The notes under the pieces were generated by a model. The model worked only from the letters and a program-made list of their open reading frames with translations, ran no database searches and was not told the DNA's origin. 64,000 bases of DNA. Origin: a virus. Below are positions 1 through 64,000 of this stretch, piece after piece. The position numbers and the translations under genes were made by a program. The stretch is from positions 1-64,000 of IMG/VR virus record IMGVR_UViG_3300033148_002122. One strand, 5' to 3'. Numbering within the stretch: the first letter of the stretch is position 1; every line of letters begins with the position of its first letter.

Positions 1-153
1 CATTCGTGTGGTCATGGCGATAGCGAAGCCAGTATGGTGTGCCAAGTGTGTTACGCTAGGGGTCCAACGGATTATATGCTAGAAAAATCGGCAGAAAAAC
101 TGTGGGAAACACGGGTAGGAGGCTTATGTTTAGTGAAAAACAATACAGAGTAG
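1..153 (+). CDS. C-terminal part of a Lar-like zinc-binding protein (5' truncated)
   Basis: Frame 1 is open from the window edge to a TAG at 151-153, giving the last 50 residues of a protein. It shows an S-C-G-H element, then V-C-Q-V-C, a G-P turn, a short helix and W-E-T-R. This order resembles the C-terminal half of Lar-family (restriction alleviation) zinc ribbons, which end in a Cys pair, an Ala-rich helix and W-N-x-R. Lar proteins modulate type I restriction of incoming DNA. The N-terminal half is missing, so the assignment is tentative. It overlaps the next gene by 28 bases. Confidence 0.5.
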   Translation, partial: HSCGHGDSEASMVCQVCYARGPTDYMLEKSAEKLWETRVGGLCLVKNNTE

Positions 154-398
154 TAAAACGGGTACGAGGTGATGACACTACTACCTATACACCCCAGGCA
201 GCACTAGAAATCAGGGGACAAACAGTGTGGTGTGACTTTTGTGGCAGCTACCCATGTGATCTAGACAGTCGAGCGTATAACACCAGTACCGTAATGGTCT
301 TTTCTACCTTATCAGAGGCAAAAGATTTTATTCATGCGTATAAGACCAGTCTGATGCGTCAAAAAATCGTTTCAATCACGTACATAGAGGTAGACTAA
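126..398 (+). CDS. small Cys-containing protein of unknown function
   Basis: 90 residues. The ATG at 126 follows GGTAGGAGG with good spacing, so it is preferred over the upstream in-frame GTG at 102. The middle carries C-D-F-C-G and a further Cys five residues on (V-W-C-D-F-C-G-S-Y-P-C), suggesting a small metal site. The C-terminus is predicted mixed alpha/beta. Its stop overlaps the ATG of the next gene (TAATG), so the two are translationally coupled. No family is recognised. Confidence 0.7.
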   Translation: MFSEKQYRVVKRVRGDDTTTYTPQAALEIRGQTVWCDFCGSYPCDLDSRAYNTSTVMVFSTLSEAKDFIHAYKTSLMRQKIVSITYIEVD

Positions 399-778
399 TG
401 ACAGGCTCTAGAAGTGAGATTCGGCGGGATTGTGTTCAGCGTCCGTTCGACGCAGCAGCCAGAGTTATTGAGCTTGAGGCCGAGGCGGAAGAGTTGAAAA
501 AACGTCCAGACTATATAGAAATGGCTAAAAAAATTAGGTACTTCAAGGACAGGGTGGAGGAGCTAGAGGGTGTAAACTCCTATGGCCGAGCGTGTATTGT
601 TAATGATAGACTTAGGACTAATCTTGCCGAAGCCGTACAGTTGTTTGAGGTTATTGGCTTCAGTCCTGAGCATGATCCACAACAATGTGACTGTGGTGAT
701 CCAACGGGGGAGACACAGGGCTGTGCAGCCTGCGTTGTAGCCAACTGGATTGCAAGCTGGGTGGGGAACCTGATATAG
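398..778 (+). CDS. coiled-coil protein with a C-terminal Cys cluster
   Basis: 126 residues. Residues about 20-60 are rich in Glu, Lys and Leu with heptad character, predicted as a coiled coil. The C-terminal third has C-D-C-G-D followed by G-C-A-A-C, which could be a metal site. The ATG overlaps the stop of the upstream gene. Family unknown. The run of small coupled genes resembles the early regions of large phages, where host-takeover proteins are often encoded, but nothing in this sequence shows such a role. Confidence 0.65.
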   Translation: MTGSRSEIRRDCVQRPFDAAARVIELEAEAEELKKRPDYIEMAKKIRYFKDRVEELEGVNSYGRACIVNDRLRTNLAEAVQLFEVIGFSPEHDPQQCDCGDPTGETQGCAACVVANWIASWVGNLI

Positions 779-850
779 AGATAACCGAGAGCGATGAACC
801 CTGGTCGTGGTACTGCACACTGTCCTAGAACGAGATATTTGGAGGAAGCA

Positions 851-1846
851 ATGGAATTAACAAAAATAAAAAGGAAATTCACGGTTATAGTCACTGGTGT
901 TACAGGCTTTGCAGGCAGTCACTTGGCTGAATTGTTGTTAAGACACTCTGAGTACTCAGTTGTGGGTACAACCCGATGGCGGTCCAGTCCAGACAATATT
1001 AAGGACTTGTTAGCCCAGGGGTTAACGCTATACCCCTGTGATATAACAGACGCCTCAAGCGTAAGAGAGTTGGTACAAAGGTATCACCCTGATATGATAT
1101 ACCACTTGGCTGCCCAGAGCTTTGTACCCGATAGTTGGAATAGCCCAGCGCACACACTGACTACAAACATAATTGGTGAACTTAATTTGTTTGAGGCAGT
1201 TAGATCCAAGACTATTAATGACTCACAACCTGGGTGTAAAATTTTGGTAGCTGGTTCGTCAGAAGAGTATGGGCTGGTTAATCCGAATGAAACTCCTATA
1301 CTAGAGACAAATGAGTTGCGTCCAATGAGTCCCTACGGTGTTTCAAAAATTGGTCAGGACTTTCTGGCCTATCAATACTGGCAAAGCTATGGCATAAAAG
1401 TAGTTAGAGCCAGGGCGTTTAATCACACTGGACCCCGTAGGCATCCAGCCTTTGTATGCTCTAACTTTGCAAAACAAATAGCAATTATAGAAAAAATCGG
1501 ACACGGCGTTATCCACGTTGGTGACTTAACAGCGGTTAGAGACTTTACGGACGTTCGTGACACCGTAAGGGCATACCACTCGCTAATGCTGTTGGGGCAG
1601 CCAGGAGAAGTCTACAACATCTGCTCTGGCGTCGGTCATACTATCTCCTCAGTGCTTACTACTCTGATGCAAATGTCTTCGGCAGAAATAGATACTGAGA
1701 TAGATGAGTCTAGGCTCAGACCCTCTGACGTACCTATTCTGATTGGTGATTGTCAAAAACTTAAGTCCGTAACAGACTGGGAACCACTTACTCCGTTTAA
1801 ACAAACACTTGAGGATCTTCTAAACTATTGGAGGGAAAGGGTATGA
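851..1846 (+). CDS. GDP-mannose 4,6-dehydratase / GDP-4-keto-6-deoxymannose reductase-type SDR
   Basis: 331 residues. The ATG at 851 follows TTGGAGGAAGCA, so it is preferred over the ATG at 794. It is an extended short-chain dehydrogenase: NAD(P)-binding G-V-T-G-F-A-G-S-H near the N-terminus, H-L-A-A-Q-S, S-S-E-E-Y-G, the catalytic Y-G-V-S-K, and A-F-N-H-T-G-P, which is typical of GDP-mannose dehydratases and the related reductase Rmd. The later segment V-R-D-F-T-D-V-R-D resembles Rmd more than Gmd. Either enzyme would act in making GDP-6-deoxyhexoses (rhamnose, fucose or related) in the cytoplasm. The phage glycosyltransferases at 7398, 11447, 13073 and 33460 are possible users of the product. 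Family assignment is firm; exact reaction is not. Confidence 0.85.
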   Translation: MELTKIKRKFTVIVTGVTGFAGSHLAELLLRHSEYSVVGTTRWRSSPDNIKDLLAQGLTLYPCDITDASSVRELVQRYHPDMIYHLAAQSFVPDSWNSPAHTLTTNIIGELNLFEAVRSKTINDSQPGCKILVAGSSEEYGLVNPNETPILETNELRPMSPYGVSKIGQDFLAYQYWQSYGIKVVRARAFNHTGPRRHPAFVCSNFAKQIAIIEKIGHGVIHVGDLTAVRDFTDVRDTVRAYHSLMLLGQPGEVYNICSGVGHTISSVLTTLMQMSSAEIDTEIDESRLRPSDVPILIGDCQKLKSVTDWEPLTPFKQTLEDLLNYWRERV

Positions 1847-2070
1847 AACGATTAACTCCGCTCAGAGAATTTAATGACGCACGATCTGCACAGGCTTTTC
1901 GAGGAAGTTGGAGGATAGGAGAAAAACAATTGTGTGTAAATGGATTGGCCTGTCCAGAATGTGGTGAGGAACTATATGACGTTAATCCAGACATGGTACT
2001 AACCAGTATGCCTCCTCAGTTAAATGTAGCGTGTACTAACTGTGTATGGAAAGGCTTTAGGTATAAGTAA
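1843..2070 (+). CDS. zinc-ribbon protein
   Basis: 75 residues, starting at an ATG that overlaps the stop of the dehydratase gene by 4 bases (ATGA), with GGAGGGAAAGG just upstream. C-P-E-C-G and C-T-N-C are separated by about 27 residues, a typical four-Cys zinc ribbon. The N-terminal 30 residues are basic. Possible roles include nucleic-acid or protein binding; no specific family is recognised. It is one of several small Cys-rich proteins at the left end of the window. Confidence 0.7.
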   Translation: MKRLTPLREFNDARSAQAFRGSWRIGEKQLCVNGLACPECGEELYDVNPDMVLTSMPPQLNVACTNCVWKGFRYK

Positions 2071-2393
2071 TGAGTGCTAACAGCAGGGATAACTTATTAT
2101 TCTATACGGCTTTAACTATTACTGCGTTAATCATGCTTACACTAGGTACATGCGGGGGCAAGTATGCCTACAAAAGTCCATTCTATGCACATGTGTACGA
2201 CGATAAGTACATGGAAGTATATTCTCCAAAATTTATTGCCTACTTTGGAGAGTCTAGCGTAGATAGCATAACCCAGGAGTTACTATCTAGTGGTTGGGAG
2301 TACCTACCCTGTGAGGCCAAACCAAATAATACAGCCGTGGGCTACATAGATACGTGTGCAATTGACATAAAGCAGATAAAGGCAGCCTACTAA
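2070..2393 (+). CDS. small protein with an N-terminal membrane segment
   Basis: 107 residues. Residues about 9-28 form one hydrophobic segment ending in L-G-T-C-G-G. This is either a membrane anchor or a signal peptide; the Cys could be a lipobox-like site, but the match is poor. The remainder is soluble, with two further Cys residues. The start codon overlaps the previous stop (TAATG) and the stop overlaps the next ATG, so it belongs to a coupled run. Function unknown. Confidence 0.65.
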   Translation: MSANSRDNLLFYTALTITALIMLTLGTCGGKYAYKSPFYAHVYDDKYMEVYSPKFIAYFGESSVDSITQELLSSGWEYLPCEAKPNNTAVGYIDTCAIDIKQIKAAY

Positions 2394-2761
2394 TGAAGTT
2401 AGACAACATACAGAAAAAGATAGGCTTAGTACTAGCTGTGGCTGCCATGCTTACTGTTCTGGGTGGTTACTGGGCTAAGTACGGTCCACCCTCTCGTAAT
2501 GATCTTACTAAGCTGGAGTTACGTCAGGCAGAGATGGGTATAGAAATATATTCCAACAGACTAAGAGAACTACAACGTGCAGAAATCTCAATGATAGAAA
2601 AATTAGACCAACAGCGTAGACTTCCAGAAGAACAAAAGAATAAGGATCTTATTCGTATGCTACAGGAAAGTATTGTAGAAATACAGACAGAAAAAGCTAG
2701 TGCTGGGGGCAAGCGTGACTTGTTTGAACAACGTGCATTGGAGTTGAAGGATGAACGATAA
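2393..2761 (+). CDS. membrane-anchored coiled-coil protein
   Basis: 122 residues. A single membrane segment lies at about residues 10-28, followed by roughly 85 residues of charged helix with heptad spacing. The layout (one membrane helix plus a long coiled coil) is shared with the gene at 36933 and is seen in some phage inner spanins and superinfection-exclusion proteins. No adjacent lysis genes support a spanin role. The start overlaps the upstream stop. Confidence 0.65.
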   Translation: MKLDNIQKKIGLVLAVAAMLTVLGGYWAKYGPPSRNDLTKLELRQAEMGIEIYSNRLRELQRAEISMIEKLDQQRRLPEEQKNKDLIRMLQESIVEIQTEKASAGGKRDLFEQRALELKDER

Positions 2762-2894
2762 CGAAAAAATTGAGTTAATGCTTGACATACAGGACAAACT
2801 GATGTACAATTCTAAAGACTTGGATATCAGGATTTCTACAATGTTGGATACAGACTTATTTGATTTACTAGGAAATGAGGATGAGGATGAATAG
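2751..2894 (+). CDS. 47-residue acidic protein
   Basis: ATG at 2751 overlaps the end of the preceding gene by 11 bases, with GGAG at 2741-2744 upstream. The product is strongly acidic, ending in E-D-E-D-E, and has no Cys or membrane segment. It overlaps the following gene by 8 bases, so it fits the coupled array. Function unknown. Small acidic phage proteins often inhibit nucleic-acid-binding host proteins, but nothing specific is seen here. Confidence 0.55.
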   Translation: MNDNEKIELMLDIQDKLMYNSKDLDIRISTMLDTDLFDLLGNEDEDE

Positions 2895-3090
2895 TATACG
2901 ATTGTCTAATGATTCTATGAACTCACTATTTGGTTTTTTAGAAATTTTTACCTATACAGAATTGGTTAAACTATGTGAAGGCTGTGAGATTGACCGAAGA
3001 ACTATATCAGAATATGATTCAGCGTTTGATGAACTATATGATCAGCTATGTAAGGTAAGAGATAAGGCAATAAAAATTGAAAAGAATTAA
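2887..3090 (+). CDS. small hypothetical protein
   Basis: 67 residues. The ATG at 2887 is chosen over the ATG at 2875 because GAGG at 2877-2880 sits at normal Shine-Dalgarno distance from it. Predicted largely helical, mixed charge, one C-E-G-C pair around residue 30. It overlaps both neighbours. Not recognised. Confidence 0.55.
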   Translation: MNSIRLSNDSMNSLFGFLEIFTYTELVKLCEGCEIDRRTISEYDSAFDELYDQLCKVRDKAIKIEKN

Positions 3091-3277
3091 AAAACAAAAC
3101 ACAATAGAGTACAAAATATTTAGAGAAATTCCAGACATTCCAATACGTAGAAAAGGATCTAGGGTAACAAATATAGGTAAGGGTAAGATCTGGTGGGCAG
3201 GCTGGGTATGTAGTGCCTGTGGTGGAAAATGGATAGAGTACGAAGATGCTAATGCACATCAGTGTACGGGAGGTTAG
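3077..3277 (+). CDS. small basic protein with a C2HC-like zinc motif
   Basis: 66 residues, starting at TTG 3077 inside the end of the upstream gene. The N-terminus is very basic (K-R-I-K-K). The C-terminus shows C-S-A-C-G-G-K-W followed by H-Q-C, a plausible Cys/His zinc site. The non-ATG start is inferred because no in-frame ATG preserves the full domain and GATAAGG lies upstream. Function unknown; nucleic-acid binding would fit the charge. Confidence 0.55.
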   Translation: MKRIKKQNTIEYKIFREIPDIPIRRKGSRVTNIGKGKIWWAGWVCSACGGKWIEYEDANAHQCTGG

Positions 3278-3278
3278 T

Positions 3279-3491
3279 ATGAAGTCTGAAATTATGAGCG
3301 TAGAAGAACTTAAAAAAGCATCCAAGCGTTATCTAACCTTATCACGTAATTGGGATAACCTAGCGTATGAGGCAAAACAAGATGGTCTGCTAGACAATCA
3401 TTTAATAGTGTCTGTACTCTATAGTGAGGCATCACAGGCTGTTGATGAACTTGTAAATATTCTAGCAGATTTGGAAGATGAACTTCCTTAA
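3279..3491 (+). CDS. small helical protein
   Basis: 70 residues. The ATG at 3279 lies one base after the upstream stop and is preceded by GGGAGG. Predicted all-helical, with Leu/Asp/Glu-rich amphipathic segments and an acidic C-terminus. Its TAA abuts the first base of tRNA-Ser. Not recognised. Confidence 0.6.
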   Translation: MKSEIMSVEELKKASKRYLTLSRNWDNLAYEAKQDGLLDNHLIVSVLYSEASQAVDELVNILADLEDELP

Positions 3492-3577
3492 GGGATGATC
3501 GCATAATCAGGTATTGCACCTGTTTTGAAAGCAGGCAAGGCCGTGAGGCCATTGGGGTTCGAATCCCTATCATCCCG
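3492..3577 (+). tRNA. tRNA-Ser(UGA)
   Basis: The 86-base cloverleaf has a 7-bp acceptor stem GGGATGA/TCATCCC and discriminator G, as expected for Ser. The 5-bp anticodon stem CCTGT/GCAGG holds loop TTTGAAA, giving anticodon TGA. A long variable arm with a GGCC/GGCC stem marks it as class II, and the T arm loop is TTCGAAT. The CCA end is not encoded. It starts one base after the stop of the preceding gene. It reads UCA and UCN codons, and Ser is very abundant in the virion repeat proteins of this phage. Confidence 0.95.
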
Positions 3578-3595
3578 CCTTTGAGGGGGGATACT

Positions 3596-3688
3596 ATGAA
3601 AAAAAGATGTAGTATGAGCGAAGCAATAGACTGTTTAATTATGGCTATAATTTTGTGTATTTTTATATGCTTAATTAGTACATGTTAG
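3596..3688 (+). CDS. 30-residue single-span membrane peptide
   Basis: ATG at 3596 is preceded by GAGGGGGGAT. The product has a basic start (K-K-R), then a hydrophobic stretch of Ile, Leu, Cys and Ala over residues 12-28, consistent with one membrane helix. It is too short for family assignment. Small membrane peptides of this kind in phages can act as host membrane-protein modulators or toxins, but this one has no identified role. Confidence 0.5.
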   Translation: MKKRCSMSEAIDCLIMAIILCIFICLISTC

Positions 3689-3701
3689 GAAGAGGTATGG
3701 T

Positions 3702-3986
3702 ATGAACTGCAAAACATGTGAAAAGAGTTTCCATTATTGTTCTAGCTGTGAGATGGATCTTGCGAGTTATAGAGGATATTGTTCCAGCAAATGCTTTGAA
3801 GAAAGTGAAACGTATATGTTAGGGTGGATGAAGCTATACAGATTTATGCGTAATCTATCAGCAGGACAGACAAAAATGTTTAAGGAATTAATGTGTGCAG
3901 ACCAAGACTCTGACGGAGAATACTGGGATTTTGTAGAAAACTATTTTGATAGATGGATAAAAGAAATAGAGGAGAAGCTTAATTGA
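3702..3986 (+). CDS. Cys-rich zinc-binding protein
   Basis: 94 residues starting at ATG 3702 after AGGAAGAGG. Residues 1-35 hold paired Cys motifs: C-K-T-C, C-S-S-C and C-S-S-K-C, with a His between, suggesting a binuclear or treble-clef zinc site resembling C-terminal zinc-finger stubs of phage proteins. The remainder is helical with several Trp residues. Its stop overlaps the next gene. Function unknown. Confidence 0.65.
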   Translation: MNCKTCEKSFHYCSSCEMDLASYRGYCSSKCFEESETYMLGWMKLYRFMRNLSAGQTKMFKELMCADQDSDGEYWDFVENYFDRWIKEIEEKLN

Positions 3987-4177
3987 GGTTTGTAGTTAAG
4001 TACTGCGACTTATGCGAAACAGACTATGTAGAATGTCCACGATGTAAAAATAATTGTTGTAGTGGTGGATACGGCGTAGTAGATGATGAGGAGTGTGATG
4101 TGTGCCCATTGGCATACCAATTTCAGGACTTGTATTGGTCAGTCAGATACCCAGAATTGGAAGTAGAGTTGGATTAA
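3983..4177 (+). CDS. small Cys-rich protein
   Basis: 64 residues from TTG 3983, which overlaps the upstream TGA; GGAGAAG precedes it. It has C-D-L-C, C-P-R-C, C-C and C-D-V-C, eight to nine Cys in the first 45 residues, a rubredoxin/zinc-finger-like spacing. The C-terminus is acidic. It probably acts with the equally Cys-rich upstream gene, to which it is translationally coupled. Confidence 0.6.
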   Translation: MRFVVKYCDLCETDYVECPRCKNNCCSGGYGVVDDEECDVCPLAYQFQDLYWSVRYPELEVELD

Positions 4178-4220
4178 TTCTTGCTTGGTTGAGGTGACTC
4201 AATCATGAAAGGAGGACACC

Positions 4221-4274
4221 ATGCTTAATTTTAAGCTGGATCTATTAGATCTGTTTTGGTGGCTGAAAGACTAG
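4221..4274 (+). CDS. 17-residue amphipathic peptide gene
   Basis: A strong AAAGGAGG Shine-Dalgarno sits 5 bases before ATG 4221 and a TAG follows at 4272-4274. The peptide is MLNFKLDLLDLFWWLKD, strongly amphipathic, with Leu/Phe/Trp on one face and Lys/Asp on the other. Two GC-rich hairpins and tRNA-Pro follow. It could be a membrane-active micropeptide or a leader peptide for the downstream structures. The ribosome-binding site is one of the best in the window, which argues that it is translated. Confidence 0.45.
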   Translation: MLNFKLDLLDLFWWLKD

Positions 4275-4289
4275 TTATTAGATAGCTAG

Positions 4290-4349
4290 GGGGAGGCAAC
4301 TATTGTTCGCCTCCCCTTACAAGGGGGCGGGAAGAAATTACTTCCCGCC
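4290..4349 (+). promoter_or_regulatory. two tandem GC-rich hairpins before tRNA-Pro
   Basis: Hairpin 1 pairs GGGGAGGC (4290-4297) with GCCTCCCC (4309-4316), extended inward by AAC/GTT around a TATT loop with one bulged C. Hairpin 2 pairs GGCGGGAAG (4326-4334) with CTTCCCGCC (4341-4349) around AAATTA, a perfect 9-bp stem. Neither is followed by a T-run, so they are not canonical terminators. They may be RNA processing or stability elements for the tRNA-Pro transcript, or an attenuator coupled to the 17-residue peptide. The rest of the 4178-4472 gap holds only that peptide gene and the tRNA. Confidence 0.6.
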
Positions 4350-4355
4350 GCTTAT

Positions 4356-4429
4356 CTGGGCATAGCGCAGTCCGGTAGCGCACTGGCTTTGGGTGTCAGT
4401 TGTCGGGGGTTCGAATCCCTCTGTCCAGA
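4356..4429 (+). tRNA. tRNA-Pro(UGG)
   Basis: The 74-base cloverleaf has acceptor CTGGGCA/TGTCCAG with one G-T pair, and discriminator A. The D stem is GCGC/GCGC. The anticodon stem CTGGC/GTCAG holds loop TTTGGGT, giving anticodon TGG. The T stem GGGGG/CCCTC encloses TTCGAAT. The C1-G72 first pair is usual for bacterial Pro tRNA. CCA is not encoded. Confidence 0.95.
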
Positions 4430-4472
4430 CCTGGATATGAAATATTGGTGAAGCTAAATTTGGAGGATTGGT

Positions 4473-4661
4473 ATGGAAGAATACTTAAAATTAATTGAGA
4501 AGTCTATGATTAAAGCTCTTAATAACTTGCATGAGTTTAACGTAGGAAAAGCAAGTCAGGAGCTAGGTGCTACTCTTGGTACTATACGTACTAAATTACT
4601 TGAGCTTAAGCAACTCAGGATTGACTTTGAGGTAGGAGATACTCATGAAGAGGAGAGGTAG
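4473..4661 (+). CDS. small helical protein, possibly HTH
   Basis: 62 residues, ATG at 4473 after TTGGAGG. The protein is predicted all-helical. The segment around residues 25-50 (K-A-S-Q-E-L-G-A-T-L-G-T-I-R-T-K) resembles a helix-turn-helix, in which the second helix would read DNA, but the match is not strong. It overlaps the next gene by 17 bases. Confidence 0.6.
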   Translation: MEEYLKLIEKSMIKALNNLHEFNVGKASQELGATLGTIRTKLLELKQLRIDFEVGDTHEEER

Positions 4662-5439
4662 GCCAAAGTGTTCTACTGAGTATGATAAAGAATTAGGTAA
4701 ACCTGTTCATGTACCAGAAAATTATAAAGGTTCACCCTGGGCGTATCACTGGAGAAAAGATCTTATAGACTTGGGTGAAGAAGGTCATCACGTAATAAAA
4801 GAAATTAACGACAAACGATCTAAGTACATGAAGCACCATATATGGGCTATGGGAGACTTGTCATTAATGGAAAAGCCTTTCATAGTAGCCTTTACGGGTA
4901 GAAACTGGAAGTGTCCAAAAGAAGAACGTGAAATTGGAAAGAAAATAGTTACAAGAATGTCTGAATTTGGTATACTACCCATACATGGTAATGACAGCGG
5001 AACAGAACGTGCTTCTGGCAGGTATTTAAGAGAACAGCATGGAAGTCAAATACTCGTTCCATACTATGGTCTAATCGAATTTAAAAATCAATACGGAAGT
5101 AAGATGTGTTGGTCCATAGCTCAAGGTCATACACTAGTACTTAGCATCTTTGCTATATTCGAACACTGGAAACTACGTAATGTAGAAAAGAGAAACATCT
5201 TTATCTCTGAACTTGCTGATGCCATGATTGCCGTTCAGCTTACAGACGAAAACGCTGGGGGACACCTAGCATTTCAAATGTTAGCCAAGGGAAAGCCCGT
5301 ATATATCATGAGCGCAGAGGGAAGGCCGCAGTATTGTCAGGATGATCATGAAATTTTTAAGAAAAAAGGTGCTATTGAGTTCAGAGAGCATGAGTTAGAC
5401 TACATACTCAGGACAATTAAGGGGTCACTTAGTGAATAA
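4645..5439 (+). CDS. DprA/LOG-like (SLOG superfamily) Rossmann protein
   Basis: 264 residues, ATG at 4645 after GTAGGAG. Residues about 78-225 follow the DprA/LOG fold: a first strand with F-T-G-R-N (79-87), an H-G-N-D-S-G-T-E turn near 114, a strand I-L-V-P-Y, then R-N-V-E-K-R-N-I-F-I-S-E-L-A-D-A-M-I-A-V (178-197), which parallels the R-N-R...L-S-D-A-V-L-V-V signature of DprA, and a final G-K-P-V-Y-I-M strand. Such proteins bind nucleotides or single-stranded DNA. DprA loads RecA, LOG enzymes hydrolyse nucleotides, and SLOG domains sense nucleotide signals. The adjacent dCMP deaminase and GMP reductase favour a nucleotide role here. The catalytic P-G-G-x-G-T-x-x-E of LOG is not seen. Confidence 0.6.
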   Translation: MKRRGRPKCSTEYDKELGKPVHVPENYKGSPWAYHWRKDLIDLGEEGHHVIKEINDKRSKYMKHHIWAMGDLSLMEKPFIVAFTGRNWKCPKEEREIGKKIVTRMSEFGILPIHGNDSGTERASGRYLREQHGSQILVPYYGLIEFKNQYGSKMCWSIAQGHTLVLSIFAIFEHWKLRNVEKRNIFISELADAMIAVQLTDENAGGHLAFQMLAKGKPVYIMSAEGRPQYCQDDHEIFKKKGAIEFREHELDYILRTIKGSLSE

Positions 5440-5746
5440 AGAAGATTTCTTGTGGTGTTTGAGCAAATGTCTTGGTGAAATTAACCTATATCTTGAATTT
5501 AGGGAGTCTTTAACAGGAGATATAGCAGTATTAGGCTGTTCTGGGGCAGAATACACACCATTAGTACTAGAAAATCAGGGAAAATGGGAGTCAATAGCAG
5601 ATTTTAGTCATAAATACAAAGGTTTTGTTATAGAATACTTCACAATTCCAGAAGAAACAGAAGAAAAACAGGAGTTAAAACAACTTTTAGACAGTTTATT
5701 AAGAGAATATGTTGGTTATATTAACGAATATGAGGAGTCTAAATGA
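5432..5746 (+). CDS. hypothetical acidic protein
   Basis: 104 residues from GTG 5432 with AAGGGG upstream; the start overlaps the end of the SLOG gene and the stop overlaps the start of the deaminase gene. Predicted mixed with a C-terminal Glu-rich helix. It lies in a coupled set of nucleotide-metabolism genes, but no motif suggests a specific role. Confidence 0.65.
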   Translation: MNKEDFLWCLSKCLGEINLYLEFRESLTGDIAVLGCSGAEYTPLVLENQGKWESIADFSHKYKGFVIEYFTIPEETEEKQELKQLLDSLLREYVGYINEYEESK

Positions 5747-6219
5747 ATGAAAAACCCTCTTGGACAGACACATTTATGGAAGTTGCTGGTGTTTTTGCGA
5801 AAAGATCTGAGTTACCCACTAGAGTTGGTGCCGTAATAGTTCAGGACAAGAGAGTTGTTTCAGTGGGATATAATGGAAAACCAGCAGGATACCCTAATTT
5901 TAGGATAGGTCAATACCAATTAGATGAGATTCATGCCGAAATAAACGCAATATCCTTCGCTGCAAGGAAGGGAATTTCTACTGAAAAGGCACAAATGTAT
6001 GTTACGGTAAGACCATGTATGCATTGTGCTAAGGCTATTGTCCAGTCAGGTATAGAAGATATCTTCTGTTATGACAAAAAAGCTAAAGATCAAGATGCGT
6101 GTCCTGATGGATTAGACTTTCTGAGGAAGAATGGAATGTACATAACGATAGTTGAGGAAAAGGATGAGCCAGCTTTACAAGGACAAGATGATGAACAGCG
6201 ATGTGGGATTGACATTTGA
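5743..6219 (+). CDS. deoxycytidylate (dCMP) deaminase family
   Basis: 158 residues, ATG at 5743 after GAGGAG. The zinc site is complete: H-A-E at residues 64-66 and P-C-M-H-C at 91-95, with Y-N-G-K-P near 43-47 forming the substrate pocket as in dCMP deaminases. The enzyme converts dCMP to dUMP, feeding dTMP synthesis for phage replication. Length is normal for the family. No obvious allosteric insertion for dCTP/dTTP is seen, so regulation is unknown. It overlaps the next gene. Confidence 0.88.
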   Translation: MNEKPSWTDTFMEVAGVFAKRSELPTRVGAVIVQDKRVVSVGYNGKPAGYPNFRIGQYQLDEIHAEINAISFAARKGISTEKAQMYVTVRPCMHCAKAIVQSGIEDIFCYDKKAKDQDACPDGLDFLRKNGMYITIVEEKDEPALQGQDDEQRCGIDI

Positions 6220-7228
6220 TGACGTACTCATAGCCCCTCAAATCTCTTCTATACTAACTAGAGAAGAGTGTTCAACAGAACAAAACTTTTTTGGGACAAC
6301 TACGGCAAATCCATTAATACCTTCCAACATGGATACCATAACTGAGTCTGAAATGCTAGAAGCTACGTATGATCATGATATGATTGGTTTTCTACATAGG
6401 TATATGACCTTGGAAAAACAAGTTATGATGCTAAAAAAGGCTCTTGAAAACTACGGTGAGCCAACTTCACATTTTCCTCTTACTATTGGTGTTAATGAGA
6501 ACCTTGACGATCTTGATAAGGTATTTGGAGACATGCTGTACTCAACGGTTTTACTAGATGTTGCACACGCTGGAATAAAAAAGGCAGCTACGAGAGCATA
6601 TACTATAAAAAGAAACTATGGTGTAAAAGTTATAGCAGGAAACGTAGCTACTAGAGACTGTGCGCTAAGACTTGTTGACAGCGGTGTAGATGGTCTTAAA
6701 GTTGGTATTGGAAATGGGAGTATATGTTCTACTAGGTTAGTAACTGGTTGTGGTGTACCACAAATACATGCATTACTTGAGGTTAACAAAATAAGAAAAG
6801 ATAGAGGCTTAGACTACGATGACTTTATCATAATTTCGGATGGAGGAATCAATTATTATGGTGATATAGCCAAGGCAATAGTTGCTGGAGCAAATTTTGT
6901 TATGAGTGGAAAACTATTTGCTGGATGTTCAGAGACACCTGGATTAAACTTTTTACTTGACAGTGGACAACATAAGGTGTACCGTGGAATGGCTAGTAAA
7001 GAGGCTAGGATGGACTGGGGTGGAACACGTACTAATGGTGTAACTCCAGAGGGTGTATCAACAATAGTTCCGTCAAAAGGGTACATGGTTAAGGTAGCAA
7101 AAGAAGTTGAGGGTGCCCTTAAGTCAACTATGTCATACGTTGGAGTTAGATCACTGCGTGAACTGTATCTAGAAGGTAAGTTTATAACACAGACTAGTAA
7201 TGGTGTTAGAGAAGGTGAAACACGATGA
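6191..7228 (+). CDS. GMP reductase / IMP dehydrogenase family enzyme
   Basis: 345 residues, close to the 346-347 of bacterial GMP reductase and without the CBS domains of IMP dehydrogenase. Catalytic loop K-V-G-I-G-N-G-S-I-C-S-T-R places the nucleophile at Cys179. S-D-G-G (phosphate binding), G-M-A-S-K-E-A and P-E-G-V-S-T-I-V-P follow in the expected order. GMP reductase turns GMP to IMP with NADPH; the E-G-V-x-x-x-V-P segment looks more like IMP dehydrogenase, so direction is uncertain. The ATG at 6191 has AAGGA 7 bases upstream; TTG 6152 and ATG 6188 are alternatives. It lies next to dCMP deaminase, so both purine and pyrimidine pools are likely adjusted. Confidence 0.85.
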   Translation: MNSDVGLTFDDVLIAPQISSILTREECSTEQNFFGTTTANPLIPSNMDTITESEMLEATYDHDMIGFLHRYMTLEKQVMMLKKALENYGEPTSHFPLTIGVNENLDDLDKVFGDMLYSTVLLDVAHAGIKKAATRAYTIKRNYGVKVIAGNVATRDCALRLVDSGVDGLKVGIGNGSICSTRLVTGCGVPQIHALLEVNKIRKDRGLDYDDFIIISDGGINYYGDIAKAIVAGANFVMSGKLFAGCSETPGLNFLLDSGQHKVYRGMASKEARMDWGGTRTNGVTPEGVSTIVPSKGYMVKVAKEVEGALKSTMSYVGVRSLRELYLEGKFITQTSNGVREGETR

Positions 7229-7425
7229 TAAAATTAAGTAAGAAATTTAAAATAGGGAGATTTGGTCAAGACTCTGTAGATGAGGCAAAGTGGAGAGACA
7301 CGGAACAGAGGGTAATGCCAGTTTTCTTGGAAGAAGATGATATTATTAGTATACAAATGGCTCTGCTAACACTAGAAGAATACGAGAAAGGCGAACAATG
7401 GTTAATAATCCCAAAGCTACCGTAG
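7225..7425 (+). CDS. small hypothetical protein
   Basis: 66 residues. ATG 7225 overlaps the stop of the upstream enzyme (ATGA) and has GAAGGTG before it. Basic N-terminus, acidic C-terminal half, predicted helical. It overlaps the glycosyltransferase gene by 28 bases. Not recognised. Confidence 0.6.
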   Translation: MIKLSKKFKIGRFGQDSVDEAKWRDTEQRVMPVFLEEDDIISIQMALLTLEEYEKGEQWLIIPKLP

Positions 7426-8201
7426 TTATACCAACACACAAGCTAGAATCGCGTGAGGGTAATGTTGTTAGCCTGCTTAGTAGTATTACCAAAGTCTGTG
7501 ACTCAGACTTATATCAGGTAGTAGTCATTATTAATAATCCAGTTCTTGCTAGATTATTTGGTGTTAGTAACACTAAAAAATATGATGTAATGCCTGGAAC
7601 AAACATAATGACTGTTAACTTGTTTGATAACTACGGTTTATCAACGGCATGGAATGCAGCGATAGAAGTAGCTAAGGGTGAATACCTAATGTTTATTAGT
7701 CATGACGTAATACTAACTGAACCAAATAATATTTTTGAAAAAATGATTGCCTTGAAAGAAACCTATGAGATTCTAGAAGATGATGAAGTCTTCGTATTTG
7801 GTGTTGAGGGTACAATCCAGACAGTTGGTAAAAGAGTTCGTATAGTGAATAGATATGAAAATGGTCAGTTTGTTAAAACACTTAGGGTTGATGAAGTCAG
7901 TGGTTTCCTATTTGGAATACACTCAAAGTATATGACAAAGAATTTCTTTGATGATAGTTTATCACCCTGTTTTTATGAAGAGTTGGATCTTTGTATGAGA
8001 GGAAGGGAACAGAAGCTATCAAATATTATTATACCTGGGATAAACTATAAGCATGAGTTCGGGATTAGTGCTAATAACCCGCGTACAACAATGCTTAAGT
8101 GGAAAACTCTAGATGGAATAGAGATGGAAGAATCACTATGGTCTATTAACAGGCGTAATAAGAGTCACTTAGAGGAAAAATGGGGTATTACTATTGGATA
8201 A
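7398..8201 (+). CDS. family 2 glycosyltransferase
   Basis: 267 residues, ATG 7398 after GAAAGGCG. It opens with a Rossmann-like strand V-V-I-P-T-H, then V-V-I-I-N-N, G-L-S-T-A-W-N-A-A-I, and G-E-Y-L-M-F-I-S-H-D, where a D-x-D-like S-H-D replaces the usual metal-binding D-D-D. Later C-F-Y-E-E-L-D-L-C matches the conserved E-D-x-D-L of GT2 enzymes. It transfers a sugar from a nucleotide donor to an unknown acceptor, in the cytoplasm, with no membrane segment. It overlaps the epimerase gene, which suggests a shared pathway. Confidence 0.82.
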   Translation: MVNNPKATVVIPTHKLESREGNVVSLLSSITKVCDSDLYQVVVIINNPVLARLFGVSNTKKYDVMPGTNIMTVNLFDNYGLSTAWNAAIEVAKGEYLMFISHDVILTEPNNIFEKMIALKETYEILEDDEVFVFGVEGTIQTVGKRVRIVNRYENGQFVKTLRVDEVSGFLFGIHSKYMTKNFFDDSLSPCFYEELDLCMRGREQKLSNIIIPGINYKHEFGISANNPRTTMLKWKTLDGIEMEESLWSINRRNKSHLEEKWGITIG

Positions 8202-9192
8202 AAAAATAGTTGTAACTGGAGGAGCAGGATTTATAGGCTCACACGTAGTTGATGTTCTTGCTAATGATGGAAATGAAGTTCATGTAATTGATGATTATTC
8301 GGGAGCTTACAGAGGTAAGTTTGAGAACAATCTTGCTGTATACAATGATGTGAGTGTGGCTAGTAAAGAAGCACATGAACTTATAAGTAGTATAGAACCC
8401 AACGAGATATGGCACTTGGCTGCGAATGCGCGTGAGGGTGGTTCGTGGTTTCAGCCAAAAAATATAGTTGAACGAAATTCATACGGTTTTATAAATATTC
8501 TTGAAGCTGCTATTAGTGGAGGTAAGCTAGACAAGTGTATACTATTTTCTAGTATGTCAGTTTATGGCAGCGAAACACCTCCTTTTACTGAGGACATGAC
8601 TCCCCAGCCAGAAAATCCATATGCAGTTTCCAAGTATGCAGCGGAACAGTATCTAAGGCTATTATCGCCTTTGTATGACTTCAGTTGGCTTGTAATTAGA
8701 CCACACAATGTGTTCGGTGAGAGAGTCTATAGACACGATAAAATCAGGAACGTAATAGCGATTTTCTGCAATCAAATACTACTGGGTGAACCAATCTACA
8801 TCTACGGAGATGGTAAGCATACTAGGGCACACTCCTATATATACGACTGTATTGGTCCGATTATGAGGGCAGGTAGTGAGATAAATAACGAGGTTATAAA
8901 TATAGGTGGAAATAAAAATTATACAATTTATGAAACAGCAGATTTAGTAAGAAAGGCAATGGGTCAGCCAGATTGGGAAATTGTATTCCTACCAAAACGC
9001 TATAGAGAGGTTCCAGATGCCTACTGTGATCATAAAAAAGCTGAAAATTTATTATCTTTTAAAGAACACATAGGTGCAGATAGCGGAATTCAGCTAGTTT
9101 CTGAAGCTTTTATGTATGAAGGTCCGGTGCAATACAAAGATAATGAACCACTTGTGTTAAATCACAAATTAATTCCAAAAACATGGAAATAA
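8194..9192 (+). CDS. NAD-dependent nucleotide-sugar epimerase/dehydratase (SDR)
   Basis: 332 residues from TTG 8194, inside the end of the glycosyltransferase gene; no in-frame ATG precedes the cofactor motif. It shows G-G-A-G-F-I-G-S-H, then D-D-Y-S-G, L-A-A-N-A-R, S-S-M-S-V-Y-G and catalytic Y-A-V-S-K (SDR Y-x-x-x-K), and R-P-H-N-V-F-G, all typical of UDP-glucose 4-epimerase relatives. It interconverts or dehydrates an NDP-sugar. The substrate is not determinable from motifs. It is followed by a structured non-coding gap and probably ends a transcription unit. Confidence 0.85.
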   Translation: MDKKIVVTGGAGFIGSHVVDVLANDGNEVHVIDDYSGAYRGKFENNLAVYNDVSVASKEAHELISSIEPNEIWHLAANAREGGSWFQPKNIVERNSYGFINILEAAISGGKLDKCILFSSMSVYGSETPPFTEDMTPQPENPYAVSKYAAEQYLRLLSPLYDFSWLVIRPHNVFGERVYRHDKIRNVIAIFCNQILLGEPIYIYGDGKHTRAHSYIYDCIGPIMRAGSEINNEVINIGGNKNYTIYETADLVRKAMGQPDWEIVFLPKRYREVPDAYCDHKKAENLLSFKEHIGADSGIQLVSEAFMYEGPVQYKDNEPLVLNHKLIPKTWK

Positions 9193-9521
9193 CTAGTATC
9201 CACTAAAGGGTTTAGAGAGTCTTTAATAGTAGGCAACACACTAAAATTGCCAGTCAGAAAATGACAAAAAATATAATGGGGAGATTTATTTAGGATCCTA
9301 ATTCTTCACCAACCCGTTACTCCGGTCAGGTAGTTTTCTGACTGGAAGGGTAAACCTATACCTATAGGTAAGATTTTGATTTTAAATTTACTATAACTTC
9401 TCGCAGCACCTTTGGTGCTGCTCGAATCATCCCCAAAGGGGATGATGAGTCTTAATCTTAAGATTTTTGTCTTCAAAAATTATCTTCCGAAGGAAGATTA
9501 TTATAGTATGAAGGAGTTCAA
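9193..9521 (+). ncRNA. non-coding region dense in hairpins, possible structured leader
   Basis: No open frame of note. Successive stems are: CCGGTCAG/CTGACTGG (9322-9345, one G-T), palindrome TACCTATAGGTA (9358-9369), GCAGCACC-TTT-GGTGCTGC (9403-9421), ATCATCCCC-AAA-GGGGATGAT (9426-9446), ATTTTTG-TCTT-CAAAAAT (9463-9480) and ATCTTCC-GAA-GGAAGAT (9482-9498). CCAGTCAGAAAA at 9250-9261 is an exact complement of TTTTCTGACTGG at 9334-9345, so that strand has two competing partners. The region could be the 5' leader of the fibre gene at 9522 or an independent RNA. A T-rich run after 9463 gives only weak terminator character. Confidence 0.5.
9247..9277 (+). promoter_or_regulatory. candidate sigma70-type promoter
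   Basis: TTGCCA (9247-9252) and TATAAT (9272-9277) are separated by 19 bases. The -10 box is perfect, but the spacer is longer than the preferred 17. It precedes the hairpin-rich leader and the fibre gene, so it would start a transcript of about 240 bases before the ATG at 9522. Part of the spacer is the 12-base inverted repeat arm at 9250-9261. Confidence 0.4.
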
Positions 9522-11000
9522 ATGGGTTTAAATGACACAGATAAACTTGGTCTAAAAAGACCTATTGATGGTGAAACCGACTGGGGTACGGGGGACGATG
9601 ATAGCCTAAACTTCAATTTTGAGCTTCTTGAAGAGGTGTTACTTCCTTCTGGCGGGTCTACTCATCAGATTCGTTATGTTGCTAAGTCTTTTGTGGGTCT
9701 ATCCCTTCCAGTTACAGGTGCAAAGATATTTGGAACCATAAACGATGCTATTGCAGACATTACGCCAGGAAATAACTATCCAGATGTTGTAGTAGTTTAC
9801 CCAGGGGTATATAACGAAGAGATTCTAATAACTGACAGATCAGTTATTATACATGGACTTACAAACGCACACAATAGTTCATACGCGGCAGACAGCGTAG
9901 TAATAAGTAGTAATGCTAATAGCGCAACTGCAACAGGTAGAGCCTGTGTTAGCGTTAATCTTCGTTCTGGGGAGGATGAAGCACATCCAGACGGTCAAGA
10001 CCTATGGGATCTTTCGTATAACCAGCATGAAACAAGAACATACACCAAAATAGTTTTTAATAATATCTTTTTTGATAACTATGGTAAATACTACTTGGAC
10101 GAGCCGCATGACACAGACACAGCGTATTACCTAGACTGTACAGATGGTGGAACACCTCCATATTATGGAAACTATACCTGGATTGTATTCAACAACTGCC
10201 TGTTCAGAGGACAAGTTTGGTGGGCATATAATAGAGGTTACGAAGGTGATCTCAGTCACTTAACTTCTTGGTATCAGTACGGATTTAGGTTAAAAGCGTA
10301 TTCAACCTATATAAGATTTATGGATTGTAATCTTGGATTTATGAACTATGGGAGAGGAAACTACGGAAAGAATGGTTTTTTCTGTGGATTTATGCAACCA
10401 TTCTATTGTGGAACTGACGGGACTAGTTTTATTAGTTGGTATGCAGGGGCACCAGGGACAACTCTAGAGTTTGAAAGATATAGTGGTAATGAATATCAGG
10501 AATACCCAAGTGGTGGTTATATAAGACCTTATAACATTCATCGTTCTAGCATGAGGATGATGAGGTCAGACGTTAATGTTATAGAATACTATGGAAATTT
10601 TGTTCCAAATCCACCCTATGACTCATTATACGATGGTATTGGGTGGGTTTACGGCCATGGGGCAGATTCTTCTAATGCTATTTTTACTACTGAAAACATG
10701 GGACATATATACATCAGAGCCTCTGTTTTAAAACCTTCAGTATGGGGTGATGAGGCCGATTATGGTCCAGATCCTAGTGATGATTCTATAGAGAACTCCA
10801 ACTGGATTAACATCTATACAAACCCAGGTGATCCTGCTGCCGTGTATGGAGAGGGCAAACTCGACCCAAGTAGTCCTGACACGCCCCACTGTACAAGTAG
10901 TGCTTTTAACGCTGAAGGAGCTTATAGATTTGGATCTGAATCTGTATTACTTAACGTGTACCAGAATTTACTTGGTGGGCAATCAATTAGATCTCTTTAA
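9522..11000 (+). CDS. beta-helix fibre or tailspike-like protein
   Basis: 492 residues, ATG 9522 after GAAGGAG. A short N-terminal segment (D-T-D-K-L-G-L-K-R-P) is followed by alternating short strands and Asn/Gly turns from about residue 65: P-D-V-V-V-V-Y-P-G-V-Y-N-E-E, then V-I-I-H-G-L. This is the pectate-lyase-type right-handed beta-helix found in phage tailspikes that bind or cut surface polysaccharides. It is rich in Tyr, Gly and Asn. No catalytic residues can be assigned. Unlike the other fibre-like proteins it contains no Asp-Ser-Thr triplet. It heads the cluster of glycosyltransferases at 11.4-14.2 kb. Confidence 0.7.
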   Translation: MGLNDTDKLGLKRPIDGETDWGTGDDDSLNFNFELLEEVLLPSGGSTHQIRYVAKSFVGLSLPVTGAKIFGTINDAIADITPGNNYPDVVVVYPGVYNEEILITDRSVIIHGLTNAHNSSYAADSVVISSNANSATATGRACVSVNLRSGEDEAHPDGQDLWDLSYNQHETRTYTKIVFNNIFFDNYGKYYLDEPHDTDTAYYLDCTDGGTPPYYGNYTWIVFNNCLFRGQVWWAYNRGYEGDLSHLTSWYQYGFRLKAYSTYIRFMDCNLGFMNYGRGNYGKNGFFCGFMQPFYCGTDGTSFISWYAGAPGTTLEFERYSGNEYQEYPSGGYIRPYNIHRSSMRMMRSDVNVIEYYGNFVPNPPYDSLYDGIGWVYGHGADSSNAIFTTENMGHIYIRASVLKPSVWGDEADYGPDPSDDSIENSNWINIYTNPGDPAAVYGEGKLDPSSPDTPHCTSSAFNAEGAYRFGSESVLLNVYQNLLGGQSIRSL

Positions 11001-11024
11001 CTTAATATAATCTCAGATTAGGAC

Positions 11025-11053
11025 TTGACAAACCAAAGTTGGTGTGATACAAT
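11025..11053 (+). promoter_or_regulatory. perfect-spacing sigma70-like promoter match
   Basis: TTGACA (11025-11030), 17 bases, TACAAT (11048-11053). This is the best sigma70 match noticed in the window. The -10 box overlaps the likely ATG at 11052, so transcripts would start inside the gene and serve genes downstream (11447 onward) rather than this one. It may also be chance within coding sequence. Confidence 0.35.
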
Positions 11054-11432
11054 GAAGATTACTTACATAGGGGTTCCCATCTACTACGCCCCAGTAGAAG
11101 ACTCTACGGCTTTTCTATTTGATTCTACTTTCCACGAACCAGGGAATGAAGTGATTATGGAAAGAAAGACAGCAAAAGCTTTGATGGTTGGTTTTGATGT
11201 CCACGAAGATGGATCTAAGAATATATACAAAATTATTAAGTATAGTGACTACACAGGGCTGGAGCAGGAATGGGGAGACAGTACGTCTGTTACTATATTA
11301 GACACTGCTGTTCAAGATATTGTTGACTTATATTCTGCCAAACGACTAGATCCAGATTCTACAGTTTCGGAAACACCAAGTAGTTACCAAAGAAGTAACA
11401 CACTTGCTAGGAGTTTTACTAAAACAGTATAA
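11052..11432 (+). CDS. small virion-associated protein with DST triplets
   Basis: 126 residues from ATG 11052; TTG 11025 is an alternative that adds nine residues, and neither has a strong Shine-Dalgarno. It contains four Asp-Ser-Thr triplets, a density far above chance. Its first residues (M-K-I-T-Y-I-G-V-P) resemble those of the protein at 39266 (M-K-I-S-F-L-N-V-P), which lies just before the major capsid gene, so it may be a related beta-sandwich virion protein. Function otherwise unknown. Confidence 0.6.
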   Translation: MKITYIGVPIYYAPVEDSTAFLFDSTFHEPGNEVIMERKTAKALMVGFDVHEDGSKNIYKIIKYSDYTGLEQEWGDSTSVTILDTAVQDIVDLYSAKRLDPDSTVSETPSSYQRSNTLARSFTKTV

Positions 11433-11446
11433 GGAAGAAGGATAAT

Positions 11447-12289
11447 ATGCTAAGGATATTGGTTCCATTTTATAATGCTGCTGAAACTTTACCAAGGTTA
11501 ATAGAGAGTTTAGCAGCACAGACAGATCAGAACTTTGATGTATTGTTTTTAGATGATGCGTCTAAAGATGATTCTGGCAAGGTAATACATAACATCATAC
11601 ACGATGATTTTCCATCCTTAAGTTCGAAGGTGGATTATTACAAGAATGATGAAAATATTGGTATAATGTGTAACGTAATTAAAGGTGTTGATCTTACAGA
11701 CGATCACGTAATTTGCTGCATATGCGATGGTGATGATTTTTTATCAGAGGATGCAGTTGAGGTAGTTAGTAAACACTACAGTGAAAACGACATAGACTTT
11801 GCGTGGTCTAACTTTACATTCTATCCTTCTCTACGCCCCGGTTTTTCAAGAGAAATTAATAGAGATATATCTGCTAGGATATTCTATCCATTTTGGTGGA
11901 TGAGTCATATGCGTACATGGAAGGCAGGTACGTTTAAAAAGATCGACTACGAGAAGAAATTTAAGTGGCAGGGCGAGTGGTTTGACTACGCAAATGACTT
12001 AGCTATCATGTTTGCACTTCAGGAAGTAACTGACAAGTATATGTATATTCCTTATCAGCTATACTTTCATGATGTAAGTGAGGGAGAGAATACAACCAGG
12101 AGTCCAGAGAAGAGAGAGAAGCAACTTATAGAAGAAATGCGCATTAGATCTCTAGTCGATGACAAAGATGCACTATTAGCTAACCAGTATTATAGACATA
12201 TAATAGTTTTCTATGAGGGTATAATGGATGCTATTAGTAAGGATGAAAACTTAAAAGGAATACTCAAGGAGAAAGGATTTCCTGTATAA
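11447..12289 (+). CDS. family 2 glycosyltransferase
   Basis: 280 residues, ATG 11447 after GAAGAAGGA. Classic GT2 N-terminus: L-V-P-F-Y-N-A-A-E-T-L-P-R-L, S-L-A-A-Q-T, F-L-D-D-A-S-K-D-D-S-G, then the metal-binding C-D-G-D-D-F. Length covers the GT-A catalytic domain with about 60 extra C-terminal helical residues. No membrane segment, so it acts in the cytoplasm. It is coupled to the methyltransferase-like gene (TAATG overlap), suggesting that one glycan is assembled and then methylated. Confidence 0.85.
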   Translation: MLRILVPFYNAAETLPRLIESLAAQTDQNFDVLFLDDASKDDSGKVIHNIIHDDFPSLSSKVDYYKNDENIGIMCNVIKGVDLTDDHVICCICDGDDFLSEDAVEVVSKHYSENDIDFAWSNFTFYPSLRPGFSREINRDISARIFYPFWWMSHMRTWKAGTFKKIDYEKKFKWQGEWFDYANDLAIMFALQEVTDKYMYIPYQLYFHDVSEGENTTRSPEKREKQLIEEMRIRSLVDDKDALLANQYYRHIIVFYEGIMDAISKDENLKGILKEKGFPV

Positions 12290-13092
12290 TGGGTAGGAAC
12301 ATACTAGAAAACTCCCTGGCTGAAGCTATCAGAGGTATGAAGGCTAAGAGTGTTATTGATGTTGGAGGTGCTTGGGAATCTACAGGACTTGCCACGCATA
12401 TTTTAGATATTGAGCCAAGGAATAATCGGCATAATTTTGCTGATTGGATACAGGGTGATATTTGTCAGAAAGAAACGTGGGACCAATTTGATGATAATCA
12501 GTTTGATTTTGCTATATGTACACAGACTTTAGAAGATATCTATGATCCTATCACAGTGTGTAATGGTTTATCAAGGGTAGCAAGATGTGGCTACTTAGAG
12601 ACACCCTCTATGATAGGTGAAATAACTAGATTCTCAGATAGAAAAAAAGATAATATTGAGGCAGATATTAATGGCTATCTACACCATAGATATATTATTG
12701 AAGTTATTAACGGAACTGATAAAGAGCGCATATCAGTATTACCCGTTGTGAGTCCAGAGTGGAAACCAAAGGGAAAGTTTATTCAATTTGACGATGATGC
12801 TATAATAGTTGCCATACCAAAAACAGCAAGAGTATTGATTAATGATCTACTAAAAAATAATGTAATAGCAGTTGATACTAACAACTGGAATAGAGTAAAT
12901 TTTGTTGGATTATTTTGGAAAGAAAGTATAAAGTGTGTTATGCTAGAAAATGATGCACTTGACTATATTAGATATAAAATACTGGAGATAACTGAACCAG
13001 GATATTTACCTAACTATAATCCTATAAAATTACAGCGCAGGTTTGCCGAAGTTTTTGAACCAGGAGGAAATAATGGGATTTTGGAATCATGA
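12289..13092 (+). CDS. SAM-dependent methyltransferase-like protein
   Basis: 267 residues. The N-terminal half follows a class I methyltransferase pattern: V-I-D-V-G-G-A-W (motif I), I-L-D-I-E-P, W-I-Q-G-D-I-C, F-D-F-A-I-C-T-Q-T-L-E-D-I (motif IV region), then a post-motif strand. Motif I lacks the usual G-x-G-x-G, so activity is not certain. The C-terminal third is unassigned. Location between two glycosyltransferases suggests sugar methylation. It overlaps both neighbours. Confidence 0.6.
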   Translation: MGRNILENSLAEAIRGMKAKSVIDVGGAWESTGLATHILDIEPRNNRHNFADWIQGDICQKETWDQFDDNQFDFAICTQTLEDIYDPITVCNGLSRVARCGYLETPSMIGEITRFSDRKKDNIEADINGYLHHRYIIEVINGTDKERISVLPVVSPEWKPKGKFIQFDDDAIIVAIPKTARVLINDLLKNNVIAVDTNNWNRVNFVGLFWKESIKCVMLENDALDYIRYKILEITEPGYLPNYNPIKLQRRFAEVFEPGGNNGILES

Positions 13093-14200
13093 TCCATCAG
13101 GAACTACTTTAGAGAAATACTACAAGGAACTAAGGAATGATGACACAGGGGCACTAGACTATCCGCAGTCTTTTGTTGATATTATCACACCAAATGCTGG
13201 TGGACTAAAAATGGCAGAAGGTGTGTACAAAGCTTTATGTAGTAAAGGTGATTCTATCAACTGGAGACTATTTCCAGTTTCACAAGGTGATTTTGGGGCA
13301 CATGATTTTTGGGTTAAGACTGCCCAGTTAGATGAGCGTGTATTTCCAATACTAAACGATTGGAACAAACCAGTACCTCATGCGTACAACCAAGCATACA
13401 TGTATAGCATGAAGTTTAAAAATCCATCTCCATTTATATTTACTATGGATGATGACACGCGACTCATCAGGGATGATTGGCTACAGTATTTACTATGGCT
13501 AAGAAATTCTTATCCAGATCCAGAACAGATTGGTATTACCACCTATGGTACATCAGCTATTGGACGTAAACCCCCAGAAGGTAAATTCTGGCTGGAAAAT
13601 GATGTTGGTTGGGATTCTAACCTAATATATAGACCTATATTTGACAGAGTTGGTTTAGCAGATGAAAACTATTGCTGGCATTTTGGTGACAGCGATATAT
13701 GCAGAAGACTTACTCTACATCAAAATTATAAAATTTTGTTAGGGAAACAGGTAAATAAGTGGAGAAGTCATTTTGGCCGTGTTGGATCTAGCCAACTAGG
13801 TTACAAAGAAGCTTGGTGGAGGGGAATGTCTATAGAAGTTGGAGGACAAAAGTGGGCCAATACACCAGTAAAGGGTGTTGGAGCAGAATTAGGGGTTGAC
13901 AAGGTAAGGCAAGAGAGCTATACTTACCCAAAAGAAGGATGGTGGGACGCAGGGCTAGACTTCATGACATTTGACCACGGTATGAAGTGTGAGTCACATA
14001 GTAAGTTTCCTTTCTTTATTGATGACCATCCAGAGGTTTCTTGTACTACACCTTCTACTGACGTAAACTTAAGGGTATACAAGAGATATCGTGAAAAACA
14101 TCCAGACCACAAAGGAATGTATGATGATGTTGTCAGGAGACTCTATAGTATCGAAGGAACAGTTGATGAATTCTTACAGGGTGTACCTGAAGGGTTGTAA
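13073..14200 (+). CDS. glycosyltransferase (GT2-like)
   Basis: 375 residues. ATG 13073 is chosen because CAGGAGG precedes it; an in-frame TTG lies at 13043. F-T-M-D-D-D-T-R (D-x-D metal motif) near residue 125 and D-S-D-I-C-R-R near 205 parallel the donor and acceptor motifs of GT-A enzymes. It is longer than the other GT2 proteins here, with a C-terminal Trp/Tyr-rich extension. It overlaps the start region of the recombinase gene. Confidence 0.7.
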   Translation: MGFWNHDPSGTTLEKYYKELRNDDTGALDYPQSFVDIITPNAGGLKMAEGVYKALCSKGDSINWRLFPVSQGDFGAHDFWVKTAQLDERVFPILNDWNKPVPHAYNQAYMYSMKFKNPSPFIFTMDDDTRLIRDDWLQYLLWLRNSYPDPEQIGITTYGTSAIGRKPPEGKFWLENDVGWDSNLIYRPIFDRVGLADENYCWHFGDSDICRRLTLHQNYKILLGKQVNKWRSHFGRVGSSQLGYKEAWWRGMSIEVGGQKWANTPVKGVGAELGVDKVRQESYTYPKEGWWDAGLDFMTFDHGMKCESHSKFPFFIDDHPEVSCTTPSTDVNLRVYKRYREKHPDHKGMYDDVVRRLYSIEGTVDEFLQGVPEGL

Positions 14201-15005
14201 AAGTGCGGATAGTACTATCAAGAATTATACTTATCATATCAATAATTTTGTTAGTACCGTTAGTACTGATTGGGTACACAACATTGATTTTGATTGGATT
14301 AATAGCCTTTTTTCTGTCTATTACGGAACAAAAAGTGGTATGAGTCCTTCGTATCAAATGGTGCTACTATCTGCATTCAGGAAATTTGTTGACATGTTAG
14401 GTATGGATTCAAGAAAAGTTGTGTTCAATGTACCAAAAAAGGTAAGATCAGGCGTAAAAGCCTTGACAGAGGAGCAGTTAAACTGTATACTAACAGGCAT
14501 AGGTGATTCACAGGGTTTTATGGAGTGTAGGGATAAGGCAATGTTTGCAATGTTTGGGTATCTTGGATTAAGACTGGCTGAACTTCAGAACATTAAGATT
14601 GATGACATAGACTTTGATAATAACAAAATTAAAGTTCTTGGTAAGGGTAACAGAATTGGGTATGTACCTCTAATTAAAGTAGTTAAGCCATACCTATTAT
14701 CATGGATGGAAAAGAGAGAGGGTGTATACCAGGATTGTAGTTTCTGGATTACACAAGATGGAAGGGAATTAGGCAAAAGAGCTATTCAGGTTCGAATGTC
14801 TAAGTATGTAAAACAATTTAATCCTAACAACAGTACGCATACACTAAGGCATACGGCAGCAACTATGCTAATTAATAAAGGTGTTGACATCAAGACTATT
14901 TCAACTCTTTTAAGACACACTAGTATTAAGACAACTGCGGATACTTATGCACATCAAAGTGTTGAGGCTGTTGGTAACAAAATGAACGGGATTTACGGAG
15001 GATAA
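14121..15005 (+). CDS. tyrosine recombinase / integrase
   Basis: 294 residues from ATG 14121 (AAAGGA upstream); ATG 14166 and GTG 14091 are alternatives. An N-terminal core-binding domain (S-T-I-K-N-Y-T-Y-H-I) precedes a complete catalytic set: Arg151 in G-L-R-L-A-E-L, Lys175 in G-K-G-N, His240/Arg243 in H-T-L-R-H, His266 in L-L-R-H-T, and the nucleophile Tyr276 in T-Y-A-H. It is compact and Xer-like, lacking an arm-binding domain. It could integrate the phage, resolve multimers, or flip DNA segments. No attachment site or inverted repeat pair is evident beside it. It overlaps the glycosyltransferase by about 80 bases. Confidence 0.9.
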   Translation: MMMLSGDSIVSKEQLMNSYRVYLKGCKSADSTIKNYTYHINNFVSTVSTDWVHNIDFDWINSLFSVYYGTKSGMSPSYQMVLLSAFRKFVDMLGMDSRKVVFNVPKKVRSGVKALTEEQLNCILTGIGDSQGFMECRDKAMFAMFGYLGLRLAELQNIKIDDIDFDNNKIKVLGKGNRIGYVPLIKVVKPYLLSWMEKREGVYQDCSFWITQDGRELGKRAIQVRMSKYVKQFNPNNSTHTLRHTAATMLINKGVDIKTISTLLRHTSIKTTADTYAHQSVEAVGNKMNGIYGG

Positions 15006-15006
15006 C

Positions 15007-15582
15007 ATGGTGAATAAAATACAGTTAGTAGGAAATGTAGGAAGTGTAGATCAGCTTAGAATGGTAGGTCAACAGAAGAATTTTGCGTTGTTAAAGTTTT
15101 CCGTGGCTACTACTTATTATAAGAAAAAGAGAGATGCTGAACCTGAAAAGGAAACAACTTGGCATAACGTTCTTGTATGGGGTAAGAGAGCAGAGCGTCT
15201 TGCTGAAAGATTAGGAAAAGGCTGTAAGGTTTACGTAGAGGGTCGTATGGAATATGGTGAGTATACTAATAAGGATCAACAGGTTATAAAAACTGCGTCT
15301 GTAAACTCTACAGAAATTAGTATTGTGTACAATCCCAATAAGGTTTCACAGGAAGGTTATAGAACTCCTGCGCTTGTGCAGCCACAGACTGCGCCTGTGC
15401 AGCCTGTTGCGCAGCCTGTTGCGCAGCCTGTTGCGCAGCCTGTTGCGCAGCCTGTTGCGCAGCCTGCACAACCTGTGCAATATGTGCAACCTGTTGCTGC
15501 TCCAGACACAAACGCATCTGCTGAAACGGGTAGTACAGGTACGGATGCGTTTTATGATGATGAAGACGATCTCCCCTTCTAG
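15007..15582 (+). CDS. ssb: single-stranded DNA-binding protein
   Basis: 191 residues, ATG 15007 after CGGAGG. Residues 1-110 form the OB fold (L-V-G-N-V-G, F-S-V-A-T-T, T-T-W-H-N-V-L-V-W-G-K-R-A-E-R-L, V-Y-V-E-G-R-M). A Pro/Gln linker with five perfect Q-P-V-A repeats leads to the acidic tip D-E-D-D-L-P-F, which recruits replication partners. It coats single-stranded DNA at the fork together with the DNA polymerase encoded immediately downstream. Confidence 0.95.
   Translation: MVNKIQLVGNVGSVDQLRMVGQQKNFALLKFSVATTYYKKKRDAEPEKETTWHNVLVWGKRAERLAERLGKGCKVYVEGRMEYGEYTNKDQQVIKTASVNSTEISIVYNPNKVSQEGYRTPALVQPQTAPVQPVAQPVAQPVAQPVAQPVAQPAQPVQYVQPVAAPDTNASAETGSTGTDAFYDDEDDLPF
15400..15466 (+). repeat. 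12-bp perfect tandem repeat in the ssb linker
   Basis: CAGCCTGTTGCG repeats five times without change (15400-15459), followed by a partial copy. It encodes Q-P-V-A in the disordered linker. Perfect identity and higher GC than surroundings suggest recent slippage expansion, so copy number may vary between isolates. Confidence 0.95.
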
Positions 15583-15588
15583 ATAATA

Positions 15589-17505
15589 ATGCAAATACCC
15601 CTATTCGCTGCCACACTCCCTGACTGGGTAGATCAATGTGACTATAGACTGTGTGATACAGAAGAATCTGTAAGGGAAGCCTTGTCACTGATGCAGGATC
15701 CAAGCCTAGTCATAGCCTTAGATACTGAGACAACGGGTTTGAAGGTATACTCAGATACGTTGGTGGGGATAAGTCTGTCTCATGAAATTGGAACATCTTT
15801 TTATTTTCCAATTGCTCATAGAACTAGTGAACCTAATCTGGATCCAAGTTTAGTCACAGACCTTATATTTCCGTTTTTAAGGTCTAGACCTTACATATTT
15901 CATAATGCTCAGTTTGACACAGCAATATTATCTAAGAGTGGTGTGAATGTTAAAGCTATGTTTGACACACTATTTGTTGCTAGAGTTTTAGATTTTAGGC
16001 GTAATAATAGACTCAAACCACTGGCTGAAAATGTTTTAGGTCTTGATGTTATAGAACTAGAAGATCTTGTTGCCAGTGATGACTTTAGGTTTGACTTGTT
16101 TGATCCATCATATTGTTATAAGTATGCATGTCAGGATGCTGATCTTACACTAAGACTTTACAATATGTTTAAGGACCAAGATAAGGTTATTCCTTATATC
16201 AACAAACTTGAGATGGATATTATACCTGTAGTAGCTAATATGGAATTAACAGGTTTTCCTGTTGATTTTGAGAAGGCAAAACAACACCATACTAATACTA
16301 AAACTGAGTTAAAAGCTTTGGAGTCTCAGATTTATTCATATGCTGGAATGTCTTTTAACATTGGGTCATCAGACCAACTAAAATATGTGTTATTCGACAG
16401 ACTTGGGTTAACACCAACAAGAGAGACAGATACAGGTAAGGTTTCAACTGGTGAGGATGCACTTAAGGATATAGAAAATTTACATGGCATAGTTCCTTTA
16501 CTTCTTAGGTGGAGAGAACTAAACAAAATGGATTCTTCTTTCTATAAACCCTATTTTGATAGGATTACCGAACTTGGTGAAAGTAGAATCTATAGTAGGT
16601 TTAATCCTTCAGGAGCTAGAACAGGTAGGTTTTCTAGCTCAAACGTAAATATGCAACAGGTTAGCAAAGCTATTAAAGAGATCTTTATACCTGAAGATGG
16701 CTATTATCTTGTTGAAGCGGATTATTCACAAATTGAATACAGAATATTTGCTAGTATGTGCAAAGATCCTTTTATGATGCAGGCCATTTTTGATGGACGA
16801 GATATGCATGAGGCAACTGCTGATAGACTAAGACCGTTTCTTGGTCTAAGTCCCGATGAGCTAATACCTTCTGAAATTAGAGACAAGGCAAAGACACTAA
16901 ACTTTTCAGTGTTGTTTGGATCTGGAGACAAGAATGTATCAACACAGTTAGGGTGTAGTGTTGAAGATGCTAGAATTCTAATTGAAGAATATTATAGACA
17001 GTTTAGTACAGTCGCTGACTGGAAAGAACAAATGCATATGAATGCCATTGAGCTTGGTTATTGTGAAACAAAGTTTGGTAGAAGGCGACAAATACCAGAG
17101 CTACAAGTATATACACCTGAATTATATGAGTTTACAAAGACTGGATTACCCTGGGGTACACCTAAAAGTACTAAGAAAAAGTTTTATAGGCTGTTACATG
17201 GACTAAGAGTTGCTATAAACACACCCGTTCAGGGTACAGCAGCAGATATTTTTAAGGTAGCATTAAGAAGACTACACAAAAAACTTCTTAGTCAAATGGA
17301 TGTTAAACTACATGCTGTAGTTCATGATAGTTTTATACTTAGTGTGCATAAGTCTATTAATCCAGAGGAGTTATGTAGCAAGATCAAGGATATTACTGAG
17401 GTTGAGATACCTGATTATGTGCCTATTATAATGGATGTAAAATATGGCTATAACTGGAAAACAATGAAATCTCTGAGCGATTTCAAGGAGGATTGGGATG
17501 GCTAA
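15589..17505 (+). CDS. family A DNA polymerase
   Basis: 638 residues with 3'-5' exonuclease and polymerase domains but no 5' nuclease. Exonuclease I motif D45-x-E47 in L-D-T-E-T-T-G. Polymerase motif A has Asp378 in E-A-D-Y-S-Q-I-E-Y-R. Motif B is R431-x3-K435-x3-F439-x3-F443; a Phe replaces the Tyr usually found at the last position (Tyr766 of E. coli Pol I). Motif C is H579-D580-S581, where the usual H-D-E has lost its Glu. The main catalytic Asp pair is intact, so activity is expected. It is the replicative or repair polymerase of the phage. No helicase or primase is in this window. Confidence 0.95.
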   Translation: MQIPLFAATLPDWVDQCDYRLCDTEESVREALSLMQDPSLVIALDTETTGLKVYSDTLVGISLSHEIGTSFYFPIAHRTSEPNLDPSLVTDLIFPFLRSRPYIFHNAQFDTAILSKSGVNVKAMFDTLFVARVLDFRRNNRLKPLAENVLGLDVIELEDLVASDDFRFDLFDPSYCYKYACQDADLTLRLYNMFKDQDKVIPYINKLEMDIIPVVANMELTGFPVDFEKAKQHHTNTKTELKALESQIYSYAGMSFNIGSSDQLKYVLFDRLGLTPTRETDTGKVSTGEDALKDIENLHGIVPLLLRWRELNKMDSSFYKPYFDRITELGESRIYSRFNPSGARTGRFSSSNVNMQQVSKAIKEIFIPEDGYYLVEADYSQIEYRIFASMCKDPFMMQAIFDGRDMHEATADRLRPFLGLSPDELIPSEIRDKAKTLNFSVLFGSGDKNVSTQLGCSVEDARILIEEYYRQFSTVADWKEQMHMNAIELGYCETKFGRRRQIPELQVYTPELYEFTKTGLPWGTPKSTKKKFYRLLHGLRVAINTPVQGTAADIFKVALRRLHKKLLSQMDVKLHAVVHDSFILSVHKSINPEELCSKIKDITEVEIPDYVPIIMDVKYGYNWKTMKSLSDFKEDWDG

Positions 17506-17974
17506 ACCAAAGGTTGGTAGCGTAAACAAGGTATCGCCAAGGATTCCAGAGGATCCAAATAGTGTTGCTAACTTCATAAGGGAGGCAACAAACTATATTG
17601 CTTTCATAGAAGATGCTCATCTAACAAAACTTGTATACGATAAAGATTGTATGAAAGATAAAATAGCTACACTTGAGGCTGGAATACAAATGAGAAGAGA
17701 TCAGTATGTAGGAAGCAGTTTAGATCAAGTCCCTAAAGAGCATAAAAAGACTGCTACGATGACCAATCAGTACATTGACTACAATGTTTACAAAGAAGAA
17801 ACTACTAGTACTGTACTTGAGATTAGACAACTTAAGCGTGAGTTAGCTGATCTAAGAAATAAGATTACAGCGTGGAATGCTGCTAAGGATCAGTATGATA
17901 GAGCAATACACTCTTCAACTGTAATACTTGCATGGGCAAAAGCATCTCTTAAGTTGGGGGGGAGTAATTTCTAA
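17498..17974 (+). CDS. hypothetical helical protein
   Basis: 158 residues, ATG 17498 after AAGGAGG. Mostly helical, with a charged coiled-coil stretch at about residues 100-125 (L-E-I-R-Q-L-K-R-E-L-A-D-L-R). It overlaps the polymerase gene by 8 bases and abuts the endolysin gene. A role linked to replication is possible from position only. Confidence 0.7.
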   Translation: MAKPKVGSVNKVSPRIPEDPNSVANFIREATNYIAFIEDAHLTKLVYDKDCMKDKIATLEAGIQMRRDQYVGSSLDQVPKEHKKTATMTNQYIDYNVYKEETTSTVLEIRQLKRELADLRNKITAWNAAKDQYDRAIHSSTVILAWAKASLKLGGSNF

Positions 17975-18396
17975 TGTTACTTAGAATCAAGTTATCAAAT
18001 AACTTTTATTTAGATGAATTTGCGTGTTCTTGTTGTAGTGGAATATTCCACTTAAGAAGTACATCCGTTGATAAACTTCAGATTTTAAGTGATCGTATAA
18101 ATGATCTATATCCACACCCAGTGTCTATAATTCTTACTAGTGCCTGTCGGTGTATCTCGCACCAAAAGGCAATTTACAAAGCGAGAGGTAAAGAACCTAA
18201 TTTAAGCAGTGGACATCTTTTTGGGATAGCGTTTGATATAAAATTAATATCAAATGGTGAAAGGGTTTTATGGGAGGATAATTTAATTGATATTGCAAGA
18301 GAATTATTCAATGGTATAGGAATAACCGAAAGCAGAAGATGGATTCACGTAGATATAAAAGATAGAAAGGCCGAATGGTCTTACAAAAATGATTAA
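17974..18396 (+). CDS. M15-family peptidase, probable endolysin
   Basis: 140 residues, ATG 17974 after GGGGGGAG. The zinc and catalytic residues of M15 D-Ala-D-Ala carboxypeptidase-like enzymes are present: S-G-H81-L-F-G-I-A-F-D88 and W-I-H125-V-D127. A pair of Cys motifs (C-S-C-C) lies at the N-terminus. It would cut peptide cross-links in peptidoglycan. It has no wall-binding domain and no signal peptide, so release requires a holin; the next gene is a candidate. Confidence 0.88.
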   Translation: MLLRIKLSNNFYLDEFACSCCSGIFHLRSTSVDKLQILSDRINDLYPHPVSIILTSACRCISHQKAIYKARGKEPNLSSGHLFGIAFDIKLISNGERVLWEDNLIDIARELFNGIGITESRRWIHVDIKDRKAEWSYKND

Positions 18397-18405
18397 GGAG
18401 ACAAT

Positions 18406-18693
18406 ATGTTTTTAGCAACATCTGTTGGGGTACTTTCAATTTATGCCTTATTGGCAGTAATAATTCCCCTATTGATTAATGGTTTGAAGAAGTTGGAATT
18501 GATACCTGCTAAGTGGCTAACAATTCTTCCTGCTGTTTTAGCGTTTGTAGGAGTACTATTTACACAGTTAGCGACTGGTGTTGGTTGGGTTGTAGCTATT
18601 ACTACAGCACTATCAGTTGATACACTAGCTGTTGGTGGTACTGCCGCGATGCTCAGACAGATTAAAGTAAAGGGACCACTAAGTAGCGATTAG
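18406..18693 (+). CDS. holin-like membrane protein
   Basis: 95 residues, ATG 18406 after AAGGAG. Hydrophobic segments at about residues 8-28, 39-55 and 58-78 suggest two or three membrane helices, and the C-terminus is short and charged (R-Q-I-K-V-K). Size, topology and position directly after the M15 peptidase fit a holin that would permeabilise the inner membrane for endolysin release. No sequence family is recognised with certainty. Confidence 0.65.
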   Translation: MFLATSVGVLSIYALLAVIIPLLINGLKKLELIPAKWLTILPAVLAFVGVLFTQLATGVGWVVAITTALSVDTLAVGGTAAMLRQIKVKGPLSSD

Positions 18694-18701
18694 GAGTAGA
18701 T

Positions 18702-19160
18702 ATGGCAGATCCTTTTGACCTTCCAGTACACACCCATGATGATCCTTTTTACGGGTTTGAATCATGGCGACCAGTTCCTGGGGAGGATATTCCTTTCCTA
18801 ACTGATCGTAAAATGATAGAAGTTGTTCAGAAAACGTGGGGACAGGAAGAGATTATAATAAATGGTGATTTATACTGTGGAAAGATTTTAACAATAAGAC
18901 CTGGAGAACATACGTCCTATCATTATCATGCGATAAAGGATGAGACTTTTTATGTACTACAGGGTCAACTTGTTGTCTATATAGGAAATGAGACTCAAGT
19001 AAATAGAGTAATTTGCTTAGAGCCAGGAGAAAAATGGAGAATTAGGCCGGATATCTGTCACACAATTGCCTGCCCAAACAATGGTGTTGATTTAATATTT
19101 TTTGAATTCAGCACACACGATTATGTAACCGACTCCTATAGAGTCAATTTTCCATCATAA
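18702..19160 (+). CDS. cupin protein, sugar isomerase-like
   Basis: 152 residues, ATG 18702 after TTAGGAG. It carries cupin motif 1, G-E-H-T-S-Y-H-Y-H followed by E-T-F-Y-V-L-Q-G, and motif 2, with P-D-I-C-H. These place a metal site in a small beta-barrel. The arrangement resembles mannose-6-phosphate isomerase-type and WbuC-like cupins involved in sugar precursors. With the dehydratase at 851 it could supply mannose or deoxyhexose intermediates, but other cupin functions are possible. Confidence 0.75.
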   Translation: MADPFDLPVHTHDDPFYGFESWRPVPGEDIPFLTDRKMIEVVQKTWGQEEIIINGDLYCGKILTIRPGEHTSYHYHAIKDETFYVLQGQLVVYIGNETQVNRVICLEPGEKWRIRPDICHTIACPNNGVDLIFFEFSTHDYVTDSYRVNFPS

Positions 19161-19171
19161 CGGAGGTTGAA

Positions 19172-19444
19172 ATGCCTAGTAGAGAAAAAACATGTGGCTA
19201 CTGCGGAAAGAAACTGGGTAGCAACTATTTTCGTGATCTTATGAGAACAAGAGGCTGGTTTTGTTCTGGGGATCACTGTATGAAATTTATTGAGGACGGT
19301 CCCCTTGTTCCAGGTTTAAGAGAAGACGAAGTTGAATCTCTTCACGAAGTAAAACAAAAAGGATACACGGACTACGAAGATAGGAATAAACCAGCGGTAA
19401 AGACTAAGACAAAGAAGATTATACCTAAGAAGGGTAAAAAGTAA
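19172..19444 (+). CDS. basic zinc-finger protein
   Basis: 90 residues, ATG 19172 after ACGGAGG. Residues 7-35 hold C-G-Y-C-G and W-F-C-S-G-D-H-C, a TRASH/MYM-like treble-clef pattern. The C-terminus is a Lys-rich tail (K-T-K-T-K-K-I-I-P-K-K-G-K-K), which could bind nucleic acid. Unknown role. Confidence 0.7.
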   Translation: MPSREKTCGYCGKKLGSNYFRDLMRTRGWFCSGDHCMKFIEDGPLVPGLREDEVESLHEVKQKGYTDYEDRNKPAVKTKTKKIIPKKGKK

Positions 19445-19455
19445 AAGAGGTTGAA

Positions 19456-19743
19456 ATGGCTAAGGGACAGAAGTTTGAATACCCTCTTGCGTTTGTAACC
19501 TGGGAGGATGCCTATTCACACGATGATTGGGTTCCTATTGCAGACGCTAGATCCCACACACCCTGCATTGTTCAGAGTGTTGGGTGGTTAGTAGACGAGT
19601 CTGATAGGCACATTACTATTATACAATCTATTACTAGTGACGAAGCTGGAAGTAGAATTACTATCCCTAAAGTTTATATCAAGAACTTAGAAACTCTAAT
19701 GGGTAGTGGAAGGTGGAGAAAAGTAATAAATGAAGACAATTAG
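19456..19743 (+). CDS. conserved-type small protein
   Basis: 95 residues, ATG 19456 after AAGAGG. Predicted beta-rich, with G-W-L-V-D-E-S-D-R-H-I-T-I-I-Q-S, a pattern I associate with short uncharacterised phage proteins, without a known function. It overlaps the next gene by 14 bases and so is probably co-translated with it. Confidence 0.6.
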   Translation: MAKGQKFEYPLAFVTWEDAYSHDDWVPIADARSHTPCIVQSVGWLVDESDRHITIIQSITSDEAGSRITIPKVYIKNLETLMGSGRWRKVINEDN

Positions 19744-21001
19744 TCCATTCTACAACTATTCATATCGTGTTATGCTGTCCAAGCTGATGGATTCTGCTGG
19801 TCATACTATAACATTGAGTGGAGATCATCTTGTCTATATGGTAGCCAAGAGAAATCTTAGTTCATCTAATGAATTATTTAGAATTTATGGGCAGATAATA
19901 GATACAACCACAGGTTACGTATCTTTTCCTCTTTATTACTTTGATAGTACGCACGAACCAGGAACGATCTATGTAGAAGTTAGAGTATCCTACGCAGGTA
20001 CAGAAAGGGTTGCAGGTCAGTACAGGAGTTCAATTGTTCAATCTTTAGGTAGAGCTAGTTTCTATGACATAGATCTTGTCCCACGGTATGATACTCATAT
20101 TATGCTTTATAACAACACACTAGAGGATATAGGTGGAGAACACTTATTAGGTGAGTATGATACGATATTTGTAAATCATGAAAGTTTTAATTACTTACCA
20201 ACGGAATACAGGAATAAAGCTGTTGTCGAATTTTCTTTAATGTCTAACCTCGATTTATTCAAACATGAGATAATAGATGGTGATGAATACGATGACTTTA
20301 TAGACTGTCCAGGTGATCAGGGTATGCCTTCTATAGTAAATGCAGAGGGTGAGTACCTTTACAAGATAGAAGATTCGTGGATGATAGCATTCGTATTCTT
20401 TGTTAGGAGTTTTCTACAAACTTATGGCAATTCCATAAAAGGTATATATCTTAGCAATTTTTATACAGATATGGGAGAGTACTGGATACTAGAGAATGGG
20501 AATGACTTAGTAGTTTGGCCTGATAGAACAGATGACGCTGGTGACTTAGTTCCTGATTGGAACCTGTCAAGACTCCAGTTTATAGAGTCGTTTATTACTG
20601 ATGATATGGATTTGTACACTAATAATGGCATATTAGTTGTTGGAGGCTCAGTTAGAGAGCTTAGTGACACAAAGAGAATGGCTATTAATACTAGCGTTTC
20701 TGGCCCAGTTAATCATAAAGAGTTATTTGAGCGTATTGAGGACGATGGGCTAACCTACCCTGATTACTACGCGCAGTCTGGAGATTTTATTCAAATAAGT
20801 GGTTTGGATTCTACAGGTCTGTACGGACTATGGGCAGACAATGAGTATGGTGAAGGACAAGTTAATCTTGAGAGAGCGTCTAGGGTATGTATTGGAAGAC
20901 TCTGTTCTCTTGGATTGGCTTATGGTGAGACTCCAGATCTGGGTGAAGGTCTATATAGTATAGTACTAGACCCAAGGAGTCCAAGGTGGTATAATTATTA
21001 A
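19730..21001 (+). CDS. glycosidase-like (GHL TIM-barrel) protein
   Basis: 423 residues, ATG 19730 with GGTGGAG upstream. An N-terminal beta-sandwich (about 1-115), with F-D-S-T-H-E-P-G-T, precedes a barrel-like region. Residues 238-244 (G-I-Y-L-S-N-F), then N-G-I-L-V-V-G-G, G-D-F-I-Q-I-S-G and S-L-G-L-A-Y-G-E-T-P align in order with G-I-F-L-D-D-F, D-G-K-M-I-V-N-G, G-D-Q-L-L-V-Y and S-V-G-V-G-Y-A-V-T-P in the protein at the right edge of the window. Both look like glycoside-hydrolase-like barrels. Here the catalytic D-D is replaced by S-N, so the domain may bind rather than cut sugar. Confidence 0.55.
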   Translation: MKTISPFYNYSYRVMLSKLMDSAGHTITLSGDHLVYMVAKRNLSSSNELFRIYGQIIDTTTGYVSFPLYYFDSTHEPGTIYVEVRVSYAGTERVAGQYRSSIVQSLGRASFYDIDLVPRYDTHIMLYNNTLEDIGGEHLLGEYDTIFVNHESFNYLPTEYRNKAVVEFSLMSNLDLFKHEIIDGDEYDDFIDCPGDQGMPSIVNAEGEYLYKIEDSWMIAFVFFVRSFLQTYGNSIKGIYLSNFYTDMGEYWILENGNDLVVWPDRTDDAGDLVPDWNLSRLQFIESFITDDMDLYTNNGILVVGGSVRELSDTKRMAINTSVSGPVNHKELFERIEDDGLTYPDYYAQSGDFIQISGLDSTGLYGLWADNEYGEGQVNLERASRVCIGRLCSLGLAYGETPDLGEGLYSIVLDPRSPRWYNY

Positions 21002-21012
21002 AAGGAGAGAGT

Positions 21013-21453
21013 ATGTCAGATAAACAGAATCCATTAGCTGTTCAACAGATTCGTGCAGCAGGTACGCCTATGCCTGGAGAGAGACAGCAAAAGGATAAAA
21101 CAAAAAAGCAGAAAGCTAGTGGTAATCGTAACGACATGGTTATGCATAAACTTCAGGAACATGATGAAATACTACACAAAATAGATAGTATTCTTCAGCA
21201 GCTAGATCAGCATAATAGAGTGGGTAGCTTAGAGCGCCATGTTTGCCTACAACTAATTGCTCAGAACGTATGCGGTGAGGATGTTATTAGGGAGCTTATG
21301 GCTGAAAGGGCTGAGAACTTTGGTCTATCTATAAAGTATGGAGAGGAGAAAGTAGATGAAGGACAAGAGAGCGAATCTTCTGAAACAGATAACGGCAGTG
21401 AAAATGTTTCCAAAGCTGAAGAGTTTGAGGGAGTTGAAGGATATAATAGTTAG
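21013..21453 (+). CDS. hypothetical coiled-coil protein with acidic tail
   Basis: 146 residues, ATG 21013 after AAAGGAGAGAG. Lys/Gln-rich N-terminus, then helix (residues 40-80), then a Glu/Ser-rich acidic tail of about 35 residues. The tail is encoded in the 98-base overlap with the following gene in another frame. Function unknown. Confidence 0.65.
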   Translation: MSDKQNPLAVQQIRAAGTPMPGERQQKDKTKKQKASGNRNDMVMHKLQEHDEILHKIDSILQQLDQHNRVGSLERHVCLQLIAQNVCGEDVIRELMAERAENFGLSIKYGEEKVDEGQESESSETDNGSENVSKAEEFEGVEGYNS

Positions 21454-21625
21454 TGCTTCTTCTGAATTTGGAGAGGATGATGATGACGTTGTAATGCTTA
21501 AGGCTTTAATGGAGAAGAGACTTGTAGAACACGGGTCTTCTACACATAACGTAGCTGGTTTTGTTTCTGGAAAAGTTAATGTGAAGGTGATTAATGGGGA
21601 AGACTTCAAGAAGACTGAGGACTAA
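21356..21625 (+). CDS. hypothetical small protein
   Basis: 89 residues, ATG 21356 after GGAGAGGAG. It begins with a basic amphipathic helix, followed by an acidic loop (E-D-D-D-D-V-V-M-L) and a C-terminal strand region. It overlaps the upstream gene by 98 bases in a different frame; the good Shine-Dalgarno supports translation. Unknown function; proximity to a terminase operon suggests a packaging or regulation role only by context. Confidence 0.6.
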   Translation: MKDKRANLLKQITAVKMFPKLKSLRELKDIIVSASSEFGEDDDDVVMLKALMEKRLVEHGSSTHNVAGFVSGKVNVKVINGEDFKKTED

Positions 21626-22043
21626 CTACATCCTTAGTGAGAGAGCTACTTATATTCATATCCTATTAACTGAACTGTTTCCATTTGAGAAACTGTATGT
21701 TGAATATCCCTATACTAATATTTTAAAATCTTATTATAAGAAGAATAAAACAAATAGTAGAATGCAAAACATGTATTTACTCTCATTGTCTAGACTTCAC
21801 GCTGATTTTGTTCTTCCAAATTTCAATTGTATTATTGAAGTAGACGGAGAACAGCACTTTGCACCTGTTAGATTTGGGGGTGTGAGTGAAGAAGAGGCTA
21901 GGAAGCACTATGAGGATACAGTATACAGGGATAACATTAAGAATCAGATTGCAAATGAGTCAAAATATTCAATTATTAGAATTCCGTATTATGAGGATAT
22001 AGGAAAGGACGAATTATTTAATAAAATAAGAAGTGGAGTTTAG
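21594..22043 (+). CDS. PD-(D/E)xK-type endonuclease-like protein
   Basis: 149 residues, ATG 21594 with AAGGTG upstream. The core H-A-D-F-V-L-P-N-F-N-C-I-I-E-V-D-G-E-Q-H resembles the metal-binding strand pair of Vsr/DUF559-type nucleases (D...E-x-D-G-x-x-H). A C-terminal strand I-I-R-I-P-Y-Y follows as expected. Such small nucleases in phages are homing endonucleases or recombination nucleases. It overlaps the upstream gene by 32 bases. Confidence 0.65.
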   Translation: MGKTSRRLRTNYILSERATYIHILLTELFPFEKLYVEYPYTNILKSYYKKNKTNSRMQNMYLLSLSRLHADFVLPNFNCIIEVDGEQHFAPVRFGGVSEEEARKHYEDTVYRDNIKNQIANESKYSIIRIPYYEDIGKDELFNKIRSGV

Positions 22044-22044
22044 C

Positions 22045-22632
22045 ATGGTAACACTAAAGGAGTCTAGTATAAAGTATAGTACTATTGATTCTCTGGTTTA
22101 TGATATTTCACCAGATGTAGATAGAATTGCTAAAGCGTTTATTAGACATAGGGAAGATTTTTTAGGTGATTGTAAACAAAATTTATTTATACATGTTATA
22201 GAAGCATTTCATGACTCTTCTTCTTGTATTACTTTCCAAAACCTAATTAACAAGATTTGGTGGAGGGCTATGGATTTTGTTAAGAGAGATTCTAGCTATA
22301 ATTTTTGGAAGAATCACGTTCCATTTACTGAACACATAAGTTTGGCTTCTGTAAATTCCAGATATTACGGAAAGTTTGTTGAATACCCAGAGTTTGATGC
22401 AAACATAGACTTAGTTAACCTAATTAACTATGCGTGTGATATACTAAACGAGAGAGATTTTAGAATATTTTCACTTCATCTGAATGGATTTTCTTTTTCT
22501 GAAATAAGTGAAATTATATATCCAATACAGGGTGACAGAATAAAATCTGTGAGAAAGATTAAATCTGCTATTTGGAGAATGAGAAAAAAGTTTAGACTTG
22601 GTTTCTACGCTGATTCAACTAGTATGGATTAA
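22045..22632 (+). CDS. sigma-factor-like protein
   Basis: 195 residues. ATG 22045 follows GTGGAG, and the GTG at 22033 is an alternative. The N-terminal half is helical with an arrangement like sigma70 region 2 (F-L-G-D-C-K-Q-N-L-F...W-W-R-A-M-D-F-V-K-R). The C-terminal part (N-E-R-D-F-R-I-F-S-L-H-L-N-G-F-S-F-S-E-I-S...V-R-K-I-K-S-A-I-W-R-M) resembles the region 4 helix-turn-helix. It would redirect host RNA polymerase to phage late promoters. It lies immediately before the terminase and structural genes. Similarity is moderate. Confidence 0.6.
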   Translation: MVTLKESSIKYSTIDSLVYDISPDVDRIAKAFIRHREDFLGDCKQNLFIHVIEAFHDSSSCITFQNLINKIWWRAMDFVKRDSSYNFWKNHVPFTEHISLASVNSRYYGKFVEYPEFDANIDLVNLINYACDILNERDFRIFSLHLNGFSFSEISEIIYPIQGDRIKSVRKIKSAIWRMRKKFRLGFYADSTSMD

Positions 22633-22643
22633 GGGGTTTATAT

Positions 22644-23579
22644 ATGAGTAAAGGGCAATTTAAAGAAACATTGTTGCCTGGACAACGGCAGTCGTATGTG
22701 CTTAGTGACTTAACTGAGGAAGAAACTAGGTATGCAAGAGCTATTGTTGAAGGTTTTTACAGAAAAAAAGAACATCCAGATCCTGTAGCTAAGTCTAATG
22801 ACAGAATTTTTTGTGCTATTAACTCTATCACTATGGATAGCAAGGGTAGGAAGAGTGAGTGGTTAAATGCTCCTGGCAAGGCGGGTGATTCTCAAGACAA
22901 GATATTGATGAATCGTCTTATTATGTTGTGCGGCAGAGGGTTTAAGCAATACCTAGAAGGAACACCTACTACCTCTAACAAACCTAGAAAGAATAGAGCA
23001 AAGAATAAAACTGGTCCTAAGCCAAAAGTAAGAGAAGAACTCGTCATAACGGAACATGATTTGGACGAGATTAGTAGACGAAAGAGAATGTATATTGATG
23101 AGTTTGGTTTTAGTACTAGACCTGATCTGGGATTGTTGGATAGGCTTGTTAGAATAGAGATTGCTGTTGAAAACTATGAGACATCCCTGATAACTGGTGA
23201 GGGTTCTCTCGATTCAAAAGCAGCAGACAGTATTAAAAAGCTGACTGAAACAATGATAAACATTCAGAAAACTCTAGGTATTACAGCCGAGCAAAGGTCT
23301 AAGGTAAAAACACAGAGCAAAGAGGGTACTGTTGCTGAGTTGTTTCAAACATACGAAGACACTAAGAGAGAAAAGCCTGACCTAGATATGAAGTGGATGC
23401 TAGAAGAGTTAGATATGCTTTTAAGGAAGCACAACAGATATAATGAAAAGGGTGATAGAGAAATATCTGCTCCAGTCTTTAAAAGATTTAGCGGAGGTAT
23501 CTCAGTAAATGAGGCTTATAAGCTATTAGGAAGGAAGATCCCAGATCTTCACGGAAGTGAAGAGTCTGATGAGGTATAA
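22644..23579 (+). CDS. terS: terminase small subunit
   Basis: 311 residues, ATG 22644 after TTAAGGGG. It is helical, begins with a short E-E-T-R-Y-A-R region and has a basic linker (K-P-R-K-N-R-A-K-N-K-T-G-P-K-P-K). Its position directly before the large terminase, overlapping it by 11 bases, is the main reason for the call. Small subunits recognise the packaging site and vary greatly in sequence. Longer than many, at 311 residues. Confidence 0.65.
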   Translation: MSKGQFKETLLPGQRQSYVLSDLTEEETRYARAIVEGFYRKKEHPDPVAKSNDRIFCAINSITMDSKGRKSEWLNAPGKAGDSQDKILMNRLIMLCGRGFKQYLEGTPTTSNKPRKNRAKNKTGPKPKVREELVITEHDLDEISRRKRMYIDEFGFSTRPDLGLLDRLVRIEIAVENYETSLITGEGSLDSKAADSIKKLTETMINIQKTLGITAEQRSKVKTQSKEGTVAELFQTYEDTKREKPDLDMKWMLEELDMLLRKHNRYNEKGDREISAPVFKRFSGGISVNEAYKLLGRKIPDLHGSEESDEV

Positions 23580-25416
23580 CAGAGTAACACTTTCTGAACA
23601 AGAAGAAGATCAACTTTATGAAGTTGCGTGGTTTTATTTAAGGAACCCTGTATACGCTGTACGTGATATCCTAGGATTACCTGTTGATGCTCCCCACGTT
23701 AGAATAGCTATAAGAGAAGAGTGGAATCACAACCATGTTGTAAAGTTGCTGTCCCGTGGTCTAATGAAGACAACAATGGATGCTATAATGTCGTTACTAT
23801 CGGCATTAATGCGACCTGGAACACAAAATCTTTGTCTTGGTCCTACATTTAGACAGGGTAAATTTGTTTTTGAGCAAGCAGGTATTGAAAAGATGATACG
23901 CTGCGAAATGGGAGTACAGAACAGAGCAGCAAAGTATGCGTGGTTGTCTTGTAAAAATAGGTCAAGAATAATATCCCGTGGTGTGGATATGTGGAAGATA
24001 GAATTTACAAATGGATCATCTATCATAACCGCACCTATTGGTAATTCAGGAGATAACATTCGCGGCTTACGCGCACACGCAACTCGACTCGATGAGTTTA
24101 AAGATTTTTCTGATAGGATTGTTAACAAAGTAATTAAGCCTATGTCCAATGTTTTACTTAATCCTTTGGGTAATGACAGCAACATAGTATCTAAGGCTAA
24201 CAAGTTTGTGTACTCTGGTACAATAGGCTATGCCGATGATAATTATTCTGGAACAATTACTGAGTATAGAGAAAAAATGGATCCAGATGATGAGAAGTAT
24301 GACTCAGACTATGTTGTAGTAGAATTTAACTACGAAGACTGTTTTTATGTTGATAGCACAGAGAAGATAGTAATAAATTCTAGAAATGTAGATGAGCTTA
24401 TAGACAGAAAATTTATAAAGTTTTATTACAGAATAAATTTATCAGAAATAACGAAAGATAGAGAATCAGATACAGTAGACTCAGAGGATTGGCTAGCTGA
24501 GAACAAAAATGTTCCACTAAGACTAGGAGATAGATACTTTAGCCGAGATCTCATAGACAGTATTTGTTCTGTTGAATTTACTAGCACTAAGGATAAAAAT
24601 GCTAAGTACAAGTATCCTATAGCTTTAGAGGAAGAAGGTAGGTTTTCAGATTTTGCTGCGTTTTTAGAACCTCTTATATCCTGTGATCAAGAAACTATTA
24701 TGGGCATTGATCCAGCAAGAGAAAGCGATAAAACAGCAATAATTATTATAAGACCAGGAGTTCTATACAATGAACTATTCAATCATATTGTTTATGCCCA
24801 TACTGAAAAAGCTATGTCGATAAAGGATCAGGCTGTTTTAATTAGAAAACTACAAAGGTTATTTACTGTTACTGATATCTACATGGATAAAAAAGGTAAT
24901 GGTGTCGCAATTGCTGATGAATTGGCAGAACCAGACATTAATAAAGATCCTGATGCTGTTCCAATAATTGATCCAACCTTTGATCCTAATTTTGCACAAA
25001 TGTCAATGCAGAAAGATTGTTTGAATATACTTCATCTGTTAAATCCTACAGTTGAACTCAATACAACTACTGCTTCAAGAATTCGTGCAGCGTTTCAAAA
25101 GAAAACATTGTTAATTCCCAAACCACTACCTATTCAGCCTGATCCAGTATTTTCTGCGCTTCACAAGAACATAGTTGCTTTGCGTGGTCAGCTATTGAAG
25201 ATCAAACACAAAGTTGTTGGTGGTGGTCTTAATTTTTATATTCCAGAAGCTAAGTCTAAGGATGAATCTCTAGAGAGAGGGTTTAAAGACTTATTTTCTG
25301 CTTTATTGTATGCGTATTATGGAGTTTGGAAAAAGTTGGATAGTCTAAAAGACAATAATATGACTATTCAACAACTAGACTCTATGCTACCAAGGTCTGT
25401 TAAGTTAAAAAGATAG
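23569..25416 (+). CDS. terL: terminase large subunit
   Basis: 615 residues from ATG 23569 (GTG 23557 is an alternative). The ATPase part has a variant Walker A, S-R-G-L-M-K67-T-T, and Walker B R-L-D175-E176-F. The C-terminal nuclease has an RNase H-like strand I-M-G-I-D381-P-A-R-E-S-D, a second acidic strand I-Y-M-D-K-K-G-N-G and a terminal D in G-F-K-D-L-F-S-A-L-L-Y-A. It cuts concatemers and pumps DNA into the prohead. Length is slightly above the usual 450-600. Confidence 0.9.
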   Translation: MRYNRVTLSEQEEDQLYEVAWFYLRNPVYAVRDILGLPVDAPHVRIAIREEWNHNHVVKLLSRGLMKTTMDAIMSLLSALMRPGTQNLCLGPTFRQGKFVFEQAGIEKMIRCEMGVQNRAAKYAWLSCKNRSRIISRGVDMWKIEFTNGSSIITAPIGNSGDNIRGLRAHATRLDEFKDFSDRIVNKVIKPMSNVLLNPLGNDSNIVSKANKFVYSGTIGYADDNYSGTITEYREKMDPDDEKYDSDYVVVEFNYEDCFYVDSTEKIVINSRNVDELIDRKFIKFYYRINLSEITKDRESDTVDSEDWLAENKNVPLRLGDRYFSRDLIDSICSVEFTSTKDKNAKYKYPIALEEEGRFSDFAAFLEPLISCDQETIMGIDPARESDKTAIIIIRPGVLYNELFNHIVYAHTEKAMSIKDQAVLIRKLQRLFTVTDIYMDKKGNGVAIADELAEPDINKDPDAVPIIDPTFDPNFAQMSMQKDCLNILHLLNPTVELNTTTASRIRAAFQKKTLLIPKPLPIQPDPVFSALHKNIVALRGQLLKIKHKVVGGGLNFYIPEAKSKDESLERGFKDLFSALLYAYYGVWKKLDSLKDNNMTIQQLDSMLPRSVKLKR

Positions 25417-25427
25417 AGAGGTAAAAA

Positions 25428-26000
25428 ATGGCTGCTACAGTCGAAATTCATAGTTTTCCGAGTGGATCTGGTGCAGATATTTCTAACGGAAACGTTAGAT
25501 TTAAGCTAGCTGATAATGATACAGTGGATACTGACAATCCATGTCGTATTCCTACAGCGGATCAGGTTAATAACGAGGAAATCCCAACAACTTATTCATA
25601 TATTAAACACTTTAAACTGTACATTGCTACTGATCCCACAACTGCAATTTCTAATCTGAGGTTCTTTGTTAAGCAAACAGAGATAGGAACTGGAATTTAT
25701 TTGTTTGGTGATTCAACAAGTGTTGATCATAACCCACCAGCTAGTGCCGATAGTACAGGTGACACCACTTGTACGTGGTCGCTTATTAGCGGAGGTGCTA
25801 CACACGTTTGGAGTCCTGCATCTCCACAGGTTGTTCAGGCTGGTGATGTACTCACTAATGGTAACGCACCAGAGTACGATGATGCGGCTGAACAGGATTT
25901 TGTTACACTTCAGTTGATGATAGATGATAGTGCATCACCTGGAACTTATCCTGCTGCTGAAGATGATGGTGTATTTACTTATCGTTACGATGAGAACTAA
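25428..26000 (+). CDS. putative minor virion protein (DST-containing)
   Basis: 190 residues, ATG 25428 after GAGAGG. Beta-rich, Asp/Thr/Ser-rich, acidic; two Asp-Ser-Thr triplets (F-G-D-S-T-S-V and S-A-D-S-T-G-D). No Cys-rich or enzymatic motifs. Its position after terL and before a beta-helix appendage suggests a head- or tail-surface protein. Followed by a palindrome. Confidence 0.6.
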   Translation: MAATVEIHSFPSGSGADISNGNVRFKLADNDTVDTDNPCRIPTADQVNNEEIPTTYSYIKHFKLYIATDPTTAISNLRFFVKQTEIGTGIYLFGDSTSVDHNPPASADSTGDTTCTWSLISGGATHVWSPASPQVVQAGDVLTNGNAPEYDDAAEQDFVTLQLMIDDSASPGTYPAAEDDGVFTYRYDEN

Positions 26001-26012
26001 TTTCAAAATAGT

Positions 26013-26042
26013 GGGAGTAGTAGGTATATACCTACTACTCCC
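26013..26042 (+). terminator. 30-bp near-perfect palindrome, possible terminator or binding site
   Basis: GGGAGTAGTAGG (26013-26024) pairs perfectly with CCTACTACTCCC (26031-26042) around TATATA. It lies between the stop at 26000 and the next gene at 26074. There is no T-run after it, so it would be a Rho-independent terminator only if weak; it may instead be a dimeric protein operator or RNA processing stem. Confidence 0.5.
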
Positions 26043-26073
26043 CAATTATGATAATATGACATAGGAGGACGGA

Positions 26074-26418
26074 ATGGAATATCTTTGGAGGGTCTATCTT
26101 GATGATGGTAGTATTATTACTGAAGGTGAGGATCCTAATTTCAAATCTTCTGAAGATTTTGATAAACGTAGTGTTGCCAGAATTGAGTATGTTAATTCCG
26201 ATGACAACTCTAAAGTTGTTTCTTTGGATATAAACATCAAAGAGGGTGAAAGGTTCTATAGGTTTTGGAGAAAGACCGCATCATTTAATATGTTTAAGGG
26301 AACACTACCTCCTACGACTGTCTATGTCATTGGAATTAAAAAACTTGATGAGAGTATTCTTACTGTTTATTTGTACGCAGATGGACAGGTTTTGGTATCA
26401 ACAAATGACCAACTTTGA
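26074..26418 (+). CDS. hypothetical protein
   Basis: 114 residues, ATG 26074 after TAGGAGG. Predicted beta-rich (W-R-V-Y-L-D-D-G-S-I, Y-L-Y-A-D-G-Q-V-L-V-S). Short beta-sandwich proteins beside phage fibres are often chaperones or decoration proteins, but no family match is recognised. Probably co-transcribed with the beta-helix protein next. Confidence 0.6.
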   Translation: MEYLWRVYLDDGSIITEGEDPNFKSSEDFDKRSVARIEYVNSDDNSKVVSLDINIKEGERFYRFWRKTASFNMFKGTLPPTTVYVIGIKKLDESILTVYLYADGQVLVSTNDQL

Positions 26419-26430
26419 TAGGGTGCTAGT

Positions 26431-27870
26431 ATGCCAATTTATTATGTAGACGCAGACAATGGTAGTGATGCCGCTGATGGCTTATCTACAGGTAACGCAT
26501 GGCAGACCAATTCCAAAGTATTTAGTGTGACCTTCACAAGAGGTGATACTATCTATTATAGGCGTTGCGAGGGTTACTATGATAACACTTCTGGGGATGT
26601 CTTTTCATCGTTTACAGGTCAGTTAACTCCACATACCCACACTAAGTTTGTTGGTGATGATGGGAACTTTGGAATTGGAGATTGGAGTAGTGATACAACT
26701 ACCGTTGTTTGGATGAACAACGGATCAAGTACTTATGCACTTAGGATGTCATCTAACTTAACTAACTATGGACTTATATTTCAAAATATTGAATGGGCTG
26801 GCACTGGTTCAGGTCCACGTTACCGTTCTGGTGGCAACAACATATTTAAGCATTGTGTGTTCAGAGGACAGAATCATTCGTATCCACTAAACAAAAAATT
26901 GGGAAAATACGCTATATTTTTGGATTATGATTATGGTACAACAACATTTGATGGATGTATATTTGATACATTTACAGTGGCTGGTGAAGAGCCTCTTTAT
27001 GGTGTTTACTCATATTCCAAGATTATTTTCAAAGGTTGTTTATTCCATGATTGTAACTATCTAGCGAAACTAAGTGTGTGTTCAACAGATTTTGAAGCTA
27101 TTGATTCTACATTTACTATGAATACTTCAATGTTTACAGCAAGTTCTCGTCAGGCTAACGCCGAACAGGCTTACTACAAATTTGACAGATGTGCGATATC
27201 CATTAATGATCAGCAGTTTACTTTGGATGAAAAAGTTTGGTCCTCTGTTCCCTTCCACTACTCACTTACAGACTGTGAGGAAGACTGGCAATATACTTTC
27301 TCTGGTGAGCCTTCCTATGGTTACTTTGAGAATATTAACGATGTTCCAGGCCCAATCGGGAGAGGTTTTATTAAGCTTGGGATTATGTATGATAGTACAT
27401 CAGAGCAAAGATCTGGTGGCGGCGACTCGATGATTCACTACCGACATTTTTACTTCAACGCAAATCCTGACATTCCACCATGGATTGCTGACTCTACTCA
27501 TAGAATTATGCTTTCTGACTGGAGAATAAATATACCAGATGCAGATGGTGCTAATGAATACAAAGTTTCGGCCTGGGCGCAAGCAACTGAAGGATGGGGA
27601 GCAGCAGGTACACTGTATGGTCTTGACAAAAGCATGTATATTACTGTTGAGTACATAGACGTTAATGCAGAAGATGGTGTTGAAATAATACCCTATGACG
27701 TTGCCGACAGTACAGAAAGAATCACAGCAGATGATACCTGGACTGAACTTGTTGTAAACTTTGTTCCGGGTAGAGCGGGTCCAGCATATATTAAAACATG
27801 GTTGTCAGATCATTACAATGAAGATGCACATTTTATACTAGATAACTATATTGAGGTTACTAAAGTTTAA
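26431..27870 (+). CDS. beta-helix appendage protein with C-terminal carbohydrate-binding-like domain
   Basis: 479 residues, ATG 26431 (weak GGGTG upstream). The start Y-Y-V-D-A-D-N-G-S-D-A-A-D-G is typical of right-handed beta-helix phage fibres. The middle shows coils with repeated F-x-x-C-x-F and Y-G-L-I-F-Q-N-I-E-W elements. The last 160 residues form a beta jelly-roll-like domain (W-T-E-L-V-V-N-F-V-P-G) similar to carbohydrate-binding modules. Four Asp-Ser-Thr triplets. Likely host-surface polysaccharide binding. Confidence 0.65.
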   Translation: MPIYYVDADNGSDAADGLSTGNAWQTNSKVFSVTFTRGDTIYYRRCEGYYDNTSGDVFSSFTGQLTPHTHTKFVGDDGNFGIGDWSSDTTTVVWMNNGSSTYALRMSSNLTNYGLIFQNIEWAGTGSGPRYRSGGNNIFKHCVFRGQNHSYPLNKKLGKYAIFLDYDYGTTTFDGCIFDTFTVAGEEPLYGVYSYSKIIFKGCLFHDCNYLAKLSVCSTDFEAIDSTFTMNTSMFTASSRQANAEQAYYKFDRCAISINDQQFTLDEKVWSSVPFHYSLTDCEEDWQYTFSGEPSYGYFENINDVPGPIGRGFIKLGIMYDSTSEQRSGGGDSMIHYRHFYFNANPDIPPWIADSTHRIMLSDWRINIPDADGANEYKVSAWAQATEGWGAAGTLYGLDKSMYITVEYIDVNAEDGVEIIPYDVADSTERITADDTWTELVVNFVPGRAGPAYIKTWLSDHYNEDAHFILDNYIEVTKV

Positions 27871-27935
27871 GGGATATTGACTTTCTAAGTCGGGAGGAGG
27901 ATACTGTAGAATTTTTCTTATTTTAGGGGTTACGT

Positions 27936-28316
27936 ATGCCATTGTCAGACTTCTATGCAAAAAGCTACATAAAAAAACAAGAGTGCCCTGTCTGTAAAGA
28001 CGCAGGGCACGATTGCTTTGTAGATGAGGATGGACACTGGCCTATTCTTGGTTGGGTAATTTTTTACGGTGATGGACAGTTTTATACTAGCAAAGAATAC
28101 TCTGTGGAAGATCTTCCGTGTGAAGATGTACAAATTATAAAAGTATACATACAAAAAGAAGGTAAAGTTAGAACAATCATAGACTTAGGAGAAGATGATT
28201 ATCAACTTCCTGGGAGTGACAGAATATTATATGGCAGGTGGCTTGGTAGCCTAAAATATCCAGAAGCATATAAGTATATTACTCACTTGGCACTCAAACA
28301 TGAGTGGGTGGAATAA
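27936..28316 (+). CDS. hypothetical protein
   Basis: 126 residues, ATG 27936 after TAGGGG. One Cys pair (C-P-V-C) with a further Cys near residue 26 and several aromatic residues; predicted mixed alpha/beta. Stop codon TAA overlaps the ATG of the giant repeat protein by one base, so expression is coupled. No function assigned. Could assist folding of the repeat protein, by context only. Confidence 0.6.
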   Translation: MPLSDFYAKSYIKKQECPVCKDAGHDCFVDEDGHWPILGWVIFYGDGQFYTSKEYSVEDLPCEDVQIIKVYIQKEGKVRTIIDLGEDDYQLPGSDRILYGRWLGSLKYPEAYKYITHLALKHEWVE

Positions 28317-31300
28317 TGGCTACTAGATATTATTTAGTTAATACTAATGTTGAGACTACTTGTGATTCTGGTGCCGCCCAGGTTGACAACTACGATCTAA
28401 ATAGGACTCAGGGTGCAGCCAATACTGTAAATCTAACACTAGGCGGTCTAACCGCAATCAACACATGGCTTGAGGTTGGTGCGTTTGATCTTGACGTTTC
28501 GGGTGACACCCCAGTTGATGGCGTGTATGACGTTTCCATAGACGTTCAAGCTATTGATAGAGATCTTGAGGGGCGTTTTAGAGTTCAATTAATAGATGAT
28601 GGCGATTGTAGCATTGATCAAAATAGTACGTATTCAACTACTTTTACATCTACTGGAATAAAAACATTAACCACGGCCTCACTAACAGTCGGTGTTACGG
28701 AACGTCTTCGTGTTTCAATCGAAGCTCAAACTATTAAGTCTAGTCACTCGGATCAAATTCTTGGTGTTTACACAGGCGATGCTGATTCCTATGTTGATGC
28801 CCCTTGGACCCCCCTAGATACGTTTGATTCTACGGGTAGTTATTCTTCTAACTTAATATTTGAAACAGACTCAACTGGTAGCTATTCAGCGAATTTTAAG
28901 GCAACTTACGATTCTACAGCTAGTATTAGCGCACTGATAACAACGTTTCGTCCTGACGATATTTCTGGCGCACAGCTATGGCTTGCAGCAGATCACCTGC
29001 ACGGAACGTACAGCGACAGTGACACAGTAACTTCATGGCCTGATTCTCTAGGAATTCAGCCTAATTTTACTGGTGTCGGAGATCCGATCTATGACGATGC
29101 CGTTATCAACGGCTTGCCAGCAGTTTATTATGACGGCAATGATAGACATAACGCAGAATGTTCTGGTCTATGGGATGCAGGTCAATCTGTTTTTATTGTG
29201 TACCGGAGAGCCACAGGTGATTCAGACATTGCGGTTCTGATCTCTGAGTCTGACAAAAACGCACTCAGCTATAAAGACGAATGGAATTTTTCTGTAGATA
29301 CCTACGAGGTTAATGCAAGCGGCATAAAAACTGTTGCTTATCCTGCTCCTGCTGTTGCTGGTGAATGGGCATACGCAGGGAGTACGTGGACTGACGGTGG
29401 TATAGCTGTCTCATATAGAGATAGCACTGCGTGGAATCAGACTATTATTTGGACAATGACTCCTGTTGATACGGATGTCGAAAATACAGATGTTGCATTC
29501 AGAAGTAATCTAACTTCTTCTTATTTTACTGGTTGGATTGCTGAGATAATTGTTTATGATCGTGAGCTAAACTCTACTGAGCGCGATATAGTATATACAT
29601 ACCTGAGAAAGAAGTATGCTTTTCCAGAAGCTGCATCCTTAGAAACCTATGACTCTACAGGCAGCTATTCTTCAAATCTAATTCTAGAAACAGATTCAAC
29701 TGGATCTTATAGTTCTAGTCTAATGCTTGCGATAGATTCAACAGCTAGCTATTCGGCCAACCTGTTTGGTTTACTGGACTCCACTGGTTCGTATAGTGTT
29801 AATTTAATATTTGAAACAGATTCAACAGGTTCGTATTCAACTCTTCTTACAGACTTGTACGATTCAACTGGTTCGTATAGCACCAATCTAAGAGTTGAGG
29901 TTGATTCAACTGCTAGTTATTCTTCCGTACTAACCGGAGCAACTGACTCAACTGGTTCTTACAGTTCTAACTTATGGCTTCAGATAGATTCTACAGGTTC
30001 GTATTCAACTCTTCTTACAGACCTGTATGATTCTACTGGTTCGTATAGTACTAATTTATCTAGTGTGGGCGACTCAACAGCTAGTTATTCTGTTAATCTG
30101 TTTGGTTTATTAGATTCTACTGGCTCGTATAGTGCCAGTCTGTCTAGTGTAGGTGACTCAACAGGCAGTTATTCAGCTAATCTTGTTACTGAGTTTGATT
30201 CTACAGGTAGCTATTCAGCCCATCTATTCGGGACACTTGACTCCACGGCAAGCTATTCAGCCCATGTTATAAGCGGTTCTGAGTCTGTTACAGTAGCCTA
30301 CAAGGCAGATTTTTATAAAGGTTTTAGCTATCTTGTAGACTCTACAACAACCATCGGTATAACATTATCTTGGCAAAACGGTTTTCCACAGTATTTACAG
30401 CAAGAGCCTGTTTCTGCTGGCGTTGATACCTATGATTCAACAGGTTCGTATTCTACTAGTTTAACAGGAATAGTTGATTCAACAGCAAGTTATTCTGCAA
30501 ATCTTCTTTTAACTCAGGACTCCACAGGTAGTTATTCTGCAAATCTGTTGACAGTATTAGACTCAACAGGAAGCTATTCTGTACACTTATTTACAACTCT
30601 GGACTCTACTGGATCCTATTCTGTGAATCTTGGGCTAACTACGGATTCAACTGGTTCTTACTCTACAAATCTTGCATTAATTACAGACTCTACTGGTTCA
30701 TACTCCACTAATCTTGAAACAACCGTAGACAGCACAGGAAGCTACTCAGCGAATCTACTAGTAACTTACGATTCTACAGCTAGCTACTCAGCTAACTTAT
30801 TTGGTTTGCAGGATTCTACTGGATCGTATTCGGCTAATCTATCTATATCCTTCGATTCTACAGCTAGCTATTCATCAATCCTTGCCGGAACATTAGATTC
30901 TACAGGTAGTTATTCTGTAACCGTTAAGGGTTCAGCAGATTCTACTGGTAGCTATTCTACAAATCTCTATGGAACTACTGATTCTACTAGTTCGTACTCC
31001 ACAAACCTTAAAACTACACTAGACTCTACTGGAAGTTATTCAGGTCATTTATTTGGAACACTAGATAGCACGGCTAGTTTCTCTGTTTATCTTCTTTCCG
31101 AGCTAGAGCTAGATTCTACTGGCAGCTATTCTACTATTCTAGCTGGTGTACTAGACTCAACAGGGTCGTATAGTACATCACTATTAGAGAGTATGGACTC
31201 GACAGCTAGTTATTCTATAAACTTGGAATTTATTGGTGATTCAACAGCTTCCTATTCTACAAATTTAGAGGCTATTGCTGATAGTACTGGAAGTTACTCT

Positions 31301-32584
31301 GTAGCTCTGTCAAAGACCTATGATAGTACGGGAAGCTATTCAGTAAGCTTATTAGAAAGCTATGATAGTACAGGAAGCTATTCTTCCTACTTAGTGGGAA
31401 CCAAAGATTCTACAGCGAGTTATTCTGCCTATCTAATTTTTGAAGGCCAAGCAGACTCTACAGGCAGCTACTCGTCTTATCTGGTTGGTTCACCAGATTC
31501 TACTGGTAGCTATTCTATAAACTTAGAAGTTACTATAGATTCTACTGGAAGTTATTCTATTAATTTAGAAGAAACTTTTGATTCAACTGGAAGTTATTCA
31601 ACTAACTTAGTAACTACGACTGATTCTACTGGATCATACTCCGTAGACCTTAAGTTAACTTCAGATTCTACAGGATCATACTCTTCAGCTTTGTATGGTC
31701 TTCAGGATAGCACAGGCAGTTATTCTGTATACTTGTTAATAGAGCTAGGAGCAGACTCTACTGGAAGCTATTCTGCTAACTTGTACGGGACTGCCGACAG
31801 TACTGGAAGTATCTCAGTTTCTCTGTTGGAGAAGCAAGATTCTACTGGTTCGTATAGTGCGAATTTAGCTATTAAAACAGACTCTACTGGGTCGTATTCT
31901 AGTTCTCTGTTAGGAGTTCAAGATAGTACAGCCTCATTCTCTGTGTCTATTAAAGGTACTATTGATAGTACGTTTAGTTACAGCACTACGCTCTTTGAAC
32001 TACATGATAGCACAGGCAGTTATTCTTCTAGCCTAATAGCTAAATACGATTCTACGGGTTCGTATTCGTTAGTACTTGAAGGAGGAGATGACTCTACTGG
32101 TTCGTATAGTGTTAGTCTAAAGACTACCACAGATAGTACAGGTTCGTTATCTGTATTATTAACATATACTTATGACTCTACAGGGTCCATATCAGTTTCA
32201 ATACTAAAATCTCAGGATAGTACGGCTTCAGTTTCTGTAGTAATTGGTGGAACTATAGATAGTACAGCAAGTTACTCTGCCTTAGTATCTGGTGAAGTAT
32301 TCAATGTTGATAGTACTGCCAGTTACTCAGTGGCGCTGTATCTAAAGACTGATTCTACCTATAGTTATAGTGTGTTCTTGTCTCCAGATAGACCTTTGGC
32401 GTATGTATACTACGATGGGTTGTCTGCGTATGTAGTAAAAGATGCCCCAGGAAATTCGCAAATTATTGAAAAAAACTACCTTGCAAGCGTGTCCGTAGCT
32501 AAGTTTGATGCGTATACTATACGAGGCATCTATAGTTCGGTTGTTGAAATAATAGATATACACAAGAGAGGCTGTGGTCAATAG
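28316..32584 (+). CDS. giant Asp-Ser-Thr repeat adhesin with LamG-like domain
   Basis: 1,422 residues. ATG 28316 overlaps the previous stop, and GTG 28304 is an alternative start. Order: N-terminal beta-sandwich (1-165); three DST repeats; a concanavalin A/LamG-like domain at about 210-436 (I-S-G-A-Q-L-W-L-A-A-D, E-I-I-V-Y-D-R-E-L); then about 62 DST repeats to residue 1,359; and a C-terminal cap of about 65 residues. The consensus DST(G/A)SYSxNL plus four variable residues has a period of 14. Alternating polar and Tyr/Leu residues suggest stacked beta-strands. The role is probably a fibre or surface adhesin binding host carbohydrate. Codons for the repeat vary freely, so selection is on protein. 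Confidence 0.75.
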   Translation: MATRYYLVNTNVETTCDSGAAQVDNYDLNRTQGAANTVNLTLGGLTAINTWLEVGAFDLDVSGDTPVDGVYDVSIDVQAIDRDLEGRFRVQLIDDGDCSIDQNSTYSTTFTSTGIKTLTTASLTVGVTERLRVSIEAQTIKSSHSDQILGVYTGDADSYVDAPWTPLDTFDSTGSYSSNLIFETDSTGSYSANFKATYDSTASISALITTFRPDDISGAQLWLAADHLHGTYSDSDTVTSWPDSLGIQPNFTGVGDPIYDDAVINGLPAVYYDGNDRHNAECSGLWDAGQSVFIVYRRATGDSDIAVLISESDKNALSYKDEWNFSVDTYEVNASGIKTVAYPAPAVAGEWAYAGSTWTDGGIAVSYRDSTAWNQTIIWTMTPVDTDVENTDVAFRSNLTSSYFTGWIAEIIVYDRELNSTERDIVYTYLRKKYAFPEAASLETYDSTGSYSSNLILETDSTGSYSSSLMLAIDSTASYSANLFGLLDSTGSYSVNLIFETDSTGSYSTLLTDLYDSTGSYSTNLRVEVDSTASYSSVLTGATDSTGSYSSNLWLQIDSTGSYSTLLTDLYDSTGSYSTNLSSVGDSTASYSVNLFGLLDSTGSYSASLSSVGDSTGSYSANLVTEFDSTGSYSAHLFGTLDSTASYSAHVISGSESVTVAYKADFYKGFSYLVDSTTTIGITLSWQNGFPQYLQQEPVSAGVDTYDSTGSYSTSLTGIVDSTASYSANLLLTQDSTGSYSANLLTVLDSTGSYSVHLFTTLDSTGSYSVNLGLTTDSTGSYSTNLALITDSTGSYSTNLETTVDSTGSYSANLLVTYDSTASYSANLFGLQDSTGSYSANLSISFDSTASYSSILAGTLDSTGSYSVTVKGSADSTGSYSTNLYGTTDSTSSYSTNLKTTLDSTGSYSGHLFGTLDSTASFSVYLLSELELDSTGSYSTILAGVLDSTGSYSTSLLESMDSTASYSINLEFIGDSTASYSTNLEAIADSTGSYSVALSKTYDSTGSYSVSLLESYDSTGSYSSYLVGTKDSTASYSAYLIFEGQADSTGSYSSYLVGSPDSTGSYSINLEVTIDSTGSYSINLEETFDSTGSYSTNLVTTTDSTGSYSVDLKLTSDSTGSYSSALYGLQDSTGSYSVYLLIELGADSTGSYSANLYGTADSTGSISVSLLEKQDSTGSYSANLAIKTDSTGSYSSSLLGVQDSTASFSVSIKGTIDSTFSYSTTLFELHDSTGSYSSSLIAKYDSTGSYSLVLEGGDDSTGSYSVSLKTTTDSTGSLSVLLTYTYDSTGSISVSILKSQDSTASVSVVIGGTIDSTASYSALVSGEVFNVDSTASYSVALYLKTDSTYSYSVFLSPDRPLAYVYYDGLSAYVVKDAPGNSQIIEKNYLASVSVAKFDAYTIRGIYSSVVEIIDIHKRGCGQ
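29651..32392 (+). repeat. about 62 copies of a 14-residue (42-bp) repeat
   Basis: Each unit begins Asp-Ser-Thr and most continue G/A-S-Y-S-x-x-L. Unit length is exactly 14 in nearly all copies; units of 16-17 and two longer inserts occur. Asp uses GAT and GAC, Ser uses TCT, TCA, AGT, AGC and TCC, Thr uses all four codons, so DNA identity between units is low while protein identity is high. Three further units lie at 28826-28945. Confidence 0.95.
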
Positions 32585-32934
32585 TGGGCTATCGTACTTC
32601 TAAAATAAGAGAAATTACTGATATATATCAGCATACTACTCCTCTCTTCAGATTTACTATAAATCATGATGGTACTAGTGTTGTGTTGGGTAATCTAATG
32701 ACAGTGAGATTTATTGGGAAGCCACATATTGATTCAAATCATACGTTATGGGACGCCTCTTGTGCCATAGTTGACTCTACGAGGGGAATGTGTGAATGCC
32801 GCCTGTCATTAACTGATACCACAGATTCTTATCACAATATGTACGGAGAGCTAAGGTTTGAAGACCACACAATACAAACAAGTGAAGTAGTTAATCAGTA
32901 TAAATTTGACCTTCTAGAGTCTCTTGGTGGCTAG
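32584..32934 (+). CDS. beta-sandwich protein, BppU-like
   Basis: 116 residues from GTG 32584, overlapping the upstream stop. The pattern P-L-F-R-F-T-I-N-H-D-G...L-G-N-L-M-T-V-R-F-I-G resembles the N-terminal Ig-like domain of phage baseplate upper proteins that anchor fibres. One DST and one DTT triplet. It could link the repeat adhesin to the virion. Similarity is by pattern only. Confidence 0.5.
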   Translation: MGYRTSKIREITDIYQHTTPLFRFTINHDGTSVVLGNLMTVRFIGKPHIDSNHTLWDASCAIVDSTRGMCECRLSLTDTTDSYHNMYGELRFEDHTIQTSEVVNQYKFDLLESLGG

Positions 32935-33467
32935 TGAAAAGTAGATACAAAGATCTGACTGGATGTAAGTTTGATAGATTAACAGTTCTCAAGTACGTAG
33001 GTAGAACTAAAGGTAGACATTCATTATGGCTCTGTAGATGCTCATGTGGTAATAGGGTCAAAATGCTTGATAATAATTTAAAGAGTGGGTCCACTAAATC
33101 ATGTGGGTGTCTCCGTTCAGAATTGGTTTCTGAAAGGCTTAAAGGCGAAAATAATCATAAGTGGGATCCAAATAGAACAGATGAAGAAAGAGAAATTGGT
33201 AGAAATTATCCTGATTATTACCAATTTCGTAAAAAAGTGTATGAAAAAGACAATTATACTTGTGTAGCTTGTGGCTATTCAAGCGGCGGTAATTTAGTAG
33301 CTCATCATTTAGAAAGCTACTCACGAAATCATAATTTAAGAACAAAGCCAAGCAATGGCGTTTGTCTTTGTTCGCCGTGTCACAAGTTCTTTCATGTAGA
33401 ATACGGATTTGGAAATAATACTACTGAACAGTTTCAGGAGTGGATAAGGAGGATAATGGATGAATAG
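32934..33467 (+). CDS. HNH homing endonuclease with N-terminal zinc domain
   Basis: 177 residues from GTG 32934, which overlaps the upstream TAG. N-terminal: L-T-G-C-K-F-D-R-L-T-V-L then C-R-C-S-C-G and S-C-G-C-L, a zinc-binding domain common in phage homing nucleases. C-terminal HNH: Y-T-C-V-A-C-G, V-A-H-H-L, N-G-V-C-L-C-S-P-C-H-K-F-F-H. It is free-standing (no split gene around it) and probably mobile, inserted in the late operon. It overlaps the following glycosyltransferase by 8 bases. Confidence 0.88.
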   Translation: MKSRYKDLTGCKFDRLTVLKYVGRTKGRHSLWLCRCSCGNRVKMLDNNLKSGSTKSCGCLRSELVSERLKGENNHKWDPNRTDEEREIGRNYPDYYQFRKKVYEKDNYTCVACGYSSGGNLVAHHLESYSRNHNLRTKPSNGVCLCSPCHKFFHVEYGFGNNTTEQFQEWIRRIMDE

Positions 33468-34521
33468 GAAAAAGGTTTTACACGTTGTAAACTGGATAGG
33501 ACTAAGGGGTTCGGAAAAGACTTGTTTAAATTTTGCAAAACATACTCCGCAGTATGATCATACGTTTATTGCCAGGACTATCACTAACGCTGAAGCCGAA
33601 AAAGAGTTTATAGGTGTTGGTGAAGTTAGAATAAGTATAAATTTTGGAACAGGTGGAATGTTTGATTATTCTGATATAACACCAGAGTTTATAAAAGAAA
33701 ATAACATTGATATAATTAATGTATACTTACCTGGGGATAACCTACCAAGCTACATAAAAGGATTGAAAGACTGTGGTGTAAAGATTGTTCTAAGTGTATT
33801 GTGTGCCAAGAAATGTCATTTTGGTCCAGAACATTTTGACTCTGTTGTGGTTCTTTCTGAATTTGCAGCATCGTTAAACCCACATTTAAATCCAGAGTGG
33901 GTATATCCAACAGTTGAAGTGCTTGAGTCACAGGCAACAAAAGATGACATACTACTTAGATACTTTGATTTCTATGAATTAGCCAAGAACCCAATACTAA
34001 TATCTAGGGTTGGGTCAATCGAGCAGGTTAAACATGTTGAAGATTTCTTAAAGTTAGCTAAAACTTTTGAATATCTTGACAACGTATATTTTTTGTACGC
34101 AGGTGTAGCTGAGACTAGTTACCTAAATAAACTAAAATCAAAGTATTACGGAATTAATATAGCATATGGTGGTGTATTAACAGAACAGGAAAAGAACGAT
34201 ATCAATGCTGTTAGTGATGTATGTTTGTATCCTACTGAGTTTGAGTCGTTTGGCTATTCACTAGCAGAACCTATGTCGCACGGTGTACCAGTTGTTACCT
34301 ACAATGAATCCGCTTCACCAGAAACAGTTGGTGACGGCGGTGTTGTTGTTGATTTTAATAATTTAGTTCAGTTGACTAAAGCTTTGGCAGAATTAATGTC
34401 TAGACCACTATTACGTAAGAAACTTGGGGATAAGGCTTTAGCAAGGTGGGAAACTAGTTTTGCGCCTGGAATTTATCAAGATAAAGTTGTTGCTATTTAC
34501 GAGGGGTTATTAAATGAGTAA
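33460..34521 (+). CDS. GT4-family glycosyltransferase
   Basis: 353 residues, ATG 33460 after AAGGAGG. GT-B fold: N-terminal V-L-H-V-V-N-W-I-G-L-R-G-S-E; C-terminal V-C-L-Y-P-T-E-F-E-S-F-G-Y-S-L-A-E-P-M-S-H-G-V-P-V-V, the E-x7-E donor-site signature of GT4. It uses a nucleotide-sugar donor in the cytoplasm. It sits between the DST repeat adhesin and the portal gene, an unusual place for a glycosyltransferase. Overlaps both neighbours. A dedicated role in decorating virion proteins is possible but not shown. Confidence 0.85.
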   Translation: MNRKKVLHVVNWIGLRGSEKTCLNFAKHTPQYDHTFIARTITNAEAEKEFIGVGEVRISINFGTGGMFDYSDITPEFIKENNIDIINVYLPGDNLPSYIKGLKDCGVKIVLSVLCAKKCHFGPEHFDSVVVLSEFAASLNPHLNPEWVYPTVEVLESQATKDDILLRYFDFYELAKNPILISRVGSIEQVKHVEDFLKLAKTFEYLDNVYFLYAGVAETSYLNKLKSKYYGINIAYGGVLTEQEKNDINAVSDVCLYPTEFESFGYSLAEPMSHGVPVVTYNESASPETVGDGGVVVDFNNLVQLTKALAELMSRPLLRKKLGDKALARWETSFAPGIYQDKVVAIYEGLLNE

Positions 34522-36868
34522 TCTTTACACAGATAGGGTAGTAAGAAACATTACCCCATTAGATAACCTGGAGAAGTATGAGGCTTTATCTGATAGTCAG
34601 CGTAGTGACAGATACCTACAGCTTTTAGATCATCAGCTATCTAAAGCAACGTATTTGTCTAATAAAGTTAAAAAACCTAATACGTTTATAACAGATCAAC
34701 TTGCGGATATGGCAGATATTGCTGGATCATTGTATTCTACAGAGAGCCATGAAACTAAACAAAAAGAACTTTTATTATCAAGAAATATAGCAAGATTTGA
34801 ACCTTTCTGTGCCACGGCACTCAAAAGACTTGTATCATTTAGTGTTACACCAGGAACATTCGAAAGTGTGTATGATGAAGAACTTGAACAAGTTCTACGC
34901 TTTTGGTATGAAAATCTTACTGCAATGGATGCTGCTCCTGGGTTTGTAAAACAGATACCAGGGTTAAAGATTTTTGAAGAATCATTTGTTAGGGAGTTAC
35001 TAGTTGATGGTGACTTAGTTATTTCTGAAAGCTGGTCAAAGGTTTCTGTTCCTATATACAGGGTTACTCCAAAAGGTAAAAGAACTGTAAAATTTAAGAA
35101 TTTTTTGTTACCTACTCGTCTAGCCATTCATGATTTTAGTAGTTTAAAAGTAAAAGAAGTATCCTCTCTATATAACAGAGAGATTATTACTATGAAGGTT
35201 CCAGAAGATCTAAAAGAATTAGCTGGAAAATCTGAGTTAACTCATGATGAGAAACAAACACTAGATCAGCTACCTGATTATATAAAGAAACAGCTAAAGG
35301 GTGAAGGAAGTTCTGAGTATATTTCTCTTGTTGATCCCAAGGGAAAAGAATCGTTTGTAACACACATAAAATTACACGGAAACAGTTATGCTCTGTATGG
35401 TAAGAGCTTTTTTGCTTCAGCCTTTGAGCCTATATCTAGAAAGTATAGACTTAGAGAATTAGACGAAGCAACTATAACTGGTATTATAAATAGAGTTACG
35501 ATAATTAAGGCCGGATTAGTTTCTCTAGAAGGTCAAACAACCATAACTCCTAATCGTTTACAAATGCTTGAACAACTTCTGAGTGAGCCTAAAGTTAATG
35601 AATTAATTCTTTGGCCTGGAGATGACATATCTATAGAGGATATAGGACCACAGGGAAAAATTCTTGAATTTGATAAAAGATATGACCATGTTAACAGTGA
35701 TATCCTTGCAGCTATTGGTGTTCCAAGAGTTCTTATTGACGGAAAGTCTGAGATGTCTGGAGAACGGACTGTCTATGCGTCTTTCCTTGGACTTAAAGAG
35801 TTTTTGGAACAGGATATTCGAAATGATAGACTCATACCTTTTGTTGAGTCATTAGCTAGAGGCATAGCAACTAAGAATAATTTTAAGGCAGAGTATCCTA
35901 AGTATCAAAAAGGAAGGATTAACCTTCAAGATCCAGAGATGCTACTCAACAGAGCTAAGTTTGAGTATGATCGTGGTCTTATGTCAGAGCGTACAGCGAT
36001 TACTGATGGGGGTAGAACCTGGGAAATTGAGAGACAAAGAAGAGAATTTGAGTCTATTAATGGTATTGTCCATAACTTTGGTATTCCAGATCTAGCATTT
36101 AACGAACCTTCTGACAGGGGAGATAGTGGACCAAAGGAAGATACTGAGAAGATATCTGATCCTGATGAAGTAAGTGACACTGGTTCGAATGCTGCCTTTG
36201 CTGCGTCTACAAGGGACGCTAATTATGCAGAGGATCTTGATGATATATATCAGTCAAATACCTCAAAGATTTTAACTAGAATGGAAAATTCTGGCATTCC
36301 TAACTCTACAATTATTGGATCGTTAATTGTTATGTTTGGTCTTTTAAAGAAATCAAGCAGAGAGTATGTTAATGAATCATATAACAAGTTATTAGAAGAT
36401 GCCAATTACTATGATGTCGAACTATTAGATAATGTTATATCCTGGTCTGATCAACAATTTGATAACTGGTTAGACTCAATGACTGAGACTATAACTAGTA
36501 AAATAACTGATGAGTTGGACACAGATGACAAAGTTATACTACTTGCTGGTATATTTTCTGCTGCTATTAACACAAGGCTTTATAAATACGAAACTGCTAT
36601 ACCATCAAAGGTTGAACGAGCAGTTAGTATTTCAGCTAGTAAAGCTGGTGGAAATGAGTACGCTACATGGATTTCAGCATTAACTGAAAATACTTGTGCG
36701 TATTGCACCAGTCTTCATGGAAAGAGCATGTCAATTGATGCCGCGCTAGAGATGTATCCAGTACATCCTAGCTGTCAGTGTGACTACCTAGAACACAAGA
36801 CACTCCCTAAAAATGCAGATACTGATATACCAGAGAAAGATTCAGATAACTGGAGTAACCTAAAGTAG
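34514..36868 (+). CDS. portal protein fused to MuF-like minor head domain
   Basis: 784 residues, ATG 34514 after GAGGGG. Residues 1-530 are portal-like: an N-terminal mixed region, then a beta-rich part with S-W-S-K-V-S-V-P-I-Y-R-V and a helical stem and crown (L-D-E-A-T-I-T-G-I-I-N-R-V-T, then I-L-A-A-I-G-V-P-R-V-L). The C-terminal part ends with T-C728-A-Y-C731 and H-P-S-C-Q-C-D, the Cys/His pattern of Mu gpF-type head morphogenesis proteins. It would form the packaging vertex and gate DNA. Such fusion is uncommon but known. Confidence 0.85.
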   Translation: MSNLYTDRVVRNITPLDNLEKYEALSDSQRSDRYLQLLDHQLSKATYLSNKVKKPNTFITDQLADMADIAGSLYSTESHETKQKELLLSRNIARFEPFCATALKRLVSFSVTPGTFESVYDEELEQVLRFWYENLTAMDAAPGFVKQIPGLKIFEESFVRELLVDGDLVISESWSKVSVPIYRVTPKGKRTVKFKNFLLPTRLAIHDFSSLKVKEVSSLYNREIITMKVPEDLKELAGKSELTHDEKQTLDQLPDYIKKQLKGEGSSEYISLVDPKGKESFVTHIKLHGNSYALYGKSFFASAFEPISRKYRLRELDEATITGIINRVTIIKAGLVSLEGQTTITPNRLQMLEQLLSEPKVNELILWPGDDISIEDIGPQGKILEFDKRYDHVNSDILAAIGVPRVLIDGKSEMSGERTVYASFLGLKEFLEQDIRNDRLIPFVESLARGIATKNNFKAEYPKYQKGRINLQDPEMLLNRAKFEYDRGLMSERTAITDGGRTWEIERQRREFESINGIVHNFGIPDLAFNEPSDRGDSGPKEDTEKISDPDEVSDTGSNAAFAASTRDANYAEDLDDIYQSNTSKILTRMENSGIPNSTIIGSLIVMFGLLKKSSREYVNESYNKLLEDANYYDVELLDNVISWSDQQFDNWLDSMTETITSKITDELDTDDKVILLAGIFSAAINTRLYKYETAIPSKVERAVSISASKAGGNEYATWISALTENTCAYCTSLHGKSMSIDAALEMYPVHPSCQCDYLEHKTLPKNADTDIPEKDSDNWSNLK

Positions 36869-36932
36869 TTACATCTTCTAACTAGAAGAATAACATAAAC
36901 ACCCAACTTGTTTTGTTAGAAGGACGGAATTC

Positions 36933-37376
36933 ATGGCAGAAGTTAAAACTATTAGTGGCGGCATTCCAGATCCCATAAAAAATCAGTCCTCTTTTAGTGG
37001 ATTATTTATTATCCTAACTATTTTAGCAACTTTTATAGCTCTGGTTGGAAATTATATAAAACCTGTTCAACAAAATGTAGAACAATTAAGGGCAAGATTA
37101 GAGCAGGTTAATAACAGAGCGATACAATCTGATCATCTAGAAGAAATAACATCTTTAAGCGAACAACTAAAAAGCGTGTCTAAGGATATTCATACTATTG
37201 AGAGAGTTGAAAATCTTCATGATGAACGTAGTAAGGCTAGACTCTTTAAGCTAGAACAATGGAGACACGAAGATCTAGATAGGATATCAGAGCTAGAAAA
37301 AATAGTGTATGGATTAGAGATAGCACTTGAAAGGGACTATCACAGAAATCAAGATTACGAAGAAGGGGGACCATAG
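36933..37376 (+). CDS. membrane-anchored coiled-coil protein
   Basis: 147 residues, ATG 36933 after GAAGGAC. One membrane segment at about 24-42, then a long charged coiled coil (residues 48-135). The layout is shared with the gene at 2393. Its location between portal and protease suggests an accessory gene, for example superinfection exclusion or a holin-associated role. It is preceded by a small hairpin TCTTCT-AACT-AGAAGA in the 64-base gap. Confidence 0.65.
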   Translation: MAEVKTISGGIPDPIKNQSSFSGLFIILTILATFIALVGNYIKPVQQNVEQLRARLEQVNNRAIQSDHLEEITSLSEQLKSVSKDIHTIERVENLHDERSKARLFKLEQWRHEDLDRISELEKIVYGLEIALERDYHRNQDYEEGGP

Positions 37377-37520
37377 ATGGAGGTTTTTCTTATTTTAATT
37401 CTTGGATCACTAGGGTGGGTTTCTATTAATCACCCAGATTGGTTGGTAAATCACTGGCCTCATATATTGTTGCCTAGAGATTGGGCTGACTCTTTTCAGC
37501 GTTGGGTACAAAGATTTTAA
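37377..37520 (+). CDS. 47-residue Trp-rich membrane peptide
   Basis: The ATG directly follows the upstream TAG, with GAAGGGGG upstream. A hydrophobic N-terminal helix (M-E-V-F-L-I-L-I-L-G-S-L-G-W-V) is followed by a Trp-rich amphipathic part with six Trp in 47 residues. It is probably co-translated with the preceding membrane protein. Function unknown. Confidence 0.5.
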   Translation: MEVFLILILGSLGWVSINHPDWLVNHWPHILLPRDWADSFQRWVQRF

Positions 37521-37536
37521 TTGTTGGAGGACATAA

Positions 37537-39246
37537 ATGGGTAATTCCAAAAGCTACAAAACAAAATTTGTTGATGAGACTGTAGCAGAACTTCTAAAGT
37601 TTAGTGCTAGCAGTGATCCTGAATCTTTACGTCCAGAAGCTGTTAATATCTTTAATCAAGCTCATACTTTTTCTAATAAAAGAGGGTATTCTATAAAAGA
37701 TACTATTTTTGCGTCAAGTATACCTAATGCAGTAAAAATGCATCTTATTAAAAAGGGACTACAAAAGAGTCAGGAAATGCCATCTCTTGAAAGTATCTAC
37801 GGATTAAATAATATGACGAAGATAATGAGTAGTGTTAGCATAGCTGCAATAGAGATGAAGGATTTAGACTTATCTAACGATGAGATTCCTGAAGATCTAA
37901 AACAGTCTAATGCTTTTATGCACATGTTTAACAAACGTGATGACTTAATTTTACTAGATTTAATTCTTGTTGTTGAGGGAGTTAATTCTAATATGGACGA
38001 GTTTTCTGCTGCGGAATTGGCGGCTAACCATAGTACAATAGTTGGTATGCCACTAACACATGAACACATGCATGATGAAATACATGGAGTGTTTTATGAT
38101 TCTGAGTTAATTGATCTAGAAGTAATTGATCCAATCTCAGAACAGAAAAGTATTAAGAAAGCAGTACGAACTAAAGCAATTTTTTATAAACATCGTTTTC
38201 CAGATGAGGCCGATGTTATAATTGGTAGAGCTACACTTGGCACTCTTAGGTTCAGCATGGAGTGTTATTTTGAAAAAGCCAAATGTTCAGTGTGTGGCGA
38301 AGAGGCAACAAGTATTTGGGATTATTGTGACCACATGTGGGAACGCTTTGATCCAGATTCTAATGCTTCAAGAATTTTAATTGGCATTAAGTTTGTTGGA
38401 GGTTCTTACGTAAGAAATCCAGCAGAGAAAAATGCTGTTCTATTAGACTTTGAGGACTATAGTGATGAAAGTTTATTAGCAGCCGCTTCTGAAAATAATG
38501 TAAAGATCATGCACTATTCTAAAGATGGACAGCATATCACTTGGGCAGATGATTATATTAATGACAATGAATCTTCTGGTTTTGATAACAGAGAAGGAGA
38601 TGAATTTATGGACCGTGATACTTTGCTAAAGAATCCAGAAGTCAAAGCTATGATTGAAGATCTTGCTAAAGCTAAAGCAGAAGAAATGCTAGCTGACATG
38701 GAGCAGAGTTCAGAGAAGGAGTCCCTACAGCGTGAGGTTGATGAGCTTAGTGAGGCGAACGAAGGTTTAGCTTCAAAAGTCTTAGAGCTTGAAACCAAAA
38801 TTTCTGAAAGGGATGCTCTTGATCGTGCTAATGCTTATGTCAATGATCTAGAAAAATCTGGTGTTGACTTGGGTTCTGATAGTGATCGTGAGAAGCTATT
38901 AGCTCTCTTCCTTAAATCCTCAGATGAGGATGCTAAAACATTGGCAGAATTCTTAAACAAGAATAGTAAAGCTGATGAAGAAGAGAGTTCTGAAGAGGAC
39001 GAATCTGTTGAAGATGAGTCTGGAGCTTCTGATGAAACAGACGAAACAGATGAGTCTGAAGACGAAGAAAATGATGCTTCCGATGATGAGGATGAAGCTG
39101 CTGAAGCTAGTGGGGAACTTCCTGTTAAGGGAGGCCCAGCTTCAAGAGAAAAGGCTATTGCCACAGCTAATCGTAATCTAAGAGGTGTAGCAATAACTGG
39201 TCTTTCAGCACTAACCGACCTTTTTGAGACAAATAAAGAGGATTAA
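37537..39246 (+). CDS. prohead protease fused to scaffold-like region
   Basis: 569 residues, ATG 37537 after TTGGAGG. The first 310 residues include N-H-S-T-I-V-G-M-P-L-T-H-E-H-M-H and G-R-A-T-L-G-T-L-R-F-S-M-E, resembling phage prohead proteases where a His and a Ser act in processing. A C-S-V-C...C-D-H cluster near residue 250 may bind zinc. The C-terminal half is coiled-coil, then a strongly acidic stretch (D/E-rich, about 35 residues), typical of scaffold proteins. It probably guides capsid assembly and is then cleaved. Confidence 0.7.
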   Translation: MGNSKSYKTKFVDETVAELLKFSASSDPESLRPEAVNIFNQAHTFSNKRGYSIKDTIFASSIPNAVKMHLIKKGLQKSQEMPSLESIYGLNNMTKIMSSVSIAAIEMKDLDLSNDEIPEDLKQSNAFMHMFNKRDDLILLDLILVVEGVNSNMDEFSAAELAANHSTIVGMPLTHEHMHDEIHGVFYDSELIDLEVIDPISEQKSIKKAVRTKAIFYKHRFPDEADVIIGRATLGTLRFSMECYFEKAKCSVCGEEATSIWDYCDHMWERFDPDSNASRILIGIKFVGGSYVRNPAEKNAVLLDFEDYSDESLLAAASENNVKIMHYSKDGQHITWADDYINDNESSGFDNREGDEFMDRDTLLKNPEVKAMIEDLAKAKAEEMLADMEQSSEKESLQREVDELSEANEGLASKVLELETKISERDALDRANAYVNDLEKSGVDLGSDSDREKLLALFLKSSDEDAKTLAEFLNKNSKADEEESSEEDESVEDESGASDETDETDESEDEENDASDDEDEAAEASGELPVKGGPASREKAIATANRNLRGVAITGLSALTDLFETNKED

Positions 39247-39265
39247 TAAAAGGAGATTATAAAGT

Positions 39266-39832
39266 ATGAAAATTAGTTTTCTAAATGTTCCTGAGTGGGC
39301 ACATCTTGGAGAATATCGTTGCAATGGTGTGGTATGGCAGGGTCAGGTTGGTTTATTTGCTGACTCTACCACATTAGAGCTAGGATCTACTGATGCTACT
39401 TGGCATCTGTATGAAATGCGTAAGTTTGTAAAGGCTATTGATAGTACTGCTTACTTGGTTGCTGACTCTACTGGTGTTGTTGAATTCTTCATCATGTATA
39501 AGTGGCCGAATGAAGATGAGTATGAGTCTGCCGAACACGCTTATGGTCAAAAGATTCTAACGAGTACTCCAATTGTATGTGTTCCGTTGACTCCTGGCTT
39601 CCGTATTGAAGACTACGATACCCAGGATAACACATCTGGTCTTGACTCTGGTGTAACTTGGTCAACCGTAGCCAGGAGTGCCCCACTATATCTTAATGGT
39701 GATGGCCGCTGGACTACTGTATATGTTGAGTATTATACATCATTTGCAAGAGCCGTGTTTGAGCAGTATAAGAATGGTTATGTAACTTACCGTATTATTG
39801 AGCCTAGTAATATTTTAAGGGCAACAGTATAA
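39266..39832 (+). CDS. putative head decoration or stabilisation protein (DST-containing)
   Basis: 188 residues, ATG 39266 after AAAAGGAG. It is beta-rich with three Asp-Ser-Thr triplets in residues about 30-75. Its position between protease-scaffold and major capsid matches capsid decoration proteins of HK97-like phages. Its start resembles that of the protein at 11052. No enzyme motif. Confidence 0.6.
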   Translation: MKISFLNVPEWAHLGEYRCNGVVWQGQVGLFADSTTLELGSTDATWHLYEMRKFVKAIDSTAYLVADSTGVVEFFIMYKWPNEDEYESAEHAYGQKILTSTPIVCVPLTPGFRIEDYDTQDNTSGLDSGVTWSTVARSAPLYLNGDGRWTTVYVEYYTSFARAVFEQYKNGYVTYRIIEPSNILRATV

Positions 39833-39850
39833 GGTTAGGAGGATAGATTA

Positions 39851-40852
39851 ATGTCCACGTTGATACGTAATGGTAGTGGGGTATCTAAGCACAAGGATGA
39901 CGAACGACTACAGAAGTGGTTGGTCAGTCTTGCTGATAACTGGAAAGACCCCTCAATTAATGGTGAATTCCATGCACTTGCAAAGGAAATCACTCGACAG
40001 GTAATGGAAGAGTTTAGTTTTGTAGACCTGACTCCCCATATTCTTGAGTCATCTAACCTTGATCGTGATGTCCACAAGATTGTATTCAAAGAACTGGGTG
40101 GGTATACTGCAACTACAGTATCATCCGGTGGTCGTAGACAGCAGTTTAGGCTAGACAAGAGCCGTTCTGTAATCTGGATTCCAGATGAGTACGAGAATGC
40201 TACTGTGGAAGTTCTTGAAGATGATTTGCGCGAAGGTAACTATGGTACTATTGCTGATATTCGTGAGGGAATCCGTGATGCACTAGCTCATAAAAAGCTA
40301 GCCCGTGTTATGGAAGAACTGCACCGTATTTGTAACTATAGTGAAGACCAAGCTAACTGGGATGGCACTGATAGTGCCGCCGCTGGTAATAGTAACTTTA
40401 TTTACCAACCAGGAAGCACTATTCATCCTCACGCACTAAACTATGCGCTAAGAAAAGTTATCGGACGTACTGGTAGGGTTGTGTCTATTGTTGGGCACCC
40501 AGACTATGTACTTCAGATTGCTGACTTTGCTGGCTTCTTGGCTAATGAGGCAACTCCTGGTCAGAAAGAGCAGTTGCAGCAACGTGGTTGGATCGGTAAG
40601 TACCGTGGAGCCAATGTTATTGCAGTGAGTGAGTATGAGGACAAGAAGTATGGTAATCAAGTTTGGGATCCATACAACATCTACATCGTAGGTGCGGGTA
40701 TGGCCGAAATTGCTAATATTTATGGCGTAGAGGCTGTAACTGATTTTGAGGCAATGCGTTCCGTTCGTCTAATTGGTGGCGATCAGAAGTACGTTGTACT
40801 ATCTCAGGATCCTCAGTTGAAGCGTGGTTTCCGTATTCAAATGGATGCGTAA
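39851..40852 (+). CDS. major capsid protein, HK97-like
   Basis: 333 residues, ATG 39851 after TTAGGAGG. The order protease, small protein, this gene, connector genes is the classic head layout. It shows P-H (N-arm), Q-F-R-L-D-K-S-R-S-V-I-W-I-P-D-E-Y-E (E-loop-like), and a C-terminal half with V-V-S-I-V-G-H-P-D-Y-V-L typical of P and A domains. Unlike neighbours, most Arg codons are CGT and many codons end in C, a mark of high expression. A GC-rich hairpin follows. The gene contains no DST triplet. Confidence 0.8.
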   Translation: MSTLIRNGSGVSKHKDDERLQKWLVSLADNWKDPSINGEFHALAKEITRQVMEEFSFVDLTPHILESSNLDRDVHKIVFKELGGYTATTVSSGGRRQQFRLDKSRSVIWIPDEYENATVEVLEDDLREGNYGTIADIREGIRDALAHKKLARVMEELHRICNYSEDQANWDGTDSAAAGNSNFIYQPGSTIHPHALNYALRKVIGRTGRVVSIVGHPDYVLQIADFAGFLANEATPGQKEQLQQRGWIGKYRGANVIAVSEYEDKKYGNQVWDPYNIYIVGAGMAEIANIYGVEAVTDFEAMRSVRLIGGDQKYVVLSQDPQLKRGFRIQMDA

Positions 40853-40874
40853 GCTATTTTAGTATAGGTTGATT

Positions 40875-40899
40875 GGGGGTAGGCACAGGGTCTGCCCCC
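40875..40899 (+). terminator. GC-rich stem-loop after major capsid gene
   Basis: GGGGGTAGGC (40875-40884) pairs with GTCTGCCCCC (40890-40899), with two wobble pairs, around loop ACAGG. No T-run follows. It sits between the capsid and connector genes and may partly terminate transcription or stabilise the capsid mRNA, matching the very high expected dose of capsid. Confidence 0.6.
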
Positions 40900-40927
40900 G
40901 GCGACTTCCAAAATTGGAGGTAAAGGG

Positions 40928-41362
40928 ATGAAAAAACTTCAGTTAAAAAGTCCTGACGCTATTGTTCGTGTTAAGAACAATATGACGGGAGAAAACACTT
41001 GTTTTAGTTATGTAAACCCAGAAGGAAAACAGTATCAGATCGAAGGTGGAAGAACCGGAGAGATGAGTTGGAAAGACTGGGTAAATCTTCAGCAGTATGA
41101 ACAGGCTAGAAAGTATCTATCGTTAGATCCCTCTACGTTTATGTCTGAAGATGGTGAGCTACTTCTTTACGGAGAAGACGCTAGTGAGATGCTTCCTCTT
41201 GAAAGCATTCATCAGATTCTAGCACTTCCAGAACAGAGTACTCTTGAATACCTTGGTGAGATGAGTGTTGGTAATTTAAAGCGAGTTAGAGAAATTGCTC
41301 AAGAGTATAATCATAATGAATATGTAGAGTTTATTAATAATAGATTATCTGAGATGGAGTAA
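40928..41362 (+). CDS. hypothetical head-tail region protein
   Basis: 144 residues, ATG 40928 after TTGGAGG. N-terminal beta-like, then helical, ending in acidic helices (N-N-R-L-S-E-M-E). Directly after the capsid and before the connector genes; may be a head completion or capsid-associated protein. Family unrecognised. Confidence 0.6.
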   Translation: MKKLQLKSPDAIVRVKNNMTGENTCFSYVNPEGKQYQIEGGRTGEMSWKDWVNLQQYEQARKYLSLDPSTFMSEDGELLLYGEDASEMLPLESIHQILALPEQSTLEYLGEMSVGNLKRVREIAQEYNHNEYVEFINNRLSEME

Positions 41363-41365
41363 ACA

Positions 41366-41848
41366 ATGGCTACTCAGCTAGACACACTAATTGACAGAAT
41401 AAGGATTATGATCGGTGACGCTAGTGATGATGTTAACGAACATCGTCATAGTGATATCTATTTAAAAAAGGTATTACGAGTAGCCATCGAACAAGATCAG
41501 GGGTTAGAGTCTGCTGGTTTGAGTGCTACAGTTTCTTCTCAAGGTAATTCATATAGTGAGTATGCCTTAAGCGGCTTAACGGATGCTGCACTATCTCTAT
41601 ATTCACTGGCGGCTACGCTGCTAGTTTTTGACTCAGAGCTAAGACAGTATATTGCTGATGGTGGTGGTATTGCAACTGCTATCGGACCAAACTCAGTTGA
41701 TGAAAAAACAGTTTTAAAATCAATGGCAGATTTACTAAAAGACACTAAAAAAGATTATGCCAGGGTACTAAACGAATACAAACTCGGAGCTAGTAATCTC
41801 CTTGTACCCTATAGAATTGACCTATACGCTAGTGGAAGAGTAGCCTAA
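41366..41848 (+). CDS. head-tail connector (adaptor) protein
   Basis: 160 residues, ATG 41366 with GGAG upstream. It is helical: D-T-L-I-D-R-I-R-I-M-I-G-D-A-S-D-D, then H-S-D-I-Y-L-K-K-V-L-R-V-A, a pattern resembling HK97 gp6-type adaptors that bind under the portal. It overlaps the following gene by one base. Position is the main evidence. Confidence 0.65.
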   Translation: MATQLDTLIDRIRIMIGDASDDVNEHRHSDIYLKKVLRVAIEQDQGLESAGLSATVSSQGNSYSEYALSGLTDAALSLYSLAATLLVFDSELRQYIADGGGIATAIGPNSVDEKTVLKSMADLLKDTKKDYARVLNEYKLGASNLLVPYRIDLYASGRVA

Positions 41849-42342
41849 TGGCTAGTGCTTCTGATAAACTAAGTTATAGAGTCAACAAGGCTTTCGAAAG
41901 ACACTTCTACAGAAGTGCTAGAGAAGTATTAATTTTTGGTGATCCAAACAAAGTTGATTGTCCCGATTGTATTTTTGCTGGTCCTCTGGGTGGTTCTGTT
42001 AGTGAATGTCAAACATGTAATGGAGAGGGCTATATTATTAGTGACTCATCTGTATGCATGTTAGGTATTGTTGCTTCTGCTGAACCCAGAAATAGTATTA
42101 ACAAGGGTGTTATAGAGCGTGATGCTGCTGGCACCTTTCACCACGAAGCGTACTATGTTGTTTTTAGACTCAAAGATGCAATAACTGATCCGATTGCTAA
42201 TCCTAATCGGACAATTTTTGAGTTGACCGGAGAACCAAAACTTGGTTGGAGTGGTCATAGGTATGACATAAAGTCATACGCCAGGGATGGTTTAGGCAGC
42301 GAGGATAACTATGTGAAAGTTTTGGTTTATAGGTCTGAATAA
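41848..42342 (+). CDS. head closure-like protein with zinc motif
   Basis: 164 residues. ATG 41848 overlaps the previous stop. Residues about 33-60 hold C-P-D-C and C-Q-T-C-N-G-E-G-Y, DnaJ-like. A beta-rich C-terminal domain (Y-V-V-F-R-L-K-D, F-E-L-T-G-E-P-K-L-G) resembles head closure (stopper) proteins. The zinc element is unusual for that role but does occur in head-tail proteins of some siphoviruses. Confidence 0.6.
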   Translation: MASASDKLSYRVNKAFERHFYRSAREVLIFGDPNKVDCPDCIFAGPLGGSVSECQTCNGEGYIISDSSVCMLGIVASAEPRNSINKGVIERDAAGTFHHEAYYVVFRLKDAITDPIANPNRTIFELTGEPKLGWSGHRYDIKSYARDGLGSEDNYVKVLVYRSE

Positions 42343-42351
42343 GGAGGAAAG

Positions 42352-42618
42352 ATGGTAGAGGTAAATAAAGAAGGAAAGGCTGTTATGCGAAGGGAGCCTA
42401 ACACTGAACGTGGAGCAGTTCATTTTATTTTTCATGGAGATGCTAGAGATAGTATTACTAAAGAAAGCAAAAGAGTAATTAGAGCTATTTTGACTGTACT
42501 TGAGGAACATACAAACTTTGAAACACTAGATGAGTTCCCAAAGAAACTTGTTAGATCAACTATTTTAGATAGCGTGAATAACTTGAAAAGGATCTCGATG
42601 ATGTATTTTAAGGAGTAA
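42352..42618 (+). CDS. small protein of head-tail region
   Basis: 88 residues, ATG 42352 after AAGGAGG. Mostly helical, basic N-terminus. Lies between head closure-like and a larger beta-rich protein. Function unknown. Co-transcribed with neighbours. Confidence 0.6.
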   Translation: MVEVNKEGKAVMRREPNTERGAVHFIFHGDARDSITKESKRVIRAILTVLEEHTNFETLDEFPKKLVRSTILDSVNNLKRISMMYFKE

Positions 42619-42620
42619 TA

Positions 42621-43313
42621 ATGGTATCCTTTACTGTTGATGCCTCTGCTGTTATTAAAAACCTGAAAGCACAAGTTGCTGACTATAATTCTCGCACTGG
42701 TATTCTTAGTGTATATATTGTTATCGGGATGAATAAAGTCTATGACAGAGTTACTGAAGGTTTCAAAAAAGGCTTTAACGGACGAATGTTTCTTAATGCA
42801 AATGCTAATTACTTACCGACCCCTGCCCCTAGTCATGTGATAAGAAATGAAATAGATGCCAGTCTAAACTACGAAAAAGGAATGATGTATAGCCTTGGTG
42901 TAGTTGGAGGTGTTTATAGCTTTGGACTAGGTAATATACCAGACTTAGATGCTGCGACAGACGAGAGTATAATGTCTAGTATTAAGGCAGTAATGGGTGA
43001 AACACCGGAAGCTAGGCGATCATACGGACCAAGAGAGACAATTTCTCTATGGCGTGTAATAGAATTTGGTGCAGCACCAAGAGTATTCGGCCCAGTAAAT
43101 AAACCATTTTTAGTTTTTTATGATAAGATGTCAGGCTCTGCTGCTACTGCTAAGTCAGTGAGTCATCCAGGTCAATCTGGAAAGCACATATTTTTAACTA
43201 AGGGCCATAAGATTCGCCAGCAGGATATTGGAGCTATAATTAGTGCTATAAAAGAAGGAATTCATCAATCAAACTTAGCGTTTCATGGTAGAGCAATCAG
43301 GAGGATACATTAA
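42621..43313 (+). CDS. HK97 gp10-like head-tail or tail completion protein
   Basis: 230 residues, ATG 42621 after AAGGAG. N-terminal V-D-A-S-A-V-I-K-N-L-K-A-Q-V-A-D-Y-N-S and a later G-R-M-F-L-N segment, with a Trp/Phe-rich middle, recall gp10-family (tail completion) proteins. It overlaps the next gene by one base. Position in the connector block supports the call. Confidence 0.5.
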   Translation: MVSFTVDASAVIKNLKAQVADYNSRTGILSVYIVIGMNKVYDRVTEGFKKGFNGRMFLNANANYLPTPAPSHVIRNEIDASLNYEKGMMYSLGVVGGVYSFGLGNIPDLDAATDESIMSSIKAVMGETPEARRSYGPRETISLWRVIEFGAAPRVFGPVNKPFLVFYDKMSGSAATAKSVSHPGQSGKHIFLTKGHKIRQQDIGAIISAIKEGIHQSNLAFHGRAIRRIH

Positions 43314-43891
43314 TGTATGATGGAAGTTCAGCATATCTGGGCACTATCAATCTAGCACTTGCTTCTGTTTACTACCATTTATTAGAAAAATTAGTTGAGG
43401 CTGGATTTCAGATAATTTACAGAAACGATACTGGCGTATTAGCAGATGTTAGTAACGTAAAACTAGCCTGGACAAACAACGAGGATGTTATAGTTCTTAA
43501 ATCCGACTACAAAGATACTTCATTTGAAGTTCCGTTACCTATAATTACTGTTGCTGATAACGGAGGTAATGTTTCTGCCTTTGAACTAGGTAATCAACAC
43601 GGTGCAAAAGCCCGTTCATACGTTATTATGATTATGGCAGAATCAGCTACACAGAGAAATCGTTATACAGATTTTATTGAAAATGTTTTCTCTGAAAGAG
43701 AATTAATTATAAAGGACTACAATTCAGGTGTTCCTACTAATCTTGAAGATAACAGTAGCATACCTATTTTTGGTTATGGAACTACAAATGCAGCTTTCGT
43801 TAGCAACCACGATGATCCGTTCGATGAAAATATCATGGACAGACATGTAGGTGTTATTTCGTTTACGCTTGAGATACTTCAAGCAGTCTAA
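43313..43891 (+). CDS. tail terminator-like protein
   Basis: 192 residues, ATG 43313 after CAGGAGG. The gene immediately precedes the major tail protein, the usual place of the tail terminator. Content is alpha/beta with a C-terminal strand (V-I-S-F-T-L-E-I-L-Q-A-V). No specific motif is visible; call rests on gene order. Confidence 0.55.
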   Translation: MYDGSSAYLGTINLALASVYYHLLEKLVEAGFQIIYRNDTGVLADVSNVKLAWTNNEDVIVLKSDYKDTSFEVPLPIITVADNGGNVSAFELGNQHGAKARSYVIMIMAESATQRNRYTDFIENVFSERELIIKDYNSGVPTNLEDNSSIPIFGYGTTNAAFVSNHDDPFDENIMDRHVGVISFTLEILQAV

Positions 43892-43925
43892 TAATAATTA
43901 GGTTTTAGAAAAAGGAGGGACTGCT

Positions 43926-45320
43926 TTGCCACTTACGAAACCTAAACAGATTCAGCATACTCAGTCTGCTTTGGTTATAGATGATTTTATTACTCCGAGA
44001 GTAACTAGTCTTGGTTACTCTGCGGATTTGAATTCAGAAGAAATTGAAGAACTGGGTAATGCGAATATTGTTGAAATTCTTGATGATACTCCAACCATCT
44101 CAATCACTGTAGATGTGAATGATCATGGTTCTCTGGAGACTATCGCTACCTTGTCAAATTTAATTAGAAAACCCTATGGCAATACTGACTATCAGGCAGA
44201 TAGTACATACTGGGAAATTGATGCTACCGATTTTGAGGAGTCTGCTATTGACCTTCTTAATCCTGTAAAAACAACTTCTTCCCAGCAGTATTCTGTATGG
44301 TTGAACAACTGTCAGATTCAAAGTTTAAGTTCTACGTACTCTGTTGATGGGTTTGCTACGGAATCTATTTCCCTAGAAAACTCTGCTCAGTATGTATTTA
44401 TTAATGGATGGAAATACGCAAGAGTTCTTGTTCCGTCATTCATTTATAAAACTGGATCGCATTATGATACAACTACGGCATTTACTACTCATGTTCTGGC
44501 TGCTGATAATGCTCCTGACGCAACATTCCACTTTAACGATCTTGGTGAAACATTCGTTGGTCAGGCAGATTCTACTGCACTGTACTTAACCAAGAACGGT
44601 GTTATTCAGTCTTCTGTGTGGTCATGGGATACAACTGTGCTTGTTTCTCACGATCCAAGCCAGTTAACCTGGGATCCAGAGAGTGATCGACTACGAGTTG
44701 TTGTTATGTCTGAGAGTATTCAAACATTCGCTGGACCTACTGCTACTGGTCGTGCAGGACTACGTAAGGGTAATTCACGAATGTATTTCTGGGACGCTGG
44801 GGATGACGCACCTGGAAGTGCGTTCTTCACAGGACGAGAACCATCAGTTGGAGACAGCAATTATTCTAAGAGAATACAGTCTATTTCTATTGATGTTACC
44901 TGGAATAGAGATGAGCTTGAGCAACTAGGTGAGCATGAACCGTATGATCGTGGTGTTGAATCTACTGAGATTACAGCTACAGTCAGCGCAATTGGAACAG
45001 ATGTTGAGCTATTCGCAATTGCATCTGGATATACCAAAGACGGTACAGGCTGGGTTGATGATGATAATAATGAAATGAAACTAACTGATTTCCAGAATGC
45101 TACGAACCTTGCTGTTCGTATTGATATCTTCAATACAACTGACATTACTCTACACACTGACGCCAACAGAGCGAAGTATATTCTTCTAACTGGTGGTAAG
45201 GTAACTTCGTATGGTAACTCTGTTGATGTACCTGGAAGACAGACTACAGACTTGACTATTACTTTTAACGCAATTAGATGGTACGGAGACAAGATTATCG
45301 CTAATCGTTCTGCTGTCTAA
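43926..45320 (+). CDS. major tail protein
   Basis: 464 residues from TTG 43926, following AAAAAGGAGGG; no in-frame ATG is near. Beta-rich; it sits between the tail terminator-like gene and the tail chaperones, the standard place of the tail tube protein. It is longer than many (about 200-350 residues), suggesting an added surface domain in the middle (about 150-330), which also contains two DST triplets. A terminator-like structure follows. Confidence 0.7.
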   Translation: MPLTKPKQIQHTQSALVIDDFITPRVTSLGYSADLNSEEIEELGNANIVEILDDTPTISITVDVNDHGSLETIATLSNLIRKPYGNTDYQADSTYWEIDATDFEESAIDLLNPVKTTSSQQYSVWLNNCQIQSLSSTYSVDGFATESISLENSAQYVFINGWKYARVLVPSFIYKTGSHYDTTTAFTTHVLAADNAPDATFHFNDLGETFVGQADSTALYLTKNGVIQSSVWSWDTTVLVSHDPSQLTWDPESDRLRVVVMSESIQTFAGPTATGRAGLRKGNSRMYFWDAGDDAPGSAFFTGREPSVGDSNYSKRIQSISIDVTWNRDELEQLGEHEPYDRGVESTEITATVSAIGTDVELFAIASGYTKDGTGWVDDDNNEMKLTDFQNATNLAVRIDIFNTTDITLHTDANRAKYILLTGGKVTSYGNSVDVPGRQTTDLTITFNAIRWYGDKIIANRSAV

Positions 45321-45360
45321 TTATTCCTAAAAGTAGGAATATACAAGGAATAATACTTTT

Positions 45361-45412
45361 GGGGGGATCCTTCGTTTTTGATTGTCAAGAACGTATGGAC
45401 CCCCCATTTTTT
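45361..45412 (+). terminator. terminator-like stem with T6 run
   Basis: GGGGGG (45361-45366) and TCC (45368-45370) pair with GGA (45397-45399) and CCCCCC (45400-45405), one bulged A, with T6 at 45407-45412. The loop is long (26 bases). Just upstream, TATTCCTA (45322-45329) can pair with TAGGAATA (45334-45341), while AAAAGTA (45330-45336... partly the same strand) can pair with TACTTTT (45354-45360), so alternative folds exist. It lies between major tail and chaperone genes and likely lowers expression of the latter. Confidence 0.65.
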
Positions 45413-45434
45413 ATATTGGAAATGGAGGCTGGGA

Positions 45435-46142
45435 ATGAGTGAAGAAAAGAATAAGGAGCAACTTCTACAGGAAGAAAGAGAAGACCAGGAAACTCTAGTT
45501 AATCTTGCTGCTACCTATCATGAACTAGACGTTGAGTCTGGTATAAAAGGAAGGACTAGTACTAAGGTAAAAATATATCGTCCGACTATGGCACACAGAG
45601 CAGAAGCAGATAGATTTGCTAAGGCTCAGTTTATTAAGTGTATACAGGACGGAATACCTACTAGACATCAGGCAATGAAGGTTTCTAGAGAGGCTGGATT
45701 ATGGAATTCTGATATGGAAGAACGTATGACAACAATATCTACTGATATAGAGTCCTATGTTGCTGACCAGAATGATACAGAAAACAAGGCAAAGAAAGAA
45801 CGTCTTAGAACAAAGATAAGAAAACTTAAGGCTGAACAGCTTGAACTAGCTAGTGTATTTACTGAAATTACTAGGAATACAATTGAGCAGGTTCAGGACG
45901 ATGCACAGCAGAGTATTCTTATCATAAGGAACGTGTTTACTTTTGGAAAGAAGAACGAAGAAGTTCTTCTGTATGACACAATGGACAAGCTTAATAGCGA
46001 AACAGATATTAAATTCATTGAACGTCTTACCAATGCGTGTTCAGCATTTTGGTTAGGAGACTCAGTGTCGGATTTTTTCGCGTTAGGCGAGTTGCTAGAA
46101 GACCAGACATCAGAGCAAGATACAGAATCGCCAAAAAGTTAG
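45435..46142 (+). CDS. tail assembly chaperone (short, G-type product)
   Basis: 235 residues; ATG 45435 follows AATGGAGG (the upstream TTG at 45378 lies inside the terminator). Helical, acidic, with a coiled-coil stretch (R-K-L-K-A-E-Q-L-E-L). It precedes the tape measure gene, as expected of G-type chaperones that coat the tape measure during tail assembly. Near its end it contains the slippery T-TTT-TTC at 46073-46079, exactly in X-XXY-YYZ phase. Confidence 0.85.
   Translation: MSEEKNKEQLLQEEREDQETLVNLAATYHELDVESGIKGRTSTKVKIYRPTMAHRAEADRFAKAQFIKCIQDGIPTRHQAMKVSREAGLWNSDMEERMTTISTDIESYVADQNDTENKAKKERLRTKIRKLKAEQLELASVFTEITRNTIEQVQDDAQQSILIIRNVFTFGKKNEEVLLYDTMDKLNSETDIKFIERLTNACSAFWLGDSVSDFFALGELLEDQTSEQDTESPKS
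46073..46079 (+). promoter_or_regulatory. -1 ribosomal frameshift slippery site
   Basis: TTTTTTC read as T-TTT-TTC in the zero frame (GAT TTT TTC GCG). It is followed by a stretch with possible stem structure but no pseudoknot was established by eye. Confidence 0.85.
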
Positions 46143-46420
46143 GAATTCCATTTTTTCCAGGTGTTGAGTCTGCTCTGGATCTAACACCACTACAAGTTAG
46201 TTTGCTAGAGTTTGTATCTGTGTATGAGTCTATTGATGAGATGGATCCAAGAGATCGTCCTGCAAGAGATACGATTGAGGACGATGATAAGTTTGATAAC
46301 TGGGCTAAGGATTTTGCCAAGCGAAAAGAAATTGAGATTAGGTATGGTACTCAAAGTAGTGCAGCCGATCACAGTAATGTAACTGTCTATGATGGTTTTG
46401 AAGATGATACTGAGGAGTAA
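46079..46420 (+). CDS. GT extension of the tail chaperone via -1 frameshift
   Basis: The -1 frame stays open from upstream of the slippery site to TAA at 46418-46420. After slippage at T-TTT-TTC (46073-46079) translation would continue with R-V-R-R-V-A-R-R, giving a fused product of about 328 residues (215 + 113). An internal ATG at 46037 is present in this frame but has no good Shine-Dalgarno. The extension is helical and acidic at the end. This is the usual G/GT arrangement before the tape measure gene; the T-domain binds the tail tube protein. Confidence 0.82.
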   Translation, partial: RVRRVARRPDIRARYRIAKKLGIPFFPGVESALDLTPLQVSLLEFVSVYESIDEMDPRDRPARDTIEDDDKFDNWAKDFAKRKEIEIRYGTQSSAADHSNVTVYDGFEDDTEE

Positions 46421-46422
46421 TT

Positions 46423-49400
46423 ATGTCTGAACAAGCTAGTAGTTTTGTTATTGGCGCAGTATTTGATGCAGAAAGAGCCTTAATAAAACTTAATGAGTTT
46501 ATTACTGCTGTTAAGACCAAGGCAGCAGAGGCGTCTGTTGCTATTACCACATCCCTTGCGGGTGGTGGTAAGGCTGGTGAATTTGTTGATGCAGACTTAG
46601 TTAGAAATAATCTTAATAGAGTTGAAGAACTAACTAAAAGGTCGTTAAGCAAAGTTGGTAAGGACTACGAAAAGTCTAGTAAAACAAGTGGAACAGCCAT
46701 GTCTAGTGCTACTAAGGAGATGGAGAAATACGGAACTCAGATTGGAACCGTAGCAGGTAGGTTTGAGGGTATGCTACAAGCTTTGGCTGCCTATGCTGGT
46801 GCCCATAAAATAGTTATGCAGGGGCTACAGACACAGGTTACTGCCTATGCTGATGCTCTGGATGCCGTTTCAACTAAGTTTAATGTTCCTATTAAGGACT
46901 TAGTTGATGCCATGAAAGGCATGGGTAAAGCAGGTAAACAGACTGAAAAGGATATGGAAAAAGCAGGAGAGGCTGCTCAAGGCGCAGCAGATGCTGGTCA
47001 GAATTCTGCTTCTCAGCAAGAGCTTGTTAACAAAGCAATTAAAGAAGGTGTTGGCTTTCTTAATAGTAGAATTTCTAGTATGCACGAAGAAGCTCAGTTA
47101 ATTGATAGTGTTATTGAGGGTCAAAAAGTAAGAGCAAGCCAGATCAAAGGAGAACTAAAGAGTCTTAAAAAAACTAGTGAGTTAACTGAGTTAGAAAAAG
47201 AAGGTGTTGAGGGTATAGCTGGTGGTCAGGAAAAACTGAATACACTAACTGCCAGGAGAGAAAATCTTCTTAAGATGCTTTCTAATACTAACAAAAATAT
47301 TGAGAGTTCTTATGAAAGACAGGGTAAACTAAGCGCCGATGTTCACAAGAGTACCACAGGAATAGCCAAACAGGCATTGTTTGCTGCTGCGAATTTCGCA
47401 ACAGTTATTAAACGTGTTTTACTGTGGTCAACGGCTATTGGATTTATATTTGGAACAATACAGAAAATAAATCAAGCGTTTACTGAAAGTATTGATCTAC
47501 AGAACAAGATGGTTCAGATTGCAAAGATTAAACCCTTTGATTTTGACGTAGTACCACTTAGCAAAGCAGCATTGGATACAGCAGTTAGGTATGGAATTTC
47601 TGTTGGGGAAATTGCAGAAACTATGAGAGTGTTCGCCCAGCAGGGTAAAGACGTTAACGAAATTCTTGCTCTTATAGATACCGCCGCGCAAGGTGTTGTT
47701 GCTACTAATTTGACAATGAATAATAGTGTTCAGTTACTTACTGCGGCTATGAATATTTTTGGTAAAACTACTGATGAAGTTGGAATAGTTCTTGATAAGA
47801 TTCAGGCTGTTCAGTCTAGGTTTGCCATTACTGCCGAAGACTTAGCAGATGCTATGAAGTTGCTTGGTCCTATTATCAAAGTACTTGGTTCTGACATGGA
47901 CTTCTTACTCGGATCAGTAACTGCCGTTGCTGAAGCTACTCGTCAATCTGGTAAGTTTGTAGGCAACGCACTCAAGACAATCTTTGCCCGACTTCCTAAG
48001 AAGGATTCTGTATTCTTAATCAATAGTCTTGGCGTTGAGTTGTATAATCTTGAGGGAAACTTAAGACCTTTGCAGAAGATTATTGGAGACTTGGCTGCTC
48101 AGTGGGATACTTTAACAGGTGCTGCAAAACTTAATATTGCTGTAACCTTGGGTGGTATTCGTAGATACAATGTATTCATGACACTAATGGATAATTATCA
48201 GACCGTTGTTGAAGCATCAGCAACTAGTATGTCATCTTTTGGTGAGGTACAAAATGCTGTTCAAAAGGAATCCGAATCTTTTTCAAGAAGACTTAGTAAA
48301 GTAAAAGAACAGTTTAGAGCCTTGGGTATCGAGGCTACTCAGAATCTACTGCCTATATTAGTTGGTGTGGCAGAGTCATTTACACTTTTGGCTAAGAAAG
48401 AAGTTATATTTACCATTGCAACAATTGCTGCCGCAGCGGCTATGACTAGACTTATAAAAAGTGTTGCTGGGTTGGCTTCATTTTCCAACTTGTTGGCAGC
48501 CACTCAAATAAATATAAAAGTATTTGGTAGTGCTGCCGCTGTAGCTAGTGGGAGACTAGTGGCTATGGCTGGAAAATCAGTAATTGCTGCTTCTTCCATG
48601 ATTTTTCTTGGTAGATCAATTCAGGGAGCTAAGGTGGCCTTAATTGCTTTTGGTCGCGCAGCCGCTGTTTCTGCACCAGTATTAATTCTTGTTGGGGCAG
48701 CACTTACCGCTGTAGTTCTTACAATAAAGAAAATATCTTCAACTATGAGAGAGAACAAGTTACTAACTGATCAGATGACAGAGGCATACAGAAAATTTAC
48801 TACAGTTGGTCTTGACTTTAGTAAACTTGGTAACATTGAGGGCGTAGCTCTTGCTGGGTCGATGGGTCTAGCGTCTTTGGTTGCAAACCTAAAGGCAGCA
48901 GGAGTTGAAACGCAGTCTACTGGTGCCCTGCTAAACAAGCTACAAGCAACACTCTTGTTCTATGTTAAGGGGTTTTCTACTAAAGAAACTGTAAAGGAAT
49001 TACAGAAAGCACAAAAAGCAGCCATAAATACACAGCAAGGGTTTGAAAAATTCTTTACTAGCTTATACAGATCTGATTCTGACATAGGTTTATCACTCGG
49101 GAAAGGGCTTGGTAGATCGTTTAAAAAAGTTGGCATTGGTGCTGAAGAATTGAAAGGTATACTCCAAACGTCTATTAGTAAGGCTATGAATGAAGTTGAT
49201 ACCGATGAGCCTACTAAAACTTTCTTGGCAGCACTGTCTAAATCTATATTTATACGCGGAAACGAATTTGGAATTTCTATTCCATACTTATCTAACGTTA
49301 CTAAAGAACTTGGGTCTAGTATAGACGAGACTGGAAAAGTAACTAGAGTTGTTTCTGAGGCTATGGACAAGTACTACCAAAAAATAGGAGAAAATATTGC

Positions 49401-52400
49401 CCTTCAGGGTGATGCTAATAAGTCTATTATAGCAGGAATAAGAGTTCAGTTTAAACAAAAAGATGCTCTAAATGAAATTATAAAATCAGCAATTAAACAC
49501 GCTGACATTAATAAGGCAACAGATAAAACATACATAGGAAGAGTTAAACTCTTACAGAAGTATATATCTAATTTAGAGAGATTGTCTGGTGAAGAAGAGA
49601 GACATATTCTTAACAACGAAGAACTACAAATTTCGTTGTTGGCTATGAACGAAGAATATCAGCAACTTGGGGATACTCTTGATGACATAAAAAACAAACA
49701 TAAAACACAGGTTGATCTTGCAAAGTCTGTTGGTCTTGGGTATGACGAAGCCAAAGGGGCACTTGGTACTTATACTAAGACGGCAGAAACCTATATTACA
49801 ACTCTTAATAGTCTTACACTTACAGAGAAGAAACACGCAAGAGCCTTGGCCTTTGCCAAGAGACAGGAAATACTATTGAGAGGAAAGGGTGATATCTACG
49901 GCACTGATTTCCAAACTGAGTTAAGAGATAGTGAGGGTGCGCTGAAGGGTATGAGTGAATCGTTTGATGCCGCAGATCAGGCAAATGCTAGACTATACGC
50001 TTCAGCCGATGACCTTCAGTTTAAACTAAATCAACTTAGACAGGCATACCCACAGATAACAGCAGATACACTTGCGTTTTTGAGTTCTGTTGATGACCTA
50101 GCAGATTCATTAGAAAAAGCAGGTCAGGTTACATTTAATTATACTAATCAGTTTGTAGATATTAATAAAGAACTCAATGAATATGATATAAAGCTCAGAA
50201 GTGCTGTTGCTGGTATGGGACTTACTGCTAAGGGCTTCAACTCCATGGAACAACGTGGAAAAGTACTTCAATCAGTTCTTGGTAATTTATCTGGTTTCTT
50301 TACAGGTGTTGCTGCCGCAGAGGCTTCTGCCACAAAAGAAACAGCACTTCTTGAAGATAAAATAGGAGAAATAGAGGCAAGCTTAAAGACATTTGAATCT
50401 CAGCGTATATCTCCATTAGCATTCACAGCAGAAGAAATAGCGGAGGTTGATAATTATATAACAAGCATATCAAAAGCAGGTGACGAACTATCTAGGATTG
50501 AGGCAGACGGTATACTTCGTGATGCACTAAAACAGAGAGCAAAAGAGAAGCTAATAAAACTTGAAAAAGAGTTTAATACCTGGATTAAAACCAGTGTTGA
50601 TAACGCTGGTGAACTCTTTGCTATTGATGCAAAGATGTTGTTACAGAGGGAAATTCAACTAGACAAAGAACTTACTATTAGGTCTAAGCTAAACCAACTC
50701 TATGTTTCAGACATAAAGCAAATTGAGCTTACTAACAAACTATATGATAGTAGAAGAGATTCTATACTTTCTACTGGGCTTGCCGAAGCTGATTCCCTAA
50801 GAATTAAGAATGACATATATGGAGTAGAAAATCAAAATGCTGAGTTGGCTGCCTTGGAAATAAGTGATGCCAAACAAAAGTTATTACTAGACAATGAACG
50901 AAGTAGACTAGCTGATCTAAGAAGACTGAAAGAACAGGCTATTGTTGAGGTTTATAAGCTACAGAGAAAAGAACTAGACCTAGTTATTAAAAACCAAGAG
51001 TCTTACTTTAGTAAAGTTGGCGACTTACTTACCTCTCCTATTGAGAGAGCTATTAGCTTGTCCAATGACTTAGGATTTAAAATAAGTAGAACTATCAAAT
51101 TATTTGATGTACAAAAGAGAACTAATGAGGAATTACTTAAAACTCAGATAGCATACCTTGAAAGTAAGAAAACTGAAGACGATATTAATAACTCTGGCCT
51201 AGACAGAGATATTAGGGAACTTCAGTTAAAGCACGATATAGCGGCTATTCAGGAACAAATTAACAAGAATGTATCTATAGAGAATCTAAAAGTAGAAGAC
51301 CTTATTAAAAGTCTTGAGAAAGCTAATGAAACATATAGCGAGATTCGTGCAACAATACTGGCAACGGCATCTGACTTTGATAAACTTATCGAAGACGCTC
51401 ATGTGTTTACTGACCTGTTTGACGAGATAGGCAGAATATTTTACCGCAAGGGTGTAGAGAACATTTTTGACACAATGTTTGAAGCTCCAAATAACAAGTT
51501 GGCAGAAGCTCTTGAATCAGGTAAACTGGATATAAAACTAACTAGTATTATTGATCCTAGCGTTCTTGCTGAACTTGAGAGAAAGATTGGTGAGGCAATT
51601 CAGATTGATCGTGCTGCTGCAATTAAGTTCCAAGATAGTGTAGCAAGTGCAATACATAGTACTGAAGAAACTCTTGTTCAAACTATGGAAACTATAGGTC
51701 AATCGTATGTAAGCATATTAAGTGATATGATTTCTTCTGTTGATACCCAAGCTCTTATAGAGGCTATGGTTGTTATCCGTCAGTTAAGGGGTGAGCTTGA
51801 GAGAATAAAGTCAGACTTTAATCAGAGAACAGGTACTGAGCAAGCTGCTTCTGACACTAAGACTACGAGGTTACTAAGTGAGTTAACTGGGTATGCCGGG
51901 GGAGTCAAGAACTATGCTAACGCAATGAGATATCAAAATAAAAATATAGAGAATTTAACTGATGAACTTGCAGGAGATAGATCACTATCTGATATTATTA
52001 GTAGTGGACCAATTGATGTTAGCATCGTTGGGGCTACACCAGCCGCAGCCGCGATATTGCTTGGAGGTTTACCAGATGAACCTACTGGTGGTGATGACCC
52101 AGGAGAACCAGATTTAGGTAGAGATCTTGGTAAATCAGTTTTACGCTTACAATCTGGTATTTCACTATTATCTGTAGCCATGGGGTCTATAGCTGGTGTT
52201 AATACAGGTAGGGGAATAGCCTCTGGCGCTGGTATAGGAGGCAGTATTGCTTCACTGTTAGAACTCGGAACTTCTGGAACTAACGCATTATTAGGAATTG
52301 GTGCTATTGCCGGAATGTTCTACGGTATACAGAGAGACAAGGATGCACGTAGAAAAGAAGAAGAAGCGGAGAGGCATAGAGCAGAAGAGAGAAGAAAAGA

Positions 52401-52692
52401 AGCTATTGAAGCCGCGAGAACCCGTGCGGCTATACTCGATGCCACAGAAAGAGTAGTTAACAACACCAACCCAATTAGTTCATCAGTATTATTTGCTCCA
52501 ACAGGATTCAGAATACCTTCCTACGCACTTCAGGGTGGAGCTATTCCTGGTGGGCAGACTAATCAGTTTAATATAACAGTACCGCTGGGTGCTGATGCCA
52601 GAAGAGTTGGCGAAGAGATAGCAAATAAAGTAAATGGAAACTATCAAGAAGAGTCGTTTAGACAATCTTCTAATTCAGATTCTTACTTGTAA
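46423..52692 (+). CDS. tail tape measure protein
   Basis: 2,089 residues, ATG 46423 after GAGGAG. A TP901-type core at about 360-650 (S-I-D-L-Q-N-K-M-V-Q-I-A-K, Q-G-K-D-V-N-E-I-L, N-A-L-K-T-I-F-A-R-L, L-N-I-A-V-T-L-G-G-I-R-R) and hydrophobic segments near 325-345, 665-680 and 755-775, plus long coiled coils before and after. With the usual 0.15 nm per residue for tape measures, the tail would be near 310 nm (inference). Despite its size it has no DST triplet. Confidence 0.93.
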   Translation: MSEQASSFVIGAVFDAERALIKLNEFITAVKTKAAEASVAITTSLAGGGKAGEFVDADLVRNNLNRVEELTKRSLSKVGKDYEKSSKTSGTAMSSATKEMEKYGTQIGTVAGRFEGMLQALAAYAGAHKIVMQGLQTQVTAYADALDAVSTKFNVPIKDLVDAMKGMGKAGKQTEKDMEKAGEAAQGAADAGQNSASQQELVNKAIKEGVGFLNSRISSMHEEAQLIDSVIEGQKVRASQIKGELKSLKKTSELTELEKEGVEGIAGGQEKLNTLTARRENLLKMLSNTNKNIESSYERQGKLSADVHKSTTGIAKQALFAAANFATVIKRVLLWSTAIGFIFGTIQKINQAFTESIDLQNKMVQIAKIKPFDFDVVPLSKAALDTAVRYGISVGEIAETMRVFAQQGKDVNEILALIDTAAQGVVATNLTMNNSVQLLTAAMNIFGKTTDEVGIVLDKIQAVQSRFAITAEDLADAMKLLGPIIKVLGSDMDFLLGSVTAVAEATRQSGKFVGNALKTIFARLPKKDSVFLINSLGVELYNLEGNLRPLQKIIGDLAAQWDTLTGAAKLNIAVTLGGIRRYNVFMTLMDNYQTVVEASATSMSSFGEVQNAVQKESESFSRRLSKVKEQFRALGIEATQNLLPILVGVAESFTLLAKKEVIFTIATIAAAAAMTRLIKSVAGLASFSNLLAATQINIKVFGSAAAVASGRLVAMAGKSVIAASSMIFLGRSIQGAKVALIAFGRAAAVSAPVLILVGAALTAVVLTIKKISSTMRENKLLTDQMTEAYRKFTTVGLDFSKLGNIEGVALAGSMGLASLVANLKAAGVETQSTGALLNKLQATLLFYVKGFSTKETVKELQKAQKAAINTQQGFEKFFTSLYRSDSDIGLSLGKGLGRSFKKVGIGAEELKGILQTSISKAMNEVDTDEPTKTFLAALSKSIFIRGNEFGISIPYLSNVTKELGSSIDETGKVTRVVSEAMDKYYQKIGENIALQGDANKSIIAGIRVQFKQKDALNEIIKSAIKHADINKATDKTYIGRVKLLQKYISNLERLSGEEERHILNNEELQISLLAMNEEYQQLGDTLDDIKNKHKTQVDLAKSVGLGYDEAKGALGTYTKTAETYITTLNSLTLTEKKHARALAFAKRQEILLRGKGDIYGTDFQTELRDSEGALKGMSESFDAADQANARLYASADDLQFKLNQLRQAYPQITADTLAFLSSVDDLADSLEKAGQVTFNYTNQFVDINKELNEYDIKLRSAVAGMGLTAKGFNSMEQRGKVLQSVLGNLSGFFTGVAAAEASATKETALLEDKIGEIEASLKTFESQRISPLAFTAEEIAEVDNYITSISKAGDELSRIEADGILRDALKQRAKEKLIKLEKEFNTWIKTSVDNAGELFAIDAKMLLQREIQLDKELTIRSKLNQLYVSDIKQIELTNKLYDSRRDSILSTGLAEADSLRIKNDIYGVENQNAELAALEISDAKQKLLLDNERSRLADLRRLKEQAIVEVYKLQRKELDLVIKNQESYFSKVGDLLTSPIERAISLSNDLGFKISRTIKLFDVQKRTNEELLKTQIAYLESKKTEDDINNSGLDRDIRELQLKHDIAAIQEQINKNVSIENLKVEDLIKSLEKANETYSEIRATILATASDFDKLIEDAHVFTDLFDEIGRIFYRKGVENIFDTMFEAPNNKLAEALESGKLDIKLTSIIDPSVLAELERKIGEAIQIDRAAAIKFQDSVASAIHSTEETLVQTMETIGQSYVSILSDMISSVDTQALIEAMVVIRQLRGELERIKSDFNQRTGTEQAASDTKTTRLLSELTGYAGGVKNYANAMRYQNKNIENLTDELAGDRSLSDIISSGPIDVSIVGATPAAAAILLGGLPDEPTGGDDPGEPDLGRDLGKSVLRLQSGISLLSVAMGSIAGVNTGRGIASGAGIGGSIASLLELGTSGTNALLGIGAIAGMFYGIQRDKDARRKEEEAERHRAEERRKEAIEAARTRAAILDATERVVNNTNPISSSVLFAPTGFRIPSYALQGGAIPGGQTNQFNITVPLGADARRVGEEIANKVNGNYQEESFRQSSNSDSYL

Positions 52693-52703
52693 GGGAGTTA
52701 TAA

Positions 52704-55700
52704 ATGTCTGATACAAAGTATAGTCTAACTGATACCACTAATCCTTATGGTTTTAAGGGTGTTCTAGGAACGGGGGTTGGTAGGCACAGTGTATCTAGGT
52801 ATGATAAATTCTTGCCTAGTGATAGGAATTTTTTAGAAGAAGTTATTACTGAAATTCGTAGGGAATTATCTACTCAAATTAGTGACACTACTTCTCTTCA
52901 TCAACAAATAACCCAACAAGTATATGTTCCTAATACTAAGACATCTGCTGTTAACGTTAACTACTTGCCTGTAGATTTTAGAGCAGCGGGTGAGTATAAA
53001 CCTACTAATAGCCTTGATGGTCCTCTTGAGTTAAAATATGAAGGGTATATTAATAGAGTAATTGTACACCGTAATACACCTGGAATTGATGGCACAACAG
53101 CGATTAACGTTAAGATAGATGGAACAAGTATTTTGGATGGACTCATAACTATAGGATCTGATGAAACAGCAGCAACAGTAGTTACTGATTTTACATCAAC
53201 ATACTACGAAATTGATAGCAATCTAACGGTTGATATTATAGATGTTGAGGCAAATGCATCCGACCTAATGGTTACTGTTGAGCTAGCTTTTCCATTCCAG
53301 TCTAATGTATTTCTAGCTAATTTTTCACTAACAGGCAGAGGAAGTATAACTGAGAATCTAGATGGTTTCTTCATAGTACCATTCGAATCAGAGTGGAAAT
53401 ATTGGCAAGGAGTTACTGATTCTACTAGCTTAGGTCAGTACAGCATTACTGCCCATAGACTGGATACAACTACTAGTGCCGGTCCAACAACTTTTCCTGC
53501 TCCTGGTGAAGCTAGTGCTAGTTTGAATGAAAACAGGATACAACCTGGGGAACTATTTAGTGTGTCTGTTAACGAGGTTCCTTCTTCCGGTGAAGATATG
53601 AGGGCAACACTTACGTTTAATAGAAGAATACCAGAGTACTATGCTATAATGGATTTTCAGGCGATGGGTAATTACTATGTAACAGAGAATGCTGATATAG
53701 CTCGATATATTCCAGAAAATATAACAATTAAGGATGTATACCTAACTAGATCAACCGGAGGAACAGATAATACATCTGTTTTCACACTTAATGATGATGG
53801 TGTTGAGATAGCTAGGGTATACATTGACAGCAGTACGGCTATTTATGATAGTACAGGTTGTCATGTTTCACCAGAAGTTGAGGTGGCTGCTGGGTCTTAC
53901 CTAACGCTTGATATTATTGGTGTTGAGGATGGGGTGCCATCAGACGCAAGATGTATGGTTGTATATGATGTATCAATACCAACCACACCAATAGGTTTAG
54001 CCGATTCAACAGAAACGGCAGAACTTAGAAATAGCTTTATTTCACTGGACAGCAGTGTTGCAGACATATCGACTCATCTTGGTCTAGTTGATACTACAGC
54101 TTCAAACACACTGGCTAGTCTTAATAGTATTGATAGTACAGTAAGTGATATACTTAGTAGACTAACTTTACTAGATACTACAGCGTCCCAACTAACTGAT
54201 GAATACCTGGAGTTGGACGCTACTGTAGACTATATATTATATAATCAGTTGCTAAACAACAACTTATTGATTCAGTTTGGTAATGACCTAGATAGTTTTG
54301 ATAGTACTTTGGCTGAGATGTCTGTAGGTCTTGGTATTTTTGATAGTACTATATCAGAGATGTCAGATAAAATTATTGAAATAGATAGTACAGCTTCTGA
54401 GATATCTTCTAGAATAAATATAATAGATAGTACTACTGCTGAAATGTCTATAAAACTTATAGCACTAGATAGCACTGTATCTGAGTTATCTGCTGTAGTT
54501 GGTGACACACCTGAATATGATTATGTTGACCTAGACACATCGTATGGAAAACCTGTCCATCAACCTGGAAGGTTATTCTGGGATGACGATAATAAAACTG
54601 TTGCGATGTACACTGATAGTACTGAGGTTACACTACAGATAGGACAAGAGGATTGGACTCGGGTTAAAAACGAAACAGGGAATACTATTGTTAATGGCAG
54701 GGCAGTAAATGTTGTTGGAGTAAATGGTAACGGCATACCTCTAGTTGATTTCGCACACGCAGGTGATAGTACATACAATCATTGTCATGGCCTAATGACT
54801 CACAATCTTGAAACTGGTAACATAGGTTATATGGTATCTCGCGGTATTATCCATGATATTGATACTTCTTGGCTTTCTGCTGGTGATCCTCTTTATCTTT
54901 GTGATTCTACGGCTGGTCTGTACGGAACTACTATACCAACTGCTGCTGCGTCTGCTATACAGGAGATTGGTGTTGTTTTAGAATCAGGTGTTTCTGGATC
55001 TGCTCTAGTACATCCACACGCACCATCTAGAAATTCAGAACGAGCATTTGAAAGATCTTGGGCTATAACAAGTCTCAGTGGTGCGTCTGGAGACTACTAC
55101 TTTGGTGGATTTTACAAACACGGTGGTACTCACGATGATTTTAGTGGAGTAGTTAACTTTGGAAGTGCTAACGTATCGTATGCTGCACATTTCTTTGTTG
55201 TTCTTGGTGCCTCTACTGTTGATGAGTTAACAATACATGTCACTGGAACATCTATAAACGACAACGGTGACAGAGCTACTAGTGACACTGAAGATATTGT
55301 AATTCCAACACTAACTTCTGTTAATGCATATTTCGAGACTAGTAAGAAGTGGTTAGGTCAAATTTCTGTAACTGTTACAGGTGGAACAGCGAAAGATTGT
55401 AATTATGGGTTCTCCAAATATTGGGATAACAATAATAACGCATTCCAACTAATAGGTCTTGAAGTAACGGGGTTAGCTGGAGCGTCAGATACTGGTATAG
55501 AAATAAGATTGATTCATCACACTAGCTCTGGATGGACGTATAACGCAGGAAGTTCCGCTGTACCCGCAGTCTTGGCATCAATGTCTACTGACCACTCAAC
55601 AGAGAGTAGGGTAGCTTCGGGTGAGGAATTTGCATGGAAACGTTCTAACTTAGATACGTCTGTAGCTGGTGGAGATTCTGAAGGAACAATCTTTTTTATT

Positions 55701-55775
55701 ACTACCACGGTTAACGATGCCGTTGAAGTTGGAACAGCAATGATTAGAATTATTACGGATATTACTAGCCAATAA
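52704..55775 (+). CDS. tail fibre / tail tip protein with DST-capped coiled coil
   Basis: 1,023 residues, ATG 52704 after AAGGGAG. N-terminal virion-binding part (1-100), two beta-sandwich repeats (about 100-220 and 220-430, both containing F-P or A-N-F-S-L-T-G-R-G elements), then residues 434-602 of 14-residue coiled-coil repeats starting D-S/T-T. C-terminal beta domains follow (G-R-L-F-W-D-D-D-N-K-T-V-A-M-Y, H-G-L-M-T-H-N). About 12 DST triplets. Most likely a trimeric fibre. It follows the tape measure, where distal tail or tip proteins lie. Confidence 0.7.
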   Translation: MSDTKYSLTDTTNPYGFKGVLGTGVGRHSVSRYDKFLPSDRNFLEEVITEIRRELSTQISDTTSLHQQITQQVYVPNTKTSAVNVNYLPVDFRAAGEYKPTNSLDGPLELKYEGYINRVIVHRNTPGIDGTTAINVKIDGTSILDGLITIGSDETAATVVTDFTSTYYEIDSNLTVDIIDVEANASDLMVTVELAFPFQSNVFLANFSLTGRGSITENLDGFFIVPFESEWKYWQGVTDSTSLGQYSITAHRLDTTTSAGPTTFPAPGEASASLNENRIQPGELFSVSVNEVPSSGEDMRATLTFNRRIPEYYAIMDFQAMGNYYVTENADIARYIPENITIKDVYLTRSTGGTDNTSVFTLNDDGVEIARVYIDSSTAIYDSTGCHVSPEVEVAAGSYLTLDIIGVEDGVPSDARCMVVYDVSIPTTPIGLADSTETAELRNSFISLDSSVADISTHLGLVDTTASNTLASLNSIDSTVSDILSRLTLLDTTASQLTDEYLELDATVDYILYNQLLNNNLLIQFGNDLDSFDSTLAEMSVGLGIFDSTISEMSDKIIEIDSTASEISSRINIIDSTTAEMSIKLIALDSTVSELSAVVGDTPEYDYVDLDTSYGKPVHQPGRLFWDDDNKTVAMYTDSTEVTLQIGQEDWTRVKNETGNTIVNGRAVNVVGVNGNGIPLVDFAHAGDSTYNHCHGLMTHNLETGNIGYMVSRGIIHDIDTSWLSAGDPLYLCDSTAGLYGTTIPTAAASAIQEIGVVLESGVSGSALVHPHAPSRNSERAFERSWAITSLSGASGDYYFGGFYKHGGTHDDFSGVVNFGSANVSYAAHFFVVLGASTVDELTIHVTGTSINDNGDRATSDTEDIVIPTLTSVNAYFETSKKWLGQISVTVTGGTAKDCNYGFSKYWDNNNNAFQLIGLEVTGLAGASDTGIEIRLIHHTSSGWTYNAGSSAVPAVLASMSTDHSTESRVASGEEFAWKRSNLDTSVAGGDSEGTIFFITTTVNDAVEVGTAMIRIITDITSQ
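54003..54509 (+). repeat. 14-residue coiled-coil repeats, DST at each start
   Basis: Twelve consecutive units, e.g. D-S-T-L-A-E-M-S-V-G-L-G-I-F and D-S-T-I-S-E-M-S-D-K-I-I-E-I. One 28-residue unit equals two periods. Hydrophobic residues fall at positions 4, 7, 11 and 14 (3-4-3-4 spacing), as in two heptads. DST lies at helix positions where it could serve as a cap or modification site. Confidence 0.9.
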
Positions 55776-55784
55776 GGAGCTAAA

Positions 55785-56378
55785 ATGACAACTTTTTATA
55801 CGCTCGATTCTAGAGCTAAAATAATTCAAGTGCAGGACAGCACAGGAGGAGATCCTTGGGATTCGACTAGCTGGCCTGAAGAAGATTCTACCAGTACCCA
55901 AGAGTCAACTTTTACTATAGAGGGGCACAGGGATAACGTACCCTACGCTGCCGAACCGTTTGATTCTACGGCTGTTTGGGAGCAACTACCTTGTATCTTC
56001 CAGTGTCCATCAGGGCATGTTGCGTATATTACTTCAGCAACACTTCTCTATTGGGTAGCTGATGCCGATGGTCAAAATTATGGTTCTGGAGACAGTACTT
56101 TCGGGTGGAGGGGTTTTGCAAACTTTAGATTCTACACAACGGGTATGCCACTAGATACCACTTCATCAGTATGGGCACCAACAAACGTGTTCCTGCCTGT
56201 GGTATGCAGTCAGGACAATCCTTATGGAAGTAAAACATGGCATTTCACAGATGCAGCCCAGCCATTAAATAGACCATTACGTGCAGGAGAGTCACTTGAT
56301 TTGCGAGTTCGTCCACATGATGGTCCTATAAATCACTGTCAGGCAATTTTTACTGGATATTTAGTAGCGGAAGCGTAA
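55785..56378 (+). CDS. tail-associated protein rich in DST
   Basis: 197 residues, ATG 55785 after AAGGAG. Five Asp-Ser-Thr triplets; beta-rich with many Trp and Phe residues (W-H-F-T-D-A-A-Q-P-L, F-R-F-Y-T-T-G-M-P). Lies between two fibre genes. May be a beta-sandwich head of a fibre. Function unknown. Confidence 0.6.
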   Translation: MTTFYTLDSRAKIIQVQDSTGGDPWDSTSWPEEDSTSTQESTFTIEGHRDNVPYAAEPFDSTAVWEQLPCIFQCPSGHVAYITSATLLYWVADADGQNYGSGDSTFGWRGFANFRFYTTGMPLDTTSSVWAPTNVFLPVVCSQDNPYGSKTWHFTDAAQPLNRPLRAGESLDLRVRPHDGPINHCQAIFTGYLVAEA

Positions 56379-56395
56379 TATAAGGGGAGACTAAA

Positions 56396-59296
56396 ATGTA
56401 TAACAATTGGTATGGTGAGACTGATTCTACTGTTTTGCTAGGGAATATCAGAGATGAAAATCCAGCACTTGGTGTTTCAGGTACTGTAGCTAACACGGAC
56501 TTCTTTGCTACCTATATTGGTCAGCCACTTATTGATTTGGCTACGGTATTAGGTCCATCACCCTCACACGCCGCAAGCAATATTTATCGTGCTGGTGGCC
56601 GTGGTGGATTTCCACTAATACAGATTCCTTCTACATCTCCAGAAATTACTAATGATACTGATAACAGATACTGTCAGTACGAAGAGGATATTGAATCTCT
56701 ATTTACTACGGCAGATATTGGTAACGGAGATCAAATACTTGGGTCGTTTGCAGTAAGGTTTGAGGGCGTAGATTTCTTTGCAGAATGGAGTAATCTTACA
56801 GCGTATGAAACTGACAATGGTAAGTACGCAGTACATGTTGATAGAGAAAATCCAAATAGATCTTTTGGAACTATACCAAACTTCAATCTTACAGGATCTG
56901 ATTCATCTAATTTTGAAGTATACTTTGAAAGAGGAGCAAGTGGTGGTGGGTCAGGACTTGCTGGTAATACTATAGTATTTGGTCCTTCTGGATCAGGCGC
57001 AGATTATTCTGATTGGAATACCATGCTTGCTTCTATTGAAACAAGTCTTGACTCTACTAATCAGTATACTGTGTATGTGATGCCAGGGTTTTATGAAGTT
57101 TCAGATGCTACATGGAGTATTTTTGACATTAATGAGTATGATGGGTCAACATATAAACGAATGTTCTTTAAGAATCGTGTACCATCGTATCTTCATGTTG
57201 TAGGATTAAATAAAGATAGTGTTATATTTAATCTATCAACTAATTATTTTAATAATGCACATAAACATGGATCGCCAACTTTGGATTCAACTACAGGAGG
57301 AATTAATCCGTCTGTATTCTTTGCTTCTCAATTTAGTTCTGTATCAAATCTAACAATTAAGGTTAACAACGAATACGTTGCTCCTCCACCAGATTTTTTA
57401 CTTCCAGTTCCAATAGCTTTTTATCCTGATTCTTCTACTGCCTATGTTAGTTATTTTGAGGATTTTTTAGATATAGATTATGATAATTATATAGGAGCAA
57501 CAGAGAGAAGTCCAGCCAAACTATTAAACTTGTTCTTATTCAGAGGAGAGAACATAAACTTTGTTGTTAGTGGCTGGGGGAATTCAAACTCATGTGTATT
57601 TGCTGGTCATCACCGTTCAGCAGGATTAGTATCATCACAGGAAGCAGATTACCCAAAATCTATTTATGACATCTTTCTTCTAGAAGGTGTTGATGTTTGG
57701 AGTAACTCATTTTTCTATTTTAACAGATGTAGTGTTAAAGATTCTCAGCAAGGTAAAGTTGGATTTGGACTTAACTACCATGATACAAACGGAATTAGTT
57801 CTAATGGTGAGACATTTTCTGCAAGCTATTGTAATCTTATAGTTGATAGTCTGTACTACGAGTTTGATATGATATTACCGGAAACAGAACATGCTGATTC
57901 TACGCACGGATGGGTTGTACCAAGTGCAAAGAAATTTGTAGTCAAGGTTGGTAAAGGTAGTATACCCTACGTAAAGATATTTAATAATTCTGTATTTACA
58001 GCTCCTAATTGTTTTGTTCCTAGTTCTGATTCAACATATCATCTTGGAAACAAGTTTAGTTTTTCATATACGGCACATATCCTAGATGGTTGGGAAAGTA
58101 ATGAAGAAGTTTACCAACAGTATAGTGATTTTCCGTGTTTAGTATACGTTTCTAGCAACAATCAAATTGATCTATACTCTAATGACTTTAACAGAAAGTC
58201 TATACATTTTAATAACTGTGAGTTCAGAGTTACAGGACTAAATCACCCACAGCTTGGTAATGATAACCTTATTGATGGTGGAATAGGGGATATCCCCTAT
58301 GTTGATACAACCGACTATATTTCTGAATTTTGTGTTGGAGTTAGTAGTCTTGGAGATGTAGACCTTGTATTTAACGGATGTAGATTTGAAAATCATATTG
58401 ATTCTCCTTATTCTGGTTTGTTTGTAATAGGGTCAGACGCGAAGGTTTCCACTTCATTGGATTCACTACCTATGCTAAACGAAGTACACCTTAATAACTG
58501 TACTGGAGAATCTATTGGCTACGGATTATTTAGTGTTTGTACTGGAAAAATAGAATCTATTGAGAGCTTTTATTCTAGGATTAACATATCTGGTGGAAGT
58601 TATACCTCATATAAATCTCCTATTGTAAAAACTACACACAGAAATTGGGAGTACAACAGTTATAGCCCTGTAGACTATACAGGATTAAGAGTATACTCAA
58701 ATGGTACAATATTTAGATACGCACCAGGACCACTGATTACAGGAAGTCTACACACTAACGCAAGAAACGCTGCACCACTATGGCTTGATACAACTACTGT
58801 GGGTGGTGTATTTGAGTTTGACACTACTACTGATATGGCTGTATTTGAGAACTGTTCATTTGGAACACCAAGTCTTAAGAATTATGCTGATATTGGTTAC
58901 TTTGCGGCTCCAGGCGTATGGCTTGGTCTTGATAAAGACTTGGTTTCCGTGGATAAGAACTATCAATTCGGAAGCATATTTATGTTTTATCAGGATAGCA
59001 CATCCTGGTCTGAGGAGAGATTCCAGTTTAGTAACTGTACTTTCTCTAGCGGTATAATACCTCCGTTCAGATTAAACACAATATACTCCAAAGGAGATTT
59101 TGCTCCAGCACTTGTATCTGGATGTAGATTTTTTACTGATTCAACTATGAGCGATCTAATGTCAGAGAATTTATTAAACATAGATTCTGGTATAATAGGT
59201 ATAACGACATACGACACGACTGATTTGGAAGTTACTGTGGATTCTAACTCTTATAACCCCTTGTATATAAGGCATTATCCACGAATCTGGAGATAG
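56396..59296 (+). CDS. beta-helix tail fibre/tailspike protein
   Basis: 966 residues, ATG 56396 after AAGGGGAG. The middle and C-terminal parts have many short strand-turn units with Asn/Gly/Ser-rich turns (V-F-N-G-C-R-F-E-N, H-F-N-N-C-E-F-R-V, F-S-N-C-T-F-S-S-G), the stacked N-N-C-x-F ladder of right-handed beta-helix. N-terminal 180 residues are probably virion-binding. Seven DST triplets. Likely binds host surface polysaccharide; no catalytic residues assigned. Confidence 0.7.
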   Translation: MYNNWYGETDSTVLLGNIRDENPALGVSGTVANTDFFATYIGQPLIDLATVLGPSPSHAASNIYRAGGRGGFPLIQIPSTSPEITNDTDNRYCQYEEDIESLFTTADIGNGDQILGSFAVRFEGVDFFAEWSNLTAYETDNGKYAVHVDRENPNRSFGTIPNFNLTGSDSSNFEVYFERGASGGGSGLAGNTIVFGPSGSGADYSDWNTMLASIETSLDSTNQYTVYVMPGFYEVSDATWSIFDINEYDGSTYKRMFFKNRVPSYLHVVGLNKDSVIFNLSTNYFNNAHKHGSPTLDSTTGGINPSVFFASQFSSVSNLTIKVNNEYVAPPPDFLLPVPIAFYPDSSTAYVSYFEDFLDIDYDNYIGATERSPAKLLNLFLFRGENINFVVSGWGNSNSCVFAGHHRSAGLVSSQEADYPKSIYDIFLLEGVDVWSNSFFYFNRCSVKDSQQGKVGFGLNYHDTNGISSNGETFSASYCNLIVDSLYYEFDMILPETEHADSTHGWVVPSAKKFVVKVGKGSIPYVKIFNNSVFTAPNCFVPSSDSTYHLGNKFSFSYTAHILDGWESNEEVYQQYSDFPCLVYVSSNNQIDLYSNDFNRKSIHFNNCEFRVTGLNHPQLGNDNLIDGGIGDIPYVDTTDYISEFCVGVSSLGDVDLVFNGCRFENHIDSPYSGLFVIGSDAKVSTSLDSLPMLNEVHLNNCTGESIGYGLFSVCTGKIESIESFYSRINISGGSYTSYKSPIVKTTHRNWEYNSYSPVDYTGLRVYSNGTIFRYAPGPLITGSLHTNARNAAPLWLDTTTVGGVFEFDTTTDMAVFENCSFGTPSLKNYADIGYFAAPGVWLGLDKDLVSVDKNYQFGSIFMFYQDSTSWSEERFQFSNCTFSSGIIPPFRLNTIYSKGDFAPALVSGCRFFTDSTMSDLMSENLLNIDSGIIGITTYDTTDLEVTVDSNSYNPLYIRHYPRIWR

Positions 59297-59299
59297 TAT

Positions 59300-62200
59300 A
59301 TGAATAAACTTTCCTTTAAGTTATCTAGAAGAATAGACATTAATAGAGATTCACAATTTATTAAGTGTGTTGAAACCCATAGTCTAGATAATACTATATA
59401 TTATGAATTTTCTTACACTGAATCTAGTAGTGAGTATAGTTGGGCGTATAGATACATAGAGGTAAAGGATAGTAACGTAGAAATTTCCATAAATAAATTA
59501 CTTGAATTTAGTCTTATAGAGAGTGCTTCAATAGTAAATACTAATGACGAAATGCTAGATATATCAGATAACGTTATAGCAGGGAGATGTCTCAGAACAT
59601 GCTCTGGTCTTGCTGGTCAATACTGGGATGCCGCAGATATCTGGGGTGCTGGGTATGCCCAGGCTGTAACAGATTCGTCTGCTATGTTTTGTTTTAATCT
59701 AGTTGCAGGCTGCGCTGGTACTTCTTCTTCCAGTTACATAACAGGGTTAGTAGACTCAACCGTAACATTTATTGCTGGGTTTAGGGATCCGTTCTATACC
59801 CCTGAACAATTAACTGATTCAACCCATTATTTAGAACGTGCGGTATACTTCCCAACTAGATCTGTTGCACCAAATCATTCACTACAAAGGTATAAGGTTA
59901 GTGGAGTTGAATCGAGGGTTGAAGCCAATATACTATATATAGCTGCTGAACTTACGGAGGATGATGATACTGTGTTGTCTTCTACTGACGCACTATATAA
60001 TCTTGGTATTAGATCAGGTATAGTATCAGATGGTATTCCAAATACAATATTTATAGCCGGAATTTGTCATCATCTACACTGGTCAGCAAATAGTATTGAT
60101 GGCTTGTGTATAGACGCTGATTACGAAAAGGGTGAGATGTTTATACCGGGAACTTCTGTTAGGTCTAACTCTCTGGGGTGGAATATTGATGGTGTACAGG
60201 GTAAATCTGTAGGTATAGGTCAGAGTGATTCTACCGTAAATGTTGGTTTTGAGTTTGATGGTCTTACGTCTTATCCAGTTGAGCGATCAAGAATGGTGTT
60301 TGGGTCACAAGAAGGGAGTGGAATAGGTTTATTCCATCCAGATCTTGGTGGTGATGGTGATTCCACTCATGGTGTCTATCTGTATAACTTAGGATTAAAT
60401 TCTGTTTTTGTTAATAATGCTAGAAAAATTCTTTACGGCGATGACTTACTAGGTTATACTGGACAGGGTTATAGCAGAGAACATGTGGAGGATTGGTCAA
60501 TAGACGCAGGTAGTTCTTTTCATGTTATGAAAGTGTTTGGCATTGTTGGTGGAAGATGGAACGATAGCGGAACCCTTGGTGTAGCTCCTGGTTGTCATAT
60601 GGACCCAGAATGTGTTAGAGGATATATCTTTGAATTAGTTGACTATGGCGTTGCTGACGTATATTCTTACTCACTAGAAAGTTCTTACCTATCAGACTAC
60701 GGCACATTAACCTTTTATGATGTTGTTGGAGACACTGGTGCATACCCTATAGGGTCTGTAGCTAACTCCCTAACCGCTGGATACGCTGCTTCTAATGATG
60801 CTTGGTATCTTGTACCAGCATTTGGTAATGGTGGACACTACATTAATTTTGATTCTGAAATAATAGGTATAAGTGCATTTTCTGTTTGGGACGGGACTAG
60901 TCCTGTGTATTCACACGGAGAGGCATTAACTTTTGTTTCTCCAGTACCTCAGTTAATTGCAGGTCCATACTATGATCCTAATGGTGCTACATTATTTGAT
61001 AGTCATAGTTATGGTGAGTACGCAGGGCAGAGTTGTGCAACTCCTGCCGCTGCTGGTGGTATGTTATTATTAAAAGAGGCTAGACCAGAGCTATCTTATT
61101 TTGAGGCAAAGAATGTGCTTGCTAGTTCTTGTAGAAAGTTTCCAGACATGACTGCCGAATCTGAGAATTGGCATCATCAGTTTGGTTATGGTAGACCGGA
61201 TATGCTAGCAGCGTTTAATACAGATACAACAGAAACACCTTGTGCCCCACCAAGGGGGTTAATTGTTGATGGTGTTGGGAGAGATACACTGCTTTTTAGG
61301 TGGACAAACCCACACTACAAGCATTTTGAAAAAGTAAAGATATTAAGAAAAGATGCTTTAGATCCAGGTACGTATGATACTTTTGCAAATTTACATAGTC
61401 TTTCTATCGAAGAACAGCCAGAAGGCATAGGCCAAGAAGAAAGTTTAGAATGGGTTGACACAATAACAACTTCCCCTCTTGGGTTGTCTGTTACCGATAG
61501 TACCTACTTTGGTAAAGTCCAACTGTATTTTGATTTTTGGGGCAGCAGCAGTTACATCAGTACGTTTAGTCACAATGGCATGGCCGAGTGGAATACCACG
61601 TACTATGATTTAATAAGCGCACCTGGAGATACTACGAGTAATGATTTCCCAACGGGTATGCCAGAAGTTTATTTCAATTATGGTGGAACCGCACATGCTG
61701 CTATGTATGTTATTGATTCTACTGGTGACTGGTTTGGCTACTTCATAGACCACATCCGCACAACCTGTGAGTACTTCTACGATCAAGGCAATCCCTTGTA
61801 TGGTATTTTCCTTGATGATTTTGCTAATGTTATTAGTTGGTCCTACATTGTTGGTCCTGAGAAGACAAAAACATATGATCGTAATGGCGCACAAAATGAT
61901 AGTTCTCATATATTCATAACTTGTCCCGAGTTATGGAGTTACTACATGGCTAGTGACTACTATCCGATATGGGGTGATGATAACTGGGAAGAAATGACCA
62001 AAACTGAACAGAAAGTTGTTACGATTCAGTGGTACTATGGTGTAATGAATGTCCAAATGGAGAGTCTAGAGCAGCAAGTGTGGGATATTATTAATAATTA
62101 TTGTATACCTGACGGAAAGATGATTGTTAACGGTATTGGTAGAAGGCTCGATGAGATAGGAGGGGGCCACCCCACGTATGGGAATTGGGTTCCAAGATAC

Positions 62201-64000
62201 GGAACAACTAGGTTGTTCGAAGCCGCTGCCGAATTTGGTTATTCAAATCTTGAGGACATGGTTGGGGATGATGGTACAGGGAGTGATTACTACAAATCTA
62301 GATATTGCCACCCAGGTGATCAACTTCTTGTTTATTGCTTAGGCCCATCAAGAACATGGGGTGACTGGTCAGATGACTCGTTTGGTGAAGGTGAACGCAA
62401 CTTACAACTTATTGCTGAGTTAGCAGAGAAAAGAAATGCATCGGTTGGTGTAGGGTATGCCGTAACCCCCTTTGATGGTGGAACAAGGCTTAGTGCTTTG
62501 TTTGATCCTAATGATGTAGATGACAGATGGCCTGGGTACATAAGTCCTAATACTTATATGACTAACCACACAGACGGGGATATAGTTTATGAGGGAAATG
62601 CTAGTTTAGCTACTGATTCTCCAGACACTGGTGACTACAGATATTATATTTTTTCAAAAGATGTATGGGAAAACTGGAGTAGTAGTGGTATTGAGTTCGC
62701 ATTTCCTTCAGCAAGAAAAGAAACAGAAGTAACATTCACTGTTTCTAGTTATTCTTTTTACTATGGAAGCATTATTATATACGGGACGTTATCACCAGAA
62801 ACGGACTTTGATATTGATCCTGCAAATGGTGAAACATTCTATAATGATTCAACAGCAGTTCCACCACTTAGCCCCGGAGGTTTACCACATGGTTCTGGGT
62901 GGTATCTTGAAGGAAGTAGAGCCAGAGAAATATACCCAATACGCTATATAAAAATGTATGGCGAAGGCGACACAGATAGAGGCAAAGTAGAATACGTATC
63001 AATAACAGATAACTACATAGATAGCGATACTCTGTATGAAGGATTGGTTCTTAACTTTAAATATTTATCATTAAATGTTGGAAATACTAATGCGCTTGAA
63101 CCTCATAAAGTAAGAACTATTGAGGATATTCCATATCCAAAACCAGATATTAATGTTGGTAAAAATACGTGGCATACTACCTTTGATCCCTATGTAGATG
63201 CTACCGCTGTTTATGATAGCATAGAAAAATCAATTCAATTTTATATTGGGAATATTAGAAACCCAATGGGTATCACAGATATTGAAATCTATAGGTATGA
63301 CGGAGAGAATCCAACAGATTCAGACTGGCCTGAAAGAGCTACCTATACACTTGGCACTGATTCTACATCCATACACACATTCAAAGAAGTTTCGAACTAC
63401 TTGCCTATAACTAGCTATAAAATTGTTCCTATTTCTGTCTATGGAGTTGAATCGTCTGAGCCTTTTTATCTTCTTAACATTACAACTAATCCGATTAACC
63501 CACCAAGTGTAGAAAGTGGTGGTGTATTCGCAAATTTTGCGTCACTAATTAATATGTCTCATGGATATGATAATGACATAATTTTTAACGTTAGAAAAAA
63601 TGGTACTAACTATGCTACTGGAGTATTATCATCCAATAAGATAACTACGTTCTATGATATTTTTTGGCAAGAGGGTGATACATACGATATAAGAGCATAC
63701 TACGATGGTTATTGGAGTGAGTACTCCGTAGTAATCGAACCTGTATGGGCAGGTATACAGACCGCTAATACTAACTTAGGTATTGAAGATGTGTATGATC
63801 ATGTAACGCTTGGTAATAGTACGTGGGATAATTATTTTGATGTTAACTTTAACCTACAGTTTACTGCCGCTACTAATAAGTTAGGAACATTTAAAATAGG
63901 CCAACCCGTGTGGTCTGGAACTGTTGGTGGATTCCAGTATAGAACAGTTGTTGTTCCTCTTTCCTACGGAGGTAAAACACAAGAATCTGCGTTAGCGGTT
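59300..64000 (+). CDS. giant tail protein: subtilisin-like protease, FN3 and glycosidase-like domains (3' truncated)
   Basis: ATG 59300 after CTGGAGA, open through the window end (1,567 codons seen). Residues about 250-610 are a subtilase: catalytic His408 in F-H-V-M (the usual H-G-T altered), G-V-A-P-G-C, oxyanion Asn510 in F-G-N-G-G, and catalytic Ser578 in G-Q-S-C-A-T-P-A-A-A-G. An FN3-like domain lies near 650-730. Residues about 770-1,050 contain G-I-F-L-D-D-F and match the gene at 19730 in order of motifs. At least eight DST triplets. It probably processes tail proteins or cuts host surface material. Confidence 0.75.
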   Translation, partial: MNKLSFKLSRRIDINRDSQFIKCVETHSLDNTIYYEFSYTESSSEYSWAYRYIEVKDSNVEISINKLLEFSLIESASIVNTNDEMLDISDNVIAGRCLRTCSGLAGQYWDAADIWGAGYAQAVTDSSAMFCFNLVAGCAGTSSSSYITGLVDSTVTFIAGFRDPFYTPEQLTDSTHYLERAVYFPTRSVAPNHSLQRYKVSGVESRVEANILYIAAELTEDDDTVLSSTDALYNLGIRSGIVSDGIPNTIFIAGICHHLHWSANSIDGLCIDADYEKGEMFIPGTSVRSNSLGWNIDGVQGKSVGIGQSDSTVNVGFEFDGLTSYPVERSRMVFGSQEGSGIGLFHPDLGGDGDSTHGVYLYNLGLNSVFVNNARKILYGDDLLGYTGQGYSREHVEDWSIDAGSSFHVMKVFGIVGGRWNDSGTLGVAPGCHMDPECVRGYIFELVDYGVADVYSYSLESSYLSDYGTLTFYDVVGDTGAYPIGSVANSLTAGYAASNDAWYLVPAFGNGGHYINFDSEIIGISAFSVWDGTSPVYSHGEALTFVSPVPQLIAGPYYDPNGATLFDSHSYGEYAGQSCATPAAAGGMLLLKEARPELSYFEAKNVLASSCRKFPDMTAESENWHHQFGYGRPDMLAAFNTDTTETPCAPPRGLIVDGVGRDTLLFRWTNPHYKHFEKVKILRKDALDPGTYDTFANLHSLSIEEQPEGIGQEESLEWVDTITTSPLGLSVTDSTYFGKVQLYFDFWGSSSYISTFSHNGMAEWNTTYYDLISAPGDTTSNDFPTGMPEVYFNYGGTAHAAMYVIDSTGDWFGYFIDHIRTTCEYFYDQGNPLYGIFLDDFANVISWSYIVGPEKTKTYDRNGAQNDSSHIFITCPELWSYYMASDYYPIWGDDNWEEMTKTEQKVVTIQWYYGVMNVQMESLEQQVWDIINNYCIPDGKMIVNGIGRRLDEIGGGHPTYGNWVPRYGTTRLFEAAAEFGYSNLEDMVGDDGTGSDYYKSRYCHPGDQLLVYCLGPSRTWGDWSDDSFGEGERNLQLIAELAEKRNASVGVGYAVTPFDGGTRLSALFDPNDVDDRWPGYISPNTYMTNHTDGDIVYEGNASLATDSPDTGDYRYYIFSKDVWENWSSSGIEFAFPSARKETEVTFTVSSYSFYYGSIIIYGTLSPETDFDIDPANGETFYNDSTAVPPLSPGGLPHGSGWYLEGSRAREIYPIRYIKMYGEGDTDRGKVEYVSITDNYIDSDTLYEGLVLNFKYLSLNVGNTNALEPHKVRTIEDIPYPKPDINVGKNTWHTTFDPYVDATAVYDSIEKSIQFYIGNIRNPMGITDIEIYRYDGENPTDSDWPERATYTLGTDSTSIHTFKEVSNYLPITSYKIVPISVYGVESSEPFYLLNITTNPINPPSVESGGVFANFASLINMSHGYDNDIIFNVRKNGTNYATGVLSSNKITTFYDIFWQEGDTYDIRAYYDGYWSEYSVVIEPVWAGIQTANTNLGIEDVYDHVTLGNSTWDNYFDVNFNLQFTAATNKLGTFKIGQPVWSGTVGGFQYRTVVVPLSYGGKTQESALAV

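Follow-up and report, generated by a model that had tools for sequence, protein, structure and literature searches.

D-[S/T]-T, a protein-level tripeptide signal on appendage-type proteins of a tailed phage and candidate glycosylation sequon

Results

The tripeptide Asp-Ser-Thr (DST) is far over-represented in a set of appendage- and surface-type proteins of a tailed phage, and position-by-position enrichment defines the word as D-[S/T]-T, with serine preferred about 3:1. Because a dozen unrelated, probably surface-exposed proteins share the word and the phage has genes for making and attaching sugars, the word is most likely an address for coating the virus particle, probably with sugars. On balance we favor reading it, with some reserve, as a modification sequon, most likely for O-glycosylation by phage-encoded glycosyltransferases.

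The window covers bases 1 to 64,000 of the 116,752-base IMG/VR record IMGVR_UViG_3300033148_002122. The record is that of a tailed phage, judging by its terminase and portal-like genes. Genes were taken from a greedy longest-ORF set, which is uncurated. All eleven DST-bearing genes singled out in the original prediction are present, and are listed here with the giant repeat protein.

11052..11432, plus strand: small protein of 126 aa, 4 DST (p 1.4e-5)
19730..21001, plus strand: 423-aa protein, 2 DST and 1 DTT
25428..26000, plus strand: 190-aa protein directly after TerL, 2 DST and 1 DTT
26431..27870, plus strand: right-handed beta-helix protein (weak Pfam Beta_helix match, below cut-off), 4 DST and 1 DTT
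28304..32584, plus strand: giant repeat protein of 1,426 aa, 66 DST
32584..32934, plus strand: 116-aa protein, 1 DST and 1 DTT
39266..39832, plus strand: 188-aa protein within the head gene block, 3 DST (p 4.6e-5)
43926..45320, plus strand: 464-aa protein upstream of presumed tail chaperones, its position suggesting a tail tube, 2 DST and 2 DTT
52704..55775, plus strand: tail-fibre-like protein, 12 DST and 5 DTT
55785..56378, plus strand: 197-aa protein, 5 DST and 1 DTT (p 3.7e-7); structure prediction uninformative (pLDDT 38)
56396..59296, plus strand: 966-aa protein, beta-helix-like by reading and matching no family, 7 DST and 4 DTT
59300..64000, ending at record position 64435, plus strand: 1,711-aa protein with a weak subtilase-like stretch, 8 DST and 2 DTT

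Gene order and folds indicate that these proteins probably sit in the virion. In the same region, the frames at 45378-46420, upstream of the tape measure, overlap and resemble a tail-chaperone pair produced by frameshifting.

The eleven proteins hold 50 DST in 5,892 residues, close to the estimate by eye of about 50 in about 5,700. Shuffling within proteins, the control proposed with that estimate, leaves the count far above the null: 3.7 are expected (mean 3.73, sd 1.92, maximum 11 in 1,000 shuffles), rather than the two or so predicted from composition. First-order Markov resampling, under which the elevated frequencies of DS and ST are preserved, yields 14.1 (sd 3.7, maximum 27). Taken singly, nine of the eleven exceed chance at p < 0.02, the exceptions being 32584 (p 0.08) and 43926 (p 0.07). 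DTT, which the original prediction had not mentioned, is likewise enriched in the eleven (18 against 3.3).

Since the eleven had been picked for holding DST, the record-wide figures are the unbiased ones. All predicted proteins other than the giant contain 57 DST, against 11.6 expected (maximum 23 in 1,000 shuffles), and the remaining proteins of the record (29,563 residues) contain 7 against 7.9, which is chance. With repeat contexts collapsed, DST is the most over-represented tripeptide of the record (z 13.0; next is AAA at 5.3). In segments of Che8, crAss001 and Stills the same statistic tops out at 4.9-5.4, and in 42 IMG/VR loci at 8.0; these comparison sets are few and unequal in size and serve as a yardstick rather than a survey. 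As predicted, the 2,089-residue tape measure (46423-52692) and the presumed capsid protein (39851) have no DST; the portal (34514) also has none, and the protein at 9522 shows no enrichment. The proteins at record positions 64976 and 70072, both large and probably from the distal tail, hold one DST each and are not enriched, so the tag is no general property of large structural proteins.

The specificity of the word is narrow. Among all 20 residues that could precede ST in the eleven proteins, only Asp is enriched (50 observed, 3.7 expected; Glu 2/2.5, Asn 1/2.7, Ser 5/4.5), and Asp is enriched before both ST and TT. After DS only Thr is enriched: DSA (2/2.5), DSI (1/2.8), DSL (2/2.9), DSV (1/2.9) and DSS (6/4.1) all occur at chance. 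Between Asp and Thr, Ser (50/3.7) and Thr (18/3.3) predominate, followed by Ala (6/2.3) and Gly (6/3.2), which are slightly high. In the record as a whole DST alone occurs 57 times, and the five alternative arrangements of the three residues occur 55 times between them. At position -1 charged residues are avoided (2 against 9.6).

Codon use at the 50 sites follows that of the same genes (GAT 0.78 against 0.74, TCT 0.40 against 0.35, AGT 0.34 against 0.29, ACA 0.36 against 0.36), and the sites use 23 different 9-mers in which both the TCN and AGY serine families occur. The five other reading frames of the eleven genes contain 4 DST altogether. Background codon use together with both serine families places selection on the protein, as the observation that codons vary had been taken to mean. 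Residue specificity and codon neutrality together bear out the view of DST as a protein-level, sequence-specific signal on appendage-type proteins.

Two proteins show the word in regular arrays. The giant contains 62 units of 14 aa, of the form xDST[G/A]SYSxxLxxx, in which D, S, T and two further serines are invariant; up to six serine codons are used, and neighbouring columns vary. The units were selected by their DST; nearly all spacings (57 of 65) are exactly 14, so few DST-less units can have been passed over. An AlphaFold2 model of low confidence (pLDDT 54) makes each unit one strand and places DST in the inter-strand turns. Outside the repeats, residues about 215-430 of the giant (28304-32584) resemble, on inspection by eye, a lectin domain of concanavalin/laminin-G type and have no Pfam match.

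In the fibre (52704), residues 430-612 are a series of 14-aa units in which D-S/T-T occupies heptad positions e-f-g. Counting from the Asp, hydrophobic residues lie at offsets -1, 3, 6, 10 and 13, which is a heptad pattern. Read off that pattern, the stretch appears coiled-coil-like, with the serine at the exposed f position. The inter-strand turns of the giant and this coiled-coil-like stretch do not fit a single structural role. The C-terminal domain of the fibre (residues 781-1017; window 55044-55754) has no DST. It is 44-56% identical to domains in eight otherwise different IMG/VR contigs, whose DST excess is at most about twofold; to judge from these matches, it is a module widely exchanged among unrelated phages.

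The phage encodes at least four glycosyltransferases, together with nucleotide-sugar enzymes, and two of the transferases adjoin DST genes. Most of the names below fall under curated NCBIfam cut-offs and hold at the family level.

794..1846, plus strand: nucleotide-sugar 4,6-dehydratase of the GDP-mannose type, clearing the Pfam cut-off and falling short of that of NCBIfam
7398..8201, plus strand: GT2-family glycosyltransferase
8194..9192, plus strand: NAD-dependent sugar epimerase/dehydratase
11447..12289, plus strand: GT2-family glycosyltransferase, directly after DST protein 11052; GalT1 (5hea) is its best match among solved structures; role putative
12289..13092, plus strand: methyltransferase-domain protein, after the GT2 gene
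13073..14200, plus strand: possible glycosyltransferase of GT-A type, going by an MDDDTR motif seen by eye; it matches no family and no PDB entry
18702..19160, plus strand: cupin, mannose-6-phosphate isomerase C-terminal-like
33460..34521, plus strand: GT4-type (GT-B) glycosyltransferase of 353 aa in the structural operon, preceded by the giant and 32584 and followed by the portal; role putative
record 76805 and 91864: further possible glycosyltransferases
record 77443: nucleotide-sugar dehydrogenase
record 80866: GT4-type glycosyltransferase
record 89053: heptose-kinase-like protein
record 96236: RmlD-like protein
record 97113: PseC/ArnB-like aminotransferase

The two transferases beside DST genes show weak matches to glycosyltransferases whose known members have Ser-rich proteins as substrates (SdgB, GalT1). 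For GT4 33460 the match to SdgB is confined to the donor domain, residues 195-329. A Pfam scan finds GT1-type domains only, and the DUF1975 acceptor/dimerisation domain is absent; at 353 aa, against about 505 aa for SdgB, the protein has no room for it. A thymidylate-synthase-type gene (PF00303), the mark of canonical DNA glucosylation, was not found in the record, which may be incomplete.

Among the other genes, record 76805-81765 is a cluster of GT-like, nucleotide-sugar dehydrogenase, B12-binding radical SAM, NAD-synthase-like and GT4-type genes. Two genes at record 104535-107897 have signal-like N-termini, one of them being heparinase II/III-like, and possibly encode exported polysaccharide-degrading proteins. 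The gene at 14091-15005 looks tyrosine-recombinase-like by eye, so that the phage may be temperate or may invert DNA.

By these comparisons the virus is without a close relative in the collections searched, IMG/VR and INPHARED. TerL matches INPHARED phages of Bacillus, Microcystis, Staphylococcus and others at only ~24-29% identity; GT2 11447 has distant matches only; and portal, giant, distal-tail, 43926, 56396, 59300, 13073 and GT4 queries have none. Queries of IMG/VR with TerL, the presumed capsid, the fibre, the distal-tail protein and GT4 returned no relatives, save through the fibre C-terminal domain, and neither collection yielded a relative bearing the DST pattern. Two scans for DST-codon-dense contigs gave 70 stretches in which in-frame DST lies nearly always in one tandem-repeat protein; in none of the 70 is DST spread over many proteins. 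A third scan, for DSTGSYS, found seven isolated occurrences. Several IMG/VR contigs (L012, L018, L020, L024, L033, L041, L044 and others) carry a long tandem repeat, DWDSTYTSVSETSA, in one DST-dense protein, with no DTT excess and no spread to other proteins.

Discussion

It is possible to sketch how such a system would work. D-[S/T]-T would mark a chosen set of appendage and surface proteins for sequence-specific modification, and soluble phage glycosyltransferases would put the first sugar on the Ser or Thr after Asp in the cytoplasm of the infected cell. Further phage glycosyltransferases may lengthen the glycan, with nucleotide sugars supplied by the dehydratase, dehydrogenase, aminotransferase and epimerase genes of the phage. 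The finished fibres, spikes and giant repeat protein would then bear a dense glycan coat. The plausibility of DST as a modification sequon, suggested from the outset, is strengthened by the residue specificity, by the differing structural settings of the word, and by the glycosyltransferase and nucleotide-sugar genes. The full scheme, a phage-encoded cytoplasmic O-glycosylation with a strict D-[S/T]-T sequon on chosen virion proteins and the giant as a dense glycan scaffold, we advance tentatively, as somewhat short of probable.

The nearest known systems each share part of this pattern. Bacterial O-glycosylation mostly proceeds without a sequence motif, and Bacteroidota are the one exception known; their motif is D-S/T-[L/I/V/T/A/S...], and only noncytoplasmic proteins are modified (PMC12871550). 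Transfer in that pathway is periplasmic, from a lipid-linked glycan. The phage word resembles that system in being a true sequence motif, with Asp before the Ser/Thr acceptor, Ser favored over Thr, and Thr tolerated afterwards; it differs in ending in Thr only, and in lying on proteins for which synthesis and assembly presumably take place in the cytoplasm. SdgB and SdgA are the O-GlcNAc transferases of staphylococcal Ser-Asp-repeat adhesins, and SdgB modifies a minimal DSD peptide (PMC8561734). There, as may be the case here, a soluble GT-B enzyme acts on Ser beside Asp in long surface-protein repeats; the phage GT4, however, is ~150 aa shorter than SdgB with a weak donor-domain match only, and the phage word ends in T rather than D. 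Glycosylation of serine-rich-repeat adhesins offers a further parallel through GalT1, the best solved match of GT2 11447, at the family level only, although the phage proteins are not Ser-rich-repeat adhesins. In mycobacteriophages, as the work of Freeman et al. 2023 is cited in PMC12619734 and PMC12691614, structural proteins of the virion are glycosylated, the glycans being reported on the C-terminal ends of the capsid and tail-tube subunits. Those phages likewise encode glycosyltransferases; here the tag is a dispersed tripeptide in appendage-type proteins with none in the presumed capsid. No precedent for a phage O-glycosylation sequon was found in the open-access literature searched.

The sequence signal does not specify a chemistry, and the word might serve a host-made or other modification such as phosphorylation, with the sugar genes of the phage acting elsewhere, for example on the host surface. 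Phage glycosyltransferases often target host polysaccharide; GT2 and GT4 are broad families, and these genes could instead build or alter it. No protein kinase was matched among the proteins scanned, which were a part of the record's set, and the phage carries a wide range of sugar genes, including two glycosyltransferases that adjoin DST genes, so that we consider this reading unlikely, though still deserving of weight. One host-made version, in which the Bacteroidota general O-glycosylation system modifies the sites (the original prediction had noted that DST fits its sequon), we judge very improbable. DST and DTT do lie within the published motif (PMC12871550), yet L, I, V and A, which more often follow the acceptor, show no enrichment, DSS is also at chance, and the substrates of that system are noncytoplasmic (PMC12871550), whereas phage particles assemble in the cytoplasm. 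A crude motif count, made without a shuffled control, finds Shine-Dalgarno-like sites at 35 of 71 larger genes. Frequent sites of this kind are atypical of Bacteroidota. A weaker pointer in the same direction is that none of the 80 best RecA matches (~60% identical) is from Bacteroidota.

Other readings dispense with modification. D-S-T favors beta-turns and caps and might be kept for folding or trimerisation; in the giant, DSTG would suit a type I turn, the model (pLDDT 54) puts it between strands, and the two further Ser columns of the giant are equally invariant. Against such a role, the turn-equivalent NST, DSD and DSS are not enriched (DSN slightly, 5/2.4), G follows only 6 of the 50 dispersed sites, and the same word occurs inside the coiled-coil-like stretch, all of which makes a structural motif rather improbable. 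A docking word bound by a partner, such as a receptor, assembly factor or protease, would explain why surface-type proteins carry so strict a linear motif; more than 100 copies, with 57 regular 14-residue spacings in one protein, would suit coating better, and there is little likelihood of docking. Chance, shared ancestry or the spread of DNA-level repeats is the least credible account. Tandem repeats do make up the giant and a stretch of the fibre, but once repeats are collapsed and the giant is set aside DST still stands at 53 against 10.9, in 16 proteins; 43 DST are present with the fibre coiled coil left out; and the sites use 23 different 9-mers, have unrelated flanks and show background codon use. 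Shuffles, collapsed counts and codon use rule out chance, DNA-level repeats, and codon or out-of-frame artefacts.

If D-[S/T]-T does direct glycosylation by the phage, a viral system would join Bacteroidota as the second sequence-motif exception in bacterial O-glycosylation. The short word might offer a compact tag for protein glycoengineering, a tripeptide excess across unrelated structural proteins would provide a statistical test applicable to other genomes, and the coats of uncultured phages would become predictable from sequence. It would also follow that phages can evolve a modification code of their own, written in a short word that is open to any surface protein and read by enzymes of the phage.

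Follow-up and report, generated by a model that had tools for sequence, protein, structure and literature searches.

An over-represented Asp-Ser-Thr tripeptide suggests that a tailed phage modifies its own exterior proteins at a set motif, probably with sugars

Why would a virus keep one tripeptide, Asp-Ser-Thr (DST), at dozens of places in a single protein while the synonymous sites around it drift almost freely? The question is raised by a giant open reading frame (ORF) on a 116.8-kb tailed-phage contig (IMG/VR record IMGVR_UViG_3300033148_002122). The window, to which all coordinates refer unless marked as genome positions, is the 64,000-nucleotide stretch from position 1 to 64,000 of this record. 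Because ORF calling was mechanical, the numbers of genes are approximate. Two features define the locus:

28316..32584, + strand: giant DST-repeat virion protein, 1,422 aa
28826..32392, + strand: repeat array in the giant ORF, 64 units of DST(G/A)SYSxxLxxxx, with two inserts

The mechanical call starts at GTG 28304 (1,426 aa); from ATG 28316, which has a purine-rich stretch immediately 5′, the protein has the 1,422 residues given in an earlier note on this DNA, whose array coordinates are likewise borne out. An N-terminal domain is followed by three units, an inserted domain (the first insert, about residues 217–449), long repeat runs and a C-terminal tail; a second insert lies at about residues 660–710. 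There are 66 DST tripeptides, 64 of which open repeat units and two of which fall within the inserts (residues 373 and 679), close to the earlier count of about 65 units. The 14-residue period, which had been called exact, separates one DST from the next in 57 of 65 cases; three intervals are of 16 aa, one is of 17, and four span inserts. D1, S2, T3, S5 and S7 are identical in 64/64 units, and the less strict positions are G or A at position 4 (61/64), Y6 (57/64) and L10 (56/64). Units share on average a fraction of 0.52 of their nucleotides, and 0.49 once they are randomly recoded with the codon use of the genome, indicating that synonymous sites are nearly saturated, in line with the earlier remark that the codons are scrambled. 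Composition predicts only about 2.9 DSTs in this ORF, which excludes a chance origin of the array. The protein had been labelled an adhesin; because the gene sits between the terminase and portal genes, it is better read as a phage virion or fibre protein.

As the earlier note supposed, the repeat falls in no named family: the giant ORF gave only sub-cut-off matches in Pfam, and none in PHROGs or among PDB sequences. The Pfam matches (IS110 transposase, integrin Ig, PGAP1) resemble low-complexity matches. A hit of the repeat to a Klebsiella plasmid was judged spurious; it lies next to a replication gene, and most of the matched stretch has no listed feature. A pattern scan for three DSTs at 14-residue spacing matched 29 stretches, one of which is a syntenic relative of the phage; nine further stretches that were read proved to be different or frame-accidental sequences. 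Searches of an annotated phage collection with the giant, portal, glycosyltransferase and capsid proteins gave no match. Repeats of the SANWDSTYT type, found in unrelated phages (L110, L114, L123, L127/L134), share the 14-residue period and have D-S-T in many units, but their T is often V, A or L, their D is often N or E, and the other unit sequence differs.

For seven units AlphaFold predicts seven strands whose turns hold DST(G/A), at a mean pLDDT of only 64.1. The structures nearest to this model are beta-solenoids and functional amyloids, with indecisive scores: CsgA (Z 8.2, rmsd 8.6 over 81), 5awg (SufB-SufC-SufD; Z 7.2, rmsd 2.3 over 96) and FapC (Z 5.8, rmsd 2.7 over 85). Foldseek with the same model (pLDDT 64) returned no match at E ≤ 0.001. 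The amyloids CsgA and FapC and the SufB/SufD beta-helix have comparably regular strand-turn repeats but no sequence match, and such scores cannot tell kinship from common arrangement. The earlier idea of a stacked-beta, amyloid-like fibre is thus kept in part: the predictions support a long, regular, beta-rich repeat, and its solenoid neighbours are indecisive.

A point missed in the earlier note is that the motif is not the repeat's own: it is spread over the phage's exterior proteins. Outside the giant ORF no other tripeptide comes near the excess of DST, with 58 copies in 19 proteins (35,721 aa) where 10.9 are expected (z 14.2). The genome-wide ratio is 5.3-fold for DST, 2.3-fold for DTT and 1.8 for DTL; DSL (1.1), DSV (1.6), DSI (1.3) and DSA (0.7) stay low, and DSS, DTS, DSG and NST show no enrichment in the phage ORFs. 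Within the DST-bearing non-giant ORFs, a set picked for DST and therefore biased upwards, DST reaches 13.6-fold in this phage and 8.9-fold in its relative, DTT 5.3- and 2.4-fold, every other D-x-T at most 2.7-fold (DGT just 1.6–2.1-fold) and every other x-S-T at most 2.1-fold; the whole-genome, gene-position and control-phage figures are free of this choice. Shuffling within these proteins in both phages gave a mean of 7.8 DSTs against 87 observed, and the largest count for any tripeptide in 200 shuffles was 23. Expected counts, shuffles and control phages together rule out an artefact of composition or repeats. A DNA-level signal is ruled out as well, since DST is spelled by 22 and 23 distinct 9-mers that use both TCN and AGY serine codons. 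DST is selected as a peptide, independent of codons and fold context; its settings include a beta repeat, a heptad-like repeat and a beta-helix-like ORF. The carriers in the window, besides the giant protein, include:

11025..11432, + strand: 135-aa ORF immediately 5′ of a GT2 gene, 4 DST
19730..21001, + strand: 423-aa ORF, 2 DST (relative: 4)
25428..26000, + strand: 190-aa ORF, 2 DST
26431..27870, + strand: beta-helix-like ORF, 4 DST
32584..32934, + strand: 116-aa ORF between the giant protein and a glycosyltransferase, kept in the relative, 1 DST (relative: DGT)
39266..39832, + strand: 188-aa ORF directly before the putative capsid gene, 3 DST (relative: none, one DTT)
43926..45320, + strand: 464-aa ORF ahead of the tape measure, 2 DST
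52704..55775, + strand: fibre protein, 12 DST, of which 5 in a 14-residue heptad-looking repeat and 3 in a phage-shared domain
55785..56378, + strand: 197-aa ORF, 5 DST
56396..59296, + strand: 966-aa fibre-like ORF, 7 DST
59300..64000, + strand: large tail-side ORF, 8 DST counted to the window end; its remainder, to genome 64435, adds none

DST is dense in the ORFs of fibres and other exterior virion proteins, and near chance level in the genes for capsid, portal, tape measure, replication and metabolism. In sets chosen by gene position, the ORFs after the tape measure hold 33 DSTs in 3,929 aa, against 1 in 4,394 aa for terminase, portal, protease, capsid and tape measure (Fisher p 3e-10); the corresponding figures in the relative are 20 in 3,636 aa and 1 in 4,423 aa. 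The concentration in exterior virion ORFs has its irregularities: a pectinesterase-like ORF (9522–11000), a likely fibre, has no DST, likely fibres at genome 64976–70072 and 70072–76794 have one apiece, and the terminase, which is not a virion exterior protein, has one that is conserved in both phages.

The excess is known from two genomes only, this phage and its syntenic relative, in which 43 DSTs lie outside the giant ORF, in 14 proteins, against 7.5 expected (z 12.9). Alignment scans of viral contigs with terminase, glycosyltransferase, fibre and capsid returned the same single relative each time, along with two distant terminase relatives that have no DST excess; single-sequence scans of these contigs with the portal and giant ORFs gave no match, and a host search of genome contigs with terminase and capsid found no relative. 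Six control phage regions hold 13 DSTs in sum against 23.4 expected, with z above 10 only for a G-A-T repeat in CRP-6, and 78 other viral loci hold 41 against 48 expected. Of 81 ungapped site views between the two phages, 36 retain DST (18 sites, each viewed from both sides), a rate about fourfold that of other tripeptides in the same alignments (1,922/16,625, or 11.6%; flank identity 33%). The fibre domain that has three DST sites here is shared with CRP-6, ct3Oc712, 1M3-16 and phiAC-1, and not one of these four phages carries DST at any of the three. By alignment, then, DST is conserved in the relative and absent at homologous places in unrelated phages. Over the 81 views D is retained in 64, T in 56 and Ser, the lowest, in 42, so any modification may sit on Thr, or the motif may be of another kind.

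What might act on such a motif? The following genes bear on this question:

794..1846, + strand: sugar-nucleotide 4,6-dehydratase/epimerase family
7398..8201, + strand: GT2-like glycosyltransferase, score at the Pfam cut-off
8194..9192, + strand: sugar-nucleotide epimerase/dehydratase family
11447..12289, + strand: GT2 glycosyltransferase, ortholog in the relative
12289..13092, + strand: methyltransferase-like ORF (Methyltransf_11, barely above cut-off)
32934..33467, + strand: HNH endonuclease-like ORF between the 116-aa ORF and the GT4 gene
33460..34521, + strand: GT4-type glycosyltransferase (Glycos_transf_1, E 8.7e-17)

The GT4 gene lies between the giant and portal genes, and a 45% identical ortholog has the same place and gene order in the relative, where the HNH slot beside it holds a Methyltransf_24 O-methyltransferase-like ORF; in both phages, then, a glycosyltransferase is encoded among the structural genes or right next to them. 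We take E262 and E270 of the GT4 protein to be its EX7E-type residues. The genome further encodes an NDP-sugar dehydrogenase (above the NCBIfam cut-off), heptose-kinase-like, GT9 and RmlD-like proteins, a DegT aminotransferase and a second GT4-like protein. Even so, GT4 is a huge superfamily and adjacency to the giant gene is no proof, and the sugar genes may have other roles, such as altering the host surface.

We consider the chances about even that D-(S>T)-T serves as a sequon at which a phage-encoded enzyme modifies exterior virion proteins in the cytoplasm, most likely by O-glycosylation, and that the giant protein is a beta-rich fibre dense in sites. What we infer here (covalent modification of DST, its sugar nature, the GT4 as enzyme, the purpose) would run as follows. 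DST would be a protein-level sequon of this phage lineage, with D-T-T a weaker variant, and a phage-encoded cytoplasmic enzyme, likeliest the GT4, would modify Ser/Thr of virion proteins before or during assembly. The phage's sugar-nucleotide genes may feed this enzyme and further glycosyltransferases may extend the product. The giant protein would be a fibre or spike of strand-and-turn repeats that one sequon per 14 residues, 64 in total, turns into a sugar-coated rod, with scattered sites on other fibres. The modification might shield the particle from host or predator factors, bind a receptor or matrix, or stiffen the fibre.

Known systems resemble this proposal in part. Bacteroidota have a general protein O-glycosylation motif, D(S/T)(A/I/L/V/M/T), as far as the accounts in PMC8550257 and PMC12871550 go; there too Asp directly precedes Ser/Thr, a third-place Thr is allowed and the motif is scattered over surface proteins. 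In the phage, however, the third residue is nearly always Thr (DST alone at 5.3-fold, DS with a hydrophobic third residue at 0.7–1.6), which rules out a broad motif of that type, with L, I, V, T, A, S or M in third place, and the candidate substrates are virion proteins made in the cytoplasm, with a phage-encoded glycosyltransferase. Mycobacteriophages, as their treatment in PMC12619734 (citing Freeman et al. 2023) has it, carry glycans at the C-termini of capsid and tail tube subunits; they likewise have phage-encoded glycosyltransferases with virion proteins as presumed targets, whereas our candidate sites are a fixed tripeptide across fibre-side ORFs, with none in the putative capsid ORF. 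Flagellin O-glycosylation in the bacterial cytoplasm is described without a sequence motif in what PMC12871550 says of it, so a strict cytoplasmic sequon would be unusual. Keyword searches of the literature on phage glycosylation, sequons, O-glycosylation in mycobacteriophages or Bacteroidota, and 14-residue fibre repeats turned up no DST sequon described for phages, with subscription journals mostly outside the coverage.

It is also conceivable, if unlikely, that DST is a non-covalent recognition motif, bound by a fibre chaperone, a decoration protein or a host lectin, with the array as a multivalent platform. Short linear motifs in exposed loops would give the same selection and scatter; docking does not usually need a motif in this many unrelated ORFs or 64 times over in a single protein, and no partner is evident. 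Equally unlikely, in our judgement, is that DST is merely a favoured turn or cap element of this lineage's folds. Asp-Ser/Thr frequently caps turns; DST(G/A) sits at strand turns in the low-confidence seven-unit model, and a model of the 197-aa ORF, too poor to gauge how exposed its sites are (pLDDT 48), has its five DSTs within or bordering segments that form no strand. Against this, homologous fibre domains of other phages lack DST there, the control phages and other viral loci show no excess, and DSS, DTS, DSG and NST do not share in the enrichment, with DGT at only 1.6–2.1-fold.

That the sequon directs some other covalent change (phosphorylation, acylation, sulfation and so on), made by a phage or host cytoplasmic enzyme, is slightly more doubtful still. 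The selection data would suit any Ser/Thr modification equally, and several phage ORFs without any family match could encode such an enzyme; among the ORFs scanned, a part of the whole, there is no protein kinase or sulfotransferase family, and sugar genes are many, with a glycosyltransferase adjacent and conserved. That the array is a plain structural repeat, expanded from a unit that happened to contain DST and unrelated to the scattered copies, seems improbable: fibres commonly hold repeat proteins and the SANWDSTYT type offers a parallel, but DST also ranks top in the remainder of both genomes and stays at 64/64 in units near synonymous saturation. Tailed virions assemble in the cytoplasm. 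This conflicts with the most improbable alternative, glycosylation by a host periplasmic D(S/T)X system of the Bacteroidota type, which DST does resemble (PMC8550257, PMC12871550) but which acts on non-cytoplasmic proteins, as far as PMC12871550 describes it, and has a broad third position that is absent here.

Returning to the sequon reading, the fuller claim, that this lineage owns a sequon-directed cytoplasmic O-glycosylation, that D-(S/T)-T has been sown by selection and that one protein is a 64-site glycan brush, seems to us to have somewhat less than an even chance. Taken together, the data suggest surface decoration by the virus itself at a set motif, probably with sugars. If so, glycosylation sites of phage particles would be readable from sequence, unlike those of flagellin, where cytoplasmic O-glycosylation as outlined in PMC12871550 has no motif to read. 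An enzyme and a three-residue tag would then make a compact tool for sequence-specific glycosylation, and there would be a testable account of phage surface coating. Even with other chemistry, selection for one tripeptide in many virion proteins that are not related to each other gives an unusual and clearly measurable signal; if the sequon reading is true, the surface of this particle would be a glycoprotein coat whose sites are legible in the genome.

The IMG/VR record spans 116,752 bases, and the window, its first 64,000, carries a tailed-phage structural module:

23557-25416, terminase large subunit
34514-36868, portal/minor-head fusion
37537-39246, head maturation protease-like ORF
39851-40852, putative capsid ORF, assigned by position
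46423-52692, tape measure

Terminase and portal lie on either side of the giant protein gene, whose repeat array occupies exactly 28826-32392, as the earlier note had it, and we count 64 units, in which D1, S2, T3, S5 and S7 are invariant. The proposed 14-residue period is not fully exact: 57 intervals from one Asp-Ser-Thr (DST) to the next are 14 residues long, three are 16 and one is 17, and two inserted segments break the array. The scrambling of synonymous codons is borne out, with nucleotide identity between units of 0.52 versus 0.49 under random recoding. Synonymous sites are close to saturation, indicating that selection holds the peptide pattern. Serine codons differ by unit position (Ser5 is TCG, AGT or AGC in 53/64 units; Ser2 and Ser7 are mostly TCT or TCA), a bias that could stem from the surrounding sequence or from how the units descended. 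A phage-borne tRNA-Ser (anticodon TGA; 3492-3579) could aid translation of the fibre proteins rich in serine. The phage also has a tRNA-Pro, at 4356-4431. In a low-confidence structure model of the repeat, DST(G/A) falls at each strand turn, a geometry that would display one DST site per strand. The earlier note's observation is confirmed. Its interpretation, an adhesin built on a new beta repeat, finds partial support; the more interesting fact is a phage-wide DST signal.

Outside the giant ORF, the whole record contains 58 DST versus 10.9 expected; the next-ranked tripeptide (among those with expectation >= 1) has a z of 6.5, far below DST. After DST, the leading D(S/T)X tripeptides are DTT and DSQ, both 2.3-fold (21 and 12 counts, respectively). 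At the nucleotide level the giant ORF spells DST with 22 different 9-mers, and the rest of the window with 23. When ORF sets are picked by gene order alone, 33 DST are counted in the 3,929 aa of the five that follow the tape measure, and one in the 4,394 aa of five core or internal ORFs. Adding the next two very large tail-side ORFs to the former gives 35 in 7,867 aa; the genome half beyond 76805 has two in 12,300 aa. On reading the other ORFs, we find DST throughout the fibre genes. The tail-side ORF starting at 59300 extends past the window to genome 64435; one stretch of it looks subtilisin-like by eye, and no Pfam families were found in its window part (59300-64000). A perfect 12-base tandem repeat (5.7 copies, 15399-15466) lies inside ORF 15007-15582.

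A pattern scan for DSTGSYS returned 82 stretches, one contig among them being a relative, IMGVR_UViG_3300007510_000006 (59,372 bases). The two phages share 40 reciprocal best ORF pairs, 61% terminase identity and the gene order around the giant gene; the relative's giant protein is shorter (590 aa, 15 DST and 6 DTT). Outside that ORF, the relative has 43 DST versus 7.5 expected. With the giant pair excluded, the window phage has 52 DST sites within ortholog pairs; at these the relative shows DST 18 times, another D(S/T)(S/T) 5 times, a substitution 22 times and a gap 7 times. Conversely, the relative's 41 sites comprise 18 DST, 3 other D(S/T)(S/T), 16 substituted and 4 gapped. DST is kept in 36/81 ungapped views versus 1,922/16,625 for other tripeptides. 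The sites are therefore both conserved and turned over, as would be expected of a sequon whose number outweighs individual place. Asp (64/81) and Thr (56/81) are kept above Ser (42/81), so any modification could sit on either Ser or Thr.

Other phages provide controls. In 78 other viral loci from the scan, 41 DST are observed versus 48 expected, and six named phage regions contain 2, 1, 3, 1, 4 and 2, versus 4.2, 2.9, 4.2, 4.9, 4.2 and 3.0 expected, respectively. Top tripeptides of these six have z <= 5.4, except in Roseobacter phage CRP-6, where a G-A-T repeat, probably collagen-like, gives the strongest excess (z 13.7). Four named phages share a domain of ORF 52704, and none (0/4) has DST at the three places where the window phage has it. 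Other viral contigs (L110, L114, L123, L127, L134) have fibres with a 14-residue repeat of another kind, the SANWDS(T/V)YT(S/T) type, in which the units are many and D-S-T is variable.

Both phages encode a GT4 glycosyltransferase in the same slot (45% identical). Enzyme ORFs of the record include:

33460-34521, GT4 glycosyltransferase (Pfam Glycos_transf_1, 61.6 bits, cut-off 26.4)
genome 77443-78693, beyond the window, NDP-sugar dehydrogenase
genome 80866-81765, beyond the window, second GT4-like ORF

The first GT4 found no match in 50,697 annotated phage records. Also in the window are two sugar-nucleotide dehydratase/epimerase ORFs, two GT2-type ORFs and one methyltransferase-like ORF; beyond it lie heptose-kinase-like, GT9 and RmlD-like ORFs, a DegT/PseC-type aminotransferase, a B12 radical SAM ORF and an NAD-synthase-like ORF. 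Because most NCBIfam names fall below equivalog cut-offs, the exact sugars cannot be named. In the relative, an O-methyltransferase-like ORF lies between the giant gene and the glycosyltransferase; the window has in that slot an HNH endonuclease-like ORF (32934-33467), which also matches CapR weakly. The fibre-like ORF 9522-11000, weakly similar to pectinesterase, adjoins sugar genes. A B12-dependent ribonucleotide reductase ORF (genome 108246-111680, minus strand) has matches to an intein splicing domain and, nested inside it, an HNH endonuclease domain.

Capsid and tail proteins are synthesised in the cytoplasm, so a modifying enzyme is expected there, and a soluble GT4 fits. We infer that DST sites are modified, and likewise all later steps, sugar and enzyme included: the GT4 or another phage glycosyltransferase would attach the first sugar to a Ser or Thr within the D-(S/T)-T motif, and other phage enzymes would provide or lengthen it. 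Several points stand against this reading. Some likely fibres are poor in DST (none in ORF 9522-11000; one each in genome 64976-70072 and 70072-76794), the terminase has one conserved DST, the sugar genes may have other roles, and only two genomes show the pattern. A strict motif is also unusual in cytoplasmic O-glycosylation, according to a review (PMC12871550). There is a moderate chance that this is sequon-directed virion glycosylation, undescribed in the literature searched on phage glycosylation, sequons and O-glycosylation.
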